From assembly GCF_024172085.1 (NCBI RefSeq), contig NZ_JAMZDZ010000001.1, forward strand, positions 2,418,001 to 2,482,000: a DNA stretch of 64,000 bases, written 5' to 3'. Each line of letters starts with the position of its first letter. The first letter of the stretch is position 1. The notes under the pieces are model-generated. The model had not been told where the DNA came from and did no database searches. It saw only the letters and a program-made list of their open reading frames with translations. This document shows positions 1 through 64,000 of the stretch, in pieces. The translations under genes were made by a program, and so were the position numbers. The stretch comes from Hamadaea flava (GTDB lineage Bacteria; Actinomycetota; Actinomycetes; Mycobacteriales; Micromonosporaceae).

Positions 1-47
1 CAAGCGTTTCTCGGTCACATCCTAAAGATAGCTTTAGAAAGAAGTCT

Positions 48-485
48 CTACAATATGCGGGACACCTCGTCGACGTGTTCGCGCAGGTAATCGGCCAGCT
101 CCGGCGGGAACAGCCGGCAGTCCGTCAGCGCCTCCTTCGTGAGCGGGATCCGCTCGACGGCGTACTCGCCCTTCGACGGGTCGCTGAACTCCGGGCCGTG
201 CCGCTTGGCGAAGTCCAGTGAGATCAGCCGGGCGGCGAACAGGTGCTGCAACGGCGACTTGCCATCGGCGTACGGGGTCTCGCGGCTGGTCAGCAGGACC
301 GGCTCGCCGATCTCCGCCTTCATCTCCTCGTCCAGCTCCCGGCGCAGCGCCGCGACGAGGTCGGCGTCCTCCGGCTCGACACCGCCGCCGGGCAACGCCC
401 AATAGACCGGTACGCCCGGCCGCTGCCGCCGGAACACCACCAGGTTGTCACCTTCCAGCAGAGCTGCGCGTACGCGTTCCTTCAT
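48..485 (-). CDS. Nudix hydrolase
   Basis: Read leftward from the ATG at 483-485; 145 aa. The Nudix box spans residues 33-54: GGGVEP is followed by RRELDEE, which supplies the RE..EE metal-binding core. The first Glu of the consensus G-x5-E is displaced by two residues, so the box is slightly degenerate. The family hydrolyses nucleoside diphosphates linked to another group; the substrate cannot be told. An in-frame start further out (581) would run through the start of the divergent oxidoreductase and was rejected. Only 17 bases separate the two start codons, so both genes must be driven from overlapping control DNA. Confidence 0.85.
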   Translation of the reverse strand: MKERVRAALLEGDNLVVFRRQRPGVPVYWALPGGGVEPEDADLVAALRRELDEEMKAEIGEPVLLTSRETPYADGKSPLQHLFAARLISLDFAKRHGPEFSDPSKGEYAVERIPLTKEALTDCRLFPPELADYLREHVDEVSRIL

Positions 486-502
486 GCGCTGAGTCTGGCA
501 CG

Positions 503-1522
503 ATGATCCATGTGCGGGTAGGAATAGCCGGATACGGCGTCGCTGGGCGGATCTTCCACGGCGGGCTGCTCCGGCAGACACCGGCGGCCGAAGTGGTCGC
601 GGTGGTGACCCGGAACCCGGACCGCCGGGCCGAGGTCGCCGCCGACTTCCCGGCCGCCGCCGTCCGGGACGACCTGACCGGGATGCTCACCGACGACCGG
701 CCCGACCTCGTCGTGCTCGCGACGCCGACACGATTCCACGCCGATCTTGCTCTGGAGTGTTTTGCCTCGGGCGTACCGGTCGTGGTGGACAAGCCCATGG
801 CGCTGGACGCCGAACAGGCCCAGCAGATGGTCACCGCGGCCGAAGTCGCCGGCGTCGCCTTCACGCTCTTCCAGAACCGGCGCTGGGACAGCGACTTCCT
901 GACCGTGCGGCGGCTGATCGCCGAACACGAACTGGGCGAGGTGCTGCGCTTCGAGTCTCGGTTCGAACGGTGGCGGCCCGAGCCCTCGCCCGGCAGATGG
1001 CGCGAAGACCTCCCGCCGGACGAAGGCGGCGGCTCGCTGCTCGATCTGGGCAGCCACCTCGTCGACCAAGCCGTTCAACTGCTCGGACCCGTCCACTCCG
1101 TGTACGCCGAAGTCGCGTCCCGGCGCGGCACCGCGGCCGACGACGACGTCTTCCTCGCGCTGACCCACCTCGGCGACGTCCACTCACACCTGTCCTGCGG
1201 CAACCTCGCCGGCGCGCCCGGACCACGGATGCGCGTACTCGGGAGCGGTGGGGCGTTCGTCGTCCACGACCTCGACGGGCAAGAGGAGGCGCTGCGTACC
1301 GGGCGGCGGGTGGTCACCCCGGTCGGCCGACTGTGCCGAGGCGCCGAGTTCACGCCGGTCGAACCGACCCCCGGCGACTGGGCCTCCTACTACCCGGCCG
1401 TCTTCGCCGCCGTCGAAAGCGGCAGCCCGATGCCGGTCGACCCGTGGGACGGCGTACACACGATGGAGGTGCTGGACGCCGCCCGCGCGTCGGCCGCCTC
1501 CGGCTCCACCGTCTCCCTGTAG
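503..1522 (+). CDS. Gfo/Idh/MocA family NAD(P)-dependent oxidoreductase
   Basis: 339 aa from ATG 503. The N-terminus has the dinucleotide-binding glycine motif GIAGYGVAG (residues 7-15). DKP at residues 96-98 matches the conserved E/DKP of the family, whose Lys takes part in catalysis. The C-terminal half has the expected sheet domain (GGGSLLDLGSHLVDQ). Members oxidise or reduce sugars, inositols or related polyols; no neighbour indicates a substrate. It is divergent from the Nudix gene. A longer open frame reaching back to 218 exists, but it would read antisense through that gene. Confidence 0.88.
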   Translation: MIHVRVGIAGYGVAGRIFHGGLLRQTPAAEVVAVVTRNPDRRAEVAADFPAAAVRDDLTGMLTDDRPDLVVLATPTRFHADLALECFASGVPVVVDKPMALDAEQAQQMVTAAEVAGVAFTLFQNRRWDSDFLTVRRLIAEHELGEVLRFESRFERWRPEPSPGRWREDLPPDEGGGSLLDLGSHLVDQAVQLLGPVHSVYAEVASRRGTAADDDVFLALTHLGDVHSHLSCGNLAGAPGPRMRVLGSGGAFVVHDLDGQEEALRTGRRVVTPVGRLCRGAEFTPVEPTPGDWASYYPAVFAAVESGSPMPVDPWDGVHTMEVLDAARASAASGSTVSL

Positions 1523-1613
1523 CCCCGCTGCTTCCCCGCTGCTTCCCCGCTGCTTTCCGCGCGGCTTCCCCGCTGGTTCCCCCGCTGCTTTCCCGCTGCT
1601 TTCCCGCTGCTTT
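1523..1613. repeat. Short tandem repeat, about nine copies of an 11-12 base unit
   Basis: Directly after the oxidoreductase stop, the unit CCCCGCTGCTT recurs with small variations (TCCCGCTGCTT, CCCCGCTGGTT, TCCGCGCGGCTT). It runs into the 89-bp dispersed repeat that follows. It is not coding. Confidence 0.85.
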
Positions 1614-1698
1614 CCGCGCGATCATGAACTATCGGTCGTGATCGACCGGCGTGTCGCGTCCCTAGCACCCTGATCGTTCCCGCGACGGACTGATCAAC
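1610..1698 (+). repeat. 89-bp dispersed repeat, copy 1
   Basis: Aligns without gaps to the reverse complement of 24137-24225. The first 66 bases differ at six positions (about 91% identical) and the remainder is weaker, giving about 82% overall by hand count. Each copy contains several TGATC/GATCA words. It lies between two same-direction genes. Confidence 0.85.
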
Positions 1699-1722
1699 AT
1701 CAAGAGTGTCGTACCCCGGCGA

Positions 1723-1728
1723 TACTTT
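1723..1728 (+). promoter_or_regulatory. -10 box TACTTT, leaderless start of the DinB-like gene
   Basis: TACTTT ends six bases before the GTG start at 1735, and no purine-rich ribosome site is present. This is the actinobacterial leaderless arrangement TANNNT followed by 6-8 bases and the start codon. Confidence 0.5.
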
Positions 1729-1734
1729 CGTGAG

Positions 1735-2211
1735 GTGTTTTCACCGCTCACCGACGACCGCACTCCGTCGTCCGTCGTGACCGGCCTGGTCGACGACGTG
1801 CTCGCCCTCGCCGAGACCTGGCCCGCCTGGGACGGCACGCCCCGCCCCTCCGGCGACCGCGTCTACACGCCGCACAAGGCGATCCGGCGCGTCGCGGACC
1901 ACCTCGTCGATCACCTCGCCGAGCTGGAGGCGACCCTGGCCGGCGTCGACCCGCTGCCCGATCACTGGCATGCCTCAGCCGTCACGACGGCGGCGGATCT
2001 GGCCGAGTTCACCGCCGAGGATCTGGCCGAGGCGCGCAGCCGGCTGACCCGGCTGGCCGAGATCTGGCGGCTGCGGCTCGACTCGCTGACCGACGAGGAA
2101 CTGGACAAGAGCACCGGCGGCTGGTCGCCTCGGGAGCTGGCTTTCCACGTCGCCGAGTCGGTCTATTACGCCGAGGTGGTGGGCAACTTGGCACCGAGAA
2201 CGCCCGCCTAG
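1735..2211 (+). CDS. DinB-like four-helix protein
   Basis: 158 aa from GTG 1735. The pattern fits the DinB/mycothiol-transferase-like superfamily: a helical N-terminus with HKAIRRVADHLVDHL, where His residues could bind metal, and a last helix with ELAFHVAESVYYAE. In Actinobacteria such proteins are often thiol transferases or of unknown role. The start is supported by a TACTTT box six bases upstream. It is followed at 47 bases by tex. Confidence 0.6.
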   Translation: MFSPLTDDRTPSSVVTGLVDDVLALAETWPAWDGTPRPSGDRVYTPHKAIRRVADHLVDHLAELEATLAGVDPLPDHWHASAVTTAADLAEFTAEDLAEARSRLTRLAEIWRLRLDSLTDEELDKSTGGWSPRELAFHVAESVYYAEVVGNLAPRTPA

Positions 2212-2258
2212 CGTGTCCCGGCGCGGCGGAGGGCCGACCGACCGGGCAGAATGCACCG

Positions 2259-4703
2259 GTGACAACCGACGCCCAGACCACCGCTCCGACCGTGCCGCAG
2301 CCCCGGATCGCCGCTCAGATCGCCACCGAGCTCGGCGTACGCGAAGGGCAGGTGACCGCGGCCGTCGATCTGCTCGACGGTGGCGCCACCGTGCCGTTCA
2401 TCGCCCGGTACCGGAAGGAGGTCACCGGAGCGCTCGACGACGCCCAGCTGCGTACGCTCGAGGAGCGCCTGCGCTATCTGCGGGAGCTGGAGGAGCGCCG
2501 GGCGGCCATCCTGGAGTCGATCCGGTCGCAGGGCAAGCTCGACGACGCACTGCAGGCGCAGATCCTCTCCGCCGACACCAAGGCCCGGCTGGAGGACATC
2601 TACCTGCCGTTCAAGCCGAAGCGGCGGACCAAGGCGCAGATCGCCCGGGAGGCGGGGCTGGAGCCGCTGGCCGACCAGCTGCTCGGCGACCCGACGCTCG
2701 ATCCGGTCGCGACCGCGTCCGGCTATCTGACCGAGGCGGTCGCCGACGCGGCGGCGGCGCTCGACGGCGCCCGCGCGATCCTCATCGAACGGTTCTCCGA
2801 GGACGCCGACCTCATCGGCGAACTGCGGGAGCAGGTCTGGAACCGCGGCCTGCTCGCGTCGAAGGTACGCGACGGCAAGCAGGAGGCCGGCGCGAAGTTC
2901 GCCGACTACTTCGACTTCTCCGAGCCCTTCACGAAGATGCCGTCGCACCGCGTACTGGCGATGTTCCGGGGTGAGAAGGAGGAGATGCTCGACATCGCGG
3001 TCCAGCCCGAGGCGCCCGAGGACGCCCCGGAGTTCGGCCCGACCCGGTTCGAGCAGCTCATCGCCCGCCGCGTCGGCGTCTCCGACCAGGGTCGCCCGGC
3101 CGACAAGTGGCTCTCCGACACCGTCCGGTACGCGTGGCGTACGCGGATCCTGACGCACCTCGGCATCGACGCGCGGATGCGGCTGTGGCAGCAGGCCGAG
3201 GAGGAGGCGGTTCGGGTGTTCGCCGCGAACCTGCGCGACCTGCTGCTCGCCGCCCCGGCCGGGACGCGGGCGACGCTCGGTCTCGACCCCGGTTTCCGCA
3301 CCGGCGTGAAGGTGGCCGTCGTCGACGCCACCGGCAAGGTCGTCGCGACCCACACGATCTACCCGCACGTCCCCCACAACAAGTGGGACGAGTCGGTGGC
3401 GATCCTGGCCCGGCTCTGCCAGGTGCACCAGGTGGAACTCGTCGCCATCGGCAACGGCACCGCCTCCCGGGAGACCGACAAGCTGGCCGCCGACCTCATC
3501 AAGCTGTATCCGCAGCTCAACCTGACGAAGATCGTCGTCTCCGAGGCCGGCGCGTCGGTCTACTCCGCCTCGGCGTACGCCTCGTCCGAGCTGCCGGGGA
3601 TGGACGTGTCGCTGCGTGGCGCGGTGTCGATCGCCCGGCGCCTGCAGGACCCGCTGGCCGAACTCGTGAAGATCGATCCGAAGTCGATCGGCGTCGGGCA
3701 GTACCAGCACGATCTCGCCGAGGGCAAGCTGTCCCGGTCGCTGGACGCCGTGGTCGAGGACTGCGTGAACGGCGTCGGCGTGGACGTGAACACCGCGTCG
3801 GCTCCCCTGCTCACCCGGGTCTCCGGGATCACCGAGAGCCTCGCGAAGAACATCGTCGCGTACCGGGAGGAGAACGGGCCGTTCCGCAACCGCCGGACGT
3901 TGCAGCAGGTGCCCCGGCTCGGGCCGAAGGCGTTCGAGCAGTGCGCCGGCTTCCTGCGTATCCGCGGCGGCGACGACCCGCTGGACTCCTCCAGCGTGCA
4001 CCCGGAGGCGTACCCGGTCGTGCGGCGCATGCTCGACGGCGAGGGCGCCACGATCGACACGCTCATCGGCAACTCGACCGCGCTGCGCAAGATCAAGCCC
4101 ACGGCGTACGTGGACGACACGTTCGGTCTGCCGACCGTCACCGACATCCTGAAGGAACTGGAGAAGCCGGGCCGGGACCCGCGACCGGCGTTCAAGACGG
4201 CGACCTTCGCCGACGGCGTCGAGAAGATCTCCGACCTGGTTCCCGGCATGCTCCTGGAGGGCGTGGTGACCAACGTCGCCGCGTTCGGGGCCTTCGTCGA
4301 CGTCGGCGTCCACCAGGACGGCCTCGTCCACGTCTCGGCGCTGTCGAAGACCTTCGTCAAGGACCCGCGCGACGTCGTGAAGTCCGGCGACGTCGTACGC
4401 GTCAAGGTGCTCGACGTCGACGTACCCCGTAAGCGGATCTCGCTGACGCTGCGCCTCGACGACGTCCCCGGCGACGGGGCCGGCTCGGGCGGCGGGCAGT
4501 CCCGCGACCGGGGGCCCCGGCAGCCGGGCGGCCAGCGCCAAGGCGGACAGGGGGGCCAAGGCGGCCAGGGCGGCCAGCGTCAGGGCGGCCAAGGCGGGCA
4601 GCGCGGTGGGCAGCAGGGCGGTCAGCGTGGTGGCGGTCGTCAGCAGGGCGGCAGCACGGATACCGCGCTCGCCGACGCGCTGCGCCGAGCCGGCCTCGCC
4701 TGA
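2259..4703 (+). CDS. tex: Tex family transcription accessory protein, S1 RNA-binding
   Basis: 814 aa from GTG 2259. In order: the Tex N-terminal helical region (PFIARYRKEVTGALDD, LEDIYLPFKPKRRTKAQIA), a YqgF/RNase H-like domain starting near residue 338 (LGLDPGFRTGVKVAVVD), helix-hairpin-helix repeats at about 510-570 (NTASAPLLTRVSGI, VPRLGPKAFEQC), and an S1 domain at about 660-733 (GMLLEGVVTNVAAFGAFVDVG). The last 80 residues are a low-complexity Gly/Gln/Arg tail built of GGQ units, an actinobacterial-style extension likely to be disordered and RNA-binding. Tex binds nucleic acid and acts on transcription complexes. Confidence 0.95.
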   Translation: MTTDAQTTAPTVPQPRIAAQIATELGVREGQVTAAVDLLDGGATVPFIARYRKEVTGALDDAQLRTLEERLRYLRELEERRAAILESIRSQGKLDDALQAQILSADTKARLEDIYLPFKPKRRTKAQIAREAGLEPLADQLLGDPTLDPVATASGYLTEAVADAAAALDGARAILIERFSEDADLIGELREQVWNRGLLASKVRDGKQEAGAKFADYFDFSEPFTKMPSHRVLAMFRGEKEEMLDIAVQPEAPEDAPEFGPTRFEQLIARRVGVSDQGRPADKWLSDTVRYAWRTRILTHLGIDARMRLWQQAEEEAVRVFAANLRDLLLAAPAGTRATLGLDPGFRTGVKVAVVDATGKVVATHTIYPHVPHNKWDESVAILARLCQVHQVELVAIGNGTASRETDKLAADLIKLYPQLNLTKIVVSEAGASVYSASAYASSELPGMDVSLRGAVSIARRLQDPLAELVKIDPKSIGVGQYQHDLAEGKLSRSLDAVVEDCVNGVGVDVNTASAPLLTRVSGITESLAKNIVAYREENGPFRNRRTLQQVPRLGPKAFEQCAGFLRIRGGDDPLDSSSVHPEAYPVVRRMLDGEGATIDTLIGNSTALRKIKPTAYVDDTFGLPTVTDILKELEKPGRDPRPAFKTATFADGVEKISDLVPGMLLEGVVTNVAAFGAFVDVGVHQDGLVHVSALSKTFVKDPRDVVKSGDVVRVKVLDVDVPRKRISLTLRLDDVPGDGAGSGGGQSRDRGPRQPGGQRQGGQGGQGGQGGQRQGGQGGQRGGQQGGQRGGGRQQGGSTDTALADALRRAGLA

Positions 4704-4765
4704 TCCCCCGCCGCTGCGCCTCGCCCGAGGTCCCCGCTGCCGCGCTGACCGGCATACGTTTCCCA

Positions 4766-4824
4766 GCAGATCACGGATAAGCAGGCCAAAACCGGCCAAG
4801 ATCCCATGCGTATCCGTAATCTGC
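4766..4824. repeat. Intergenic hairpin, family A copy 1
   Basis: Arms GCAGATCACGGATA (4766-4779) and TATCCGTAATCTGC (4811-4824) pair with one mismatch, and a smaller GGCC/GGCC hairpin sits in the loop. There is no T-tract. It is followed at 4829-4856 by two perfect copies of AAAGCGGGCCGCGG. The right arm contains an ATG that opens a false extension of the downstream kinase frame. Confidence 0.85.
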
Positions 4825-4880
4825 CCGAAAAGCGGGCCGCGGAAAGCGGGCCGCGGAGTGGGGAATGGGAGACTGACCGC

Positions 4881-5984
4881 GTGGGGTTGGAGGTCTCGCT
4901 CTGGCGGGCGGTCGCGGTCTTCCGGTTCGCCGCGTTGGCGTACGCCGTCGTCCTGCTCGCCACCGGCCGGGGCGAATACCTCCGACCGTGGTTGGGACTG
5001 GGCGTCGTCGTCGTGATGCTCATCTGGTCGGTCGTCGCGGCTGTCGCGTACGCCGAACCCGCCCGGCGACGCTGGCCGTTGCTCAGTGCCGACATGCTCG
5101 TCACGCTGGGCTGTCTGTTCGCCAGTTCGTGGGTCGTGGACCCGGCCCGGTTGAGCCAGGGCGCCGCGACACTGCCGATGGCGTGGGTCGCCGGGGCCGT
5201 GCTCGCCTGGGCCATCGCGGGCGGCCGCCGCTGGGGCCTGTTCGCGGCGTTGCTCGTCGGCGCGGTGGACCTGACTCTCCGCGGCCGGGTCACTCCGACG
5301 ACGCTCAACGGGACCGTCTTGTTGCTGCTGGCCGGGTTCAGCATCGGCTATCTCGTCCGCCTCGCCGGTGAGGCCGAGTTGCGGTTGCAGCACGCGGCCG
5401 AGTTGGAGGCGGCGACCCGGGAACGGGAGCGGCTGGCCCGTGGCATCCACGACTCCGTCCTGCAGGTCCTCGCCTTGGTTCAGCGGCGAGGCGCGGAGAT
5501 CGGCGGTGAGGCGGCCGAATTGGGCCGGCTCGCCGGGGAGCAGGAGGAGGTCCTGCGGTCCCTCGTCGGGAACGCGCCGCACGCGCCCACCTCGGACAGC
5601 GGAGTGGATCTCAAGGCGCTGCTGAGCACGCAGACCTCGAATCGCGTCACGGTGAGCGGCCCGGCGACGCCGGTCTGGCTCCCGGAGCAGATCGCCGACG
5701 AGATCGCGGCGGCAACCGCGAGCGCCCTGGACAACGTCCAACGACACGGTGGGCCTGGCGCGCGCGCCTGGGTTCTGCTGGAAGAGGAGGATTCCGAGGT
5801 GATCGTGACCGTACGCGACGACGGGGCGGGCATCGCGCCCGGCCGCCTGGCCGAGGCCGCGGCGGCCGGCCGGCTCGGCGTCGCGCAGTCCATCGAGGGA
5901 CGCGTACGCGATCTCGGCGGGGCCACCGTCATCACCAGCGCACCGGGGGAAGGAACCGAGGTCGAGATGCGGGTACCGAGATGA
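4881..5984 (+). CDS. Two-component sensor histidine kinase (MacS/DUF5931-like)
   Basis: 367 aa from GTG 4881. The N-terminal third is a membrane domain of about five hydrophobic segments with short loops and no large sensory domain, suggesting that it senses the membrane or is regulated by a partner. His190 lies in RGIHDSVLQ, the HisKA_3 signature of the NarL-partner class. The ATPase domain follows (N box ALDNVQRHG, G box VRDDGAGIAPG). An in-frame ATG at 4806 was rejected because it lies inside the family A hairpin. The stop overlaps the next gene's ATG (ATGA), so this is a kinase-regulator operon. Confidence 0.88.
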   Translation: MGLEVSLWRAVAVFRFAALAYAVVLLATGRGEYLRPWLGLGVVVVMLIWSVVAAVAYAEPARRRWPLLSADMLVTLGCLFASSWVVDPARLSQGAATLPMAWVAGAVLAWAIAGGRRWGLFAALLVGAVDLTLRGRVTPTTLNGTVLLLLAGFSIGYLVRLAGEAELRLQHAAELEAATRERERLARGIHDSVLQVLALVQRRGAEIGGEAAELGRLAGEQEEVLRSLVGNAPHAPTSDSGVDLKALLSTQTSNRVTVSGPATPVWLPEQIADEIAAATASALDNVQRHGGPGARAWVLLEEEDSEVIVTVRDDGAGIAPGRLAEAAAAGRLGVAQSIEGRVRDLGGATVITSAPGEGTEVEMRVPR

Positions 5985-6631
5985 CGACGCGCGTAATGGT
6001 GGTCGACGACCATCCGATGTGGAGAGAGTCGGTGGCGCGGGACCTCGCCGAGGCCGGTTACGACGTCATCGCGGCCGTCGGCGACGGCGCCCAGGCCGTA
6101 CGCGTCGGGACGTCGTTGCGCCCGGACGTCGTCGTCCTCGACCTGCAACTGCCCGACCTGTCCGGCGTCGAGGTCATCACCGCGTTGTGCAAGGGCGATA
6201 CCCCTGTACGCATCCTGGTGCTCTCGGCCAGCGGCGAGCACCAGGACGTCTTGGACGCCGTCAAGGCGGGCGCGACCGGATACCTCGTCAAGTCGGCCGG
6301 ACGTGACGAATTCCTGACCGCCGTTGCGCGTACCGCTGAAGGAGACGCCGTGTTCACGCCGGGCCTGGCCGGACTCGTGCTGGGCGAGTACCGGCGGCTG
6401 GCGTCGTCGCCCGCGGACGGCGACGACACGCCGCGCCTGACCGAGCGCGAGACCGAGATCCTGCGGTTGGTCGCGAAGGGCTTGTCCTACAAGCAGATCG
6501 CGGAGCGACTGGTCTTGTCGCCGCGGACCGTGCAGAACCACGTGCAGCACACGCTGGGCAAACTCCAGCTCCACAATCGAGTGGAGCTGGTCCGCTACGC
6601 GCTGGAGCGCGGCCTCGACACCGACGGCTAG
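5981..6631 (+). CDS. LuxR/NarL-type response regulator
   Basis: 216 aa. The receiver domain has the acidic pair VVDDHP, phosphoacceptor Asp54 (VVLDLQLPDLSG) and Lys in YLVKSAG. The C-terminal LuxR helix-turn-helix is at about 145-205 (LTERETEILRLVAKGLSYKQ). It overlaps the kinase by 4 bases and is its obvious partner. Its target may include the convergent ABC operon, but nothing in the sequence shows this. Its TAG stop shares the palindrome CTAG (6628-6631) with the stop of the gene on the other strand. Confidence 0.92.
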   Translation: MTTRVMVVDDHPMWRESVARDLAEAGYDVIAAVGDGAQAVRVGTSLRPDVVVLDLQLPDLSGVEVITALCKGDTPVRILVLSASGEHQDVLDAVKAGATGYLVKSAGRDEFLTAVARTAEGDAVFTPGLAGLVLGEYRRLASSPADGDDTPRLTERETEILRLVAKGLSYKQIAERLVLSPRTVQNHVQHTLGKLQLHNRVELVRYALERGLDTDG

Positions 6632-7254
6632 GCCAGCGCCACCACCTCGTCGCAGGCCTCGGCGGCTTGCGGGTCGTGCGTGGCGAAGACGACGGCGACG
6701 CCGCGGCGGCACTCCTCTTGGAGCAGTTCGAGGACGAGCCGGCGGTTGACCGCGTCCAGCTCGCTGGTGATCTCGTCCGCGAGCAGCACCTTCGCGTTCG
6801 CGGCCAGCCCGCGGGCGACCGCCGTGCGCTGCTGCTGCCCGCCGGACAGCTCCTCCACGAGCTGGTCGGCCTGCCCGGACAGGCCCAGCCGCTCGAGCGC
6901 GGCGGCGGTGCGCGTCTCCGCCTCCTCGCCCGGCATCCCGCCCGCGATCAGCGGCAGCAGCACGTTCTCACTCGCCGTGAGGGTGGCCTCCAGCCCGTTG
7001 CCCTGCGGGATCAGCGCCACGCCGCGCGCGATCGCGTCCTGCCGCCCGCGCAGCGGCTCACCGTCCGCGGTCACCTCGCCGGCCTGCGGCCGGATCAGGC
7101 CCGCGAGGGTCCACAGCAGCGTCGTCTTGCCCGCGCCCGAGGGCCCGGTCACCGCGATGATCCTCCCCGGGTACGCCGAAAGCACGAAGTCGGCGAGCAC
7201 CGGTCGATCCGGCTCGTACGCGACGGTGACGCCGTCGAGCTTCAAGAACGTCAT
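6628..7254 (-). CDS. ABC transporter ATP-binding protein (short form)
   Basis: 208 aa from ATG 7254. Walker A GPSGAGKTT, signature LSGGQQQR, Walker B VLLADE and the switch His in FATHDP are all present, so it should be an active ATPase. It is the last gene of a three-gene operon (permease, ATPase with C-terminal tail, this ATPase) joined by 4-base ATGA overlaps. Two different ATPases with one large permease suggests a heterodimeric motor. The LolD/MacB-type sequence points to export or envelope work rather than uptake. Confidence 0.9.
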   Translation of the reverse strand: MTFLKLDGVTVAYEPDRPVLADFVLSAYPGRIIAVTGPSGAGKTTLLWTLAGLIRPQAGEVTADGEPLRGRQDAIARGVALIPQGNGLEATLTASENVLLPLIAGGMPGEEAETRTAAALERLGLSGQADQLVEELSGGQQQRTAVARGLAANAKVLLADEITSELDAVNRRLVLELLQEECRRGVAVVFATHDPQAAEACDEVVALA

Positions 7255-8099
7255 CGGTCGTCTCCCTCGATTTCGGGCGCCGGGACGAGCAGCGCGCTGC
7301 CGTCCGGCTGGTCCACGATGCGCAGGTGGGTGCCGGGCGGCATGCGGTCGAGCAGCTCCTGCGGCAGGTGGATCGAGCCGTCCCGGCCCACCACCGCGAA
7401 CTCCTCCCCGCGTACGCCTTGCGCACCCACGCGGCCGTCGCGGATGGTCACGGTCCGGCCCATCTGCTCGCCGACGGCCGGATCGTGGGTGACCACGACG
7501 ACGGTCGTGCCCGCGTCGTGTACCGACCGCAGGGCGTCCACGACCTCGTCGCGGGCGTCCGCGTCCAGTTGGCTCGTCGGCTCGTCGACCAGCAGAAGAC
7601 CTGGCCGCCGCGCCAGGGCGACGCCGATCGCCAGCCGCTGCCGTTCGCCGGGGCTGAGTTTCGGCGGCTCGACGGCGACGCGCTTGCGATCGGTCAGCCC
7701 GACGAGGGCCAGCACGTCGTCGGGCGGCAGCAGGTCCCGGCCGACCGCCGGGCGCTGGGCGAACCAGACGTTCTGCCGGGCCGTCAGATATGGCAGCAGA
7801 CCCCGGTCGGCGTTCTGCAGGCATACGCCGACTTCTCCGGCGCGCATCCGGGCGAGCTCGCCCTCGGTCGCCTTGGCCAGGTCGACGCCGCCCACGTGAA
7901 CCCGACCGGCCGACGGCCGCAACAGTCCGGCCAGCACGGAGAGCAAAGTCGACTTGCCGGAGCCGGACGGGCCGAGCAAGGCCACCGCCTCGCCCGCCCG
8001 GATGTCGAGGTCCACGCCGGCCAGGGCGACCACCTCGTACCCCTCCAGCCGGTAGATCGTGACCAGTCCCCGGCAGCTCACACCGACCGCGTTCATCAT
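7251..8099 (-). CDS. ABC transporter ATP-binding protein with AbrB-like C-terminal tail
   Basis: 282 aa from ATG 8099, chosen because ATGA overlaps the permease stop. The ATPase core has Walker A GPSGSGKST, signature LSPGERQR (an LSPGE variant), Walker B LLLVDEPTS and VVTHDP. From about residue 233 there is an extra segment of about 45 residues, VGRDGSIHLPQELLDRM and then GTHLRI and GSALLVP. It reads like a SpoVT/AbrB swapped-hairpin domain, usually a dimerisation or DNA-binding unit. In an ATPase it may act in dimerisation or regulation (inference). Confidence 0.85.
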   Translation of the reverse strand: MMNAVGVSCRGLVTIYRLEGYEVVALAGVDLDIRAGEAVALLGPSGSGKSTLLSVLAGLLRPSAGRVHVGGVDLAKATEGELARMRAGEVGVCLQNADRGLLPYLTARQNVWFAQRPAVGRDLLPPDDVLALVGLTDRKRVAVEPPKLSPGERQRLAIGVALARRPGLLLVDEPTSQLDADARDEVVDALRSVHDAGTTVVVVTHDPAVGEQMGRTVTIRDGRVGAQGVRGEEFAVVGRDGSIHLPQELLDRMPPGTHLRIVDQPDGSALLVPAPEIEGDDR

Positions 8100-11000
8100 C
8101 GGGCCTCTCCTCGCAGCAGCTCCGGCCGGGCCTGGCGGATCAGGCGTACCGCCACCGGCAAGGCGATCAGCAGACACCCGAGGCACGCGATCGCGACGAC
8201 CGCCAGCGCTCCGGGCGCCGGTTGCCAGTGCGCGTCGCCGGTGACCCCGGTGGTCACCAGCGGTATGCCGGGCAACAGCAGGACGGCGACCGCCACCCCG
8301 GACAGGAATCCGAGCCCGGCCGGCCAGCCGAGCAAGGTGACGAACTCCCGGCGTACCGCCTTGCGCAGGACGGTTTCGGGCACCCCCGCGACGAGCAGCG
8401 CGGCGGAGCCGTAGCGGCGTTGTTCCGCGCCGACGCGTACGGCGAGCAGCACGATGCCCAGCGCGAGCAGGATCGCCACCAGCGCGCCGATGCCGTAGAG
8501 GCGCAGCGCCAACGCCGGTGCGCGGCGGCCAAGCCGATCCTCGTACGCCGACAGCGTCTGGCTCGACCGGACCTGGATGCCGTGCGCCGCCAGCCGATCG
8601 ACGAGATCCTTGGGTGCTCCGTCGCCGGCCCACACCTCGTAGACGATCGAGGTGCCGTTGTCGACCGAACCGGTCAGATCCTGCGCCTGCGCGAGCCCGT
8701 AGTCGACGTCGACCAGGATGCCGTGGCCGGACGCGCCCGGAACGATTCGATCGGTGCCCAGCGTGGTGAACGTCTGCGGCTGCGTCGCGAACGCCATGAA
8801 CGGCCAGCCGTCGTCGGCGACCTCCACCGCCGGAACCGGCCCGGCCAGCAGACCCGGCAGCGCCTTCGGGGCGTGCAGGCGGGCGATCCGGATGTCGCCG
8901 TTGCCGTCGGCCTCGATCCGGGCGGACAGCTCCGTGTCCCCGGTGAGGCCCACTTTCACTCCGGCCGGCAGGATCGGTTGCCACCCGCCCTCGCCGCCGA
9001 TGGGCACCTCGCCGGCGGCCGACGAGAGGCGTTTGATCGTCAGCGTCCCCACGACCGCCTCGGCCTGGGCCGGCGGCCGGATGAGCTTCAGCACGGCGAG
9101 TTCGCCTTCGGGCACCTCAGCGGCGTACTCGTGCAGGCCCTGCTGCAGCCTGCCGAGTTCGACGGTCTGCTGCCGCTGGCCGGTACGCACCTCGACGGCG
9201 ACCACCAGCGGCACCTGGTCGAGCCCGGTGGCGTCGAGGGAGACCGTCAACCGCCCGCTGACCGGGGACGGCGCCGGCGGGGTGGGACGCAGCTTCGCGG
9301 CGATCGCTTCGAGGTCCACGTCGGAATGCCCGAACCAGGTCGCCGTCTTCGCCAGGCGGTCGCTCTGCACGCCGATGACGTTCACGACGTTGCCGTCGAA
9401 GAACTCCGCGCGGCGTACCACCCCCATGGCCGACCCGTCCGGGACCGCCGCCGTGACGCCTTCGAGCAGTTGCTGCGGACCGGCGGCGGAGACCCGATAG
9501 ACCGACGGCGCGCCGACGACTCCGTTGGCGGCCTCGGCGCGCGCCTGGGCCGCCACGTCCCAGGCGACGGCGGAGAACCCCATCAGCGACGCCGCGACGG
9601 CGACCACCACGACGATGCGCTGCCGTCCGGGGCGGCGGGACAAGGATGCGCTGGTCAGGACGCCGACCGGATCGGCCCGGCGGCGCGTCTGGCGTACGCG
9701 GGCCGCCGCGATCAGGCTCAGCAACCGGCCCCCGGCGACCCCTACGACGATGGCGAGCAGCGGAGCGGCGAGCACGGCCAACCCCGACTCCTGATCCTGA
9801 ACCGTCGTCACCAGCGCCGCGACGGCCAGGGCGACTGCGGCCCCTTCCAGCGCGCCCGCCCGCCACGTAGTGCGCTGCGGAACCCGGCGCAGCAGGTTGA
9901 TCACCTTTGTCCGGAACACTCGCCGGGACGCCACCGCCGCTGCGGCGTACGCCGTCAGCAGGGCGGCGCCGACCGCCACGAACGCCGTCCAACTCCACGG
10001 CGTCGGAGTGCCCGGGGCGAGCCACAGTCCCGCCACCGTCGCCAGGACGAGGCGGCTGAGCAGGAGCCCGAGCGGCGCCGCGACGGTGATCAGGCTCAGC
10101 ACCTCGGCCAACCCGAACGCGGCGACCCGGCCCCGGGCGTACCCGTGCAGGCGGGCGAGGGCGATCTCCGGGCCGCGCTCCTCGGTCAGCGCGGCGACCA
10201 GCACCATGAGCACGACGAGGGCGAGCACGAGCAACGGCACCGCGCCCACCGGGACGGTCTGCGCGATGGCGTCCTGGTCCTTGCGGATCTCGACGATGAC
10301 CGAGGGGATCGCCGACCGCGCCGACATCTGCTGCCCGCTCAGCCCGCTGGTGACGTCCCGCAGGGCCACGTCGAGCCGACCGACGCCAGCATCGTCCACA
10401 GTGGTCAGATCGAGCCGGAGGACGACGGTACGCCGCACGACCGCGCCGGCGACCTTCTCGACGTCGTCCGGCGTGCCGGTGTAGATCCCGTCGACGGTCC
10501 AATACCGGGCGCCCAGATGCGGATCCGGCACCGGCGAGTACTGAAGCTGTGAGCCCCACGCGGAGTCCAGCGCGTCCTTCGGCGTGAAGAGCCCCACGAC
10601 CAGTGGCCGGTGGGTCGTCCCCGCGAGCGGAACGCCACCGCCACCGCCCTTCGACGTACGCCCGAGGTCGGCGGACGGGCCGAGCGCGATCGGCAGCCGA
10701 TCCCCGACCGCGATCTTGTAGTGCTCGGCGGTCCTGGTGCTGACCATGACCTCGCCCGCGGCAGCCGGGCAGCGCCCGGTCAGGGTGGCCAGCTCGCAGA
10801 TGCCCGGCTGGTAGACGAGGTGCCCGGTCACGACCTCGGCGATGCCCACGTTGGTGAGCTTCAGGTTCGTCTCGGCGTACGCCGTCCGCCCGGTGCGCAG
10901 CCCGGCGAGGTAAGGCGAGCTACCGAGGACCAGCTCGGCCCGCCCGATCCCCTCGGCCAGCGTCAGCGGCTGGCCCACCTGGGCACCGACGCCCGTCGTG

Positions 11001-11197
11001 GGCAGTTGGACGGTGATCGTGGGGTCGGTCGCCGAGCCCGGCCCCAGCAGATCCCGCACGACCGACTCCTGAGCCGCCCGCACGTACGCCGGGACCGCGG
11101 CCGCCGCTGTCGTCGCGACCGCTGCCATGAGCAGCACGAGCAGGGATCGGCCTGCTCGATGCCGCATCCCTCGCCAGAGAAGAGTCCACCTCGTCAC
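8096..11197 (-). CDS. Large FtsX-like ABC transporter permease
   Basis: 1033 aa from GTG 11197. A single N-terminal membrane segment is followed by a long extracytoplasmic stretch. A bundle of membrane segments lies at about 320-560 (LLVLALVVLMVLVAAL and others), then a second extracytoplasmic domain of over 300 residues, then three C-terminal segments. This is the duplicated FtsX layout of actinobacterial export permeases. No good ribosome site precedes the GTG; an ATG ten codons in (11167) has GCGAGGG just before it and is the alternative. It is the first gene of the operon with the two ATPases. Confidence 0.82.
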   Translation of the reverse strand: MTRWTLLWRGMRHRAGRSLLVLLMAAVATTAAAAVPAYVRAAQESVVRDLLGPGSATDPTITVQLPTTGVGAQVGQPLTLAEGIGRAELVLGSSPYLAGLRTGRTAYAETNLKLTNVGIAEVVTGHLVYQPGICELATLTGRCPAAAGEVMVSTRTAEHYKIAVGDRLPIALGPSADLGRTSKGGGGGVPLAGTTHRPLVVGLFTPKDALDSAWGSQLQYSPVPDPHLGARYWTVDGIYTGTPDDVEKVAGAVVRRTVVLRLDLTTVDDAGVGRLDVALRDVTSGLSGQQMSARSAIPSVIVEIRKDQDAIAQTVPVGAVPLLVLALVVLMVLVAALTEERGPEIALARLHGYARGRVAAFGLAEVLSLITVAAPLGLLLSRLVLATVAGLWLAPGTPTPWSWTAFVAVGAALLTAYAAAAVASRRVFRTKVINLLRRVPQRTTWRAGALEGAAVALAVAALVTTVQDQESGLAVLAAPLLAIVVGVAGGRLLSLIAAARVRQTRRRADPVGVLTSASLSRRPGRQRIVVVVAVAASLMGFSAVAWDVAAQARAEAANGVVGAPSVYRVSAAGPQQLLEGVTAAVPDGSAMGVVRRAEFFDGNVVNVIGVQSDRLAKTATWFGHSDVDLEAIAAKLRPTPPAPSPVSGRLTVSLDATGLDQVPLVVAVEVRTGQRQQTVELGRLQQGLHEYAAEVPEGELAVLKLIRPPAQAEAVVGTLTIKRLSSAAGEVPIGGEGGWQPILPAGVKVGLTGDTELSARIEADGNGDIRIARLHAPKALPGLLAGPVPAVEVADDGWPFMAFATQPQTFTTLGTDRIVPGASGHGILVDVDYGLAQAQDLTGSVDNGTSIVYEVWAGDGAPKDLVDRLAAHGIQVRSSQTLSAYEDRLGRRAPALALRLYGIGALVAILLALGIVLLAVRVGAEQRRYGSAALLVAGVPETVLRKAVRREFVTLLGWPAGLGFLSGVAVAVLLLPGIPLVTTGVTGDAHWQPAPGALAVVAIACLGCLLIALPVAVRLIRQARPELLRGEAR

Positions 11198-11262
11198 GGG
11201 AGGAGGAACGCGCGGGCCACCCGATCAGGTTGTCACTCCAAGCGAACTGGATCATGGTCCGC

Positions 11263-11376
11263 CTGACGGCGCTGCGCCGCTGATCCGCCTACAGGCGCTG
11301 CGCCGCTGATCCGCCTACAGGCGCTGCGCCGCTGATCCGCCTAGAGGCGCTGTGCCGCTGATCCGCCTAGAGGCGG
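11263..11376. repeat. 26-bp tandem repeat, four copies plus a partial
   Basis: Copies are at 11263-11288, 11289-11314, 11315-11340 and 11341-11366, with a partial at 11367-11376. The two middle copies are identical; the outer ones differ at one to three bases. Copies 2-4 begin CTACAGGCG or CTAGAGGCG. The partial copy is the 3' end of the aldehyde dehydrogenase gene, including its stop, so the array looks like outward duplication of that gene end. Confidence 0.92.
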
Positions 11377-12863
11377 AACGAGAGATCGGCTGGCAGGATC
11401 GCGACCTCCATCTGGGCTTTCTGGAGCCGACCGGAGTAGTCCCAGTTCATCGCCTGCCAGCGGGTGAACTGGTCGAGCACCCAGACGCCGGACTGCCGGC
11501 TGCCGTTGCCCGAGCGGCCGTTGCCGCCGAACGGCAGGTGCGCCTCAGCCCCCGAGGTGGAGTTGTTGACGCTGACCATGCCGGCCGAGATCTTCCGGCG
11601 AAAGGTGAACGCCTTGGTGGGATCGGTCGTGTAGATCGAGCTGGACAGGCCGTAGCCGGGCCCGTTGGCCAGCTCGATCGCCTCGTCGAGCGTCCGGTAC
11701 GCCGTCACGCCGACGATCGGCCCGAACGTCTCCTGCTGGAACAGCTCGTCCCCCGGGCGTACGCCGTCGACGATCACGGGGTGGTAGAACAGCCCGGTCG
11801 CGGGGTCGCCGACGAACCCGGCGCGCGGGTTCTGCGCCGTGATCCGGCCGATCTGGCCGCTGACCCGGTGGTGCGGGGCGATCCAGCCCAGGTGTTTCTC
11901 GTACGCCGCCGCGAACTTCTCGTCCAGCAGCGGGCCGTAGAGGACGTCCTGCGTCGGGTCGCCGATCCGGGCGTCCGCGACCGCCGCGGTGAACCGGGCC
12001 AGGAACTCGTCGTGCACCGCCTCGTGGGCGATCACCGTGCCCAGGGAGGTGCAGCGCTGCCCGGCGGTGCCGAAGCCGGAGAACAGCGCGCCCTCGACCG
12101 CCAGGTCCAGGTCGGCGTCCTCGGTGACCACCATCGGGTTCTTGCCGCCCAGTTCGAGACACGGCGTCTGGAGGTAGCGCCCGCACAGCTCGCCGATGGC
12201 CCGCCCGACCTCGGTCGAGCCGGTGAAGCCGACCTTGTCGATCAGCCCGTCCTCCAGCGCCGAGCCGAGCCCGGTGAAGGTCTCCGGCCCGTCCGCGTGC
12301 ACCACCGTCAGTACGCCGTCGGGCAGCCCACCGCGGACGAACAGCTCGGCCAGCGCGTCGGCGCAGGCGGCCGCGTACAGGGCGGGTTTCCACACCACGG
12401 TGTTGCCGCAGAGCAGCGCCGGCACGAGGTACCAGCTCGGCACGGCCACAGGGAAGTTGCCCGCAGTGATGATCATGGCTGCGCCGACCGGCGTACGGAA
12501 GGTGAACAGCTGCTTGTCCGGCATCTCCGAGGGAATCGTCTGCCCGTACAGCCGACGCCCCTCGCCCAGGAAGAACTGGCAGGTGTCGACGATCTCCTGC
12601 ACCTCGCCCCGCGCCTCGGCGACAGGCTTGCCGATCTCCCGGGTCACCAGTCGCGCCAGCGCCTCCGCGTTCGCCTCGACCAGCCGCGAGATGTTCGCGA
12701 TCACCTGGCCGCGTACGGGGGCGGGCACGTCGGCCCAGGCCGGCTGGGCGGTCTTCGCCCGGCGAGCCGCCGCCACGATCGCGGCCTCGTCGGCCGGGCG
12801 CACGGTGGCGACCACGTCGTCGAGCCGGGCCGGGTTGGTCGAGGTGTAAGCGTCGTTGATCAC
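11367..12863 (-). CDS. Aldehyde dehydrogenase (ALDH superfamily, ALDH7-like active site)
   Basis: 498 aa from GTG 12863. Catalytic Cys271 is in GTAGQRCTS and general base Glu237 in CLELGGKNP; the 34-residue spacing is that of active ALDHs. GFTGSTEVG is the cofactor-loop motif. FGTAGQRCT resembles the ALDH7 (aminoadipate semialdehyde) branch, although that family usually has GGNNA where this has GGKNP, so the substrate is left open. It is not in an operon. Its 3' end is duplicated in the 26-bp array. Confidence 0.88.
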
Positions 12864-12988
12864 CTGCTCATCATGCCGCCCCGGGCTTCCGGCGCGCTAG
12901 GCAACCCCGCACAGGGCATCGCTCGTCATCGAAGTAGGCCGTCCTACCAACGGCCGGCACGCACCTTCGGAGTCGAAAGGGGAACAAC

Positions 12989-13822
12989 GTGCACAACCCA
13001 CGAAGACTGCTCATCCAAGGCGGCGCAGCCGTCCTGGCGGCGGCGATGACGTTGGTCGCAGCGGTGCCCGCGTACGCCGCGGCCCCGGCGAACGACACCA
13101 TCGCCGGCGCGGTCGCGATCGGGGCGCTGCCGTTCAGCACGACGCTCGACACGACGGAAGCGACCACGGAGAAGTCGGACGCCGAGGCCAACCCGGCCGA
13201 CTGCGGAGCGCCCTCCACCGACGCCAGCGTCTGGTACGACCTCACCCTCCCGGCCGACGACATCGCGCTCGTCGACGTCTCCGCCTCGAACTACGGAGCC
13301 GGCGTACTCGTCGTCAACGGCGACCCCGGCTTCTTCAAGTTCGTCACGTGCGGACCCGGCGCCGTCGCGTTCGACGTCACTGCCGGCACCACCTACCACC
13401 TCATGATCATCGACGACCAGCAGGACGGCACCGGCAACGGCGGCGACCTGCACCTGTCGGTGACCACCGCCCCGCCGCCGCCGGACCTCTCGGTGACGGT
13501 CGACCCCACCGGCTCGTTCGACAAGGCCACCGGCGCCGCGATCATCCACGGCACCGCCACCTGCACCGGCCAGGTCGACTTCGGCGGCATCCTCGCCGAC
13601 GTGATCCAGAAGGTCGGCCGGGGCGTCGTCTACGGGTTCGGCGAGACCGAACTCGCCTGTGACGGCACCACCGAATCGTGGTCGATCACCGCGATCCCCT
13701 CCCTCGGCACCAAGTTCGCCGGCGGCAAGACCGCGACGGTCTCCCTCGCGTACGCCTGTGGCCCCGTCTTCTGCAACGAGTCCTACCAGGAGTACACCGT
13801 CCAACTGAAGCACAACGGCTGA
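12989..13822 (+). CDS. Secreted protein of unknown function, two beta domains
   Basis: 277 aa from GTG 12989, with AAAGGGG 6-12 bases upstream. A signal peptide is clear: RR near the N-terminus, a hydrophobic run, and a likely cut at AYA-AAPAND. Residues 30-150 resemble pre-peptidase C-terminal-like domains (NDTIAGAVAI, FSTTLDTTEATTE, SVWYDLTLP). After a proline linker (APPPPDLSV) a second immunoglobulin-like domain carries four Cys, probably two disulfides. It probably acts outside the cell or at the wall. No catalytic motif is seen. Confidence 0.75.
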   Translation: MHNPRRLLIQGGAAVLAAAMTLVAAVPAYAAAPANDTIAGAVAIGALPFSTTLDTTEATTEKSDAEANPADCGAPSTDASVWYDLTLPADDIALVDVSASNYGAGVLVVNGDPGFFKFVTCGPGAVAFDVTAGTTYHLMIIDDQQDGTGNGGDLHLSVTTAPPPPDLSVTVDPTGSFDKATGAAIIHGTATCTGQVDFGGILADVIQKVGRGVVYGFGETELACDGTTESWSITAIPSLGTKFAGGKTATVSLAYACGPVFCNESYQEYTVQLKHNG

Positions 13823-13836
13823 CCGAGGTACCTCAC

Positions 13837-13899
13837 GTGCGGATCAGGGTTGTGCATGCTTCGGAGGGCTCCGGAAGCATGCACAACCCTGATCCGCAC
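13837..13899. repeat. Intergenic hairpin, family A copy 2
   Basis: Perfect 26-base arms (13837-13862 and 13874-13899) beginning GTGCGGATCAGGGTTGTG, with an 11-base loop that itself contains GGAG/CTCC. It lies between the convergent secreted-protein and argS genes. There is no T-tract. Confidence 0.95.
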
Positions 13900-13917
13900 C
13901 CGAACACTGCCCATGGG

Positions 13918-15588
13918 CTAGAGGGGAGTAGGGGTGCGGATGCCCAGCAACGACAGGCCGAGGGTGAGCACCCGGCCGGTGAGGTCGGCCAGCCCGAGCC
14001 GCCCGGCCCGGATCTCGGCGGTCGGCGCGCGCAGCACCGGGCATTCCTCGTAGAACGCCGAGTACGCCGTGGCCAGCCCGTGCAGGTAGCCCGCCAGCCG
14101 ATGCGGCTGCAACGCCGTGGCCGCCGCCGTGACGGCGGACGGGAATCCGAGCAGCTGCAACGCCAGCGCCCGCTCGGACGGCACGTCCAGTGAGAAGGCA
14201 GGCTCGACCGCGCCGCCCTTGGCGAGCAGTGATTGGATCCGGGCGTACGCGTATTGCAGGTAGGCACCGGAGTCCCCGGTGAGCGACAGCGCCCGGTCCC
14301 AGGCGAAGACGTAGTCTTTCACCCGGTCGGAGGACAGATCGGCGTACTTCACCGCGCCGATGCCGACCGAGTGCGCGACGTCGGGCGTCGGGGCCAGCGC
14401 CGCCGCTCGCGACACCGCCTCGTCCAGGAGTGCGGAGAGTTTCACGGAGTCCCCCGCCCGGGTCTTCAGCATCTTGCCGTCCGGGCCGAGGATCGAGCCG
14501 AACGCGATGTGCTCGACCTGCCCCGGCTGAACCCAGCCGGCCGCCACCCCCACCGCGAAGACCATCGCGAAATGCTGTTTCTGCGGCGTTCCGACGACAT
14601 ACACGGCCCGCTCGTACGCCCGGCAGCGCCGCCGCAAGGCGGCGAGATCGGTGGCGCTGTAGTTGTAGCCGCCGTCCTCCTTCCGCACGATCACCGGCAT
14701 CGGCGCGCCGTCCCGCCCGGTGAACCCGTCGGGGAACGCGCACAGCGCCCCATCGCTCTCCCGCAACAGCCCGAGCGCCGACAACTCGTCCACCACATCG
14801 GCCAGCTCGTCGTTGTACGTGCTCTCGCCCTGGAAGTCGGCCGCGCTCAGGGTCACGTCCAGCGTGGAGTACACCGACAGGAAGTACTTCTCGGACTCGT
14901 CGACCAGCAGCCGCCACAGCCGCCGGGTCGTCTCGTCGCCGGATTGCAGCGCCACGACCCGCAGCTGCGCCCGCCGTTTGAAGTCCGGATCGCCGTCGAA
15001 CTTCCGCCGCGCAGCCTGATAGAACCCGGTCAGGTCGCCGACCGACAACTCGTGCGCGGCCTCCTGCTCGCCGACGTCCACCAGGTGCTCGATGAGCATG
15101 CCGAACGGTGTGCCCCAGTCGCCGAGATGGTTCGCCCGGGTCACGTGGTGCCCCTGGAACTCCAGCAGCCGCACGATCGCGTCGCCGATGACCGTCGACC
15201 GCAGATGCCCGACGTGCATCTCCTTCGCCACGTTCGGCCCCGAGTAGTCGACCAGCACCGTCTGCGGCGCTGCCACCGTGGGAACGCCGTGCCGGCTGTC
15301 CGCGTACAACTTGAGGAGGAGTGAGTGGACCGCGGAGGTGTGGACGGTGATGTTGATGAATCCCGGCCCGACCACTTCGAGGTCCGCGAGCCCGGCGAGG
15401 TCGGCGCGCGCCACGACCTCCGCCGCCACCTCGCGCGGCGCCCGGCCCAGCCCGCGGGCCAGGGCCAACGCGCCGTCTGCCTGGTAGTCGGCGTGCTGGG
15501 ACCGGCGCACGGCCGGGTCCGCGGTACCGCCCGCGACCTGGTCGAAAGCCGGCCTCAGCCGCGCGGCGAGAAGCTCCTCGATAGACAT
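13918..15588 (-). CDS. argS: Arginyl-tRNA synthetase
   Basis: 556 aa, normal length. It charges tRNA-Arg with arginine in the cytoplasm. The class I signature is HVGH (near residue 125) within AKEMHVGHLRSTVIGD, and the KMSK-like loop is KMLKTR (near 371). NHLGDWGTPFGMLIEHL is typical of ArgRS, and the C-terminal DALR anticodon-binding domain is present (LLGFPSAVTAAAT onward). ATG 15588 is preceded by AAGGGG at a good distance. It stands alone. Confidence 0.97.
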   Translation of the reverse strand: MSIEELLAARLRPAFDQVAGGTADPAVRRSQHADYQADGALALARGLGRAPREVAAEVVARADLAGLADLEVVGPGFINITVHTSAVHSLLLKLYADSRHGVPTVAAPQTVLVDYSGPNVAKEMHVGHLRSTVIGDAIVRLLEFQGHHVTRANHLGDWGTPFGMLIEHLVDVGEQEAAHELSVGDLTGFYQAARRKFDGDPDFKRRAQLRVVALQSGDETTRRLWRLLVDESEKYFLSVYSTLDVTLSAADFQGESTYNDELADVVDELSALGLLRESDGALCAFPDGFTGRDGAPMPVIVRKEDGGYNYSATDLAALRRRCRAYERAVYVVGTPQKQHFAMVFAVGVAAGWVQPGQVEHIAFGSILGPDGKMLKTRAGDSVKLSALLDEAVSRAAALAPTPDVAHSVGIGAVKYADLSSDRVKDYVFAWDRALSLTGDSGAYLQYAYARIQSLLAKGGAVEPAFSLDVPSERALALQLLGFPSAVTAAATALQPHRLAGYLHGLATAYSAFYEECPVLRAPTAEIRAGRLGLADLTGRVLTLGLSLLGIRTPTPL

Positions 15589-16025
15589 GCAAACCCCTTG
15601 AAGATACGCACAACGGACCGCCCGTCATGGCGGCGAGAGAAGGGTGCGGAAACGGCGTTACTGGGAGAAGTCAGCAAGCCGTGAATCGTCGTCGCGCCGG
15701 GCGCAGGGCAGCACGAGAGTGGCTGCGGGCGGCCGAGTACGCGAACATGTCGCCACCCTACCTACTCAGCGGCCTACTTCTCCACCGTGAATGAACCACG
15801 AGAATCTGCTACACCGCAGATCGCAGTATGGCGATCAAGCGTGAGGAGATCTCATACTCAAGGCAAGCACCGAAACAGCGAACGCCCGGCGGTCACCGGG
15901 CGTCGCTGAGGACCTCACCATCGCGAGGAGGGAGGACCCATCCGATGCCATCTTCCCGCATCCGCAACTCGCTTGCAATGCCCTCCGTCGCGCCGGCTGA
16001 GGTCGCCCGACCGAGGAGGGAGTGG
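15589..16025. other. Gene-poor stretch between argS and the DUF6232-like gene
   Basis: This holds the argS control region and the upstream part of the next gene. A short hairpin CGCCCGG/CCGGGCG is at 15883-15902. Two purine-rich sites occur (15918-15930 and 16013-16022); the first could serve an ATG at 15945, giving a 27-codon in-frame extension of the DUF6232-like gene. Nothing else is supported. Confidence 0.5.
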
Positions 16026-16283
16026 ATGCCTACCTACTACCGCGGCCCGACCGCCCACGTGACCCACGAGGTCTTCCTCGTCCGAGACCCCGGCGCCGCC
16101 TTCGTCATCAGCGAGCTGCGGGACGTGCATGTGGAGGTCTACCGGCACCGCCGGCCGGTGTACGAGCTGCGCGCCGTCTACTACGGCAGGTCGATCTGCT
16201 TGTTCTCGACCACAGACGAACGGCTGTTCGGCCAGATCAAGAGAGCGCTTATCCGGGCGCTGGAACACCGGGACACAGTTTGA
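16026..16283 (+). CDS. Small DUF6232-like protein
   Basis: 85 aa from ATG 16026, preceded by GAGGAGGGAG at 5-7 bases. It opens TYYRGPTAHVTHEVFLV and ends FGQIKRALIRALEHR, matching my recollection of actinobacterial DUF6232. The central membrane segments of many members are absent here. ATG 15945 in the same frame also has a purine-rich site and remains possible. It lies just upstream of the XRE/DUF5753 gene in the same direction. Function unknown. Confidence 0.6.
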   Translation: MPTYYRGPTAHVTHEVFLVRDPGAAFVISELRDVHVEVYRHRRPVYELRAVYYGRSICLFSTTDERLFGQIKRALIRALEHRDTV

Positions 16284-16315
16284 CAACGCGTTGACGACGA
16301 CGTCTAGCGGGTGAC

Positions 16316-16340
16316 GCAGTCACCTATCTAAGGTGGCTGC
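16316..16340. promoter_or_regulatory. Inverted repeat before the XRE/DUF5753 gene
   Basis: GCAGTCACC and GGTGGCTGC flank a 7-base centre (TATCTAA), with one mismatch. Its position between the DUF6232-like stop and the regulator start suits either an operator for the regulator or a weak terminator. Confidence 0.4.
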
Positions 16341-16407
16341 GTTATCCCGGATGGCGATATGGCGGGCTGCCGTATCGCACTCGAGCGAAAGGGCCTGACC
16401 AGGGCCG

Positions 16408-17319
16408 ATGGCTGTTCAGGGATCACCGGCAGTAGCCCGGCACCGGCTTCGCCTCGCGCTTCGCAAGGCGCGCGAGGTTAGAGAGCTGACGCAGGGTGAG
16501 GTCGCGGCCTCTTTGGACTGGTCCCTCAGTAAGCTTCAACGAATCGAGGGCGGGGAGAATTCTGTCTCCCCCACCGACACACGCGCCCTCCTCCAGATCC
16601 TCGGCGTCACCGACGCGGCCGTCGTCGACCAGCTCGTGAACGAGGCACGCCAGGCGCGCAAGCGCAGCACCTGGGACGACCCCCGTTATCGCGACTTCCT
16701 GACCGGGCCGACGAAGGCGCTCTTCCAGTTCGAGAGCGAAGCGCGCGTCATGCGCGTATTCCACACGATCCTTGTTCCGGGGGTGTTGCAGACGCGAGAT
16801 CTCGCCGAGCACATCCTCGGCTTCTGGCGCGAGGAACTCGGCCCGAGCGAGCTGGAACTGCGCTTGGAAACGCGATTGACCCGCCGCCAGCACGTCTTCG
16901 AGCGCCCCGAGTCGCCGGACTATCGGCTATTGCTCGACGAGTCGGTCCTGCATCGCCTCGTGGGTGGACCCCGGATCTACGCGGATCAGCTGGAGCAATT
17001 GCTCGGCGACGCCCACGCGGACCGGATCCAACTGCGTATCGCACCGTTCGAGGTGACCGCCCAGTTCATCGTCGGCCTGCCGTTCACGGTGCTGTCGCTG
17101 GACGAATCCGACGGCGGATCATTGCTATATCGCGAAAGCTACTTGGTGGATGAGCTGATCCATGACACTGAGAAGGTCAGCCGTCACATCGAGATATTTG
17201 ATCAACTCTGGACCCGGAGTTACAGCGGGCAGGAGACCGAGCGCCTGATCGGCGATCAGGTTGACCACCTGCGAAAGAGACTCAGACGCGAAAAGCGCTC
17301 GGAGAGTCTCGATCGCTAG
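16408..17319 (+). CDS. XRE-family regulator with DUF5753 ligand domain
   Basis: 303 aa from ATG 16408. The N-terminal helix-turn-helix is at residues 14-65 (LRKAREVRELTQGEVAASL, SLSKLQRIEGGENSVS). DUF5753 follows at about 110-290 (ILVPGVLQTRDLAEHIL, RLTRRQHVF, DESVLHRLVGG). This is the actinobacterial BldB-system-style regulator class that normally sits beside DUF397 genes, and here two such genes follow. Some databases call the class antitoxin-like; I see no toxin. It probably binds its own upstream region. Confidence 0.92.
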   Translation: MAVQGSPAVARHRLRLALRKAREVRELTQGEVAASLDWSLSKLQRIEGGENSVSPTDTRALLQILGVTDAAVVDQLVNEARQARKRSTWDDPRYRDFLTGPTKALFQFESEARVMRVFHTILVPGVLQTRDLAEHILGFWREELGPSELELRLETRLTRRQHVFERPESPDYRLLLDESVLHRLVGGPRIYADQLEQLLGDAHADRIQLRIAPFEVTAQFIVGLPFTVLSLDESDGGSLLYRESYLVDELIHDTEKVSRHIEIFDQLWTRSYSGQETERLIGDQVDHLRKRLRREKRSESLDR

Positions 17320-17402
17320 GAAACACCACCGTCAGTGCGTGTTTCCACCCACGAGTACGCACTGCGGGCTGGCATCTCATGAGCTAAGACGAAAGGATTC
17401 CC

Positions 17403-17600
17403 GTGGAAACGGAAATGCCGGCATGGAAGCGCAGCACGCGCTGCGATTCGGGTACGTGCGTGGAGGTCGCGTCGCTAAAAGACGGTGTCGTGGTCCGTGA
17501 CTCCAAGGACCCCGAGGGCCCCGTTCTCCGCTTCACGCACGACGAGTGGCATGCCTTTATTCTCGGCGCACAGCAGCAGGAATTCAACTTCTTCAACTGA
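17403..17600 (+). CDS. DUF397 protein, first of a tandem pair
   Basis: 65 aa from GTG 17403, with AAAGGA seven bases upstream. DUF397 pattern: W-K-R-S, then CDSGTCVEVA, VVVRDSKDPEGPVLRF and a Trp in DEWHAF. Proteins of this size act with DUF5753 regulators, probably by direct binding (family knowledge). It is a clear paralog of the gene at 17799-17996, same length. The C-terminus QQQEFNFFN differs from the second copy. Confidence 0.92.
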   Translation: METEMPAWKRSTRCDSGTCVEVASLKDGVVVRDSKDPEGPVLRFTHDEWHAFILGAQQQEFNFFN

Positions 17601-17603
17601 ATA

Positions 17604-17633
17604 GCGGGTTTCACCGCCCCGGTGAGAACCCGC
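17604..17633 (+). terminator. Hairpin after the first DUF397 gene
   Basis: GCGGGTT/AACCCGC with an inner CACCG/CGGTG, three bases after the stop region. There is no T-run, so intrinsic termination would be weak. Confidence 0.5.
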
Positions 17634-17696
17634 AAGGCAAGTCGATCCGGGGCACCAGTGATCATGCACGTTCGTCGGCGATGACGTAGCTCGCCC

Positions 17697-17720
17697 GCAC
17701 GGTCGGCGACCCGACCGTGC
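17697..17720. other. Perfect 10-bp inverted repeat between the DUF397 genes
   Basis: GCACGGTCGG and CCGACCGTGC around a CGAC loop. It could be an RNA hairpin or an operator for the second DUF397 gene about 80 bases downstream. Confidence 0.5.
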
Positions 17721-17798
17721 CAATCCGTAGATGAATGCTTCCGGAGCGTGGCGTCTCCTTCGTACGCTGAGGTCCAGCCTTGGCCGGAGGTGACTCCC

Positions 17799-17996
17799 AT
17801 GCCCGCGATCCCCGACCCCCTCCCTTGGCGCAGCTCTCCTCGCTGCGACACCGGTGCCTGTGTCGAGGTGGCCCTCCTCGACGACGAGGTACTGGTCCGA
17901 GATTCCAAGGACCGTCAAGGTCCCGTCCTGCGCTTCTCCCGCGCCGAATGGCAGGCGTTCCTCGCCGGCGTACAGGAGGGCGAATTCGACCGTTGA
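17799..17996 (+). CDS. DUF397 protein, second of a tandem pair
   Basis: 65 aa from ATG 17799, preceded by GGAGGTG with six bases between, which decides against the in-frame ATG at 17748. It shares CDTGACVEVA, VLVRDSKDRQGPVLRF and EWQAFLAGVQ with the first copy, consistent with local duplication followed by divergence. Two DUF397 partners beside one DUF5753 regulator may give a switchable complex (inference). Confidence 0.9.
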   Translation: MPAIPDPLPWRSSPRCDTGACVEVALLDDEVLVRDSKDRQGPVLRFSRAEWQAFLAGVQEGEFDR

Positions 17997-17997
17997 A

Positions 17998-18009
17998 CGA
18001 ACCGGTTCG
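17998..18009. promoter_or_regulatory. Perfect 12-bp palindrome before the ADP-ribosylglycohydrolase gene
   Basis: CGAACCGGTTCG lies directly after the second DUF397 stop and 33 bases before the next start. It is a possible operator; no regulator can be assigned. Confidence 0.35.
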
Positions 18010-18042
18010 CGCGGTGTCGGTGGTATTAGGCATTATTCGTGC

Positions 18043-18966
18043 GTGACCGCGTACGACGACGCCGTGTTCAGGCCGGCCGCGCTGGAGAGAGCCGCGCTCG
18101 ACTCCTTGCAGGGGCTCGCCCTCGGTGACGCCTTCGGGCAGACGTGGTTCCGGCCGGAGGGCGACGTCACGGCGATGCTCGCCCAGCGGCGGCCGCAACG
18201 CGGGCCCTGGCCGTGGACCGATGACACCGCGATGGCGATCGTGCTGCTCCGGTTGCTCCTCGACAAGGGCCAGGTCGACCAGGACGAGCTGGCGCAGCGG
18301 TTCGCCAGCTCCTACCAGTCCGATCCCTACCGCCAGTACGGGCCGTCGATGCACGGCGTACTGCGGGAGATCTTCGAGGGCGAGTCGTGGGCCGAGGTGA
18401 CCGGCCGGCAGTTCGACGGGATGGGCTCCTGGGGCAACGGCGCCGCGATGCGGGTCGCACCATTGGGCGCATGGTTCGCCCAGGACATGACGCTCGTCGT
18501 GGAACAGGCGACGCTGTCCGCTCAGGTCACCCACGCGCATCCGGAGGCGGTCGCGGGCGCGGTCGCCGTCGCGGTGGCCGCGGCGCTGGCGGTCCGCGGC
18601 GTCTCCGGGCCTTCGTTGCTCAAAAGCGTCCTCGCGCGTACGCCGGACGGCGAAGTGGCCGCGCGGCTGCGGAGGATCGAGGACGCGCCGTTCTCCCTGC
18701 ACCCACAGTGGATAGCGTCCACCGTCGGCTCGGGCTGGCAGGTGTCGGCTCCCGACACGGTTCCGTTCGCCATCTGGTGCGCGGCGCGGCATCTCGACGA
18801 CCTGGCCGACGCGCTCTGGGCGACCATCTCGGCCGGCGGCGACGTCGACACCACGTGCGCCATCGTCGGCGGCATAGTCGGCGCGCGCACCGGGCTTTCC
18901 GGCGTACCAGCTGAGTTGCTCGCGGCCCGGGAGCCGCTGCCGGAGTGGGCGGGCCGCGTAGGGTGA
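18043..18966 (+). CDS. ADP-ribosylglycohydrolase family protein
   Basis: 307 aa from GTG 18043. The family removes ADP-ribose from protein, nucleic acid or small-molecule targets using a pair of Mg ions. Metal ligands are visible in WTDDTAM (about 58-63) and near the C-terminus in SAGGDVDTTCAIVGG (about 263-277); GSWGNGAAMRV and THAHPEAVAGA are also typical. The upstream GTG is not preceded by a ribosome site. It is convergent with kptA, 39 bases apart, and two genes from endonuclease V. Confidence 0.88.
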   Translation: MTAYDDAVFRPAALERAALDSLQGLALGDAFGQTWFRPEGDVTAMLAQRRPQRGPWPWTDDTAMAIVLLRLLLDKGQVDQDELAQRFASSYQSDPYRQYGPSMHGVLREIFEGESWAEVTGRQFDGMGSWGNGAAMRVAPLGAWFAQDMTLVVEQATLSAQVTHAHPEAVAGAVAVAVAAALAVRGVSGPSLLKSVLARTPDGEVAARLRRIEDAPFSLHPQWIASTVGSGWQVSAPDTVPFAIWCAARHLDDLADALWATISAGGDVDTTCAIVGGIVGARTGLSGVPAELLAAREPLPEWAGRVG

Positions 18967-19005
18967 CCGCCGTGGACGATCAGACGTGGCGTGGCGGGGT
19001 GACGG

Positions 19006-19557
19006 TCAGCTGACCCGCGCGGCGGTCCGCACGACGGTCAGGTGGCGGGCCGGAACGTGATCGGTCAGCCATACGCCGTTCTCGCTGCGGTAGAAGAGCA
19101 GGCCCTCGGCCGTCATCGCGGCCGCGTCGACCGCCAGCACCACCGGCGAGCCGTGCCGGGCGCCGACCTTCAGCGCGGTCTCCTCGTCGGCCGACAGGTG
19201 CACATGGTGCCGATTACCCCGGACGAGTCCGTCCAGGAAGATCGGGTCCAGGTTGTGCCGGGCGGTGCCGTGGTAGAGCCGATCCGGGGGCGTCACCGGG
19301 GCGAGGCCGAGATCGACTTCCACCGAATGCCCCTGGTTGGCCCGGATCCGGTCGCCGTCGATGATGAAGCGGCGCTTGTCGTTGTGGGCGACGACGTACT
19401 CCAGATCGTCGCGGGTCATCCGGGTGCCGTGGCGCGCCAAGGCGTGCAACAGCTCGTCCACCCCGACCCAGCCGCCCGCGCCGAGCGTCAGGCCGACGCT
19501 GTCCGGCCGGTGACGCAAGACGTACGACAGGCGTTTGCTGGTTCTGACCAGATCCAT
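19006..19557 (-). CDS. kptA: RNA 2'-phosphotransferase (Tpt1/KptA)
   Basis: 183 aa, normal length. Tpt1/KptA removes an internal RNA 2'-phosphate by moving it to NAD+, via an ADP-ribosylated RNA intermediate. Signatures are present in order: [46 protein letters not shown] and [10 protein letters not shown], with the conserved Arg/His residues intact. Bacteria have no known tRNA-splicing need for it, so its role is open. It is divergent from endonuclease V and convergent with an ADP-ribosylglycohydrolase. Confidence 0.95.
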
Positions 19558-19564
19558 GAGACCG

Positions 19565-19570
19565 ACGGTA
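19565..19570 (-). promoter_or_regulatory. -10 box TACCGT, leaderless start of kptA
   Basis: On the minus strand TACCGT ends seven bases before the kptA ATG, with no ribosome site. Confidence 0.5.
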
Positions 19571-19632
19571 AGAGCGGAATATCACGGCTGTCGCGGCAAT
19601 TTCCTGGATATTGACTGTAAGGAGATCTGACG

Positions 19633-20307
19633 GTGACATTTCCCGCCACCCCAGAGGAGGCGATCGCGCTTCAGGAACGCCTGCGTGATCGCGTACGCGT
19701 CGATGTCCCGCTGCCGGGGAACCCGGCTTTGGTGGCCGGAGTGGACGTCGCGTACGCCGACTCCGAGGACACCGAAGGGCTGGTCGCGGGCGCGATCGTG
19801 ATCCTCGACGCGGCCACCCTCGACGTCGTGGAGTCCGCCTCGCTGGTCGGCCGCGCGGAGTTCCCGTACGTGCCGGGGCTGCTCGCCTTCCGGGAACTGC
19901 CCACGCTCCTGAGCATCTGGGAAGGACTGCGGCACCGCCCGGACGTCGTGGTCTGCGACGGCTACGGCGTGGCCCATCCGCGCCGGTTCGGGCTGGCCTG
20001 CCATTTCGGGCTGCTGACCGGCGTACCCACGTTCGGCGTGGGCAAGACCGCCTTCGTCGGCTCCCACGCTCCCGTCGGCGACGCCCGGGGCGCCTCCGCC
20101 GATCTCATGTTCGAGGGCGACGTCGTCGGGCGGGCGCTGCGGACGCGTACGGGGGTCAAGCCGGTCTTCGTCTCGGCCGGGCACCTGATCGACCTCGACG
20201 GGGCGTGCTCGGTGACGCTGAGCCTGACCTCCGGCTACCGGCTGCCCGAAACGACCCGGCAGGCCGACCGGCTGTCTCGCGACGCCCTTCGCACCGCCAT
20301 GTCATGA
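19633..20307 (+). CDS. nfi: Endonuclease V (deoxyinosine/inosine 3' endonuclease)
   Basis: 224 aa from GTG 19633, with AAGGAGA upstream. The enzyme cuts one base 3' of deoxyinosine in DNA, or inosine in RNA. All family blocks are present: AGVDVAYAD (catalytic Asp), PYVPGLLAFRE, VVCDGYGVAHPRRFGLA (catalytic Asp; the usual DGQG is DGYG here), GVGKTAFVG (usually VAKS) and PVFVSAGHLIDL. Divergent from kptA with 75 bases between. Confidence 0.94.
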   Translation: MTFPATPEEAIALQERLRDRVRVDVPLPGNPALVAGVDVAYADSEDTEGLVAGAIVILDAATLDVVESASLVGRAEFPYVPGLLAFRELPTLLSIWEGLRHRPDVVVCDGYGVAHPRRFGLACHFGLLTGVPTFGVGKTAFVGSHAPVGDARGASADLMFEGDVVGRALRTRTGVKPVFVSAGHLIDLDGACSVTLSLTSGYRLPETTRQADRLSRDALRTAMS

Positions 20308-20329
20308 CCGCCGTGCCATGATCGGAACC

Positions 20330-20731
20330 ATGGCGAAGGTGAAACAGCTGCGGCTGGTCGTGACGGCCGACGACTATGACGAGGCGCTGCGGTTCTATCG
20401 GGACGTGCTCGGACTGGAACAGGAGGCGGCGTTCGTCAGCGACGGCGGCCACGTCACCATCCTGGACGCGGGCCGGGCCACGCTGGAGATCACCGACCGG
20501 CGGCACGCCGAATACATCGACGAGGTTGAGGTCGGCCGTCGCGTCGCCGGACACATTCGGGTGGCGTTCGAGGTCGCCGACTCCGCCACCGTGACGGCCG
20601 AGCTACGGCAGGCGGGTGCCGAGGTCGTCGCGGAGCCGACGGTGACCCCGTGGAACTCGCTCAACGCCCGGCTCGACGGCCCAGGAGACCTGCAGCTCAC
20701 GATCTTTCAAGAGCTGGGCGAACCCGAGTGA
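20330..20731 (+). CDS. VOC/glyoxalase-superfamily protein
   Basis: 133 aa from ATG 20330 (MAKVKQLRLVV); an ATG four codons earlier is possible. Two beta-alpha-beta-beta-beta modules: DDYDEALRFYRDVLGLE with LEITDRRHAEY, then IRVAFEVADSATVTAEL with PGDLQLTIFQ. This is a single-domain metal-dependent-type fold used in resistance, isomerisation or dioxygen chemistry; no substrate is indicated. It follows nfi in the same direction after 22 bases. Confidence 0.85.
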   Translation: MAKVKQLRLVVTADDYDEALRFYRDVLGLEQEAAFVSDGGHVTILDAGRATLEITDRRHAEYIDEVEVGRRVAGHIRVAFEVADSATVTAELRQAGAEVVAEPTVTPWNSLNARLDGPGDLQLTIFQELGEPE

Positions 20732-20748
20732 GGCTTGCGCAGCGGCAC

Positions 20749-20754
20749 TAGCCT
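20749..20754 (+). promoter_or_regulatory. -10 box TAGCCT, leaderless start of the DivIVA-domain gene
   Basis: TAGCCT ends six bases before ATG 20761; no ribosome site is present. Confidence 0.55.
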
Positions 20755-20760
20755 GCGCTC

Positions 20761-21060
20761 ATGGGGCAGCTATTGACGCCGGACGACGTCCGCCAGGTCG
20801 CCTTCCGCAAGCCGGCGTTCGGCAAGCGAGGCTATGACGAGGAGGACGTCGACACCTTCCTCGACGCGGTCGAGCACACGGTCACCGCGCTCTACGACGA
20901 GATCGCGCGGCTGCGCGCCGCCGCCGGCGAGTACGCGGGGCCACCGAGACCGTCCACCGGCGACGGCGCCGTCCTGGCCGAACTGAGCCAGATCCGGGGA
21001 GCCCTGGCCCGCATCGAGGCCGCTGTCGGTCGCCAGCCCGGCGGCAGCCCGCTGTTCTGA
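20761..21060 (+). CDS. Short DivIVA-domain protein
   Basis: 99 aa. Residues 4-50 are the DivIVA N-terminal membrane-curvature domain (LTPDDVRQVAFRKPAFGKRGYD, then EEDVDTFLDAVE), followed by a short coiled coil (TALYDEIARLRAAAG) and a second amphipathic helix (LAELSQIRGALARIEAAVG). It is far shorter than Wag31/DivIVA and lacks the long coiled coil, so it is an accessory DivIVA-domain protein, perhaps a polar or septal adaptor (inference). Confidence 0.85.
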   Translation: MGQLLTPDDVRQVAFRKPAFGKRGYDEEDVDTFLDAVEHTVTALYDEIARLRAAAGEYAGPPRPSTGDGAVLAELSQIRGALARIEAAVGRQPGGSPLF

Positions 21061-21077
21061 CGGCCTTCGAGTGGGAA

Positions 21078-21109
21078 CGGCGGGGCCGCGGACGACCGCG
21101 ACCCCGCCG
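21078..21109. terminator. Strong GC hairpin between convergent genes
   Basis: CGGCGGGG (21078-21085) pairs CCCCGCCG (21102-21109), with an inner CGCGG/CCGCG and an ACGA loop. It separates the DivIVA-domain gene from tmsB and may act on both strands. There is no T-run. Confidence 0.6.
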
Positions 21110-21119
21110 AGGAACTGGA

Positions 21120-22358
21120 TCAGGCGCCCCAGGTGGGCCGCAGCGGCATCCCGCTGGACTGGTCGGCGTGCAGCTTCACGCCCAGCACCTGATGCAACTG
21201 GATGTTGTTGCGCTCGAACCCGATCTGGCAGCCGACCAGATAGAGCCGCCACGTCCGCGCCCGTGCCTGCCCGACCTCGGCGACCGCCTCGTCCCAGTGC
21301 TCGTCGAGGTTGGCCGACCACGCGTTCAGCGTCATCGCGTAGTGCTCGCGCAGGTTCTCCTCGTGGCGTACCTCGAAGCCGACGTCGTGCATCTGCGACA
21401 CGAGATGGCCGACGCCGTGCAGCTCGCCGTCCGGGAAGATGTAGCGGTTGATGAACTGCCGCTCCCGGATCGCCGGCTCCAGGTTGTTGGGCCGCGTGAT
21501 GCAGTGGTTGAGCAGCCGCCCGCCCGGCCGCAACCGGCTGTAGAGGCTGCCGAAGTAGCCCGGCAGCTGGGCGCGCCCGATGTGCTCGGTCAGGCCGATC
21601 GAGCTGATCGCGTCGAACTGCTCCTCGCGCACGTCCCGGTAGTCCAGATGCCGGATCTCGGCCAGCTCGGTCAGCCCGGCGTCGGCGATCGCCTTCTGAC
21701 CCCACTCGGCCTGCCGCCGCGACAGCGTCACGCCGACGGCGCGTACGCCGTAGTGCTGGGCGGCGTGGATGACCATCCCGCCCCAGCCGCAGCCGACGTC
21801 GAGCAGCCGCATGCCGGGCTCGAGGCCGAGCTTGCGCGCGACGAGGTCATGCTTGGCCCACTGCGCCTCTTCCAAGGTGGACGTCGCGGTCGGATAGACG
21901 GCGCAGGTGTACGCCATCGACGGGCCGAGGATCCACTCGTAGAACTTGTTGGAGACGTCGTAGTGGTGGGCGATGGCGGCCTGGTCGCGGGCCTTGGAGT
22001 GACGCCGGCCCCGGAGCTTGACCTCCATCGGCGGGATCGGCGGCGGCCTGAGCAGCTTCAGCCCGCCCAGCTCCCGCAGCGCCCGGAACCGGGCCGGCCA
22101 GGACATGTCGAAGTCCAGGTCGGTCAGGCTGGTCATGGCGGTGTAGAGGTCGCCCTGGACCTCCAGGTCACCGCTGATGTAAGCGCGGGCCAGGCCGAGG
22201 CTCCCGGCGGCCGTCGCGATGTAGTTCAGTGCCCGCGGCGATCTGATCTCGACGGTGACCGGCGCGTCGGCGTTTCCTCCGCTGCTGCCGTCGAACGCCG
22301 TGATCCGTACGCCCGGCGCCCGGCCCAGGAAGGAGCCGACCGCGTTCGCTACACCCAT
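21120..22358 (-). CDS. tmsB: Fatty-acid 10-methylene synthase-type SAM methyltransferase (TmsB/UfaA1-like)
   Basis: 412 aa from ATG 22358, preceded by AAGGGGG. Cyclopropane-fatty-acid-synthase family: HHYDVSNKFYEWILG, SAM-binding LLDVGCGWGGM (near residue 187), GVTLSRRQAEWGQ, SSIGLTEHIG. The C-terminus (HYAMTLNAWSANLDEHWDEA, FERNNIQLHQVL) matches the mycobacterial Rv0447c type. In that pathway TmsB methylates oleoyl phospholipid at C10 to a methylene form. It follows a tmsA-like gene with a 10-base gap. Confidence 0.88.
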   Translation of the reverse strand: MGVANAVGSFLGRAPGVRITAFDGSSGGNADAPVTVEIRSPRALNYIATAAGSLGLARAYISGDLEVQGDLYTAMTSLTDLDFDMSWPARFRALRELGGLKLLRPPPIPPMEVKLRGRRHSKARDQAAIAHHYDVSNKFYEWILGPSMAYTCAVYPTATSTLEEAQWAKHDLVARKLGLEPGMRLLDVGCGWGGMVIHAAQHYGVRAVGVTLSRRQAEWGQKAIADAGLTELAEIRHLDYRDVREEQFDAISSIGLTEHIGRAQLPGYFGSLYSRLRPGGRLLNHCITRPNNLEPAIRERQFINRYIFPDGELHGVGHLVSQMHDVGFEVRHEENLREHYAMTLNAWSANLDEHWDEAVAEVGQARARTWRLYLVGCQIGFERNNIQLHQVLGVKLHADQSSGMPLRPTWGA

Positions 22359-22368
22359 GTTTCCCCCT

Positions 22369-23763
22369 TCACCCCATCCGCACGCACTTCTCATAGAGAT
22401 CCGGCAGCCGGCGCTCACCGTCGTACGCCGCCTTGACGGCCGCGTACTTCTCGCCGTTGTAGAGCCGCCAGAACTCGTCCTGGTCGTAGTGAACCGTCGA
22501 GTAGAGCGACTTATGCCCGCCCGCCGCGGTCACCGCCTCCTCGATCAGCCGGTTGTGGAAGCCGTCGGCTTGACCGGGCTGAAGGTCCACCGTCGACCAG
22601 AAGCCGACGTTGACGTAAAGCTCACCGGGTTCGAGCGGATACAACGGCCACGCCTGGCCGGAGCGCAGCCGCAGCGGGCACAGCCAGACCGGCTCGATGC
22701 CGATCTCCCGGTGGAAGAAGTCCATGAACTTCGGCCCGGCCGTCACCGGGACCTCGACGTCCTGGATCACGGCCTCCTGCGCCGGCTGCTTGCGCAGCCG
22801 GGCCAGCCGCGCCGTCAGCTGGTGCCGCCGGTCGAACGCGACGATCTTCCGGTAGACGTCCGACCGCCGGTAGCGCTGTGGCCACAGCCTGCGAATCCTC
22901 GGATTCTGTACGCCGAAGGCACGTGAGCACCAGAACCAGTCGGTGTCCCACCGCCAGATGTAGTCGTGCACGGTGAGGTGGTCGACCGACCGTTCGCGCA
23001 GCGACTTGTAGTACACCGACATCCCGGTGTAGTCGCTGACCGTGCCGGTGCCGTCCGGCAGGACGTCGGTGAACCGGGCGAGCGTCAGATACATCTCGTC
23101 CGGCCCGAACACGGTGCCGTCGATGAAGTCGACCGGCCGGCCGTCGTGCTCGCCGGCGGCGCAGATCTCGGCCATCGCCGCCCAGCACGCCTCGGCCTCG
23201 TCGAACTTGAGATGCCGCAGCTCGACATAGGGCTGCACCGGCTCCAGCTCGATCTTCAGCCGCAGCGAGTAGCCCAGCGTGCCGTAGGAGTTCGGGAACG
23301 CGCGGAACAGCTCCGCGTGCTCGTTGTCGGCGGTGGCCGTCACGATCCGGCCGTCACCGGTCATGATCTCCATCTCGAGCACCGACTCGTGCGGCAGTCC
23401 GTTGCGGAACGAGGTCGACTCGATCCCGAGCCCGGCCACCGCCCCGCCGAGGGTGATCGTCTTGAGCTGCGGCACGACGAACGGCATGAGCCCGTGCGCC
23501 AGCGTCGCGTCGACGAGCTTCTCGTAGGTGACCATGCCCTGCACGTCGGCGGTCCGGGTCACCGGGTCGACGCTGAGCACCTCACTGAAGGAGTTCACAT
23601 CCAGCCCCGGCGCCGACGGCTTGCCGGAGGAGGAGAAGCGGAACAGATTCGACGTCTTCTTGGCGAGCTTCACCGGAGCGCCCGGTGGCAACGCCTCGTA
23701 CGCCGAGAGCAGCGCGCGTTTCGCGCGGTCATGTTCGGCGTACCGATCGGTAGGTCCTCCCAC
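22369..23763 (-). CDS. tmsA: FAD-binding oxidoreductase, TmsA-like
   Basis: 464 aa from GTG 23763. FAD_binding_4 domain: LAKKTSNLFRFS, VDPVTRTADVQGMVTYEKLVD, TLGGAVAGLGIESTSFRNG and PNSYGTLGYSLRLKIEL. In TmsA/Rv0449c-type enzymes it reduces the 10-methylene group to 10-methyl, giving 10-methylstearate-type lipids, a hallmark of many actinomycetes. The adjacent tmsB supports this over a sterol-reductase or alditol-oxidase reading. The start has a TAGGGT box six bases upstream. Confidence 0.85.
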   Translation of the reverse strand: MGGPTDRYAEHDRAKRALLSAYEALPPGAPVKLAKKTSNLFRFSSSGKPSAPGLDVNSFSEVLSVDPVTRTADVQGMVTYEKLVDATLAHGLMPFVVPQLKTITLGGAVAGLGIESTSFRNGLPHESVLEMEIMTGDGRIVTATADNEHAELFRAFPNSYGTLGYSLRLKIELEPVQPYVELRHLKFDEAEACWAAMAEICAAGEHDGRPVDFIDGTVFGPDEMYLTLARFTDVLPDGTGTVSDYTGMSVYYKSLRERSVDHLTVHDYIWRWDTDWFWCSRAFGVQNPRIRRLWPQRYRRSDVYRKIVAFDRRHQLTARLARLRKQPAQEAVIQDVEVPVTAGPKFMDFFHREIGIEPVWLCPLRLRSGQAWPLYPLEPGELYVNVGFWSTVDLQPGQADGFHNRLIEEAVTAAGGHKSLYSTVHYDQDEFWRLYNGEKYAAVKAAYDGERRLPDLYEKCVRMG

Positions 23764-23769
23764 GAACGA

Positions 23770-23775
23770 ACCCTA
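23770..23775 (-). promoter_or_regulatory. -10 box TAGGGT, leaderless start of the tmsAB operon
   Basis: On the minus strand TAGGGT ends six bases before the GTG of tmsA. Confidence 0.5.
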
Positions 23776-23845
23776 ACCGCGTCCCCCGACACTTGTCAGG
23801 TGATTTGAACCGGTCAATGTCGAGTGATGATCATCACGCACCGGA

Positions 23846-24082
23846 TCAGCCCTCCGGCCGTAACCGGTCGGGATCGACCGCCCGTTCCGGGAACCGCCGG
23901 AGGTATTCGTTCTCCAACTCGACCATCCGCTCGGTGTGGTGGGCCAGCGCCTGGGGCGAGCCGTGCAGGAACGTGTCATGCCGGGTCCGGTGCAGGCTCT
24001 CCAGCTCCTTGAACAACTCGCCGTCGCTGAGGTCCTGGGCGGGAATCGCCCCGGTCAGCTCCGTGGTGGTGACCTCGTCCAT
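23846..24082 (-). CDS. Small acidic protein, DUF6158-like
   Basis: 78 aa from ATG 24082 (MDEVTTTELTG); an open frame continues upstream to 24184 through the 89-bp repeat and was not used. Pattern LSDGELFKELESLHRTRH, DTFLHGSPQALAHHTERM and ELENEYLRRFPER resembles actinobacterial DUF6158, a soluble helical family of unknown role. The assignment is from memory of the family pattern. Confidence 0.65.
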   Translation of the reverse strand: MDEVTTTELTGAIPAQDLSDGELFKELESLHRTRHDTFLHGSPQALAHHTERMVELENEYLRRFPERAVDPDRLRPEG

Positions 24083-24136
24083 GGCGCTGCCATACCCGCC
24101 CCCGCCAGCCGCTAATCCCGGCCCGCCCGACGCCGA

Positions 24137-24225
24137 GTTGATCACCCGGTGAGGGAGTTGATCAGGGCGCTGCGGACACGACACGCCGGTTGATCACGAC
24201 CGTTAGTTCATGATCGCGCGGAAAG
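24137..24225 (-). repeat. 89-bp dispersed repeat, copy 2
   Basis: Reverse-complement match to 1610-1698, same length, no gaps, about 82% identity overall and about 91% over the first 66 bases. It lies between the DUF6158-like gene and the 3' end of the MacB-like permease. The 176-base gap also contains three TTGATCA words. Confidence 0.85.
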
Positions 24226-24258
24226 CCACGGGAGGCGAGCGGGGGCGGAGGGGTGGGG

Positions 24259-25434
24259 TCAGGCGGTGGCTAGGGCGGTGGCGGGGGTGACTCGGGCGGC
24301 GCGTACCGCTGGGTAGAGGCCGGCGATGCCGCCGATGATCAGGGTCGCGCCGAGTCCGCCGAAGGTGGCGTAGAGCGGCATGACCGAGGGCCAGTCCCGG
24401 GTGGCGGCGTACACCCCGGTGACGAGGATGCCCAGAGCCACCCCGCCGCCGCCGCCGAGCAGGCTGAGCAGCAGCGATTCGGCGAGGAACTGGAGGCGTA
24501 CCTGGCCTCGGGTGGCGCCGAGGGCGCGGCGCAGGCCGATCTCGGAGCGTCGTTCGAGGACGGAGATGACCATCGTGTTGGCCACGCCGACGCCGCCCAC
24601 GAGCAGGGCGACGCCGCCGAGCCCGAGCAGCAGTCCGGTCAGCGCCGAGTCGGTCGCCTGTTTGGCGGCGAGCGCGTCGGACGGGCGGGAGACCGCGACC
24701 TCGTTCGGGGCCGCCGGGTTCGCCGTCGGCCCGAGGACCGATCTGACCTGCGCGATCTGGCTTTCCACCGCGCGTACGTAGATCTTGGTGGGGTGGCCGT
24801 CGAACCTGGCGAACTGCTGGGCCGAGGCCCAGCCGATGAGCGCCGCGCTGTCCAGTTCGGGCGCGAGGGGTACCGGATTCAGGACGCCCACTACGGCGTA
24901 CCACTGCTGGGAGAGCCAGACCAGCGCGCCGGGTGACCGGATGTCGAGTCGCGCGGCGGCGCGGGAGCCGAGGACGACGGCCGGGACCCGCGCGGTGGCG
25001 TCGGTGAGCCACGAGCCGGTGCGGAGTGTGGCGCGGACCGTGCCGGGCAGGTCTTTGTCGACGGCGAGGACCGAGATGCTGCCGGTCTCCCCCGGCGGGA
25101 TGTGATCGTTGCGGTAGACGGCGGTGTCCACGAGGCCGGTGGCCGCGACCGCCTCGACCGGGGCGATCCGCCCGACCATCGCGGTGGCCGAGACCGGGAG
25201 TTTCGCGTCGTCGCCGCCGAGGGTGCTGCCGGGCGCGACGGTGAGCAGGTTCGTGCCGAGTCGGCTGAGTGTGCGGTCGAGGTCGGCGCGGCTGGACGAG
25301 GAGATGCCGACGACCGCGAGCATCGCGCCGATGCCGATGGCGATGCCCAGCGCGGACAGGAACACCCGCAGCGGCCGGGACCGCAGGCCGCTCGCGCCGA
25401 GCCGGGCGACGTCGGCCGGGCTCAACCTGGTCAT
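24259..25434 (-). CDS. MacB-like ABC transporter permease
   Basis: 391 aa. Layout: one membrane segment near the N-terminus ([20 protein letters not shown]), an extracytoplasmic MacB core of about 210 residues, then three segments ([51 protein letters not shown]). [19 protein letters not shown] is the coupling motif of the MacB/FtsX class. Last gene of a four-gene operon (lipoprotein, adaptor, ATPase, permease) with ATGA overlaps, likely exporting a peptide, lipid or antibiotic. Confidence 0.92.
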
Positions 25435-26129
25435 GACGCTCCTGACAGTTGGTGGGAGTCGTGCACGATCCGCCCGTCGCTCAGCTCGACCCGCCGGGGC
25501 AGCTGTTCGGCGAGTTGGCGGTCGTGCGTGATGACGACGACCGTCGTGCCGGCCGCGTGCAGGTCGGTGAGCAGCCCGAGGACGGTCGTGCCGGAGGCGC
25601 TGTCGAGGTTGCCGGTCGGCTCGTCGGCCAGCAGCAGCACCGGCTCCCCCACGATCGCCCGCGCGATCGCGACCCGTTGCCGCTCGCCACCCGAGAGCTG
25701 GTTCGGCAGGTGGTCCAGCCGGTGCGAAAGACCCACGCTCCGCAGCGCCTCCTCGGCCCGGTTCCGCCGGGCTCGCTGTGGGACCCCGGCATACAGCAGC
25801 CCGTCGGCCACGTTGTCCCGCACTGGTACGCCGGAAGCCAGGTGGAACTGCTGGAAGACGAAGCCGATGACGTCGGCCCGGAGCCGGGACAGCTGCTTGT
25901 CCGGCAGTACGCCGACTTCGCGCCCGTCGATGCGTACGCTGCCGGTGGTCGGGCGGTCGAGGGTGCCGAGCAGGTTGAGCAGGGTGGACTTGCCGGACCC
26001 GCTGCGGCCGACGATGCCGACCAGTTCACCCCGTTCGATGGTGAGGTCGACGTCGGCGAGGGCGGAGACCCCGCCCGGATAGACCTTCGACACGTTCCGC
26101 AGCTCGACCGCGGGCGTGCTCATGCTCAT
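25431..26129 (-). CDS. MacB/LolD-type ABC ATPase
   Basis: 232 aa from ATG 26129, chosen because ATGA overlaps the adaptor stop. Walker [11 protein letters not shown]-loop FVFQQFHL, signature [14 protein letters not shown], Walker [15 protein letters not shown] and [15 protein letters not shown] is characteristic of the MacB/LolD/FtsE subclass. It pairs with the permease that follows, again with a 4-base overlap. Confidence 0.94.
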
Positions 26130-27157
26130 GCTGGGACCCTGACCGTCGTGCCCTCGGCTACGCCGCTGCCGGTGATCTCGACCCGGCCGCCCGCGAACAA
26201 GCCCACCCGGACCGCCACCACGGTGGACTTCCCGCCGTCCACGACCTCCACGCCGTAGCCGCCTTCGGCGAGGGCGAGCAGGGCCGCGATCGGCACGGTC
26301 AGCACGTCCTTGCGTTCCTGGGCGGCATGGCGGACGGTGACCGTGCCCCGGTCGAGGCGGCCGAGCGCCTGCTGGTCGGCGACCGCGACGAGAATCGTCA
26401 CGCTGGGACCGTGGCCCTCCGACTCGGGCGCGTCTCCGATCGAGTCGACCTTGCCTTCGGCCGTCGTCCCGTCGGGCAGCTCGATCGTGACCTTCGCGGC
26501 GCGTACGGCCCAACCGGCGTCGGCGGTCTGCGCCGACACGGTGATCATCTTCGTTGTTCCGGTCGCCGACACCACGTCGCCCGGGCTGGCCGCGCCCAGC
26601 CGGACGAGCTGCTGAGCGACACGGACGGCGGCGGGGGCGTACACGACCTGACCGGCCGCGACGACGCCTGTCTCGGGCAGGCCGAGGTCGGCCTGCCAGC
26701 GTTTGACCGCCGTCGTGGTGGACGCCGAGAACTCCTTGTCGACGGTGAACCCGGTGTAGCCGAGCGCTTTCAGGTTGGTCTCGAACTGGGCGACGTCGGC
26801 GCCTTCGACGCCGGCCTGCAGATCCCGATACATCGGCAGCTGTCCGTAGAGGAGGACCACGGGCTTGTCGTCCACGCGGACGAACGGCTTGCCCCGCGTG
26901 ATTGTCGTGCCCGGCGTAGCGAGCCAGGTCACCGTGCCCGCCGCAGTGCTCGCGATCGGCTGGGCCAGGCCGAAGCCCATCTGCCCGTCCATCGTCACCC
27001 AGCTGACCAGAGTCTCCCGCTTGACCGGCACGTTCTCGGCCCGGCTCGGCTCGGTCCCGGCCGCGTCGGGCGTACCGCCGCCGAAGCCGACCGAGGCCCA
27101 GGCCGCCGCCCCCGCCACGACGGCGACGGCGACGGCCACGACGACGGAGCGCCTCAT
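26126..27157 (-). CDS. Efflux adaptor with peptidoglycan-binding-like domain
   Basis: 343 aa from ATG 27157. An N-terminal membrane anchor (residues 5-25) is followed by a HlyD/MacA-type barrel region ([20 protein letters not shown]). A PG_binding_1-like helical domain sits at about 110-165 ([32 protein letters not shown]), then the rest of the barrel. This Gram-positive adaptor form links the ABC pump to the wall. Overlaps the flanking genes by ATGA on both sides. Confidence 0.9.
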
Positions 27158-27705
27158 CCCTGGGCCTTGCTGGGATCGGTCCGCACGCCCCCGTTGATGA
27201 TCGGCGAGCAGATGACCTGCGCCCGGAGATCGGCGTCCGAACCGCTTCCGGCATACGGCCCGTCCTCGGGGTAGTACCCGTCCGGACCCGGGTCGGGGAA
27301 CTCTGGCATCCCGTTGTCCCGCATGCACTTGGCGTACTTGCGGGCGTTCTCGATCTCCTCGGCGGTCAGGACCGTCTTCTCCTGCAACTCCGCCGGCACC
27401 GGTGGCAGCAGACCGCCGCACTTCTGCTGACCGGCGCGGAACTTCGGGTCCGCCTTGAGTTTGCGCAGGTCGCCTTCGAACGTGTACCGGCCTTTGGCGT
27501 CGGGGTCGGTGACTTTCAAGCCCTCGGCCCGCAGGCACGTCACATACACCCGGACTGCCTCCACGTACGCGCCGACGACGTCGGAGGTCGGGGCGACGGT
27601 CGGGCTGCCGCCCGCGCTCGCCACCTTCGGGTCTTCACCGCTCTGGCCGCACCCGGCGAGCGCGGTCGCGAGCGCCGCCACCGCGAGGATTCGTGTGATC
27701 TTCAC
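27154..27705 (-). CDS. Lipoprotein, first gene of the efflux operon
   Basis: 183 aa from GTG 27705. A TAGCGT box eight bases upstream favours this start over ATG 27732. Lipobox LAGC after a short hydrophobic run makes it an outer-leaflet lipoprotein. The mature part has four further Cys placed as [21 protein letters not shown] and VICSP, suggesting two disulfides. Comparable small Cys proteins precede MacB-like pumps in actinomycetes. Possible ligand sensor or substrate chaperone (inference). Confidence 0.8.
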
Positions 27706-27713
27706 GGCGACGG

Positions 27714-27719
27714 ACGCTA
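27714..27719 (-). promoter_or_regulatory. -10 box TAGCGT of the efflux operon
   Basis: On the minus strand TAGCGT ends eight bases before GTG 27705. The 11-base direct repeat 27732-27753 lies 12-33 bases upstream of it. Confidence 0.55.
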
Positions 27720-27731
27720 GGGCCCCGGTCA

Positions 27732-27753
27732 TGAAGATCTTGTGAAGAACCTG
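27732..27753. promoter_or_regulatory. 11-base direct repeat, probable OmpR-type regulator box
   Basis: TGAAGATCTTG and TGAAGAACCTG stand head to tail with an exact 11-base period, one helical turn, as OmpR/PhoB-class regulators require. It covers the -35 position of the efflux operon promoter, where an activator would touch polymerase, and lies 69 bases before the divergent response-regulator gene. Confidence 0.65.
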
Positions 27754-27808
27754 TGCGGGCGGCATGCGGCGCTGTTGCCGCAGCTACCGGCCATGTTCAC
27801 GGCCCGCA

Positions 27809-27814
27809 TAAGGT
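27809..27814 (+). promoter_or_regulatory. -10 box TAAGGT, leaderless start of the response regulator
   Basis: TAAGGT ends seven bases before ATG 27822. AAGGTGG could alternatively be read as a ribosome site. Confidence 0.45.
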
Positions 27815-27821
27815 GGCCCGC

Positions 27822-28538
27822 ATGGGAGCGCGCGTACTGGTGGCGGAGGACGACCGCAAGCAGGCCGACCTGCTGCGGGTCTACCTCGAACGGGAGGGGC
27901 ACAGCGTGCTCGTGGTCGGCGACGGCCGGGCCGCGCTCGACCGGAGCCGGGCGTACCGGCCGGACCTGGTGGTGCTCGACGTGATGATGCCGCTGGTCGA
28001 CGGGTTGGACGTGTGCCGCATCCTGCGAGCCGAGTCCGACGTGGCGATCCTGCTGCTGACCGCGCGCAGCGCGGAGGACGACTTGTTGCTCGGCCTCGAC
28101 ATCGGCGCCGACGACTACATGACCAAGCCGTTCAGCCCCCGGGAGCTGACCGCCCGCGTACGCGCGCTGCTGCGCCGGTCCGGGCGGATCTCGTCGCCGG
28201 AGGAAGAGGTGCTGACGGTCGGCGAGCTGACCGTCGACCCCGGCCGGTTCGAGGTACGCGTCGCCGGCCGCCCGGTCGCCGTGACCGCCAAGGAGTTCGG
28301 CATCCTGCAAGTGCTGGCGGCCGAACCGGGCCGGGTCTTCACCCGCGCCCAGATCATCGACCGGGCGTTCGGGTTCGACCACTACGTCGAGGAGCGGACG
28401 GTCGACGCCCACGTGATGAACCTGCGCCGGAAGATCGAGGACGATCCGGCCGCGCCGCGCTACGTCCAGACCGTGTACGGCCGTGGCTACCGGATCTCGC
28501 CGGGCTCGCCGGGCTCGCCGGGGCAGGTCGCGGCATGA
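27822..28538 (+). CDS. OmpR-family response regulator
   Basis: 238 aa from ATG 27822. Receiver: acidic pair VAEDD, phosphoacceptor Asp53 (VVLDVMMPLVDG), Lys in DYMTKPFSPREL. The winged-helix domain is at about 135-228 (VTAKEFGILQVLAAEPGRVF, YGRGYRI). The C-terminus ends in a short SPG repeat. It is divergent from the four-gene efflux operon and overlaps the kinase gene (ATGA). It probably activates the pump through the direct repeat between them. Confidence 0.94.
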   Translation: MGARVLVAEDDRKQADLLRVYLEREGHSVLVVGDGRAALDRSRAYRPDLVVLDVMMPLVDGLDVCRILRAESDVAILLLTARSAEDDLLLGLDIGADDYMTKPFSPRELTARVRALLRRSGRISSPEEEVLTVGELTVDPGRFEVRVAGRPVAVTAKEFGILQVLAAEPGRVFTRAQIIDRAFGFDHYVEERTVDAHVMNLRRKIEDDPAAPRYVQTVYGRGYRISPGSPGSPGQVAA

Positions 28539-30157
28539 GTTTCCGGCTGCGGGTCCTCCTGCTGACGGTGGTGCTGGTGGCGACGTCGTCGGCCGCCACC
28601 GCCTGGTTGACCCTGCAACAGGCCAACCAAGCCCTGACGAGCTACGTCGCGGCCAGCCATCGCGACGTCGAGGACGCGGTCGCCGAGCTGGCCGCCTATG
28701 GGCGTACGCATCCGACCTGGTCCGGCGTCGAGAATCCGGTGCGGACCCTGGCCGGACGGCTCAACCAGCGCATCCGCGTGGTCGCCGATTCCGGGGCCGT
28801 CCTCGCCGACTCCGACGTGCTCGCCGGCCGGACCGCCCGGCCGACCGTCGGCGCTCCGTCGCTGGTGGATGCCCGCCCGGTCGTCGGCTTCCCGTCCGGC
28901 TTGGACGCATACGGCCGATTCCGATTCGTCATGACCGTCGCGGACAACTTCTACCGCGGCTGGATCATGACGGCCTGCGCCGCCGAAGCCGGTGCCGACG
29001 TACGTGTCGTCGAGACCAAGGGCAAGCCGCCGTACTTCGAGATGATCGGCGGTGCGGAGGCGACCCGCAGCGCATGCAACCGCCGAGCCAAAGAATCCGA
29101 CCGGCCGCGGGGGCCGATGGACACCCGGGGCAAGGAGTGCCTGAATCGCGACGAGGACGGCTCCTGTCTGATCGGGTTGCTGAACGAGGACCTCGCGGCG
29201 TACGCCCCAAAGCCCGTCCAGGTCTATCTCGGCGCGCTGGACGAGGTCCCGGCCCGGGGCATCCCGGCGCGGGCCATCGGCCTGGCAGCGGCTGCGGTCG
29301 TGCTGGTCACCGCGGTGAGCGCCGTCCTGCTGAGCCGCCGGGTGCTGCGGCCCATCGGCGCGCTCACCACCGCCTCCCGCGCGATGGCGACGCAGGGCCG
29401 GGCCGACCCCGTCCCGGTCACCGGCCACGACGAGCTGGCGGAACTGGCGCGGGCCTTCAACCGCATGGCCGGGTCGCTGGCGGCCAGCGAGGAACGGCAG
29501 CGACAGCTCATCGCCGACGTGGCCCACGAACTGCGTACGCCCCTGGCGAACCTGCGCGGCTATCTCGAGGCGCTCGAAGACGGCGTGATGCCGCCGAGCC
29601 GCGAGCTGTTCGCCTCCCTGCACGAGGAAGCCCTGTTGCAGCAGCGCATCGTGGACGACCTGCAGGACTTGGCGATGGCCGAGGCCGGCGTGCTCGCGTA
29701 CCACCGGACGACGGTGGATATCGCCGAGCTGGCGGAGACCGTGCGGACGGCCCATGCCGCCGTCGCCGAGGCGGCCGGGCTGAGTGTGGAAGTGCGCACC
29801 GACGGCGAACCGACCGTGTACGCCGACCCGGACCGGCTTCGCCAGGTCTTGGGCAACCTCCTCCGCAACGCGATCACCGCGACCCCGGCCGGCGGCCGGA
29901 TCACCCTGACCGTCACGGCGGACGGCTCGGCCGCAACCGTGGCGGTGAGCGACACGGGACGCGGGATCGCGTCCGCCGATCTGCCGCACGTGTTCGACCG
30001 GCTCTGGCGGGCCGACCCGGCCCGGAAACGCGGCGGCAGCGGCCTCGGGCTGGCCATCGCCCGGCAACTCGTCAGCGACCACGGCGGCACGATCGACGTG
30101 ACGAGCACGGTCGGCGTCGGCACCACCTTCACCGTCCGCCTCCCCCACCCCACTTGA
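28535..30157 (+). CDS. Sensor histidine kinase, EnvZ/BaeS type
   Basis: 540 aa. Two membrane segments (about 6-28 and 243-268) flank an extracytoplasmic domain of about 215 residues. That domain contains a Cys-bearing insert (ACAAEAGADV, ATRSACNRRAKES, KECLNRDEDGSCLIG) that may form disulfides or bind a ligand. HAMP follows, then the dimerisation helix with His331 (DVAHELRTPLANLRGYLEAL) and an ATPase domain (LLRNAITATPAGG, VSDTGRGIA, GSGLGLAIARQL). It is the partner of the adjacent regulator and likely senses the substrate of the divergent pump (inference). Confidence 0.93.
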   Translation: MSFRLRVLLLTVVLVATSSAATAWLTLQQANQALTSYVAASHRDVEDAVAELAAYGRTHPTWSGVENPVRTLAGRLNQRIRVVADSGAVLADSDVLAGRTARPTVGAPSLVDARPVVGFPSGLDAYGRFRFVMTVADNFYRGWIMTACAAEAGADVRVVETKGKPPYFEMIGGAEATRSACNRRAKESDRPRGPMDTRGKECLNRDEDGSCLIGLLNEDLAAYAPKPVQVYLGALDEVPARGIPARAIGLAAAAVVLVTAVSAVLLSRRVLRPIGALTTASRAMATQGRADPVPVTGHDELAELARAFNRMAGSLAASEERQRQLIADVAHELRTPLANLRGYLEALEDGVMPPSRELFASLHEEALLQQRIVDDLQDLAMAEAGVLAYHRTTVDIAELAETVRTAHAAVAEAAGLSVEVRTDGEPTVYADPDRLRQVLGNLLRNAITATPAGGRITLTVTADGSAATVAVSDTGRGIASADLPHVFDRLWRADPARKRGGSGLGLAIARQLVSDHGGTIDVTSTVGVGTTFTVRLPHPT

Positions 30158-30162
30158 TAGCT

Positions 30163-30221
30163 GCGGATCACGGTTACGCATGCCTCCCATGGGTTCGGAG
30201 GCATGCGTAACCGTGATCCGC
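30163..30221. repeat. Intergenic hairpin, family A copy 3
   Basis: Perfect 25-base arms (30163-30187 and 30197-30221) beginning GCGGATCACGGTTACGCATG, with a 9-base loop. It lies between the kinase stop and the next promoter. No T-run. Confidence 0.95.
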
Positions 30222-30242
30222 GGGAAATGCGAGTCCGCGCAG

Positions 30243-30248
30243 TACGCT
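30243..30248 (+). promoter_or_regulatory. -10 box TACGCT, leaderless start of the S51-like gene
   Basis: TACGCT ends seven bases before ATG 30256. Confidence 0.5.
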
Positions 30249-30255
30249 GAATCGC

Positions 30256-30996
30256 ATGGCAGGACCCATCGCCCTGGTCGGCTCCGGCGAGTACACCGAC
30301 GCCATGTTCGACGTCGACAAGCACCTGCTCGACGGGCGTCCGCGGCGGTACGTCCAGATCCCGACGGCCGCCGCGCCCGAGGGCGACGGCAGCCTGAACC
30401 GCTGGATCTCGCTGGGCCAGCGGCATGCCGAGAAGCTGGACGCCCAGCCGGTGCCGCTGGTCGTGCGTACCCGGCAGGACGCCGAGGATCCCGCGTTCGT
30501 CGAGGAGCTCACCCGGGAGACGCCCGGCCTGATCTACTTCTCCGGCGGTAATCCGCTCTACCTCACCGAGACCTTCCGCGACACGAAACTGTGGGCGGCC
30601 ATCGTCACGTTGTGGGAGAACGGCGCCGCGCTGGCCGGGTGCAGCGCGGGGGCCATGGCCTTCGGCGGCTGGGTCCCCGACATCCGGCATCCCACCAAGG
30701 CCGGCGCGCCCGGTCTGGGGCTGGTGCCGGGGTTGCGGGTGTTGCCGCACTTCGACAAGTTCCTGGGCCGGATGCCGAATCTGATGCTGCGGCCGCTGCT
30801 GCGACCCCGCGAGGGCATGAGGACGCCGGGGAGCCTCTCGGGTGAGCCGCCAGAAGTGCGGTCAGTCGGGATCGACGAGGACACCGCGCTGGTCGGCGAC
30901 GGCCGCGAGTGGACCGTCTGGGGCCGATCGCAGGCGTGGCTGCTCGACGGCGGACATCGCGAGGGCATCGCGTCAGGTTCCGCCGTGACCCTGTAA
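30256..30996 (+). CDS. Peptidase S51 / class I amidotransferase-like protein
   Basis: 246 aa. IALVGSGEY at the N-terminus, IYFSGGNPLYL and the nucleophile elbow AGCSAGAMAFGG (Ser near residue 132) match peptidase family S51 (dipeptidase E, cyanophycinase). The His in LRVLPHFDKF could complete the site. Substrate is unknown: aspartyl dipeptides or another amide. It stands alone, with a leaderless start. Confidence 0.85.
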   Translation: MAGPIALVGSGEYTDAMFDVDKHLLDGRPRRYVQIPTAAAPEGDGSLNRWISLGQRHAEKLDAQPVPLVVRTRQDAEDPAFVEELTRETPGLIYFSGGNPLYLTETFRDTKLWAAIVTLWENGAALAGCSAGAMAFGGWVPDIRHPTKAGAPGLGLVPGLRVLPHFDKFLGRMPNLMLRPLLRPREGMRTPGSLSGEPPEVRSVGIDEDTALVGDGREWTVWGRSQAWLLDGGHREGIASGSAVTL

Positions 30997-31199
30997 CGGT
31001 CTGCGGAAACCGGACAGCTACCCATTGCGCGAACCAGATGCCCTGGTAGGGTCGGTCCACAACGGACTCACACATCTCGAAACGTTGTGAGAATCGCGAT
31101 GACACCTGCCGCCTTGCGGGGGCGCGAGTGTCGCGCGGGAGTAATATCACCGCGTTCGACGTCAGGTCCGCAAGGACAACCCACTACCGGCGGTGATCG

Positions 31200-31784
31200 A
31201 TGGTCTCCGGACTTCGCGAAGACGGCAGCAGCCCCGCTTACGCCGTGCCGACCTCTTTGAAGGTCGTCGTCGCGGGCGGCCTCGGCGCCGGCAAGTCCAC
31301 CCTGGTCGGTTCGGTCAGCGAGATCACGCCGCTGCACACCGAAGAGGTCTACACCACGAAGGACCCGCGCACCGGCGTACGCCGATCGAGCACGGTGACG
31401 ATGGACTTCGGCTGGCTCACCTTCGACGAGGATCTCGTCCTCTACCTGTTCAGCGCGCCGGGCCAGGAAGGCCTGTGGCCGCTGTGGGACGAGGTCGCGC
31501 TAGGCGCCCTCGGGGCGATCGTGCTCGCCGACACCAACCGGCTGAGCGACTGCTTCGCCGCCATCGACTACTTCGAGCAGCGCGGCACGCCCTTCATGAT
31601 CGCGGTCAACCCGTTCTTCGGCCGTCAGTCGTTCGACCTGCCGACCGTGCGGGCCGCGCTCGCGCTGCGGCCGGGCGTACCGGTCGTCCAGTGTGACGTC
31701 CGCGACCCGCGCGCCGGCCGCGAGCTGCTGGTGACCTTGATCGAGCACGTCCACACCCGGACCATGGCCGAGGCAGCCGCTTAG
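31200..31784 (+). CDS. CvnD-type ATP/GTP-binding protein, orphan
   Basis: 194 aa from ATG 31200. P-loop GGLGAGKST at residues 26-34, [13 protein letters not shown] as the G3-like region, [11 protein letters not shown] as a G4-like stretch. This is the small GTPase-like member (CvnD) of actinobacterial conservons. Normally cvnA-B-C (kinase-like, roadblock, DUF742) stand just upstream; here the upstream gene is an S51 peptidase, so this copy is detached and its partners must lie elsewhere. Confidence 0.88.
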
Positions 31785-31809
31785 CGGCGAAAGCGCCCCT
31801 TCGGCGGGG

Positions 31810-31815
31810 TAATCT
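31810..31815 (+). promoter_or_regulatory. -10 box TAATCT, leaderless start of lpdA
   Basis: TAATCT ends seven bases before ATG 31823; no ribosome site. Confidence 0.55.
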
Positions 31816-31822
31816 GGCGATC

Positions 31823-33208
<1,386 letters not shown>

Positions 33209-33212
33209 TCGG

Positions 33213-33218
33213 TAGAGT
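33213..33218 (+). promoter_or_regulatory. -10 box TAGAGT, leaderless start of the aldo/keto reductase
   Basis: TAGAGT ends seven bases before GTG 33226 and decides this start over GTG 33205, which overlaps the lpdA stop. Confidence 0.5.
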
Positions 33219-33225
33219 CGGGGAC

Positions 33226-34203
33226 GTGGAGACCGCGATCCTGGGGCGTACCGGCCGCATCGTCGGCAAGGTCGGGCTCGGCGCCTGGCAGCTGGGCGCC
33301 GACTGGGGCGAGGTCGCCGAGGACGACGCGGCCGAGGTGCTCGGGGCCGCCGTCGACTCCGGCGTCACCTTCATCGACACGGCCGACGTCTACGGCGACG
33401 GCCGCAGCGAGCAGATCGTCGGGAGGTTCGTCCAGGACCGCCCGGGGCTGACCGTGGCGACCAAGATGGGCCGTCGGGTGCCGCAGGAGGTGTCGGCGTA
33501 CACATTGGACAACTTCCGGCGCTGGACCGACCGGTCCCGGGAGAACCTCCAGACGAACACGCTCGACCTGGTCCAGCTGCACTGCCCGCCGACCCCGGTG
33601 TACGCCTCCGACGCCGTCTACGACGCCCTGGACACGCTGGTCGCCGAGAAGCGGATCGCGGCGTACGGGGTGAGCGTGGAGACCTGCGACGAGGCGCTGA
33701 CCGCGATCGCCCGGCCCAACGTGGCGACCGTGCAGATCATCCTCAACGCCTTGCGGCTCAAGCCGCTGGAGCGCGTACTGCCCGCCGCTCAGGCGGCCGG
33801 GGTCGGGATCATCGCCCGGGTGCCACTGGCCAGCGGGCTGCTGTCCGGGCGATACGACGAGCACACGACGTTCGCCGCGAACGACCATCGGAACTTCAAC
33901 CGGCACGGTGGGGCCTTCGACGTCGGCGAGACCTTCTCCGGCGTGCCGTTCGAGGTCGGGCTGGAAGCCGTCGGCCGGCTGCGGTCGCTGGTGCCGGCCG
34001 GTGCGACGATGGCGCAGTTCGCCTTGCGCTGGATCGTCGATCAGCCCGGGGTCAGCGTCGTCATCCCGGGAGCCCGCTCATCCGAGCAGGCCCACGGTAA
34101 CGCCGCCGCTGCCGATCTCGCGCCGCTGAGCGCCGAGGCGCAGCAGGGTGTCGCCGAGGTCTACGACGAACTGATCCGGCCACTCGTGCACAACCGCTGG
34201 TAA
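33226..34203 (+). CDS. Aldo/keto reductase
   Basis: 325 aa from GTG 33226. TIM-barrel NADPH-dependent carbonyl reductase. The catalytic tetrad is visible: Asp and Tyr in FIDTADVYGDGRSE, Lys in VATKMGR, His in LVQLHCPP. The C-terminal cofactor segment is VSVVIPGARSSEQAHGN. It resembles bacterial AKR families acting on small aldehydes or sugars; substrate unknown. Follows lpdA but has its own promoter box. Confidence 0.92.
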   Translation: METAILGRTGRIVGKVGLGAWQLGADWGEVAEDDAAEVLGAAVDSGVTFIDTADVYGDGRSEQIVGRFVQDRPGLTVATKMGRRVPQEVSAYTLDNFRRWTDRSRENLQTNTLDLVQLHCPPTPVYASDAVYDALDTLVAEKRIAAYGVSVETCDEALTAIARPNVATVQIILNALRLKPLERVLPAAQAAGVGIIARVPLASGLLSGRYDEHTTFAANDHRNFNRHGGAFDVGETFSGVPFEVGLEAVGRLRSLVPAGATMAQFALRWIVDQPGVSVVIPGARSSEQAHGNAAAADLAPLSAEAQQGVAEVYDELIRPLVHNRW

Positions 34204-34221
34204 CGGGCCACCCTAAGCGAG

Positions 34222-34238
34222 ACCCGCCGGTAGCGGGT
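34222..34238 (+). terminator. Short hairpin after the aldo/keto reductase
   Basis: ACCCGC/GCGGGT with a CGGTA loop, 19 bases after the stop. It overlaps the GTG proposed for the next gene, which weakens that start. Confidence 0.4.
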
Positions 34239-35406
34239 GGGATTGGACAAACCCGGGATTCGGCGTACTGAAGGTGGCAGCGTCACCATCGCTATGACGA
34301 TCCTGACTCTCGGGGTGGCCGTCGCCCAGGCGCTTCTGCCGGCCGCGGCCCCAGTCTCCGCACCCGCAGCAGCCGTCCCGGACGCGCCGGTCCAGGTCGC
34401 CTTGGAGACCCAGTCCGCCGGCGCGAACACGGTCTACCAGATCGTGCTGACCAACACCTCGGCGCTGCCGATGACCACCACCGTGATCCAGCGTATGCCG
34501 GACGGCACGACCAGTCTGGTCGCCGACGGCGCGAAAGTGGACGGTGACCGCGTGGTCTGGTCGGCGAAGGTGGCGCCGAAGGCGCAGACCACGCTCCAGA
34601 GCTCTGGTGCGCTGCCCGTGCCACACGCGTCCGAGCCGGCCACTGCCTGCGTCAACGACGCCGCGTCGGGGCGCCTGCTCGACTGCGCCGCCGCCGACGT
34701 CGTCGCGGTGGCGGGTCCGGAAGCGCCCTGGTGGCGCCGTTGGCTGCCGTTCGTGGCCCTGGTCGCCGCGCTCGGCGTACTCGTCTGGTTGGGCCGGCGA
34801 GCCTGGCAACGCCGCGCGGCACGACCGGCCCGCGAAACCCGGCCCGCCGACGAAGCGCGAACGATCCGCGAAGCGCAACCGGAGCGGCCCAGTCGAGAGC
34901 CCGCCTGGTGGGTGCCCGTGGGCCTGGCCGCGGTCGCGGTGATCGTGGTGAGCGCGGTGGCGTTGCTGGTGTTCGTGCCGCGGATGGCGGCCGCGGTGGA
35001 GAACGCGCAGGGCGTGCGGGCACACGCTTGGAACGGGCCGCAGTCCGAGGCCGAGGTGGGTCAGGAGGCGTCCGACGGGACCGCCCACTTCACGATCTAC
35101 TCGGCGAGCTGCACCAAGGGCAAGACCACGACGTGCGATGTCACCCTGTCGATCCGAGCCGGTGACCAGCCCGTTCAGCTCTATCGGACCATGCAGCGGT
35201 TGTACACATCGGACAAAACCTGGGTCGAGCCGGATCCGGCCGCCGTCCTCGCGGCCAACTACGGCGACCCCTTCACCCTCGCCGTCCCGCCCGGGCTGGA
35301 ACGCGTGATGGCGCTGCGGTTCAGCCTCCCGGCCGGCGCGCAGCCGGACCGGCTCGAACTCCACGACGGAGCCTTCGCCGGAGGGATTTACCTGAACCTG
35401 GAATGA
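34237..35406 (+). CDS. Membrane protein with DUF11-like and DUF4352-like ends
   Basis: 389 aa if GTG 34237 is used; ATG 34294 is the alternative, and neither has a good ribosome site. After a signal-like hydrophobic stretch, residues 48-140 look like a DUF11-type beta domain (TVYQIVLTNTSALPMTTTVI). Two membrane segments (about 166-188 and 225-250) flank a charged linker. The C-terminal 130 residues (FTIYSASCTKGKTTTCDVTL, VQLYRTMQRLYTSDKTWVEP) resemble DUF4352-like domains. Not recognised as a known gene. Confidence 0.65.
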   Translation: MGLDKPGIRRTEGGSVTIAMTILTLGVAVAQALLPAAAPVSAPAAAVPDAPVQVALETQSAGANTVYQIVLTNTSALPMTTTVIQRMPDGTTSLVADGAKVDGDRVVWSAKVAPKAQTTLQSSGALPVPHASEPATACVNDAASGRLLDCAAADVVAVAGPEAPWWRRWLPFVALVAALGVLVWLGRRAWQRRAARPARETRPADEARTIREAQPERPSREPAWWVPVGLAAVAVIVVSAVALLVFVPRMAAAVENAQGVRAHAWNGPQSEAEVGQEASDGTAHFTIYSASCTKGKTTTCDVTLSIRAGDQPVQLYRTMQRLYTSDKTWVEPDPAAVLAANYGDPFTLAVPPGLERVMALRFSLPAGAQPDRLELHDGAFAGGIYLNLE

Positions 35407-35413
35407 TGTCGCG

Positions 35414-36196
35414 ATGGCGCACTACAAGCCCACCGACGGCATCGTCGTGGTCACCGGCGGAGCAAGTGGCATCGGCCTGGCCCTGGCCCAGCGGTTCGCC
35501 GCGGACGGGGCCAGAGTCGTGCTGGCGGACCTCGACGGCGCTCGCGCCGCTCGGGCGGCGTACGCCCTCGGCGAGGGACACGGCGGGATCGGGCTCGACG
35601 TCACCGACGAAGAGGCCGTGGCCCGCGCGGTCGACCGCATCGAGGACGAACTCGGACCGATCGGGATCTGGTGCTCGAACGCGGGCGTGGCCACGCCGCC
35701 CGGGCTCGGCACCGACTCCGACTGGGAACTGGCCTGGGGCGTCCACGTCCTCGCCCACCTGTACGCCGCGCGTACCGTGCTGCCGCGGATGGTCGAACGG
35801 GGCCGCGGGCACTTCCTCGTCACCGCCTCCGCCGCCGGGCTGCTGACCGAACTCGACGTCGCGGCGTACGCCGTCAGCAAGCACGGCGCGGTCGCGCTCG
35901 CCGAATGGCTCGCCATCCGCTACGGCGGCGACACCGGCGTCACCTTCTCCTGCCTGTGCCCGCAAGGCGTGCGTACGCCGTTGCTCGACGGCGCGCCCGC
36001 GGACTCCGCGACGCTCGCCGCCGCCCCGCTGCTGGAGCCGGCCGAGGTCGCCGACCGGGTCGTGGAGGCCATCGACGAGGGGCGGTTCCTGATCCTGCCG
36101 CATCCCGAGGTCGCCCAGTACTCGCTGAACCGGGTCACCGACACCGATCGCTGGCTCGGCGGGATGCGCAAGCTCTACCGCCGCCTCCACCCCTGA
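35414..36196 (+). CDS. Short-chain dehydrogenase/reductase
   Basis: 260 aa. Classical SDR: TGGASGIG (cofactor), Asp in LADLDG for NAD preference, CSNAGVATP, Ser in VTASAAG, catalytic YAVSK. The C-terminus (LILPHPEVAQYSLNRVTDTDRW) is that of a subgroup common in actinobacteria with unknown alcohol substrates. Start is ATG 35414, seven bases after the previous stop; the two genes may be co-transcribed. Confidence 0.9.
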   Translation: MAHYKPTDGIVVVTGGASGIGLALAQRFAADGARVVLADLDGARAARAAYALGEGHGGIGLDVTDEEAVARAVDRIEDELGPIGIWCSNAGVATPPGLGTDSDWELAWGVHVLAHLYAARTVLPRMVERGRGHFLVTASAAGLLTELDVAAYAVSKHGAVALAEWLAIRYGGDTGVTFSCLCPQGVRTPLLDGAPADSATLAAAPLLEPAEVADRVVEAIDEGRFLILPHPEVAQYSLNRVTDTDRWLGGMRKLYRRLHP

Positions 36197-36303
36197 CCCC
36201 CCACCCGCCCCCTTGCCCACCGCCCCCTTGCCCACCCGCCCCCTTGCCCCCTTGCCCCCTTGCCCACCCGCCCCCTTGCCCACCCGCCCCCTTGCCCCCG
36301 CCC
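36197..36303. repeat. Low-complexity tandem tract of CCCCTTG and CCCACCCG units
   Basis: A 107-base C-rich stretch directly after the SDR stop. Units of CCCCCTTG and CCCACCCG alternate irregularly. Non-coding. It begins a 348-base gene-free gap that also holds a family A hairpin and a 15-bp array. Confidence 0.85.
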
Positions 36304-36336
36304 ACAGTAACCGATTACCATCGCCTCCGATCTGCT

Positions 36337-36395
36337 GCAGATCACGGATACGCATGCTTCCGGCCGCCAAGATCGCATGCATATCCGTGATCTGC
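36337..36395. repeat. Intergenic hairpin, family A copy 4
   Basis: 21-base arms (36337-36357 and 36375-36395), GCAGATCACGGATACGCATG onward, with one mismatch. Its core is the same as copy 1 at 4766. The right arm ATG opens a false extension of the phosphodiesterase frame. Confidence 0.92.
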
Positions 36396-36397
36396 CG

Positions 36398-36517
36398 CTA
36401 ACGGGAGCGCCGCTAACGGGAGCGCCGCTAACGGGAGCGCCGCTAACGGGAGCGCCGCTAACGAGAGCGCCGCTGACGGGAACGCCGCTGACGGGAACGC
36501 CGCTGACGGGAACGTCG
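36398..36517. repeat. 15-bp tandem repeat, eight copies
   Basis: Eight head-to-tail copies of CTAACGGGAGCGCCG, the last four drifting to CTAACGAGAGCGCCG, CTGACGGGAACGCCG and CTGACGGGAACGTCG. It begins two bases after hairpin copy 4. Because 15 is a multiple of three, the tract keeps an open frame (LTGAP repeats) joined to the next gene, but it is upstream of the true start. Confidence 0.95.
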
Positions 36518-36544
36518 CCGGTCGGGCAAGGGACGAGGAGCCGA

Positions 36545-37339
36545 GTGCCGCACGTGATCGTCTTCGGGGTGGACGGCGTACGCCTCGACACCCTCGCCGC
36601 CGCGCACACCCCGCGCATCGACGCCGTCGCCGAGGCCGGGTTCTTCAGCTCCTTCGAGGTCAGCACGTCCGCGCCGGTGTTGTCCGGCCCGTGCTGGACG
36701 ACGGTGGCCACCGGCATGTGGCCGGAGGCGCACGGGGTCTTCGGCAACAAGTTCGCCGGGAATCGGCTGGCCGTCTTCCCGGATTTCCTGACGCTGGCCA
36801 AGCGCGCGGGACTCCGCACGTACGCCGCCCTGACCTGGGCGCCGCTGGCGACCGGCACGTCCGGCGGACCGCTGTTCACCGACCCGACCCGGCTCTCGTA
36901 CGCCGACGGCGAAGCGCTCGGGCACGCCGAGGCCGATCAGCTCGTCGTCGACGACGCCACCCGTACGCTCAGCACCGGCGCGTACGACGCCGCGTTCGTC
37001 TACATCGGAGCGCCCGACGAGGTCGCGCACGCCGTCGGCACGGGCCCCGAGTACCTCGCCGCCGTCGAGCGGGCGGACGCCCAGATCGGCCAGGTCCTCG
37101 ACGCCGTCGCCCACCTCGACGACCTGACCGTCATCGTGGTCACCGATCACGGCCATCGGGACGAAGGCGGCCACGGTGGGCGTACCACTTGGGAGAAGCA
37201 GGCCTGGATCGCGGCGAGTGGGCCCAGTGTCCCAGCCGACGCGGCGCGGGTGTGCCACGCGGACGTCGCACCGCACGTCCTGGCGGTGCTCGGCCAGGAC
37301 GTGAGCACGATGGCCGGCGTTCCGTTCGGCCGGCGCTGA
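36545..37339 (+). CDS. Alkaline-phosphatase-superfamily phosphodiesterase
   Basis: 264 aa from GTG 36545, preceded by GAGGAG. Type I phosphodiesterase/nucleotide pyrophosphatase fold: metal Asp in VFGVDGVRLD, nucleophile region APVLSGPCWTTVATGMWPE, metal ligands in VVTDHGHRDEGGHGG and the DVAPHVL end. An in-frame ATG at 36377 (in the hairpin and 15-bp array) was rejected. No signal peptide, so cytoplasmic. TGATG couples it to the EamA gene. Confidence 0.87.
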   Translation: MPHVIVFGVDGVRLDTLAAAHTPRIDAVAEAGFFSSFEVSTSAPVLSGPCWTTVATGMWPEAHGVFGNKFAGNRLAVFPDFLTLAKRAGLRTYAALTWAPLATGTSGGPLFTDPTRLSYADGEALGHAEADQLVVDDATRTLSTGAYDAAFVYIGAPDEVAHAVGTGPEYLAAVERADAQIGQVLDAVAHLDDLTVIVVTDHGHRDEGGHGGRTTWEKQAWIAASGPSVPADAARVCHADVAPHVLAVLGQDVSTMAGVPFGRR

Positions 37340-38190
37340 TGCCGCCCACCGCGCTCGCGCTCGTCGCCGCCTCGGTCCTCTGCCACGCCAGCTGGAACCT
37401 GCTCGCCAAGCGCGCGGGCAGCGCCAGCGGGCCGGTCTTCGTCGGGCTGTGGTCGGCGGTCGCCGCCATCCTCTGGGCGCCGCTGGGCATCTGGACCTTG
37501 TGGACCGCGTGGACCTCGCTCGACTGGCGCACGCCGCTGTTCATCGGGGGTGCCCTGGTCCTGCACACCGGCTACTTCCTCACCCTGCAACGGGGCTACC
37601 GCGTCGGTGACCTGTCCGTCGTCTACCCCGTCGCGCGGGGCACCGGCCCGCTGCTGGCCAGCAGCGTCGCCGTGCTGGCCTGGCACGAACAGCCCGGGCT
37701 GCTCGGCTGGGCCGGCATCCTGGCGCTCTCGGTCAGCGTGGCGCTGCTCGGCCTTCGCAAAGCGAGCAGCGGCATCGGATACGGCCTGCTCGTCGGCGTG
37801 TTCATCGCGGCCTACACACTGCTGGACAAGCAGGCGGTGACGGCCGCCGCCATCCCGCCGATCCTCGTCAACTGGGGCACCGACACCCTGCGTGCGCTGG
37901 CCCTTTCTCCCGTACTCGTCCGCCGCCGAGCCCAACTCCGCGACGTCTGGCGCGACCACTGGAAGAGCGCACTCGGCACGGCGATCTTCTCCCCCGCCTC
38001 CTACATGCTCATCCTGACCGCGCTCACCCTCGCGCCGGTGACGGTCATCGCCCCGTTGCGCGAGGTCAGCGTGGTCCTCGTGGTCTTCCTCGGCGCGCGA
38101 CTGCTCGGCGAGCGCGACATGTGGCGGCGGCTGGTCTGCGCGTTCGGCGTCGTGCTCGGCGCCGCCGGCACACTGCTCGGCCGCTCCTGA
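37339..38190 (+). CDS. EamA/DMT-family transporter
   Basis: 283 aa. Ten hydrophobic segments in two EamA repeats (about 5-135 and 145-280), with the drug/metabolite transporter motif VYPVARGTGPLLAS in the first and PLREVSVVLVVFLGARLLGE in the second. Start overlaps the previous stop by one base (TGATG), so translation is coupled with the phosphodiesterase. It may export or import a product of that enzyme (inference). Confidence 0.9.
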   Translation: MPPTALALVAASVLCHASWNLLAKRAGSASGPVFVGLWSAVAAILWAPLGIWTLWTAWTSLDWRTPLFIGGALVLHTGYFLTLQRGYRVGDLSVVYPVARGTGPLLASSVAVLAWHEQPGLLGWAGILALSVSVALLGLRKASSGIGYGLLVGVFIAAYTLLDKQAVTAAAIPPILVNWGTDTLRALALSPVLVRRRAQLRDVWRDHWKSALGTAIFSPASYMLILTALTLAPVTVIAPLREVSVVLVVFLGARLLGERDMWRRLVCAFGVVLGAAGTLLGRS

Positions 38191-38254
38191 CACGCTTGAC
38201 GGCGCTCGCTTTCGGTGCTCGCTTCGCTTTTGGCGCTCGCTTCGCTTTTTGGCG

Positions 38255-38313
38255 CTGGATCAGGGTTATGGGTCGAATCTTGGACCAAGATTCGACACGG
38301 ATCCCTGATCCAG
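38255..38313. repeat. Intergenic hairpin, family A-like copy 5
   Basis: Two nested perfect stems: CTGGATCAGGG/CCCTGATCCAG outside and GTCGAATCTTGG/CCAAGATTCGAC inside, separated by unpaired bases. The outer stem shares GGATCAGGGTT with copy 2. The 38196-38250 stretch before it is made of GGCGCTCGCTTCGCTTT-like repeats. Between convergent genes. Confidence 0.9.
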
Positions 38314-38354
38314 TGGAGGAGCAGCCAGCGGCCGAGCGGCGAGCGGGCAAGCGG

Positions 38355-39203
38355 TCAGCGGGGCGTGACAGCGATCGGGTCGTGTTTGGCGAAGAAGTCC
38401 AGCAGGAACGGATCCAGTTCGATCGCGTGCTGCTGCGGCAGCGTGTGGTGGGTCGCGTCGGGCAGCATCACGACGCTGACCTCCCGGAGCACGTGTTCGG
38501 CGTGCTCGCGTACGGCGGTGACGTCGTGCACCTGGCTCTGCCCGCCCAGCACCAGCAGCACCGGCGCGTCCAGGGCACGAAGCTCCTCATCGGACGGTCG
38601 CTTCGGCAGCACGACCTTCGCGCGGTTGCGCCCCTGCGCCCGCGTCGCCACCAAGGTCAGCCAGGCCGGGTCCAGCGCGCGGCCGCCGGTCTCCCATTCC
38701 AAGAACCGCCGCCACCGCCGCTCGCCGCCGAAGACCACGGCCGGCAGGCTGCGCCGCACGTACCCACGCGCCATCGGCGCGAAGCAGGTCGTCGGGTCGA
38801 TCAACGCGAGCCGCCGCACGCGCCGCGTCTCCACCGCCGCCGCGAGCGCCACCCACGCTCCGTAGGAATGCCCGGCCACATCGGCTCGTTCCACGCCCAA
38901 TCCGTCCAGCACCGTGGCGAACCAGCCCGCGACATCCCTTCTGGTACGCACAGCGCCCCGCCGGGGTCGGCTACGTCCGGCGTCGCAGATGAGGTCGACG
39001 GCGTACACCCGGCGCTCCCGCGCCAGCGACTCGACATCGGCGAACCACACCGACGACGTAGCGCCACCCCCATGGAGCAGCACCAACGGCTCTCCGACCG
39101 CAGGACCGGCCGCCAGGACCCGGGTCGTGCCGAACCGCGACTCCAGATCGAGCGTCTCGACTTCGACGGGCCACTGCGCCACCACGGCGTCGTACGCGTC
39201 CAT
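38355..39203 (-). CDS. Alpha/beta hydrolase
   Basis: 282 aa from ATG 39203. Oxyanion loop LLHGGGATSSVW, nucleophile AGHSYGAW, and a C-terminal His in PDATHHTLPQQH, so the triad looks complete. The cap region (VRRSLPAVVFGGERRWRRF) is typical of esterase or dienelactone-type members. Substrate unknown. Five bases downstream of the TPR gene's stop, so probably co-transcribed with the two TPR genes. Confidence 0.87.
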   Translation of the reverse strand: MDAYDAVVAQWPVEVETLDLESRFGTTRVLAAGPAVGEPLVLLHGGGATSSVWFADVESLARERRVYAVDLICDAGRSRPRRGAVRTRRDVAGWFATVLDGLGVERADVAGHSYGAWVALAAAVETRRVRRLALIDPTTCFAPMARGYVRRSLPAVVFGGERRWRRFLEWETGGRALDPAWLTLVATRAQGRNRAKVVLPKRPSDEELRALDAPVLLVLGGQSQVHDVTAVREHAEHVLREVSVVMLPDATHHTLPQQHAIELDPFLLDFFAKHDPIAVTPR

Positions 39204-39208
39204 GACTG

Positions 39209-40375
39209 TCACTCTGCCAGACTTTGGGAAGTGCCGGCTTGCTCGGCGAGCCGGTCCCGAAGCCGCGTGATCTCCGCCATCCCCCGGGCCTGCTCCTCCG
39301 GCGAGGTCACCTCGTAGTACCTCCGGTGGGAGGCCAGACTGCGTTCCGCAGCGACCAGCGCCTCCGCCGGGCGCCCACGTTTCTGCAGATTCTCGGCTCG
39401 GACTCCCAGCAGGTTCAGCCGCAGATAGTGAGCCGCCCGGCTCTCGTCTTCCGGCGGCAATATCGCGTCCGCCTGGTCCAGAAGGGCCGCCGCCTCGTCC
39501 AACCGCACATCGCATTCGTCCAGCGCGTTGGCATAGTCGGTGTAAGCCTCGGCGAGATCGTGTGGCCGGCCCAGGTATTCGCTGGTCTGCTTCGCGACCG
39601 GGAGCAGCTGTTCCCAGATCTCCAGCGTCTCCGCATGACGTTGTTGAGCGTGCAACGCCAGACAATACAGCCGCTGGGCGTTCAGGTACGCCTTCAGCAC
39701 GACCAGCGACGATTCACGGACATCTCCCAGCAGGTCAACGGCCTGCCTAGCGTTCGCTTCCATCTCGGGCGCCAAGCCCAGGCGATACAGGATGCCCGCG
39801 CGGTCGGAGTGGCAGATCGCCAGCGTGATGGCGTCCGGCTCGGCGATTGCGACCGCGGCGTCAAGGTACGCCAACGCCGCTTCCAGCCGTTCCGACATCC
39901 GCTCGATCTCGGCGCGAAGAATCAGACAACTCGCGCGCGCGTAGCGGAGCTGCGGATCGCTCAGATCGGCGGACTCCAGGAGCTTCGACGCGCACTCGGT
40001 CGCCGCCAGGCTCTCCTGCGGACGGTGCAGCCGAATCCGCGTCTGGGCCAGGCCAAGGAAGAAGATGACGAGGCGCGGTTGAGCGATGCCGCCAGGGCGC
40101 TCCGCCAACTCCTCCGTCGCGGCCGACAGGAGCGGCTCGGCCTCGGCGTACCGCTCCAGCGCGGCGAGCGCGAGACCCTCTTCCGCGTCGGCCAGCGCCT
40201 CGGCGATCGCGCTAGACCGCACATCGGTGCCGAAGAAGCCGGCGAACCGGCCGCGCGCTTCGCCGACCAGATCAAGAGCAACGTGGTAGTCGGCCCGCTC
40301 GTTGGATCGCGCGGCACTCATGAGCTCGTGCGGCGGCTGGACGATGTCGTCTTTGCGGCGGAACAGGCGCATCAT
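39209..40375 (-). CDS. TPR-repeat protein (soluble)
   Basis: 388 aa from ATG 40375, overlapping the upstream gene by ATGA. Nearly all of the protein is helical tetratricopeptide-like repeats (EEGLALAALERYAEAEPLLS, EAALAYLDAAVAIAEPDAIT, AETLEIWEQLLPVAKQTSEY, PAEALVAAERSLASHRRYYE). No catalytic domain and no helix-turn-helix. Probably a scaffold or sensor acting with the membrane-anchored TPR protein before it. Confidence 0.75.
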   Translation of the reverse strand: MMRLFRRKDDIVQPPHELMSAARSNERADYHVALDLVGEARGRFAGFFGTDVRSSAIAEALADAEEGLALAALERYAEAEPLLSAATEELAERPGGIAQPRLVIFFLGLAQTRIRLHRPQESLAATECASKLLESADLSDPQLRYARASCLILRAEIERMSERLEAALAYLDAAVAIAEPDAITLAICHSDRAGILYRLGLAPEMEANARQAVDLLGDVRESSLVVLKAYLNAQRLYCLALHAQQRHAETLEIWEQLLPVAKQTSEYLGRPHDLAEAYTDYANALDECDVRLDEAAALLDQADAILPPEDESRAAHYLRLNLLGVRAENLQKRGRPAEALVAAERSLASHRRYYEVTSPEEQARGMAEITRLRDRLAEQAGTSQSLAE

Positions 40376-41358
40376 CGGGTGCGCTCGTTGTCGCTGCTCG
40401 CGAGGTCGGCCATCGTCGTCTCGCGGGCGGCGAGGGCGGATCGATAGCGGTCGGGGAGTTCCTCGGCGAGCTTGCGGGTCAGTTCGACGGACTCGGTGAT
40501 CGCGGCGAGGCCCTCGGCTGGGCGGTCGAGCGCGCCGAGGACGCGGGCGTGGATCGTGAGCGCCTCGGCCAGCGCGGCACGGTGTGCCGCTGGGGCGGCC
40601 GACAGCATCCGGCTGTGTGCGACGGCTTCTTCGGCGACCGGCAGTGCGAGTTCGGGGCGGTCGTTCGCGACGGCGATCTCGGCGGTGAGGGCGAGGCACA
40701 ACGCGACGATCACGTCCGGATCGCTGGTCGTGGCCCGCCGAGCTTCCAACGCCGTACGCGCGGCCCGGGCGGCCTCGGTGACCTGCGCGCTCCGCAGCAG
40801 TTCCCGGCCGTGGAGGTAGAGCGCGGCGTGGTACGACGGCATCGAATGACGGCGGCGGCCGTGGCGTACGTGCCAGTGGAGGGCGCGCTCGGTCGCCGCC
40901 AGCGCCTCAGCTCGATCGTCCAATTCGGATAGTGATTCGGCGAGGGCGAGCACCCCGGCCCCGTACGCGCCCCGCACGATTCCGCCGTCGTACTCTCGCG
41001 CTTTCGCGAGCGTCGCCTCGGCGGGCCGCAGGTAGACGAGGGCCTCCTCGTGGCGGCCGGCTTCCTGCAGCGCGGTGCCGAGCAGCACTTCGCAGCAGGC
41101 CAGCGCATTCCGGCGACGGCCCGCCGTCAGTTCTCGGCACTCCTCGTACGCCCGCCAGGCGAGGTCCAGCCCTTCGGCGTACTCACCACGGGACAGCGCC
41201 CGCCAGGCGAGGGCGTACTCGGGGATCTTGGCGAGCGTCCGCCGCGTGGGAGCCAATCGGCGTACGCGGAGCACGAGATTCGCGAGGATCGTCGCCCCGA
41301 ACACGTAGACGCCGATCAGCGCGAGATACCGCAGGAAGTCGACCCATTTGTCGCTCAC
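40372..41358 (-). CDS. TPR-repeat protein with N-terminal membrane anchor
   Basis: 328 aa from GTG 41358. One membrane segment at residues 9-32 (LALIGVYVFGATILANLVL) puts the helical repeats in the cytoplasm. Repeats include LAWRALSRGEYAEGLDLAWR, GRHEEALVYLRPAEATLAKA and ALDRPAEGLAAITESVELTR. The two TPR genes look like a partner pair. Leaderless start with TACCCT six bases upstream. No known family assigned. Confidence 0.75.
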   Translation of the reverse strand: MSDKWVDFLRYLALIGVYVFGATILANLVLRVRRLAPTRRTLAKIPEYALAWRALSRGEYAEGLDLAWRAYEECRELTAGRRRNALACCEVLLGTALQEAGRHEEALVYLRPAEATLAKAREYDGGIVRGAYGAGVLALAESLSELDDRAEALAATERALHWHVRHGRRRHSMPSYHAALYLHGRELLRSAQVTEAARAARTALEARRATTSDPDVIVALCLALTAEIAVANDRPELALPVAEEAVAHSRMLSAAPAAHRAALAEALTIHARVLGALDRPAEGLAAITESVELTRKLAEELPDRYRSALAARETTMADLASSDNERTR

Positions 41359-41364
41359 TGCCGG

Positions 41365-41370
41365 AGGGTA
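41365..41370 (-). promoter_or_regulatory. -10 box TACCCT, leaderless start of the TPR operon
   Basis: On the minus strand TACCCT ends six bases before GTG 41358. Confidence 0.45.
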
Positions 41371-41425
41371 CCGGGCGGGCTGCCGCGCCGCAGCCCGCCC
41401 GGACCTCCCATTCCCCGCTAGGGGT

Positions 41426-44059
41426 CTAGGGGATCGGCGCCACCGCCGTCGGCACGTTGTACCCGCGTAGTCGCAGGTAGGGCGCTTGCCCGCCGAGGTC
41501 GGCCGTGGCGTACGCGGCCGTGATCGTGGTGGACTCGCCGGGCCACAGCGACACGTAGTTCTCGGTGTAGGTGACGGGCAGGACTTCGGTTCCGCCGCTG
41601 CCCGCGATGATCTCCGGGCGGAGGAAGAACGCGAGGTTGGCCGTGCTGGTGTTGGTCAGCGTGACGGTGACCGTCTCCTGACCGCCGCTCACCGTTCGCG
41701 TCGCCGACGAGGCGACCGACGGGTTCGCCGGCAGGCTGTTCAGGCCGGTCAGGTTGGCGAAGGTCTTCGTCGTCGTCGAGTACCAGTTGCTCTTGTTCCC
41801 GAGCGCGTCCGGTGTCGTCGAGTACCAGTAGAGGTTGTTGCTCACCACCGTGCCGGCGCCGTCCTTCAGTTGGAGACGCAGGAAGTACGTCGAGGTCAGA
41901 CCGTTCGGGGTGGGCACTGTCAGCGCCTGTGTCGAGGCGTTCGCCGCCGCGGTGACCGGGGCCGTCGTCGTCGACACGGTCGCCAGGTTCGGGATCGTGT
42001 GCAGGGTCGCGGTGGCGGTGAGCCCCGCACGGGCGGTCAGCGTCGAGTTCACCACGAAGACCTTCTTGGTGGCGTAGTCGTACGCGATGTGCACCGGCTC
42101 GTCGGCCTTCTTGGCGCCGAAGAAGCCGCCGCCCGGTTTGAAGTAGTAGTCGTAGAGGTTCCAGTGCACCGAGGGCCAGGCGCTGTTGAGCATCCAGAAG
42201 ATGGTGCCGAAGGACTGGCTGTACTCGTGGGAGTTCCACGCCTCGAAGAACGCCCGCGTGTTCTCGTAGTTCATCAGCTCGGCCTTGAGCGCGTAGTCGG
42301 CCGCGCTCGTGGCGGTGCCGTACCGGCGGTTCAGGCCGTTGGAGTACATGCCGATGTCCGCGAAGACACTGCCGGCCTTGCCCGCGTGATAGTTCCAGGT
42401 CGCGCCGATCGGCCACAGTTCACCGGCCGGGATGAACTTCTGCAGGCTCTCCAGCGGCGGCGGGGCCTCGGTGCCCTCCTCCCCGGTGGTCCCGAAGGCG
42501 CTGCCGGCCTTGGTCGTGTCCCACCAGAGCACCGGCGGCGCCCACTTGTACGGGCCGTCCATCTTCACGCCCGCGTTCGCGTTCGACCAGGTCGCGACGT
42601 TGTCCAGCGTCGGGTTCTGCCAGTGCAGGCGGGTGGCGATCGACTTGTACGCCGTCAGGTGTGCCGCGGTCGGCGGCTGGTCGCTGCCGTACGCCCAGAC
42701 GAAGACGCTCGGGTGTGCGCGCAGTGATCGGAGCTGGGTCTCCAGCGACGCCTGGGCGACCTGGGTCTGCTCGGTGCTCCAGCCGGAGTCGTTCTCCCAG
42801 GCGCTGCAACAGGTGAAACCGGGCATGATCAGTACGCCGGCCGCGTCCGCCAGGTCGTACAGCTCCTCGTTGCCGAGGGTGCCTTCGAGGCGGATCGTGT
42901 TGAGCCCCATCTCCTTGACGTAGCGGACGTGGGCCGCGTTCGTCTTGGTGTCCCAGCGCTGGAGCATGTCCCACATGTAGCCGCCGCCCCGGAACAGGAT
43001 GTTCTGGCCGTTGATCCGGTAGCCGGCGAAGGCGGTCCCGTTGACCGTCGTCCGGTAGTCCGTCACCTGGCGTACGCCGAAGTCGACGCTCTTGGTGTCC
43101 GATGTGGATCCGGCGACGGCGGCGGACAGGCTGAGCTGGTAGCGCTCGGGCGAGCCGAACTGGTAGGGCCACCACAGCACGGGGTTGGCCAGGTGGAGCT
43201 GCGGGTACGCCGCCGGGTCGAAGGCGATCTCCCGGCGCTCCCCCGCCGCCAGGGTCACCGTCTGGCTGACCGTCACGGTCGGCTGGCCGGGTTTGCTGAT
43301 CGTCCCGGTGACAGTGGTGGTGACGGGCGCGCTCGTCGCGTTGACGGCGTCGGCGTACACGGTCAGGTCGGCCGCGTTCGTCGCGGGCAACGGCAGCACC
43401 GTCTTCACGTACGGGTCGCGCAGCGCCACCGGGCCGGTGGTCTCCAGCCTGGTCTTGCCCCAGAGCCCGGCGTTCATGTCGGGCACCTCGGGATTCCAGT
43501 CGACCGTGCAGAACGACAGGTCGGCGCAGCCCGGTTTGGCCGGGGTGACCCGGATGGCCAGCGCGTTCGCCTGGCCGGGCCGGATCGTCGAGGTCACGTT
43601 GTACTCGTGGGCGGCCAGCGACCCGACCGCGTTCGCGTCGAGCTGCACCCCGTTGAGCCAGATCTGCGCCCGATAGGTGATGCCTCCGAAGCGCAGCCAG
43701 TATGCCTGGTCGGCGGCGGCCGCGGCGGCGGTGAACTCGCCCCGGTACCACCAGTCCTGCCCGGTCAGGGCCGGCACGTTCTTCAGATTCTGGCCGACGT
43801 AGATGTTCTGGTAGACGTTGTTCGCCACGAGCCCGGCCAGCACGGTCGAGGGCAGCGTGACCGGGTTCCAGCCGGCGGTCGAGTAGCCGACCTGGGAGAT
43901 CGTCGCGCCGGTGTCGGCCAGGCCGGTCGCCGAGCGCAGGGCCCAGCCCGACTTCAGCTCGGTCGAGCCGACCGTCGCGCCGTCGGCCGCCGTCGGGCCG
44001 ACCGGCACCAACGCGATCAGCAGCACGGCCACGGCGAAGATTCGCAACGCGGACTTCAT
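41426..44059 (-). CDS. Secreted exo-beta-D-glucosaminidase-like glycoside hydrolase, GH2
   Basis: 877 aa from ATG 44059, with GAGGAGG upstream. Signal peptide, then the GH2 sugar-binding, sandwich and barrel domains (NIYVGQNLKNVPALTGQDWW, FRGGGYMWDMLQRWD). The acid/base is the Asp of VWAYGSDQPP (Asp460) rather than the usual Glu of an NE pair, a mark of CsxA-type chitosan exo-glucosaminidases. Glu531 in GEEGTEAPP sits 71 residues later, as expected for the nucleophile. It should release glucosamine from chitosan ends. Confidence 0.9.
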   Translation of the reverse strand: MKSALRIFAVAVLLIALVPVGPTAADGATVGSTELKSGWALRSATGLADTGATISQVGYSTAGWNPVTLPSTVLAGLVANNVYQNIYVGQNLKNVPALTGQDWWYRGEFTAAAAAADQAYWLRFGGITYRAQIWLNGVQLDANAVGSLAAHEYNVTSTIRPGQANALAIRVTPAKPGCADLSFCTVDWNPEVPDMNAGLWGKTRLETTGPVALRDPYVKTVLPLPATNAADLTVYADAVNATSAPVTTTVTGTISKPGQPTVTVSQTVTLAAGERREIAFDPAAYPQLHLANPVLWWPYQFGSPERYQLSLSAAVAGSTSDTKSVDFGVRQVTDYRTTVNGTAFAGYRINGQNILFRGGGYMWDMLQRWDTKTNAAHVRYVKEMGLNTIRLEGTLGNEELYDLADAAGVLIMPGFTCCSAWENDSGWSTEQTQVAQASLETQLRSLRAHPSVFVWAYGSDQPPTAAHLTAYKSIATRLHWQNPTLDNVATWSNANAGVKMDGPYKWAPPVLWWDTTKAGSAFGTTGEEGTEAPPPLESLQKFIPAGELWPIGATWNYHAGKAGSVFADIGMYSNGLNRRYGTATSAADYALKAELMNYENTRAFFEAWNSHEYSQSFGTIFWMLNSAWPSVHWNLYDYYFKPGGGFFGAKKADEPVHIAYDYATKKVFVVNSTLTARAGLTATATLHTIPNLATVSTTTAPVTAAANASTQALTVPTPNGLTSTYFLRLQLKDGAGTVVSNNLYWYSTTPDALGNKSNWYSTTTKTFANLTGLNSLPANPSVASSATRTVSGGQETVTVTLTNTSTANLAFFLRPEIIAGSGGTEVLPVTYTENYVSLWPGESTTITAAYATADLGGQAPYLRLRGYNVPTAVAPIP

Positions 44060-44070
44060 GAGTTTCCTCC

Positions 44071-45660
44071 TCACGATCCGGTGGGCCAGGTGATCTTCGG
44101 GGAGTGGTAGTAGTTCACGCCCATCACCTTCCAGCGCGGGCCTTGCGCGCCGAGGCGCCCGGCGAACGCCGTCCAGTTGTGCGTACTCCAGGGGGACCAG
44201 CCCAGCTCGGCCAGCGCGGGCAGGCGGGGGAAGGCCATATAGTCGATGTCGGCGGCCGTGCGGATCGTCTCCGTCCACAACGGACCTTCGACGCCGAGCA
44301 CCGACGCCTCGCCCACCCCGGTGAGATATGCCCCGGGATTCCAGCTGTACGCCTTGTCGACCTCGATCAGTCCGGCCCAGGTCTGGCCGAGCTTGGTCTT
44401 GCGGACGTACTTCATGTCCAGGTATGCGAGGTTCGCCGGGGACATCAGCACCTTGGTGCCGTTGGCGGCCGCCGCCGCGACGTTGCTGTCGGAGCTGGTC
44501 GTACCCCAGAACTGGGCGACGGTCGACGGCAGTTCGTCGGACTTGACGATGTCGTGCCAGCCGATCGCCGTCTTGCCGTGCGCGGCGACGATGTTCTGCG
44601 CCCGGTTCATGAAGTAGGTGTAGTCGGCCGCCGGGGTCGACGCCGCCTCGTCCCCGCCGATGTGGGCGTACGGGCCGGGGGTGATCGCCGAGAGTTCCCG
44701 GATCACGTCGTCGACGAAGGTGTAGGTCAGTTCCAGCGGGACACACAGCGAGCTGAATCCGACGCTGGTGCCCGTGTAGAGCTTGGGCGCGACGCCGTTG
44801 CAGTTGAGCTGGGCGTACGAGGCGAGTGCGGCGTTGGTGTGGCCGGGCATGTCGATCTCGGGCACCACCGTGATGTACCGGGCCGCCGCGTACGCGACGA
44901 TGGCCTGGTAGTCGGCCTTCGTGTAGGAGCCGCCGGGGTCGCCGCCGACCGCCGTGCTGCCCCCGTACGCCGCCAGGTTCGGCCAGGAGTCGATGGCGAT
45001 CCGCCAGCCCTGGTCGTCCGACAGGTGCAGATGCAGCGTATTGATCTTGTACAGCGCGATCTGGTCGATGAGCCGCTGGACGGTCGCCACGGGGAAGAAG
45101 TGCCGCGCGACGTCGAGCATCATCCCCCGGTACGCGAACCGTGGATAGTCGACGATCGTGCCGCCCGGCACCGGCCATGGTCCCGCCTGGACGGTCGTGG
45201 CGTCGGCCTCCGGCGGCAGCAGTTGCCGCAGCGTTTGCAGGCCACGGAAGAGCCCGGCCGGTTGCAGGGCACGGATCGCGACGGTGTTGGCGGCCACGGT
45301 GAGCTGGTATCCCTCCGGGCCGACCGTCGCGGGCGCGCCGGACAGCAGCAGCGAGATGCCGTCGCCGGGAGTCGAGCTGGGCGCGTCGGCCACGGGGAGG
45401 GCGTACCCGGTCGAGCGGCGCAGCTGCGTCGCCAGGAAGGTCGCCACCGCTTGGGCGGTGGCCGATCCGGGTTCGGCGTACACCGTGGTCGCCGAGGTGA
45501 TCTGGTAGGTGACGCCGGCGGCGGGAACCGCGCTCACCGGGACGGGCACCACTGCGGCGAAGGAGGCGGCCGTAGCGGCCGGTACGACTGAGGCCGTCAG
45601 GACGACCGGCGACGACGGGATCGCCAGCACGATTGCGAGTACTGCGCCAAGCCTGGTCAT
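44071..45660 (-). CDS. Secreted beta-N-acetylhexosaminidase, GH20
   Basis: 529 aa from ATG 45660. Signal peptide, GH20b domain, then the barrel: DVARHFFPVATVQRLIDQIA, LHLHLSDDQGWRI, VPEIDMPGH, and the catalytic pair Asp337-Glu338 in HIGGDEAAS (substrate-assisted catalysis). Trp residues near the C-terminus (GPLWTE, LAELGWSP) line the sugar site. Followed at 11 bases by the GH2 gene, so the operon can strip both acetylated and free glucosamine from chitin/chitosan oligomers. A palindromic operator abuts the start. Confidence 0.95.
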   Translation of the reverse strand: MTRLGAVLAIVLAIPSSPVVLTASVVPAATAASFAAVVPVPVSAVPAAGVTYQITSATTVYAEPGSATAQAVATFLATQLRRSTGYALPVADAPSSTPGDGISLLLSGAPATVGPEGYQLTVAANTVAIRALQPAGLFRGLQTLRQLLPPEADATTVQAGPWPVPGGTIVDYPRFAYRGMMLDVARHFFPVATVQRLIDQIALYKINTLHLHLSDDQGWRIAIDSWPNLAAYGGSTAVGGDPGGSYTKADYQAIVAYAAARYITVVPEIDMPGHTNAALASYAQLNCNGVAPKLYTGTSVGFSSLCVPLELTYTFVDDVIRELSAITPGPYAHIGGDEAASTPAADYTYFMNRAQNIVAAHGKTAIGWHDIVKSDELPSTVAQFWGTTSSDSNVAAAAANGTKVLMSPANLAYLDMKYVRKTKLGQTWAGLIEVDKAYSWNPGAYLTGVGEASVLGVEGPLWTETIRTAADIDYMAFPRLPALAELGWSPWSTHNWTAFAGRLGAQGPRWKVMGVNYYHSPKITWPTGS

Positions 45661-45686
45661 AGATAGGTAACCTATCTAACAGATAG
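45661..45686. promoter_or_regulatory. Operator of three AGATAG half-sites over the GH20-GH2 promoter
   Basis: AGATAGGT-A-ACCTATCT is a perfect 17-base palindrome, and CTATCT-AAC-AGATAG directly continues it as a second one, giving three alternating half-sites. It touches the ATG of the GH20 gene. On the minus strand it contains TAGGTT (45669-45674), eight bases before the ATG, so a bound protein would cover the -10 box and transcription start. Likely repressor site for sugar-responsive control; the regulator is not in this window. Confidence 0.75.
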
Positions 45687-45731
45687 ACCCAGCGCAAGAC
45701 GTCGATGCCCCACCGAAGGGTGGAACCCTGG

Positions 45732-46484
45732 TCACGGGCCGAGGACGTCCTTCGACGCGCGACCCATGATCGAGATCGCCGTACGCCGAGGCAGCCGGCT
45801 GAGAATCGCCGACGACACCTTCATCAGCGCGCCCGGCACCACCCGCGGCCGCTTGCCCAACGCTTCCAGCGCTGCCGTGACCACCTCGGCCGGAGCGACC
45901 GTCCCGGGCGCGGGCTTCGCCGTCGACGCCGCCAGCCCCGGAGTGCTGACCGCCCCGGCCACACACGCGACGGCGTCCACACCCGACGTACGCAACTCGG
46001 CCCACAGCCCCTCGGCGAACACTGCGCCGAACGCCTTCGTCCCGGCGTACAAGCTGAGATTGGGCGAACCCTGCGCCCCCGCGAGCGAGGACATCACGAC
46101 GAATCCGCCGCGACCGCGGTCCTGCATCGCGGGCAGGAAGTGCCGCGCGAGCAGCATGGGCGCGCGAACGTTGAGGTCGATCGCGCGGGTGAGCTCGGCG
46201 GGGTCGCTCGTGGTGAACGGGCCGATCGGCGACAGCGCCGCGTTCGCGACGAGCAGGCCGATCTCCAGGCCGGACACCGTGGCGAGGACGGTCTCGATCC
46301 CCTCCGGCGTGGCCAGGTCGGCGGCGACCTCGATCTTGGGCCCGGGCAGGTCGAGCGCGGGATGCCGGGCGACCAGCACGACCCCCAGCCCACGCGCCGA
46401 CAACTCCCGGGCGAACGCCGCCCCGATGCCCTGCGACGCGCCCGCCACCAGCGCCCACGGCCCATATCTCTCGGCGAACGTCAC
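45732..46484 (-). CDS. Short-chain dehydrogenase/reductase
   Basis: 250 aa from GTG 46484, chosen over the adjacent GTG 46487 because GTGA overlaps the previous stop and AAGGAG stands five bases away. SDR signatures: AGASQGIG, VANAALSPIGP, Ser in VVMSSLAG, catalytic YAGTK. ALSPIGPF and the C-terminal basic RLPRRTAISIMGRASK resemble lipid- or steroid-acting members. Second gene of an operon with an EXPERA-domain membrane protein, which hints at a sterol- or lipid-like substrate (inference). Confidence 0.88.
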   Translation of the reverse strand: MTFAERYGPWALVAGASQGIGAAFARELSARGLGVVLVARHPALDLPGPKIEVAADLATPEGIETVLATVSGLEIGLLVANAALSPIGPFTTSDPAELTRAIDLNVRAPMLLARHFLPAMQDRGRGGFVVMSSLAGAQGSPNLSLYAGTKAFGAVFAEGLWAELRTSGVDAVACVAGAVSTPGLAASTAKPAPGTVAPAEVVTAALEALGKRPRVVPGALMKVSSAILSRLPRRTAISIMGRASKDVLGP

Positions 46485-46960
46485 CACGGCTCCTTCCGCA
46501 TCCGGATGATCATCGCGACCGGCATGAGCAGCCACGGCAGGTTCACCGCGAGCACGAACCCGAAGTCCGGCGTCGCGTGCGGACCGTAGCGCTCCTCCAT
46601 CAGGATGATCAGCACGTTCGACAACATCATCCCGGACCAGACCAACGCGGGCACGCGGATCCAGGTACGGCGGCGGACGAAAGCGTAGACGGCGGCGAGA
46701 TAGAACGGCCCGAACAGCAGCACGTCGATCCAGATCGTCGCCTTCCACCACGGCGGACGGGCCATCAGCAGCGGGTCGTAGGTGTCGCCGTACCAGTGAA
46801 TCAGGTCGAGCAGCGGCGCCGGGGGCCACAGCGGCTGGGTGAAGTGCGCCGGATCGGCGATGATGAGCTGCTCGATGTCCACGATGTAGGTCACGAAGCA
46901 CAGGTTGATCAAGAAGAAGACCACGAACAGCAGGTCCACCGGGCGCCGTCGGAGGGGCAT
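46481..46960 (-). CDS. EXPERA-domain membrane protein (emopamil-binding-like)
   Basis: 159 aa from ATG 46960. Four membrane segments: DLLFVVFFLINLCFVTYIVD, WWKATIWIDVLLFGPFYLAA, VWSGMMLSNVLIILMEERYG, VLAVNLPWLLMPVAMIIRM. Polar residues in the membrane (HWYGDTYDPLLMARP, MEERYG) match the EXPERA fold of emopamil-binding protein and TM6SF-like proteins. In eukaryotes the fold isomerises sterols; bacterial roles are unknown. Overlaps the SDR gene by GTGA. Confidence 0.8.
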   Translation of the reverse strand: MPLRRRPVDLLFVVFFLINLCFVTYIVDIEQLIIADPAHFTQPLWPPAPLLDLIHWYGDTYDPLLMARPPWWKATIWIDVLLFGPFYLAAVYAFVRRRTWIRVPALVWSGMMLSNVLIILMEERYGPHATPDFGFVLAVNLPWLLMPVAMIIRMRKEPW

Positions 46961-46966
46961 GCCGAC

Positions 46967-46972
46967 ACTGTA
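46967..46972 (-). promoter_or_regulatory. -10 box TACAGT, leaderless start of the EXPERA-SDR operon
   Basis: On the minus strand TACAGT ends six bases before ATG 46960. It lies back to back with the plus-strand box at 46987; only 39 bases separate the two start codons, so the -35 region of each promoter overlaps the other gene. Confidence 0.5.
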
Positions 46973-46986
46973 GGCCGTCCTGCCGC

Positions 46987-46992
46987 TACGCT
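46987..46992 (+). promoter_or_regulatory. -10 box TACGCT, leaderless start of the YgjV-like gene
   Basis: TACGCT ends seven bases before GTG 47000. Confidence 0.5.
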
Positions 46993-46999
46993 CAGCCCT

Positions 47000-47620
47000 G
47001 TGAGCTGGCTCGACGCCGTCGGCTGGATCGGTTCGGCGTTGCTGGTCTGGTCCCTGCTGCAATCCCGCATCCTCCGCCTGCGCGCCATCAACCTGGTGGG
47101 CTGCGTCGTCCTGATCGGCTTCAACTGGGCGCTCGGCGTATGGCCGATGGTCGGCCTCAACACCGCGCTCGCGGTGATCAACATCTACTTCCTCGTCAAG
47201 CTGCTGCGGACCCGGCACTCCGACGAGGTCTACTCGGTGGTCCAGGTCGCGACGGACGACGACTACCTCGCGCACGTCCTGACCGTCCACGGCGCGGACA
47301 TCGCCCGCTTCAACCCCGGGTTCCAGCTCCCCGGCTCCCGTGCGGCGTTCCTAGTGGTACGCGGAGACGAAACCGTCGGCGTGGTACTCCTGCACGACGG
47401 CGGAAACGGCGTCGCCGTCGTCGACCTCGACTACGTCACGCCGAGATACCGCGACTTCACCCCGGGCGAATTCGTCTACCGGCAAAGCCACATGTTCACC
47501 GATCGGGGCTTCCACACCGTGGTCGCCCCCGCTCGGCCGGCGCTCTCGGGATACTTCACGCGATTGGGGTTCACGCGGGTCGGCGACACCTACTCGCTCA
47601 CCCTCCCCCCTTCTTCCTGA
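47000..47620 (+). CDS. YgjV-like membrane protein with C-terminal acyltransferase-like domain
   Basis: 206 aa from GTG 47000. The first 80 residues are two or three membrane segments of the YgjV type (WIGSALLVWSLLQSRILRLR, GLNTALAVINIYFLVKLL). Residues 85-206 read like a degenerate GNAT fold (ARFNPGFQLPGSRAAFLV, LDYVTPRYRDFTPGEFVY, YFTRLGFTRVGDTYSL), with the last two matching the GNAT C-terminal strands. No clear acetyl-CoA P-loop (Q/RxxGxG/A) is visible, so activity is doubtful. Confidence 0.72.
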   Translation: MSWLDAVGWIGSALLVWSLLQSRILRLRAINLVGCVVLIGFNWALGVWPMVGLNTALAVINIYFLVKLLRTRHSDEVYSVVQVATDDDYLAHVLTVHGADIARFNPGFQLPGSRAAFLVVRGDETVGVVLLHDGGNGVAVVDLDYVTPRYRDFTPGEFVYRQSHMFTDRGFHTVVAPARPALSGYFTRLGFTRVGDTYSLTLPPSS

Positions 47621-47643
47621 CCGGCTGCGGCTCCGGCCGGATT

Positions 47644-47701
47644 CCATGATCAGCGGAAGTTCTGCGGGGTTATAGCCCCACATTTACTCCGTTGATCATG
47701 G
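47644..47701. repeat. Intergenic hairpin, TTGATCATGG family (copy at 47.6 kb)
   Basis: CCATGATCA at 47644 pairs with TTGATCATGG ending at 47701 (imperfect beyond nine bases), and an inner GGGG/CCCC stem has a TTATAG loop. Between convergent genes. Confidence 0.75.
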
Positions 47702-47767
47702 AGCAGCGTGCGTCGGATGCGCCCGACGACGGCTGGCCGTCGCCGGGCGCTGCGCTGGGCGTACCCG

Positions 47768-50700
47768 TTAGTGGAGGGTGACCGCCCACGCGCGCGTGAT
47801 CGTCTGGTCGAGCTGGTTGCCCGCCTGGTCGGTGATCGTGACCTGGACCGACGTGAAGCCTTCGACGGCCGGCACGAGCAGGGTGACCGTGCCGTCGGCC
47901 GCGCGGCGGCCGGTGAGCGTGTGCCAGGTGTGGCCGTCGTCGGAGGAGATCGCGACGCGGACGTCGAGCCGGCCGCGGAGCGTGACCCCGGGCTGGTAGC
48001 CGGGCCGGATCACCAGCGGGTACGCGTGCCGCGCGTGGACCGTGTTGCGCAGGTCGGTGCCGACCGAGTACGCCGCCTGCAGCAAGGGAAGCACGGCGAT
48101 CCCGTCGGGGCGACCGGAGCGGAACGTCCACTTGCTGCTGGTGGCGGTCGAGGTGGTCCACCATGGCTGGTCGCGCCGGACGTCGAGCCCCAGCTCGTAG
48201 GCGGCCACCCCAGACGGCACGGTGACCTGCGCGTTCGCCGCACTGGTGGACAGCAGCGGGACGCCGTCGCGCTTCAGCGTGAGCAGTGCGCTGTCGGTGC
48301 CTTCGAGCCAGCCGTACTGGTCGCCGGAGCCGTTCGCCCACTGTGGCATCGCGATCCGCAGCGCGTCGTGCGAGCGGTTGGCCGGCGCGCCGAAGGCGTA
48401 CTCCGCGGCGACGGCGGGCATGGCCGGGCGGGACACCGCGCCGAACCAGTCCTCCGCCGTACGCTCACCGGCCTGGTAGGTGCGGGCGAGCCCGGTGACC
48501 GTGCCTTGGGCGTACCAGCTGGAGATGTCGGCCGACGCCTCGTGCCGCCAGGTGACCTGGGCGTCCCGGGAGCCGACGGTCAGGTGATCGACGCGCTCGG
48601 ACGGCGTCGGCACCACCCGGAACGCCGAGTACGCCGCCAACGCTGTGGGCGTGATCGCAAAGCGACCCTCGCTGGCCTGACTCTCCCGTACGCCGTGGAA
48701 GGAGCTGCGTACGGTGGCCATTAGGAGACGGCGCGTGTCGTAGGTCAGGTTCGCCGGGATGCGCCCCCGTTCCGGGAGCAGCACCTGATACGAGTACGGG
48801 CTTTCCGGCGTGCCGGTGACGCGGAGCGTCCGGCCGAGCCGCGCGACGTCCTCCTCTTGCAGGGCGTAGGCCGGAACCGTCGAGCCTTCGGTGAACGGCT
48901 CGTAGTAGGACGAGTCGCCGGAGTGCAGCAGCACCAACGCCGCCCCGGCCCGCTCGGCCGCGCTGAGATCGACGGGCTCGCCCATGGGCGCCTTCAGCAG
49001 CAGCGCCTTTCCACGCGCCTGAGCCACTTCGGACGTGATCGCCAGCGTGCGGGAGCCGTCGAGCGTCGGCGTGTTGGGAACGGGTGCGGGAGTCACCTCC
49101 TTCTTCTGGGTGGCGAGGGTCAGCGGCGGTTCGCCCAGCTCGAAGTGGGTGGTGAACTCGAACGTCCCGCTGGTCACCCGGGCGGTCGGGGTCGCCGAGA
49201 ACTTCGTGGTGATCCGGGGGTTCAGCCCGAACCCGGTGATGATCGACTTCTCGCCGACGACGCGCTGCCAGGCCACGGTCACGTCGCGTACCTGGGCGTT
49301 CTCGGGGGTCTGGACGGTGATCGGGACCGCCTGCCGGGCGTCGAAGCTCAGCGTGGTGTCCTTCGTGACGGTCAGCTCCGGCCGGCCCAGCACGGTCAGC
49401 TCACGCGGCCAGTCGCCGTCGTCCACGGTGAAGGCGAACACCATCAGCGCGTACCGGCCCGGCGGGACGTCGAGCGTCGCGGGCTCCGCGCCGAGGATGC
49501 CGCGCATCAGGTCACCCGTGTCGAGGTTCCACAGCTGCGCCTGGCTGAACGCGCCGACCGGCTTGCCGTTGCGCCCGACCGCGCTCAGCGTCAGCTTGTG
49601 GGTGGGGCCGGCCACTTCGAATCCCACTGGTACGCGTAAAGCAGTGCCACTGGTCCGGGCGACGAGCTGTCCGGTGTAGACGCCGCCCGCCGTGTGATCC
49701 GGGTCGAGCCGCAGCGTCGCCGTGGCGGTGCTGGTCGGCGCGATCGTCAACCGTGCTGGGCTGACGCTGAGGGCGGCCGATTTCCCTCCGTCAGCGGCGG
49801 CAGCGGCGGTCAGGTCGAGGGTGATCGGGCGGCTGGACGTGTTGCGGTAGCTCACCGTGCTGGTCCGGGGCGACCGGGCCGAGCCGGTCCAGTCGACGTG
49901 CCCGAGGACGATCGAACCGGTGCTGACCACAATCGGCTGGCGGATCGCGGCCGCCAGGTCGATCCGGCCCGTCCCCATCGCGATCGCCGGACCGGCAAGC
50001 GGCTGCGCGGTGTTCACCAGCGCCGCCTTGAGCTGGGCGGCCCGCCAGTCCGGATGCTGCTGCGCGAGCAGCGCCGCCGCACCCGCCACATGCGGCGTCG
50101 CCATCGACGTCCCGGACAGCGAGGTGTACTTGTCGTCGATCAGTTCACCGGCCGAGGTCCCGGCCGCCCGAGCCGCGATGATGCCGACGCCAGGGGCGGT
50201 GACCTCGGGCTTCACGGCGGCGTCGCCGGTCCGGGGACCGCGTCCGGAGAACGCTGCGAGCTGTCCGGCCTTGTCCACGGCGCCGACCGTGAGCGCCTGC
50301 GCGGCCGCGCCCGGAGCCTGCACGGACGCGACGCCCGGACCGGCGTTCCCGGCCGCCACCACGAAGAGCGTGCCGGACTTCACGGTGAGACTGTCGACCG
50401 CCTCGCTGACCGGGTCGGTGCCGTCGCTCTCCCCGGCGCCGAGGCTCAGGTTCACGACCCGAGCGCCTTGGGCGACGGCCCATTCCATCCCCGCGATGAC
50501 CCAGGAGAGGTCGCCTGAACCACTGCCGTCGAGGACCCGCCCGATGATCAGCCGGGTTTCCGGCGCGACCCCGTTGAGACGGCCCCCGGGATTGCGGGCG
50601 CTGCCGCCGACCGTCGCCGCCACGTGGGTGCCGTGGCCGTTGGTGTCCACTGCGGATCCCTCGCCGGTGAAGTCCTGCGCCGCCGCCACCCGGCCCGCCA

Positions 50701-51445
50701 GGTCCGGATGCGTCGGGTCGTACCCCGTGTCGAGGACGGCGACGGTCACACCCTTCCCGGTGTATCCGGCGGCCCACGCCTGCGGCGCGCCGATCTGCGG
50801 GACGCTGTCGGCTAGCGCCGCGCGTACCTTCCGGTCGAGGAAGACCCGGCCGACGTCGCCGGACCGGGTCAGCGTCCCGGGTTGGGCGAGCCGAGCCGTC
50901 AGGCCACGCCAGAACTCGCGGGCCCGCGCTTTGTCCTCGGTGACGGCGGCGGCGTTGATACTCGGCAGGAGAGCCCGGCGGGCGGCGCCTGGCGGATTGG
51001 CCGGCACGGCCGGCGTCACGCCCGCCGGGGGCTTCGTTTCGCCCACTGGGGGCATCAGGATCAGCGGCAGCGACGACCGGGACCGGTCGTCGTAGCCGGC
51101 CGCGATCAACTGCGTGACGTTGAAGAGCTGCTCGTCCAGCCGACCCGCTTGCACATGCGGCAGGGCGTCGACCGGGACGACGTAGGTGTCGCCGTCGCGG
51201 GTGGTGAGCTGGTAGCCCTTGCCCTCGGACTCCACCCCGACCACGGGTCTGCCTTGGACGGTCGACAGGCGTACGCGGTCGCCCGTGATCAGGGTGACGG
51301 TCTTCGTCTGCTGTGGACCCGCCGCCGTGCTTCCTGCGGTCGTGGCGCTTCCCACAGAACTCTGGCCGGCGGCTGCGGCCGCGCCCGGCCAGCCGAGAGA
51401 TGCCACCGCGACGGCGATTGCGACTACAGCGCGTAGTGACCTCAC
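47768..51445 (-). CDS. Large secreted subtilisin-family serine protease (S8)
   Basis: 1225 aa from GTG 51445, with GGGGAGGAG seven bases upstream. Signal peptide to about residue 26, a propeptide to about 215, then the S8 domain: Asp239 (VAVLDTGYD), His271 (NGHGTHVA), oxyanion Asn367 (AAGNAGP) and Ser447 (LSGTSMATPH). About 770 residues follow as beta-rich domains without a sortase or membrane anchor, so it is released. Large actinobacterial S8 proteases of this kind occur beside TrmB/LuxR-type regulators; one is divergently placed here. Confidence 0.95.
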   Translation of the reverse strand: MRSLRAVVAIAVAVASLGWPGAAAAAGQSSVGSATTAGSTAAGPQQTKTVTLITGDRVRLSTVQGRPVVGVESEGKGYQLTTRDGDTYVVPVDALPHVQAGRLDEQLFNVTQLIAAGYDDRSRSSLPLILMPPVGETKPPAGVTPAVPANPPGAARRALLPSINAAAVTEDKARAREFWRGLTARLAQPGTLTRSGDVGRVFLDRKVRAALADSVPQIGAPQAWAAGYTGKGVTVAVLDTGYDPTHPDLAGRVAAAQDFTGEGSAVDTNGHGTHVAATVGGSARNPGGRLNGVAPETRLIIGRVLDGSGSGDLSWVIAGMEWAVAQGARVVNLSLGAGESDGTDPVSEAVDSLTVKSGTLFVVAAGNAGPGVASVQAPGAAAQALTVGAVDKAGQLAAFSGRGPRTGDAAVKPEVTAPGVGIIAARAAGTSAGELIDDKYTSLSGTSMATPHVAGAAALLAQQHPDWRAAQLKAALVNTAQPLAGPAIAMGTGRIDLAAAIRQPIVVSTGSIVLGHVDWTGSARSPRTSTVSYRNTSSRPITLDLTAAAAADGGKSAALSVSPARLTIAPTSTATATLRLDPDHTAGGVYTGQLVARTSGTALRVPVGFEVAGPTHKLTLSAVGRNGKPVGAFSQAQLWNLDTGDLMRGILGAEPATLDVPPGRYALMVFAFTVDDGDWPRELTVLGRPELTVTKDTTLSFDARQAVPITVQTPENAQVRDVTVAWQRVVGEKSIITGFGLNPRITTKFSATPTARVTSGTFEFTTHFELGEPPLTLATQKKEVTPAPVPNTPTLDGSRTLAITSEVAQARGKALLLKAPMGEPVDLSAAERAGAALVLLHSGDSSYYEPFTEGSTVPAYALQEEDVARLGRTLRVTGTPESPYSYQVLLPERGRIPANLTYDTRRLLMATVRSSFHGVRESQASEGRFAITPTALAAYSAFRVVPTPSERVDHLTVGSRDAQVTWRHEASADISSWYAQGTVTGLARTYQAGERTAEDWFGAVSRPAMPAVAAEYAFGAPANRSHDALRIAMPQWANGSGDQYGWLEGTDSALLTLKRDGVPLLSTSAANAQVTVPSGVAAYELGLDVRRDQPWWTTSTATSSKWTFRSGRPDGIAVLPLLQAAYSVGTDLRNTVHARHAYPLVIRPGYQPGVTLRGRLDVRVAISSDDGHTWHTLTGRRAADGTVTLLVPAVEGFTSVQVTITDQAGNQLDQTITRAWAVTLH

Positions 51446-51609
51446 GACGACGCTCCTCCCCAGGCTGCGATAACGGAACGTGAGTGTTACACCTCGTAAT
51501 CGCGGGGGAAAGATCATTCAGCGGCGCAACCGCGCCGTGGCGCAACTGCGCCACCGTCCCCTCGGGAACCCTCCTCCCCCTTCCCGCGTCTCACCCCCCG
51601 TCCCTTCCC

Positions 51610-51670
51610 GTTGATCATGGAGTTGACTGAGGTCTCGGCGGCGCGTCGGCACCGGAACCTCATGATCAAC
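51610..51670. repeat. Intergenic hairpin, TTGATCATGG family (copy at 51.6 kb)
   Basis: GTTGATCATG (51610-51619) pairs CATGATCAAC (51661-51670), with weaker pairing inside. It lies in the 251-base divergent region between the protease and the regulator, unlike the other copies, which are between convergent genes. Confidence 0.85.
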
Positions 51671-51696
51671 GGCCCGGCCGCGACGAAGGAGGTCGC

Positions 51697-52674
51697 ATGC
51701 TGGAACCCGCCGGGCTCACCGCCGCCGAGGAGTCGGCGTACCTGGCGTTGCTGCGGCAAGGCAGCGCCACGCTGGACCAGCTCGCAGCCCGAGCCGGTCG
51801 CACGACAGCGCAGATCACCCGGGCCGTCACCGGCTTGCACCGCAAAGGTTTGGTACACCGGACTCCCCCACCACACGGGCTCGTCGTCCCGGTGCCGCCG
51901 GACGAGGCGATCGACCAGCTCATCCAGCGGCAGCACGCCGAACTCGACCGCACTCGGGAGGCGGCCCAGCAACTCGCCGCACAGACCCGCGAAGCCACCG
52001 CGTCCAAGAGCACCGCCGAGCTGATCGAGATCGTGCAAGGGCGTACGCGGGTGCAGCGCGCCTTCGAACGGGTGCAGGCACAGGCGCGTACGCAGATGCG
52101 GGTGCTCGTGACACCCCCGTACGCCGCGACGAGCCAGGTCAACGACGTCCAGCTGACCCGGGGACCCGACGTGGTCTACCGGGCCGTGTACACGGTGGAG
52201 GCGTTGTCCGAACCCGGATTCCTGGCCGCCATCGGCGACCACGTACGCGTCGGCGAGCAAGCCCGGCTGGCCCCGGCGGTGCCGACGAAACTGGCCATCG
52301 CCGACCACTCGCTGGCCCTGTTGCCGCTCGTGTGGACCGACGCCGCCCAGGACTCGGCCGTCCTCGTGCATCCATGCGCGCTGCTGGACGCGCTCGTCGC
52401 CCTCTTCGAGACGGTATGGGCGGCGGCGAGCCCGCTGGCGCTTACCGGCACCGGCGAAGTGACGCCACTCGGCGAACTGACCGACGAAGACCGCCGGCTC
52501 CTCTCGCTGCTGATCGCCGGAATGACCGACGACGCCGCCGGAGCGCGGCTGGGCCTGAGCCGGCGCACAGTCGTACGCCGAGTGCAGCACCTGATGGCGG
52601 TGGCCGGGGCACAGTCACGGCTCCAGTTGGGCTGGCGCGCGCGGGAACTCGGCTGGCTCACCCCCGACGCGTAG
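51697..52674 (+). CDS. TrmB-like/LuxR-type transcriptional regulator, paralog 1
   Basis: 325 aa from ATG 51697, with GAAGGAGG upstream. N-terminal TrmB winged helix (LTAAEESAYLALLRQGSATL, GRTTAQITRAVTGLHRKGLV), a central sensor-like domain (VPTKLAIADHSLALLPL, ALLDALVALFETVWAAA) and a C-terminal LuxR helix-turn-helix (LTDEDRRLLSLLIAGMTDDA). Divergent from the S8 protease, which it may control. A paralog at 52928-53881 shares all three parts. Confidence 0.88.
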   Translation: MLEPAGLTAAEESAYLALLRQGSATLDQLAARAGRTTAQITRAVTGLHRKGLVHRTPPPHGLVVPVPPDEAIDQLIQRQHAELDRTREAAQQLAAQTREATASKSTAELIEIVQGRTRVQRAFERVQAQARTQMRVLVTPPYAATSQVNDVQLTRGPDVVYRAVYTVEALSEPGFLAAIGDHVRVGEQARLAPAVPTKLAIADHSLALLPLVWTDAAQDSAVLVHPCALLDALVALFETVWAAASPLALTGTGEVTPLGELTDEDRRLLSLLIAGMTDDAAGARLGLSRRTVVRRVQHLMAVAGAQSRLQLGWRARELGWLTPDA

Positions 52675-52755
52675 GCGCGCGCCTGACGCGTAGGCGGCGC
52701 GCCCTGCGCCGCCCCGCCCCGCGCCGCCAGCCGGCAGCCGCCAGCGAGGGGCAAG

Positions 52756-52806
52756 TTGATCTAGGCGAGAAAGTGTCGCCCCAGCAACCGAAACTCGCCA
52801 AGATCA
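52756..52806. repeat. Intergenic hairpin with TTGATCT ends
   Basis: TGATCTAGGCGAG (52757-52769) pairs CTCGCCAAGATCA (52794-52806) with one central A-A mismatch and a 24-base loop. Between the convergent paralogous regulator genes. The 52680-52745 stretch before it is GC-rich low complexity. Confidence 0.85.
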
Positions 52807-52825
52807 CCCCGGCCCTCCCGCGAAG

Positions 52826-52927
52826 GCCGCGATATCCCGGATATCGCGGCAACGCACCCGGCAACGCACCGGCAACGCACCGGCAACGCACCCGGCGACG
52901 CCCCGCGGAGAGCCGCGGAGAGCCGCG
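52826..52927. repeat. 25-bp palindrome followed by short tandem repeats
   Basis: GCCGCGATATC-CCG-GATATCGCGGC (52826-52850) is perfect. It runs into about four copies of GGCAACGCACC (52847-52900) and then two copies of GCGGAGAGCC that lead up to the stop of the next gene. Confidence 0.88.
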
Positions 52928-53881
52928 CTAGATGAGTCCCTGGCGAGCGGCAGCGAGCCCAGCCTGAAATCGCGTACGCGCCCCAAGCCGGTCCATCAGC
53001 TCACTGGTCCGCCGATGCACCGTACGCACACTGATGCCGAGCTGCCGCGCCACGGCTTCGTCCTTGAGCCCGGCGGCCAGCAGCATCAGCAGTTCCCCCT
53101 CCGGAGTCGACGAGTCGGTGGAGTCGGAGTCGAAGACGGGCACCGCGACGTTCCAGAGCAGGTCGAACAGCCGGATGAGCGCATCGAGCAATGTGGACGC
53201 GTACACCACGAGGGCGCTGTCGACCATGGCGTCCCGGTCGGCGGTGAACGGCAGGATCGCGGCGGATCGGTCGGAGATGGCTAGTTTCAGCGGAACGTCG
53301 TCGCAGACGCGCGCCTCCTCGCCGGCCTCGACCGCCGCCCGTATCAAACGCAGTGCTCCAGGGAGTTCCAACGCTTCCGGCGCGTAGATGCCGCGGAGGC
53401 GTACGCCTCGGCTCAGCAGGTCGTTCTCGCCCGGGTTCGGTTCGCTCGGGTTCTGGGCGTACGGGGGCCGGTCGAGGACCAGCAGTTCCCGCCGGGTGGA
53501 CTGTTGCAGCTGCTGGAATCGGGTGGCCACCGCCTCCCGGCCGAACACGATCTCCAGTTCTTCCTCGGGCCGGTGCCGCCGGTCGGCGGGCAAATCGGCC
53601 AGCAGCAGTTCCGCGGCTTGTCGCGTCGCGGCCAACTCCTGCTGCCGTCGCGCGATCAGCGCCTCCACCGCCGTGTCCGGCCGGGCCGCCACATAGCGGA
53701 TCGGCCGCCCGGCCAACCGGCTCACCAAACCGCACTCCGCCAGGCGATGCAGCGATTGGCGGACCGCCCGCGCGCCCCGCCCCGCTCGTTCGGTCAGCTC
53801 CGCCGGCGTGAGCCCACGCTCCCGCAGCAGCACCCGATAGAGCGCCTCGTCCTCTTCCAGAACCCCCAGGGCCTCCAGCAT
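52928..53881 (-). CDS. TrmB-like/LuxR-type transcriptional regulator, paralog 2
   Basis: 317 aa from ATG 53881, with GGGAGG upstream. Same three-part build as the gene at 51697: winged helix (ALYRVLLRERGLTPAELTER), central domain (VPLKLAISDRSAAILPF, TLLDALIRLFDLLWNVA) and LuxR helix-turn-helix (LLMLLAAGLKDEAVARQLG). Convergent with its paralog and divergent from a secreted BNR-repeat protein gene, mirroring the protease-regulator arrangement. Confidence 0.87.
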   Translation of the reverse strand: MLEALGVLEEDEALYRVLLRERGLTPAELTERAGRGARAVRQSLHRLAECGLVSRLAGRPIRYVAARPDTAVEALIARRQQELAATRQAAELLLADLPADRRHRPEEELEIVFGREAVATRFQQLQQSTRRELLVLDRPPYAQNPSEPNPGENDLLSRGVRLRGIYAPEALELPGALRLIRAAVEAGEEARVCDDVPLKLAISDRSAAILPFTADRDAMVDSALVVYASTLLDALIRLFDLLWNVAVPVFDSDSTDSSTPEGELLMLLAAGLKDEAVARQLGISVRTVHRRTSELMDRLGARTRFQAGLAAARQGLI

Positions 53882-53975
53882 CGTGCACCTCCCACTGTGG
53901 CCTCTTGCCGCCACGGCAGGATCCTGCCACCGGTTCGCCTTTACGCGCCAGGCCCAGACCGGATATCAAGATCCA

Positions 53976-55118
53976 GTGGTACGCAGAAAGAACGCAATTC
54001 TCACGGGCGCGGTTGGCGCCCTCATCCTGATGAGCACCGTCGTCGGCGGTACTCCGGCGCAGGCCGCGCCCACCTGGACGCCCCCGAAGTGCGGGCAGGT
54101 GACCGGTGGCGACGGCGCGCTCACCTACACCTGGAACGATGGCCGCCACCTGACTCAGACGGCGGCGGAGCTGCGGCCGATCTCGGTGGTGTCCGACATC
54201 GAGGCGCTGGCCGCGCCGAACACGCTGCTGGCGGTGGACGACTTCGGCAAGCTGTCGCAGAGTCTGGACGCGGGCTGCAGTTGGACGCCGATCGCCACGC
54301 TCGCGGGCCAGCCCCCGTACGCCATCACCGCCGCGGGTGGAGCGAGCGCGTACGTCTGGTCGCGGGCGAACGACGAGCTGCTCTACCGCGTCGACGGGAC
54401 CACGGTGACCGAGCTGCCCCGGATTCCGGTGGCCGACGTCGGCAACCTGCTCGCGCTGGCCGTCGACGGTACGCATCTGCGCGCGGTGACCTCCACCGGC
54501 GTGGTGCTGGACTCCGTGGACGGTGGCCAGTCCTTCCAGCGTCGCGGGGTGACCCCGCAGCCCGTGCTCGGCTGGTGGATCTGGGGCTACGAAGGCTCGA
54601 TCGGCCGGAACCTCGACCACATCGTGCTCGGCACCAGCACCGACGGCGTGTACACCACCTTCGACGGCGGGCTCACCTGGACTTCGTCCAGGCTGTCGGC
54701 CGAGCCGAAGCATCGGATCAACGTGTTCAGCGTGGCGGTCTCGCCCGCCGACGAGAACGTGGTCTGGGCCGAGGGGCTCGACACGACCGAGCTGGACGCG
54801 GGCGGCACCCGCGCGCAGGGCCGCCACCTCTGGCGGTCGACCGACGGCGGCCGGACGTTCGCCGTCGCGGTGGATCACGACCCCGACACGGTGACGCTGA
54901 CGAACGGGGTGCCACTGGCGCCGCATCCCACCGATCCGGACGTCGTGTACTTCGAGTTCGGCACGTGGTTCGCGAACTACGGCACCGACCTGTTCGCGTA
55001 CGACGCGGGCACCGGGCGGTTGACCGTCGGCCACAACGGCCACGACGGCATCAACGCGATCGCCTTCAACCCCGCCTTCCCCCAGGTGCTCTATCTGGGA
55101 TTGACCGAGGTCCGCTGA
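53976..55118 (+). CDS. Secreted BNR/Asp-box repeat protein
   Basis: 380 aa from GTG 53976, no clear ribosome site. Twin-Arg-like start (VVRRKN), hydrophobic run and a cut near AQA-APTW. Asp-box motifs recur (SLDAGCSWTP, SVDGGQSFQR, TFDGGLTWTS, STDGGRTFAV), giving a sialidase- or Vps10-like beta propeller. No sialidase Arg/Tyr active site can be picked out, so it may only bind ligands. Divergent from paralog 2 of the regulators. Confidence 0.8.
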   Translation: MVRRKNAILTGAVGALILMSTVVGGTPAQAAPTWTPPKCGQVTGGDGALTYTWNDGRHLTQTAAELRPISVVSDIEALAAPNTLLAVDDFGKLSQSLDAGCSWTPIATLAGQPPYAITAAGGASAYVWSRANDELLYRVDGTTVTELPRIPVADVGNLLALAVDGTHLRAVTSTGVVLDSVDGGQSFQRRGVTPQPVLGWWIWGYEGSIGRNLDHIVLGTSTDGVYTTFDGGLTWTSSRLSAEPKHRINVFSVAVSPADENVVWAEGLDTTELDAGGTRAQGRHLWRSTDGGRTFAVAVDHDPDTVTLTNGVPLAPHPTDPDVVYFEFGTWFANYGTDLFAYDAGTGRLTVGHNGHDGINAIAFNPAFPQVLYLGLTEVR

Positions 55119-55143
55119 CCTCCGCCATGGCGGCGGCCTCACG

Positions 55144-55186
55144 GCCCGGCCGGGTGCTCCTCGTCGAGCGCCCGGCCGGGCTTTCT
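55144..55186 (+). terminator. Rho-independent terminator after the BNR-repeat gene
   Basis: GCCCGGCCGGGTGCTC pairs GAGCGCCCGGCCGGGC (one T-C difference, G-U in RNA) with a six-base loop, followed by TTTCT. This is the clearest intrinsic terminator in the window. It ends at the stop of the convergent gene and could serve both. Confidence 0.85.
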
Positions 55187-56385
55187 CAAGCGGCCGGCGG
55201 ATCGACGTACGCGACCTCTTCGCGGACGATCCGCCCGCCGCTGACCGTGTAGAGCGTCACCTTGCGAGCGGTCCGGCGTACGCCGGAAGGCCGATGGGTC
55301 TGGTCGAAGGTGAACTTGACCGCGAACTGTCCGTCGCCGAGCAGCGGCCCGTCCGCCGTCACCTCGTGGATGTCGTAGTCGGCGGTGAGCCGGTGCGCGT
55401 TGGCCATGATGGCTTCCAGGCCGACGGTCTCCGCTACCCCTTCCAAGGGGGCGACTCGGACCATCGTCGGGGACAGCAGGGGCGTGGCCTCAGCCAACGC
55501 GCCTCGGCGGAGCGCCTCCACGTATGCGTCGGCGACGTCGCGGGTCGAGCGGAAGTGGGCGGCGTGATCGGCGGCCCAGTCGGCGAACGTCCGGGCGGGA
55601 CGCCCGGTGAGCCGCTCCACCGTGTCGACCACCGGTTCCGGCGCGGTGACGATCGACGCCCAGTGCCCCAGCGCCTTGTCGACGAACGCCTCGTCACCCC
55701 AGTTCGCCACCATCTGGGCGCGGGCCTCCTCCGGCGGCTGCTCGTCGAATCGCAGCGGGCGGCCGATCGTCTCGCCGATGATGCGTACCTGGTCGGCTTG
55801 GCTCACCGTGGCCGGCCCGGTCAGCACGTGACTCCGGCCGGCGTGGCCGTCCCCGGTCAGCACCGCGACGGCGGCGGCAGCGATGTCCGCCTCATGGATC
55901 AGCGACCGCTGTGCCCCGCCGTACGGCGCCCGGACCACGTCGCCGGAGCGGATCTGCTGCGCCCAGCCCAGGGTGTTCGTCGCGAACCCACCGGCCCGGA
56001 GGAACGTCCACTCCACGCCGGATCGGCGGATCAGGTCCTCGACCTCGCCCCAGACGCCGTTCTCCGGCGGGCTCACGTCGTCGCGGACGGAGAAGGCCGA
56101 CAGGTAGACCACCCGGCGGGCGTACTTGGCGATCGTCTCGATCGCGGGAGCGGCCCCGTCTGCCGAGTGGAACGGCCACAGCAGGAAGACCGAGTCCACC
56201 CCGTCGAGTGCTGTACGCAGTGATTCGGTGTCGGTGAGGTCGCCGGCGACGACCTGCACACCGTCGGGAAGCCCAGCCGAGTCGGGATTGCGAGTCAGTG
56301 CCCGGACGGGCAGGCCGGAGCCGGCCAGGGATGCGGTCACGTGCCGGCCGACGTTGCCCGTCGCGCCGATGATGAGTGTCGTCAT
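55186..56385 (-). CDS. NmrA-like NAD(P)-binding protein fused to a SnoaL-like domain
   Basis: 399 aa from ATG 56385. Residues 1-270: NmrA/atypical SDR (TLIIGATGNVGRHV, VVAGDLTDTESLRTAL, FLRAGGFATNTLGW), often a redox sensor or quinone reductase. Residues 285-399: SnoaL/NTF2-like fold (DVADAYVEALRRGALAEATP, VAETVGLEAIMANAHRLTAD, FAVKFTFDQTHRPSGVRRTA). The two are usually separate proteins. No catalytic Tyr-Lys in the first part. A perfect palindrome lies just upstream. Confidence 0.82.
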   Translation of the reverse strand: MTTLIIGATGNVGRHVTASLAGSGLPVRALTRNPDSAGLPDGVQVVAGDLTDTESLRTALDGVDSVFLLWPFHSADGAAPAIETIAKYARRVVYLSAFSVRDDVSPPENGVWGEVEDLIRRSGVEWTFLRAGGFATNTLGWAQQIRSGDVVRAPYGGAQRSLIHEADIAAAAVAVLTGDGHAGRSHVLTGPATVSQADQVRIIGETIGRPLRFDEQPPEEARAQMVANWGDEAFVDKALGHWASIVTAPEPVVDTVERLTGRPARTFADWAADHAAHFRSTRDVADAYVEALRRGALAEATPLLSPTMVRVAPLEGVAETVGLEAIMANAHRLTADYDIHEVTADGPLLGDGQFAVKFTFDQTHRPSGVRRTARKVTLYTVSGGRIVREEVAYVDPPAA

Positions 56386-56401
56386 GCGTTCAGCCTTGAA
56401 C

Positions 56402-56417
56402 CTCAACCATGGTTGAG
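56402..56417. promoter_or_regulatory. Perfect 16-bp palindrome, probable operator of the NmrA-SnoaL gene
   Basis: CTCAACCATGGTTGAG lies 17-32 bases before ATG 56385, over the expected promoter. Sites of this form bind TetR, MarR or HxlR dimers. No such regulator gene is adjacent. Confidence 0.65.
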
Positions 56418-56498
56418 ATCAAACTTTTCGCCTGTCAGCGTACGCGGGAATTTTCAGGTGATTGCGGTTAACGCGGACGGCGCAGTCTACTAACGCCC

Positions 56499-57746
56499 AT
56501 GAATAGATGGAAAAGTCTGATAGCTGTGACAGCGTTGACCGCCGGCGTCCTCACCGCGCCGCCGGCCGCGCTGGCCGCACCGGTGACGAGCGCGGTCTTC
56601 AACGATCCGACCGGCACCACCGCCGAGAAGACGCAGCTACAGAACAAGATCGTCGAGTTGATCAGCACCGCCCCGACCGGGTCGCGGATCCGGATGGCGA
56701 TGTACTACGCCGACGACGCGACCATCCCGAACGCCTTGATCACGGCACACCAGCGCGGGGTGAACGTTCAGGTCGTCTTCGACGGGCGGGAGACCGCCGA
56801 AACGCTGTGGCCCTCGTTGACCGCCGAACTGGGCGTGTCGCTGAGCGCGGCGAGCTGGGCGCTGGCCTGCCCGGCCGGGCGCGGCTGCATCGGCAGTCGC
56901 GTACTCGGGAACGTGGACTCCATCAACCACAACAAGTTCTTCCTCTTCTCCAGCACCGGCGGGGCGTCGAACGTCGTCGTGCAGTCGTCGGCGAATCTCC
57001 ACAACGGACGTGACGGGCTGGGCGGCTGGAACAACGCGCTGATCCTGGTCGGCAACACCGCGGCGTACAACTACTACAGCGCGTACTTCGACGACCTGAA
57101 GGGGCGGGTCGTCAACAACAACTACTACGACACGCGTACGCCGCTCCAGGCCGGCAATTCCAAGATCTTCTTCTATCCGCGTCAGGAGCAGTCGGGGACG
57201 AGCCCCTATCAGAATCCGGCCGAGGACACGATCTACACCATCCTGTCCAATGTGGATTGCTTCGGGAACTCCGTCGTCGGTACGCAGGACGGCACCCACC
57301 GGACGATCATCCGGGTCGCCATGAGCATGTTCTCCCGGGACTACCTGGCGAAGAAGCTCTGGGACCTGGACGCGGCGGGCTGCTACGTCGAGGTCGTGGA
57401 GACCTACCACCCGGGCTCCGACCTGGAGGTCAGCGCGATGAAGAAGCTGCTGGCCGCCGCGGGCGGCTACCACGGGCCGGCGGTCAAGTACTACTGCGAC
57501 ACCGACTCGATCTGGATCCACTCGAAGTACTTCGAGGTCGAGGGCGTCTACTACGGCAAGGCCGACCGCAAGATCGTGTGGACGGGCAGCCACAACTGGA
57601 CCACGAACTCCCTGCGGCAGGCCGACGAGGCCATCCTGCAGCTGGAGGACGCCACGGTGTTCGACGCGTACACGGCGAACTTCCGGCAGATCCGGGACAG
57701 CGCGACGATCCGGTCCGTCGCCAACGGCGGCGCAGCCGGCTGCTGA
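56499..57746 (+). CDS. Secreted phospholipase D-family protein
   Basis: 415 aa from ATG 56499. Signal peptide cut near ALA-APVTS. Two PLD half-sites: His144/Lys146 (INHNKFFLFS) and His341/Lys343 (WIHSKYFEV with GSHNWTTNSLRQADE), both complete enough for the HKD two-step mechanism. Five or six Cys suggest disulfides outside the cell. Could cleave phospholipid or nucleic acid; the family does both. No operon partner. Confidence 0.88.
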   Translation: MNRWKSLIAVTALTAGVLTAPPAALAAPVTSAVFNDPTGTTAEKTQLQNKIVELISTAPTGSRIRMAMYYADDATIPNALITAHQRGVNVQVVFDGRETAETLWPSLTAELGVSLSAASWALACPAGRGCIGSRVLGNVDSINHNKFFLFSSTGGASNVVVQSSANLHNGRDGLGGWNNALILVGNTAAYNYYSAYFDDLKGRVVNNNYYDTRTPLQAGNSKIFFYPRQEQSGTSPYQNPAEDTIYTILSNVDCFGNSVVGTQDGTHRTIIRVAMSMFSRDYLAKKLWDLDAAGCYVEVVETYHPGSDLEVSAMKKLLAAAGGYHGPAVKYYCDTDSIWIHSKYFEVEGVYYGKADRKIVWTGSHNWTTNSLRQADEAILQLEDATVFDAYTANFRQIRDSATIRSVANGGAAGC

Positions 57747-57748
57747 CC

Positions 57749-57814
57749 GCGTTGATCATGGAGTTTCCGGTCCCGACACACCGTCGAGACCATGGTCAAC
57801 TCCATGATCAACGC
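57749..57814. repeat. Intergenic hairpin, TTGATCATGG family (copy at 57.8 kb)
   Basis: Perfect 17-base arms, GCGTTGATCATGGAGTT (57749-57765) and its complement (57798-57814), plus an inner GGTC/GACC. Between convergent genes, three bases after the phospholipase stop. Confidence 0.93.
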
Positions 57815-57825
57815 CCAAGCGGGGG

Positions 57826-60273
57826 TTAGGAGCGGATGCGGGTGTGGGTGGGGTCGTAGAGCGGGCGGAGGGAGACACGGGCGGGCTGGATCGAGCCCGC
57901 GATCTCCACGCTCCACTCGGCGTCGTCCAGGTACGCGGCGGTGACCGGACGGTCGGCTTCGACCATCGCGAGGCCGACCGCGCCGCCGACGGTGAACCCG
58001 TAGGAGGCGGCGCGCACATACCCGACCGGTACGCCGTCCCGCCGCAGCACCTCGCCGTGGAAGAGCAGCGGCTTGGGGTCGCTGAGGAGCACCTGGACGA
58101 GCCGTCGGTGCGGCGTACCGGCCTCCTTCAGCGCCAGCGCAGCGGAACGGCCGACGAACGAGGGCTTGTCCAGGGCCACGGCGAAGCCGAGTCCCGCCTC
58201 GTACACGTTGTCGGTGTTGTCGATGTCGTGGCCGTAGTCCCGGTAGCCCTTCTCCATCCGCAGGCTGGACAGCGCCTTCAGGCCCGCGTGCACGAGGCCG
58301 TGCCGCTCCCCCGCCGCGACGAGCCGGTCGTAGACGTGCAGCGCCTGTTCGGCCGGAATGTACAGCTCGTAGCCGAGTTCGCCGAGGTAGGTGATCCGGA
58401 TGCAGAGGACCCGGGCGAAGCCGAGGTCGATCTCCTGCGCGGCCCGATAGGGAAACGCCTCGTTCGACATGTCCGCCGACGTCACGTCGGCCAACAGCGC
58501 GCGGGACAGCGGTCCCTGGATGTTGATCTGCGCGTACGCCCCGGTGACGTCGGTGACGAAGGCGTGCGAGTCGGAGCAGAACCGCTGCAACCGGGTCAGC
58601 ACGTGCCGATGCGCGGTGTCGCTGGCGACCACCCAGAACCGGTCTTCGGCGAGGCGGGTCACCGTGAGGTCGGCTTCGAGGGTCGCGCCCTCGTTGAGCC
58701 ACTGCGTATAGGTCAGCAGGCCGTCCTCAGTGGAGACACGGTTGGCCGACAGCTCTTCGAGCACGGCTCCGGCGTCGCGCCCCTGCACGAGGAACTTCGC
58801 CATGAAGCTCATGTCCATGAGGATCACGCCCTCGCGGGCCGCCTTGTGCTCGGCTTCCCAATAGGGGAACCAGTTCTGCCGCCCCCAGGACAGCTCTTCG
58901 ACGACCGGCTCGACGCCGGGCGGGGCGTACCAGTCGGGGCTCTCCCACCCGCTGACGTCCTTGAAGTACGCACCCTTCGCCGCCAGTCGCGAGTGGAACG
59001 GCGACACCTTGGCACCCCGGGCGGTCTGCATCGAGCGACCCGGATAGTGCGTCTGATACACCATGCCCAGCGATTCGACCGTACGCGTCGCCCGGTACTC
59101 CGGGTTCCGCTGGTAGGGGTGCAGCCGATCGATGTTGACGCCGGTGACGTCCCAGTCGGGGCGGCCGTCGACGATCCACTGCGCGACCGCCCGGCCGAGC
59201 CCGCCGCCGGTCAGGATGCCGATCGAGTTCAGCCCGGCGGCCACGAAGTAGTTCCGCAGTTCCGGGGCCTCGCCGATGATGGGCGCGAGGTCGGGCGTGA
59301 ACGATTCGGGCCCGCAGAAGAACTTCTTGACGCCCCGGTCGAGGGTGATCGGCACCCGCCGCATCGCCTTCTCCAGGTACGGCCCCATCCGCTCCCAGTC
59401 CGGGGGCAGTTCGCCGAAGGAGAAGCCGTCCGGGATGCGCCCGACGTTCCACGGCGCGCACTCGGTCTCGAACAGGCCGACCATCAGGCCGGCGCCCTCC
59501 TCGCGGTAGTACCCGTAGGACGACGGGTCCTCCAGCACGGGCAGGTCGCCGTGCACCTCCGCGATCGGCTCGGTGATCAGGTAGTAGTGCTCGGCCGCCT
59601 GGAGCGGGATGTTCACCCCGGCCAGTTCGCCCAGTTGGCGGGCCCACATGCCGGCCGCGTTCACCACGTACTCGGCTTCGATGTCGCCTTCCGGTGTGCG
59701 TACCCCTTGAATTCGACCATGGGACGTGCGAAAGCCGGTGACCGGAAGTCCCTCGATGATCTTGACTCCGCGCTGGCGCGCGCCCTTGGCGAGCGACATG
59801 GTCACGTCGACCGGATTGACCCGCCCGTCGTCGGCGACGTAGAACCCCGCGAGCAGGTCCTCCGTGCGCGCGAGCGGGAACAGCTCGTGGATCTCGCGCG
59901 GCGAGATCTCCTGGACGTCGACCCCGAGCAGGCGGTTGAAGGCCGCGACCCGGCGGTACTCCTCCAGCCGCCCCTCGTCCGCCGCGACCTCGATGAACCC
60001 GACCTGCTTGAGGCCCGTGGCCAGCCCGGTCTCCGCCTCCAGGTCGCGGTAGAGGTCCCGGCTGTACTGCCGCCAGCGGGTCGACGTCTCCGACATCGAC
60101 CCGAACGTCACCATCAGGCCCGCGGCGTGCCACGTCGTCCCGGACGTCAGTTTGTCGCGCTCCACCAGCACCACGTCGGTCCAGCCGAGCTTCGCCAAGT
60201 GGTACGCGATACTGGTGCCGACGACGCCGCCACCCACGACGACGACCTGGGCCCTGTCCGGAATGCGCGACAT
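57826..60273 (-). CDS. Dimethylglycine/sarcosine dehydrogenase-like flavoprotein (FAD + GcvT domains)
   Basis: 815 aa from ATG 60273. N-terminal FAD oxidase domain: VVVVGGGVVGTSIAYHLAKLG, His in SGTTWHAAGL (covalent-FAD position in relatives), ILTGGGLGRAVAQWI. C-terminal half is a GcvT/aminomethyl-transferase domain (TEDGLLTYTQWLNEGATLEA, GYELYIPAEQALHVYDRLVA, RMEKGYRDYGHDI), which passes the C1 unit to tetrahydrofolate. It demethylates N-methylglycines or similar. No other betaine-pathway gene is next to it. Confidence 0.9.
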   Translation of the reverse strand: MSRIPDRAQVVVVGGGVVGTSIAYHLAKLGWTDVVLVERDKLTSGTTWHAAGLMVTFGSMSETSTRWRQYSRDLYRDLEAETGLATGLKQVGFIEVAADEGRLEEYRRVAAFNRLLGVDVQEISPREIHELFPLARTEDLLAGFYVADDGRVNPVDVTMSLAKGARQRGVKIIEGLPVTGFRTSHGRIQGVRTPEGDIEAEYVVNAAGMWARQLGELAGVNIPLQAAEHYYLITEPIAEVHGDLPVLEDPSSYGYYREEGAGLMVGLFETECAPWNVGRIPDGFSFGELPPDWERMGPYLEKAMRRVPITLDRGVKKFFCGPESFTPDLAPIIGEAPELRNYFVAAGLNSIGILTGGGLGRAVAQWIVDGRPDWDVTGVNIDRLHPYQRNPEYRATRTVESLGMVYQTHYPGRSMQTARGAKVSPFHSRLAAKGAYFKDVSGWESPDWYAPPGVEPVVEELSWGRQNWFPYWEAEHKAAREGVILMDMSFMAKFLVQGRDAGAVLEELSANRVSTEDGLLTYTQWLNEGATLEADLTVTRLAEDRFWVVASDTAHRHVLTRLQRFCSDSHAFVTDVTGAYAQINIQGPLSRALLADVTSADMSNEAFPYRAAQEIDLGFARVLCIRITYLGELGYELYIPAEQALHVYDRLVAAGERHGLVHAGLKALSSLRMEKGYRDYGHDIDNTDNVYEAGLGFAVALDKPSFVGRSAALALKEAGTPHRRLVQVLLSDPKPLLFHGEVLRRDGVPVGYVRAASYGFTVGGAVGLAMVEADRPVTAAYLDDAEWSVEIAGSIQPARVSLRPLYDPTHTRIRS

Positions 60274-60281
60274 GGACGCAG

Positions 60282-60287
60282 AGTGTA
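60282..60287 (-). promoter_or_regulatory. -10 box TACACT, leaderless start of the dehydrogenase
   Basis: On the minus strand TACACT ends eight bases before ATG 60273. Confidence 0.45.
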
Positions 60288-60349
60288 GCCGGGGATTCTC
60301 TCGGGCGAGCCGCAAGGAGTGCAGTCAGCCCGCACACAGGCAGTCGGGA

Positions 60350-60355
60350 TATCTT
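60350..60355 (+). promoter_or_regulatory. -10 box TATCTT, leaderless start of the 123-aa gene
   Basis: TATCTT ends seven bases before ATG 60363. Confidence 0.5.
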
Positions 60356-60362
60356 CATCGAC

Positions 60363-60734
60363 ATGGACGAGAACCGAGCCCGGCGCGTCGTCGACGCGCT
60401 CCGCGATCGAGGCGTCCCCGCCCACCTGTCCCTCGGCGGCGGCTTCCGCAAGGTCGGCGTACGCATCGCGCTGCCGGACGGCCGCGAGGCGCTCTGGGAC
60501 ACCGACGGCACCGCCGGACTGGAGGCGCAAGTGCTCCGGGACGGGATGCTGGTCGGCTTCGTGCCGCACATCGACGGCTCCGAGGACTTCACCGAGGAGC
60601 AGGTCGTCGACGCGATCGCCCGCACCGACTACGACCAGCCGGTGGCGCGGCAGCGCAAGGAGGCGCCACCGCCGGACCGGCCGCTGCCGATGGAAGGCGG
60701 CTTCTTCCGCCGCTTCCGCGACGGTTTCCGCTGA
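60363..60734 (+). CDS. Small protein of unknown function
   Basis: 123 aa from ATG 60363. Not recognised. It has a mixed alpha/beta look (VVDALRDRGVPAHLSLGGGF, VRIALPDGREALWDTDGTAG, GFVPHIDGSEDFTEEQVVDA) with a basic C-terminus (GGFFRRFRDGFR) that may touch membrane or nucleic acid. No signal peptide or membrane segment. Codon use fits the genome, and the leaderless promoter box supports expression. Divergent from the dehydrogenase. Confidence 0.7.
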   Translation: MDENRARRVVDALRDRGVPAHLSLGGGFRKVGVRIALPDGREALWDTDGTAGLEAQVLRDGMLVGFVPHIDGSEDFTEEQVVDAIARTDYDQPVARQRKEAPPPDRPLPMEGGFFRRFRDGFR

Positions 60735-60747
60735 GGCCCCGGCTGCG

Positions 60748-61092
60748 TCAGTCGCCGAACGCTTTGGCGGAGACGACGCGCAGCCTGCCGTCCTGACCCG
60801 GCATCCGGGGAGCGCGGTACTCGACGTACAGCTGAGCGCCGACGCCCACGGTGACCGCGGCTTCGGCGGGGGCGTACTCCTTGGTGGGGGCGCCGGTGCC
60901 GGCTCGGGGGACGACGGCGACCCGGACACGGTGGGGACCGGCCGGGACCGGCACCGCCTCAGGCGCCCAGCTCACGACGGTACGCCGGACGCCGTCGACG
61001 ACGAGGACCGGAACTGTGTCCTTGTAGGAGCGTGCGACCGCCCAGGAGGGCCTGGTGAAGGTCATCCGCAGGACACCCTGACCTAGCGACAT
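60748..61092 (-). CDS. Small beta-rich protein of unknown function
   Basis: 114 aa from ATG 61092. Not recognised. Alternating hydrophobic strands (TVPVLVVDGVRRTVVSW, PHRVRVAVVPRAGT, AAVTVGVGAQLYVEYRAP) suggest a small beta sandwich. No signal peptide. An open frame extends much further upstream but over the divergent lipoprotein gene. Convergent with the 123-aa gene, 13 bases between. Confidence 0.6.
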   Translation of the reverse strand: MSLGQGVLRMTFTRPSWAVARSYKDTVPVLVVDGVRRTVVSWAPEAVPVPAGPHRVRVAVVPRAGTGAPTKEYAPAEAAVTVGVGAQLYVEYRAPRMPGQDGRLRVVSAKAFGD

Positions 61093-61154
61093 GCCAATAC
61101 TGTCCCACTTTGATGCAGTACGCGCAGGGCAAGCGCGCAAAGCATGTCGCGCCC

Positions 61155-61160
61155 TACAGT
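61155..61160 (+). promoter_or_regulatory. -10 box TACAGT, leaderless start of the lipoprotein
   Basis: TACAGT ends seven bases before ATG 61168, which supports this start over the ATG at 61144. Confidence 0.5.
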
Positions 61161-61167
61161 GGCGCCC

Positions 61168-61596
61168 ATGCGAATGCCGATCTCGGTCGCGCGCTGGGCG
61201 GCACTGCTGACGCTGCTCGGCGGATGCGCCTGTTGCTGCGGAAACTGGGCGCCGATCGGCCCCTCTCCGGACATCGAGGCGGCCGACGTCGTCGGGACGT
61301 GGGTCAGCGATGAAGGCGCACGTATCACCCTTAACGGTGACATGACGTTTCGGACCGAGGGCCTCGCGAAATGCCTGGAAGGCGAGGAAGGCAGCGGAAG
61401 CAGCGCGGGCGGCGGCGGGGCGGGCACCTGGTCGCTGGGCGATCCGGAGACCCTCGACCCCTATCAGGACCTCCTGCTCAAGTACGCCCCCTACGGCGAG
61501 CATCTGCAGACGTGGCGGGCCCAGGAGGACGAGATCGTCTATCTGTGGGGCGACACCGACAACAGCGAGATCTGTTTCTTCGAACGCGGCGAATGA
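61168..61596 (+). CDS. Lipoprotein of unknown function
   Basis: 142 aa from ATG 61168. Signal with lipobox LLGGC, followed by an unusual Cys cluster (CACCCG), so several Cys follow the lipidated one. The mature part has a lipocalin-like opening (VVGTWVSDEGARITLNGDMT) and ends in EIVYLWGDTDNSEICFFERG; a glycine-serine loop sits between. Probably a small surface-anchored beta protein. No function assigned. Confidence 0.7.
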   Translation: MRMPISVARWAALLTLLGGCACCCGNWAPIGPSPDIEAADVVGTWVSDEGARITLNGDMTFRTEGLAKCLEGEEGSGSSAGGGGAGTWSLGDPETLDPYQDLLLKYAPYGEHLQTWRAQEDEIVYLWGDTDNSEICFFERGE

Positions 61597-61620
61597 TCGG
61601 GTGATCGAAATCACGCGATC
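61595..61620 (+). terminator. Hairpin overlapping the lipoprotein stop
   Basis: GATCGGGTGAT pairs ATCACGCGATC with one mismatch and a CGAA loop; no T-run. The rest of the gap to 61822 shows several GATC words and nothing coding. Confidence 0.55.
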
Positions 61621-61822
61621 TGTCCGGATTAGATGATCGCCGATCCTGCCTCGGCGGGCCGGTCGATCACGACGGCCACGCAGCGGCAGGTGGTGGCCCG
61701 TATTCCGGCGGCCCGCCGACAGGCGCCCGACCGCGCTTCACCGGTTCGGCGGACAAAAGGGTACGCATCGGCAGCGTGATCGACGGCGAGTCCACTGGCG
61801 GACCCTTCTGAGCTGCACAACG

Positions 61823-63172
61823 ATGAGAGGGGTGGAGCAAGCCAGCACAGAAGATCACGATCATCAACCCGTCGACCTCGACCGGCTTCGGCGTACCGCT
61901 GAAACGGTTCTGCGAGGCAACTGGTCCGGCGACCACATGGTCCCCTCCCGGACCCTCTACCCCCATCAATGGAGCTGGGACGCGGCGTTCATCAGCATCG
62001 GACTCGCCCACGTCGCCCCCGACCGAGCCTGGCGCGACCTGCGCAGCCTCTTCACGGCGCAGTGGCCGGACGGTCGCGTACCGCACATCGTCTTCGACCC
62101 GGGCGTGAACGAGAAGGACTATTTCCCCGGCCCCGCCTTCTGGGACGTGCCGCCGCTACCCGGCGGGCCGAGCCACATCCGCACGACCGGCATCGTCCAG
62201 CCGCCGGTGCACGCGCTCGCCGCCCGGATGATCCACCGGGTCGCTCCGGACGCGGAGGAGCTGCGCTGGCTCTATCCGCGCCTGGTGGCCCAGCAGGAGT
62301 ACCTGCTCAAGCACCGCGACGCGGGCGGAGCAGGGCTGGCCAGCATCGTGCACCCCTGGGAGTCCGGTCTGGACAACAGCCCGTCCTGGGACGACGCCCT
62401 GGCCCAGCTGCCCGCCGACGTCCGGGTGCTCGACCGGTATCAGCGCCGCGACGTGCAGGTCTCGGTCGCCACCCACCGGCCGACGAATGCCGACTATGCC
62501 CGGTACATCGCGTTGGCGGCGTCCTATCGCGACAACGGCTACCAGGACTTCGATCTGCTCGAACGGCACGGTTTCGTGGTCGAGTGCCCAGCCTTCAACG
62601 CGCTGACCGCCGACGCGGAACTGGCGCTGGCCGAGATCGCCGCGGTCGTCGGGGCCGACCCGGGCCCCCATCGGGAACGGGCCGCCGGCATCACCCAGGC
62701 CATGATCGAGCGCCTCTACGATCCCGAGACCGGCTTGTTCCACACGCTCGATGTGCGTACCGGCAAGCGATCGAAAGCCCGCTGTGTCAACGGCTTGATG
62801 CCGCTGATCCTGCCGGGACTGCCCGCGAGGGTCGCGGCGTCGCTGGCCGATCAGGCCGCCTCCGCGCGCTTCGGGCTCAGCCCCGTGCCGGTCCCGAGCT
62901 ATGACCGCACGGCGCCGGACTTCGACCCGCTGCGCTACTGGCGCGGCCCGGTCTGGATCAACGTGAACTGGCTGCTGCGCCGCGGCTTCGCCGGGCACGG
63001 GTACGCGGCCGAGGCCGAGGCCCTGCGCCAGGCGATGCTGTCGGTGGTGGACCGCTCGGGATGCTTCGAGTACTTCCATCCCACGACCGGCGAGGGCATC
63101 GGGACGCCGGAGTTCAGCTGGACCGCCGCGCTGATCCTGGATCTCCTCGCGATACCGCGAACGCACCCCTGA
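61823..63172 (+). CDS. GH63/MGH-like glycoside hydrolase
   Basis: 449 aa from ATG 61823; GTG 61832 is an alternative, neither with a strong ribosome site. An (alpha/alpha)6-barrel enzyme of the mannosylglycerate/glucosylglycerate hydrolase type: YPHQWSWDAAFISIGLAH, HPWESGLDNSPSWDDAL, YWRGPVWINVNWLLRRG, FEYFHPTTGEGIGTPEFSWT. The Asp in SWD and Glu near TGEG are candidate catalytic acids. No signal peptide, so it may hydrolyse a compatible solute inside the cell (inference). Confidence 0.85.
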   Translation: MRGVEQASTEDHDHQPVDLDRLRRTAETVLRGNWSGDHMVPSRTLYPHQWSWDAAFISIGLAHVAPDRAWRDLRSLFTAQWPDGRVPHIVFDPGVNEKDYFPGPAFWDVPPLPGGPSHIRTTGIVQPPVHALAARMIHRVAPDAEELRWLYPRLVAQQEYLLKHRDAGGAGLASIVHPWESGLDNSPSWDDALAQLPADVRVLDRYQRRDVQVSVATHRPTNADYARYIALAASYRDNGYQDFDLLERHGFVVECPAFNALTADAELALAEIAAVVGADPGPHRERAAGITQAMIERLYDPETGLFHTLDVRTGKRSKARCVNGLMPLILPGLPARVAASLADQAASARFGLSPVPVPSYDRTAPDFDPLRYWRGPVWINVNWLLRRGFAGHGYAAEAEALRQAMLSVVDRSGCFEYFHPTTGEGIGTPEFSWTAALILDLLAIPRTHP

Positions 63173-63179
63173 GAGACGG

Positions 63180-64000
63180 CTACCGGCCCGACAGCACTGT
63201 CGCTGGGGTGGCGGTCAGCCACTCCAGCGCCTGCTCCGCCGACAACGGCGGGGAGAACAGGAAGCCTTGGCCGTAGCGGCAGCCGAACCGGGCGAGCATG
63301 TCGCGTTCGGACGGTCGCTCGATGCCTTCGGCGATGACCTGCAGGCCGAGCGTCTGGGCGAGCCGGATGATTCCGTCGACCAGCACCGCCTGCTGGCCGG
63401 ACGAGGCGATCGTACTGGTGAACAGCCGGTCGATCTTGAGGGCGTCGAGCGGGACGTGCCGCAGGTAGCTCAGGGACGAGTAGCCGGTGCCGAAGTCGTC
63501 GATGGCCACCCTGATGCCGGCTCGCCGCAGTTCGACGAGGTCGTCCCAGATCTGGTCGTCGTCGCGCAGCAGCAGGCTCTCGGTGATCTCCAACAGGAGC
63601 CGGTCGGGAGGCACGCCGGCGTCGGCCACCGCTCGGCGTACGCCGGCGACGAAGCCGGGCGATCGGAACTGGTGGACGGAAACGTTGATGCTCACGTACG
63701 GCGCGTCCCGGGTGGCCCGCTGCCACGCCGCGGCCTCGGCGAGCGCCTGGCGCAGCACCCAGGTGCCCATCGGCACGATGAGCCCGCTCTCCTCGGCGAC
63801 CTCGATGAAGTTGTCCGGCAGCAGCCGGCCGCGTTCGGGGTGCTCCCAGCGGACGAGGGCTTCGAAGCCGGCGGTCAGCCCCGAGCGCAGGTCGACGATC
63901 GGCTGGTACTCCAGGGTGAGCGCACCCGCCGCGACGGCCTCGTCCAACGCGGCTCGCAGTTCCAGCCGGCGCACCATCGCCGTGTGCAACGACGGGTCGT
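63180..64000 (-). CDS. EAL-domain cyclic-di-GMP phosphodiesterase, partial
   Basis: The gene is read leftward and its 5' part lies beyond the window end; 272 codons are visible. The EAL domain appears complete: GFEALVRWEHP, NFIEVAEESGLI, VSINVSVHQF, LLLEITESLLL, AIDDFGTGYSSLSYL, ALKIDRLF, VIAEGIE. The metal and catalytic residues (Glu of EAL, Asn, the Glu of EITES, DD, Lys, Glu) are present, so it should hydrolyse c-di-GMP. The frame stays open to the edge (DPSLHTAMVRRLELRAAL), as in GGDEF-EAL fusions. Confidence 0.92.
   Translation of the reverse strand, partial: DPSLHTAMVRRLELRAALDEAVAAGALTLEYQPIVDLRSGLTAGFEALVRWEHPERGRLLPDNFIEVAEESGLIVPMGTWVLRQALAEAAAWQRATRDAPYVSINVSVHQFRSPGFVAGVRRAVADAGVPPDRLLLEITESLLLRDDDQIWDDLVELRRAGIRVAIDDFGTGYSSLSYLRHVPLDALKIDRLFTSTIASSGQQAVLVDGIIRLAQTLGLQVIAEGIERPSERDMLARFGCRYGQGFLFSPPLSAEQALEWLTATPATVLSGR

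What the first reader, a model, noticed from the sequence alone, without database searches (positions are those of the whole stretch)
1..64000. A highly iterated GCGTACGC-like word used in all three codon phases
The core GTACGC/GCGTAC, often the full palindrome GCGTACGC, is seen every few hundred bases throughout the window. It is read in every codon phase. In tex alone it occurs as GTA-CGC (Val-Arg, 2337-2342), CGT-ACG (Arg-Thr, 2451-2456) and GCG-TAC-GCC (Ala-Tyr-Ala, 3573-3581). GTA for Val and CGT for Arg are otherwise avoided in this GC-rich sequence yet are chosen where they complete the word. That points to selection or mutation bias acting on DNA rather than protein, as with the cyanobacterial HIP1 word GCGATCGC. 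Rough expectation for GTACGC at 70% GC is about 20 per strand in 64 kb; I judged the excess by eye and did not count. I know of no described function in actinomycetes.
Basis: partly seen in the sequence, partly recalled or inferred. Interest (0 to 1): 0.75.

Follow-up and report, generated by a model that had tools for sequence, protein, structure and literature searches.

The report
Polar iterated word in actinomycete DNA
This actinomycete-like bacterium's chromosome is peppered about every 300 bases with the six-letter word GTACGC (GCGTAC on the other strand), held in place against the usual codon preferences and accompanied by a one-sided tail, which suggests that some unidentified DNA-handling machine reads it.

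Summary
In the window's called genes GCGTACGC occurs 37 times against 6.7 in a codon-preserving shuffle, in excess in all three phases. GCGTAC/GTACGC is the most enriched hexamer in 464 kb of the genome (1348 against 397). The unit is not the palindrome but the polar hexamer: each base of GTACGC is enforced against every synonymous alternative tested, with a G-poor, C-rich stretch of about 16 nt mainly on its 5' side and a polar exclusion zone of about 45 bp for a second word. Words persist between species without a clear slowing of flank mutation. The genus's four genomes are extreme; some relatives carry weaker dialects. HIP1, run through the same tests, behaves differently, and none of four methyltransferase families tested is shared by the four genomes. 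I read it as a selected recognition element for a DNA-processing machine, most like Chi. The lack of strand bias speaks against Chi, and the reader protein is unknown.

The parts
1..64000 (.). Whole window: 130 GTACGC and 139 GCGTAC on the + strand, 45 of them overlapping as GCGTACGC; 224 distinct GTAC cores, one per about 286 bp; 12-23 words per 4 kb throughout
   Evidence: counts; per-4-kb counts; codon-shuffle test
2337..2342 (+). GTACGC read as GTA-CGC (Val-Arg) in the ORF 2259-4703
   Evidence: sequence; ORF
2451..2456 (.). CGTACG read as CGT-ACG (Arg-Thr)
   Evidence: sequence; ORF
3573..3580 (.). GCGTACGC read as GCG-TAC-GC (Ala-Tyr-Ala): two overlapping words of opposite orientation
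   Evidence: sequence; ORF

Best explanation
A chromosome-wide, polar recognition element: the hexamer GTACGC with a roughly 16-nt G-poor, C-rich stretch on its 5' side (on the other strand 5'-GCGTAC-3' followed by a C-poor, G-rich 3' tail). Thousands of copies are kept by weak selection because a sequence-specific DNA machine reads each one from one side. Shown here: the word, its six enforced positions, the tail, the polar exclusion, interspecies conservation, the genus-level intensity and the dialects. Inferred: that the force is selection, and that there is a reader protein. I hold the general claim (a selected, protein-read polar element) at about 0.7; the confidence below is for the Chi-like version.
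For: All 32 synonymous single-base departures tested (16 for each strand orientation) are depleted, odds 2.8-54; the two bases on either side are constrained far less, though T next to the word is nearly absent in three of four comparisons. The tail is tied to word orientation: GTACGC-only sites left +0.324, right -0.105; GCGTAC-only sites right +0.305, left -0.169; palindromes +0.08 on both; GTAC with neither extension 0.04 and 0.01. Its edge lies at -16/-17. Pairs 6-16 bp apart: divergent 2 against 85 simulated, tandem 35 against 196, convergent 53 against 106, where far pairs run at 0.61-0.66 of simulation. Words conserved to sister G039 142 of 173, against 39-67% for eight control hexamers. 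Low density in islands: 6 of 64 own-genome 20-kb stretches are under 2 words/kb, against a median of 3.8; three of those six were fetched because they carry methyltransferases, and L078 holds a TraG-like gene. A C-rich tail also accompanies GTACGC in Streptomyces, Micromonosporaceae and Streptosporangiaceae loci. E. coli Chi is over-represented and core-genome-rich, with variants in other Proteobacteria (PMC8022716, passages read); that its 3' flank matters is recalled.
Against: No replication-strand bias: 2240 words on the leading and 2339 on the lagging strand (origin placed only from GC skew), whereas polarity is a criterion used for Chi. Density, 3.2-4.3 words per kb in the four genomes, is far above one Chi per 5 kb in E. 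coli. In G012 the enriched core is GTAC with broad flanks, a palindrome, and there the composition shifts on both sides, awkward for a strand-read signal. In Streptomyces the tail goes with GTACGC (z 4.3) but not with GTACG (z 1.4), which is enriched in all 19 Streptomyces loci. In g11+g32+G169 C is in excess on both sides. Presence of AdnAB or RecBCD was not tested. No reader has been identified.
Confidence: 0.3

Rival explanations
1. A double-strand DNA-binding protein (nucleoid-associated protein) occupies the word; about 30-45 bp around each site are covered, so two sites too close cannot both be used. YbaB/EbfC, whose Borrelia member binds GTnAC (recalled), is a lead.
For: Exclusion range of about 45 bp, with a mild deficit even of convergent pairs below 46 bp (0.46-0.57 of simulation against 0.61-0.65 far); footprint edges at -16 and about +13; no replication or coding-strand bias; GT-AC core. 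Papers holding both EbfC and GTnAC are listed (listing and abstract starts only).
Against: The one-sided tail and the much stronger exclusion of divergent and tandem pairs need an asymmetric complex; YbaB was not searched for in these genomes; no occupancy data.
Confidence: 0.22
2. A DNA-transfer or uptake drive: fragments carrying the word are taken up or transferred and recombined preferentially, as for DNA uptake sequences of Neisseria and Haemophilus.
For: Short core with one-sided flank, dialects between genera, no strand bias, low density in islands.
Against: Redundancy acts only within about 45 bp, not at fragment scale; natural competence is not established for such actinomycetes (recalled).
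Confidence: 0.14
3. A HIP-type effect: a DNA methyltransferase that recognises part of the word, coupled to mismatch repair, creates and keeps the sites (Elhai's model).
For: Iterated GC-rich word around a 4-bp palindrome; Elhai states that every cyanobacterial genome with HIP sequences has a methyltransferase predicted to recognise part of them (PMC4390886, parts 1, 4 and 5 of 8 read).
Against: No shared methyltransferase: PF01555 in 1 of 4 genomes (7 matches, 6 over the cut-off, all inside four G000 stretches with 0.9-1.8 words per kb), PF02384 in 1 of 4, PF02086 in 1 of 4, PF00145 in 2 of 4; Vsr in 1 of 4. Other classes untested, and G080 is 87% complete. HIP1 needs the full palindrome and lacks the tail.
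Confidence: 0.12
4. Context-dependent mutation or repair bias without function.
For: Background 6-mer biases of about 1.3-1.8 fold exist in the genomes; word counts vary widely and without clear gaps among the other genera.
Against: All six positions, transitions and transversions alike, are enforced; effects reach 16-45 bp; flanks of words conserved to G039 are not slow-mutating (0.268 against 0.274 further out), which argues against simple shielding.
Confidence: 0.17

Closest known systems
HIP1 (GCGATCGC) and alternate HIPs of cyanobacteria
   Same: Short GC-rich word repeated genome-wide in coding DNA, several- to many-fold above codon-preserving expectation, lineage-limited
   Different: HIP1 needs the full 8-bp palindrome (O/E 15-17; of six one-sided forms five are at 0.5-1.3 and GCGATCGG at 3.4, on small counts), no C-rich 5' tail; linked to methyltransferases (PMC4390886), not so here in four families tested
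Chi sites (GCTGGTGG and lineage variants)
   Same: Short non-palindromic word, over-represented, poor in recently acquired DNA, variable between lineages; 3'-flank dependence (recalled)
   Different: No leading-strand bias; roughly 20-fold denser than E. coli Chi; enzyme not shown
DNA uptake sequences (DUS/USS)
   Same: Iterated core with one-sided flank, dialects between related genera (recalled for DUS/USS)
   Different: Shorter core, redundancy only within about 45 bp, no known competence
KOPS/SRS of FtsK/SpoIIIE
   Same: Short polar words
   Different: Those are strongly co-oriented with replication (recalled); this is not

Membership tests
HIP (highly iterated palindrome) | Enriched unit is the palindrome itself | tested here: not met
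   GCGTACNN elevated for all nine NN tested (1.9-5.1); log odds of completing the palindrome 1.98 against 2.7-3.2 at 45-1000 bp
HIP (highly iterated palindrome) | Cognate DNA methyltransferase in each genome that has the word | tested here: inconclusive
   None of PF01555, PF00145, PF02384, PF02086 present in more than 2 of 4 genus genomes, which speaks against a shared one; specificities unknown, Eco57I-type PF07669 and other classes not tested; G080 is 87% complete
HIP (highly iterated palindrome) | Large genome-wide excess over codon-preserving expectation | tested here: met
   GCGTACGC 597 against 119 in 1.24 Mb (phases summed)
Chi site | Non-palindromic over-represented word | tested here: met
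Chi site | Enriched in core, poor in acquired DNA | tested here: met
   6 of 64 own-genome stretches under 2 words/kb against a median of 3.8; density correlates with GC at 0.77; three of the six were fetched for methyltransferases; a TraG-like gene shown in L078 only; core genes as such were not defined
Chi site | Leading-strand polarisation | tested here: not met
   2240 leading, 2339 lagging
Chi site | Alters a helicase-nuclease (AdnAB/AddAB/RecBCD) | not testable with these tools
   needs biochemistry
DNA uptake sequence | Preferential uptake of word-bearing DNA | not testable with these tools
   needs an uptake assay
KOPS/SRS | Strong co-orientation with replication | tested here: not met

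The most novel reading that the evidence does not exclude
A previously undescribed class of chromosome-wide signal in Actinobacteria: a polar word (GTACGC in this genus; GTACG in one genome each of g11, g32 and g30 and in several Streptomyces; GTAC in one g13 genome) with a one-sided 16-nt tail and a polar exclusion zone, read by an unidentified DNA machine whose specificity has drifted between genera.
Probability: 0.45. Interest if true: 0.88.

Novelty: new variant of a known kind. Interest (0 to 1): 0.73.

Why it matters
HIP1 is still without an agreed function (Elhai calls the relation to its methyltransferases a mystery). Here is an independent iterated word with richer anatomy (direction, tail, exclusion range, dialects across genera with and without it), so its reader can be hunted by comparison and by simple pull-down. 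If it is Chi-like it would be a recombination signal for actinomycetes; if not, it points to another genome-wide DNA-reading system. It also distorts codon choice: in the window GTA is the main Val codon before CGC (41 of 64).

Tried and rejected
Octamer as the unit: rejected. Codon-pair or translational cause: rejected, all phases and DNA outside called genes. Replication or transcription polarity: none (coding-strand GTACGC 648 against 200.5, GCGTAC 700 against 203.8). Regular spacing: no, counts per kb near Poisson (Fano 0.90; mean core spacing 317 bp) with a deficit only under 40 bp. Hairpin or cruciform: no consistent complementarity between the two flanks; single positions deviate both ways, from z -5.5 to +3.7. 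Mutation shielding by bound protein: flank four-fold divergence not reduced in the best-sampled pair. Conserved methyltransferase or Vsr: none found. Artefact of a strongly enriched word in the exclusion test: an independent-site Gibbs simulation shows no such exclusion (counts, whose simulation has 7805 words against 5981 real).

Results that cut against me: GATCGC among the controls is nearly as conserved as the word when amino acids are conserved (0.87 against 0.92 to G039; 0.93 against 0.98 to G080; 0.75 against 0.79 to G061). Flank divergence is lower than background in two small samples (G080 +6..+14 17/109 = 0.156 against 0.225; G061 -16..0 30/79 = 0.380 against 0.451) and higher in another (G061 +6..+14 28/44 = 0.636). 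Convergent pairs are also mildly short below 46 bp. The tail in g11+g32+G169 is weak for GTACGC (z 2.2) and not clearly one-sided; in Streptomyces it is absent for GTACG. Left-right tail correlation is negative in the controls too. In g11+g32+G169 completing the palindrome is not favoured at all (odds 1.0). G080's first 20-kb sample gave only 1.59-fold, 2.51-fold with more DNA.
Full report
What was checked. The three cited sites exist as written and lie in frame in an ORF at 2259-4703. The window is bases 2,418,001-2,482,000 of an 8,864,410-bp single-contig genome, G000.

Excess. I called 42 genes in the window with a simple codon-usage caller (72% of bases, so some genes are missed). Shuffling synonymous codons within each gene keeps protein and codon counts. 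Against that, GCGTACGC is 37 against 6.7 and is in excess in every phase (13/16/8 against 5.9/0.4/0.4), while HIP1's GCGATCGC is 7 against 6.0. In 464 kb of the genome (359 genes, 364,140 nt) GCGTAC/GTACGC ranks first of all hexamers, 1348 against 397, rank 1 of 2080 in a second shuffle run on the same genes, and rank 1 also in G039, G061 and G080. In 1.24 Mb (L005 left out) the octamer is 249/203/145 by phase against 103.2/7.9/7.9. Stretches outside called genes (54.6 kb) hold 132 against 31 or 45 expected; some missed coding DNA may be included.

The unit is a polar hexamer. For each base of the word that falls on a synonymous site I compared base choice when the other five bases match with choice in the same codon box and next base elsewhere. 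All 32 alternatives tested (16 for each of GTACGC and GCGTAC on the coding strand) are depleted, with odds from 2.8 to 54; some rest on few counts. The two bases on either side are constrained far less, apart from a near-absence of T next to the word in three of four comparisons. Octamers GCGTACNN are raised for all nine NN tested (1.9-5.1). In G000 eleven other GTACNN hexamers lie at 0.65-1.20; in G061 they reach 1.67.

Tail. At synonymous sites the roughly 16 nt 5' of GTACGC are short of G and rich in C, with an edge between -16 and -17 and a faint extension to about -36; on the 3' side there are base preferences to about +13. The C-minus-G excess in -16..-4 is +0.223 (z 30.4) against -0.001 for the control GATCGC; in +10..+22 it is only +0.040. 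It follows word orientation: GTACGC-only sites +0.324 left and -0.105 right; GCGTAC-only +0.305 right and -0.169 left; palindromes +0.08 each; GTAC with neither extension 0.04 and 0.01. There is no consistent complementarity between the two sides, so I see no sign of a hairpin.

Exclusion. The pressure to complete a word falls when another lies near (odds 5.2 within 20 bp, 14.5 at 20-40, 29-35 at 40-640; control GATCGC flat at 1.1-1.4), and this depends on relative direction. With GC ends facing (convergent) log odds stay 2.6-2.9 from 6 to 46 bp (3.55 at 46-66, 2.8-2.9 beyond). In tandem they rise 0.57, 1.41, 1.97, 2.56, 3.08 over 6-16, 16-26, 26-36, 36-46, 46-66 bp. With GTAC ends facing (divergent) they rise -0.50, 0.75, 1.75, 2.54, 2.54, 3.29 out to 66-120 bp. 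Direct pair counts at 6-16 bp: divergent 2 against 85 in an independent-site simulation, tandem 35 against 196, convergent 53 against 106; pairs at 100-400 bp run at 0.61-0.66 of simulation because it held 7805 words against 5981 real ones. Convergent pairs thus show at most a mild deficit. The counts of a smaller simulation show no exclusion either. I dropped the island locus L005 from the sets.

Evolution. Against sister G039, 142 of 173 aligned words persist (of 155 with conserved amino acids, 0.92), against 39-67% for eight control hexamers (51-87% where amino acids are conserved; GATCGC is the closest). Against G080 it is 56 of 63 (controls 42-75%), and against G061 31 of 71 (controls 6-39%). 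Only reciprocal best pairs of at least 50% identity were used (G039 34 of 34, G080 14 of 14, G061 15 of 17). Four-fold divergence next to words conserved to G039 (-16 to 0) is 121/452 = 0.268, against 0.274 at -120 to -60, so no shielding from mutation shows there; the smaller G080 and G061 samples scatter both ways. Words are rare in islands: 6 of 64 own-genome stretches lie under 2 per kb against a median of 3.8; L078 among them carries a TraG-like gene. No bias to leading (2240) or lagging strand (2339), and none to coding strand (648 against 200.5 and 700 against 203.8).

Distribution. Over 250 family genomes GCGTACGC counts are 3910-6448 in the four genomes of the genus and at most 1885 in the other 246. 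In a phylum draw of 396 genomes, which held only G000 of this genus and one other of its family, the largest count outside the family is 952. Relatives show dialects: G048, G031 and G169 favour GTACG with any next base, and G012 favours GTAC broadly; G171 shows none and G042 is depleted (0.31); G003 is at 1.71. Among named loci of up to 22 kb (75 of 80; five too short or with too little called coding were dropped) GTACGC runs 2.3-2.9 in five Micromonospora, 1.0-1.4 in four Amycolatopsis, and below 1 in all 13 alphaproteobacterial loci; GTACG is 1.1-2.7 in 19 Streptomyces. The tail accompanies GTACGC in Streptomyces (z 4.3), Micromonosporaceae (4.6) and Streptosporangiaceae (3.6), weakly in g11+g32+G169 (2.2), and not in Pseudonocardiaceae, Nocardiopsis or Nocardiaceae loci; with GTACG it is absent in Streptomyces (1.4); in G012 the composition shifts on both sides.

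Comparison with HIP1. I took 200 kb of cyanobacterial plasmid DNA rich in HIP1 through the same code. HIP1 needs the full palindrome (102 against 6-7; of six one-sided forms five lie at 0.5-1.3 and GCGATCGG at 3.4) and has no C-rich tail (-0.034, z -1.1 at -16..-4; -0.210, z -4.5 at -4..0). Elhai's survey (PMC4390886; parts 1, 4 and 5 of 8 read) ties each HIP to a methyltransferase; a term search of its main text found no actinobacteria, Streptomyces or GTAC. Here PF01555 is in 1 of 4 genus genomes, PF00145 in 2, PF02384 in 1 and PF02086 in 1; no family is shared by all. Other methyltransferase classes were not tested.

Reading. Enforcement of all positions, the polar tail and exclusion, and conservation without evident shielding point to selection for being read by a protein. 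Log odds near 3 correspond to a scaled selection of about 3 (population-genetic inference), i.e. tiny per-site effects. Among readers I favour a Chi-like signal for the end-resection enzyme: GCGTAC with a C-poor 3' tail resembles Chi in being non-palindromic, over-represented, poor in acquired DNA and lineage-variable (Buton and Bobay, PMC8022716, passages). That E. coli Chi is tuned by purines on its 3' flank is recalled; the paper was not held. Lack of strand bias, high density and the GTAC dialect speak against it.

Print. Searches for GCGTACGC (209 papers; none of the 20 listed looked relevant by title), GTACGC with Streptomyces (0), HIP1 with Streptomyces terms (0) and highly iterated palindromes with actinobacteria (0) gave no description of this word. 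Searches were loose, with 64, 1,785 and 29,119 papers of which 12, 8 and 8 were listed; no listed row held the word, so they say little. The library holds open-licence papers only.

Changes on checking: numbers and scopes were mended throughout, and the methyltransferase test is now marked inconclusive because specificities and other classes are untested.

Noticed in passing
window ~1601-1700 (a copy also at 24160-24233): A dispersed repeat of about 90 bp: 22 BLAST rows in 64 other own-genome 20-kb stretches and one elsewhere in the window, and dozens of 73-94% identical copies listed in sister genomes G039 and G080 but none in the listed rows of G061 (list cut); folds into strong stems. REP/MITE-like.
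   Followed up: partly
window 1523-1620: Short direct duplication of 41 bp (95% identical; 1523-1563 and 1580-1620) beside the dispersed repeat.
   Followed up: no
G000:C1 2265001-2285000 (L079): Methyltransferase-rich low-word island: two PF01555 matches and a truncated C5 methyltransferase with a stop.
   Followed up: partly
G039:C56:246745-248281: C5 methyltransferase next to a Vsr gene; Vsr was found only in this genome of the four.
   Followed up: no
G000, about 4.5 Mb: GC skew changes sign near the middle of the contig (negative in most stretches to the left, positive in most to the right, with exceptions), as in a chromosome with a central origin.
   Followed up: no
g1 words, +24 to +84 bp: A weak, broad G-over-C excess extends to about +84 on the 3' side of GTACGC, unexplained; it might reflect DNA wrapping or an extended contact.
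   Followed up: no
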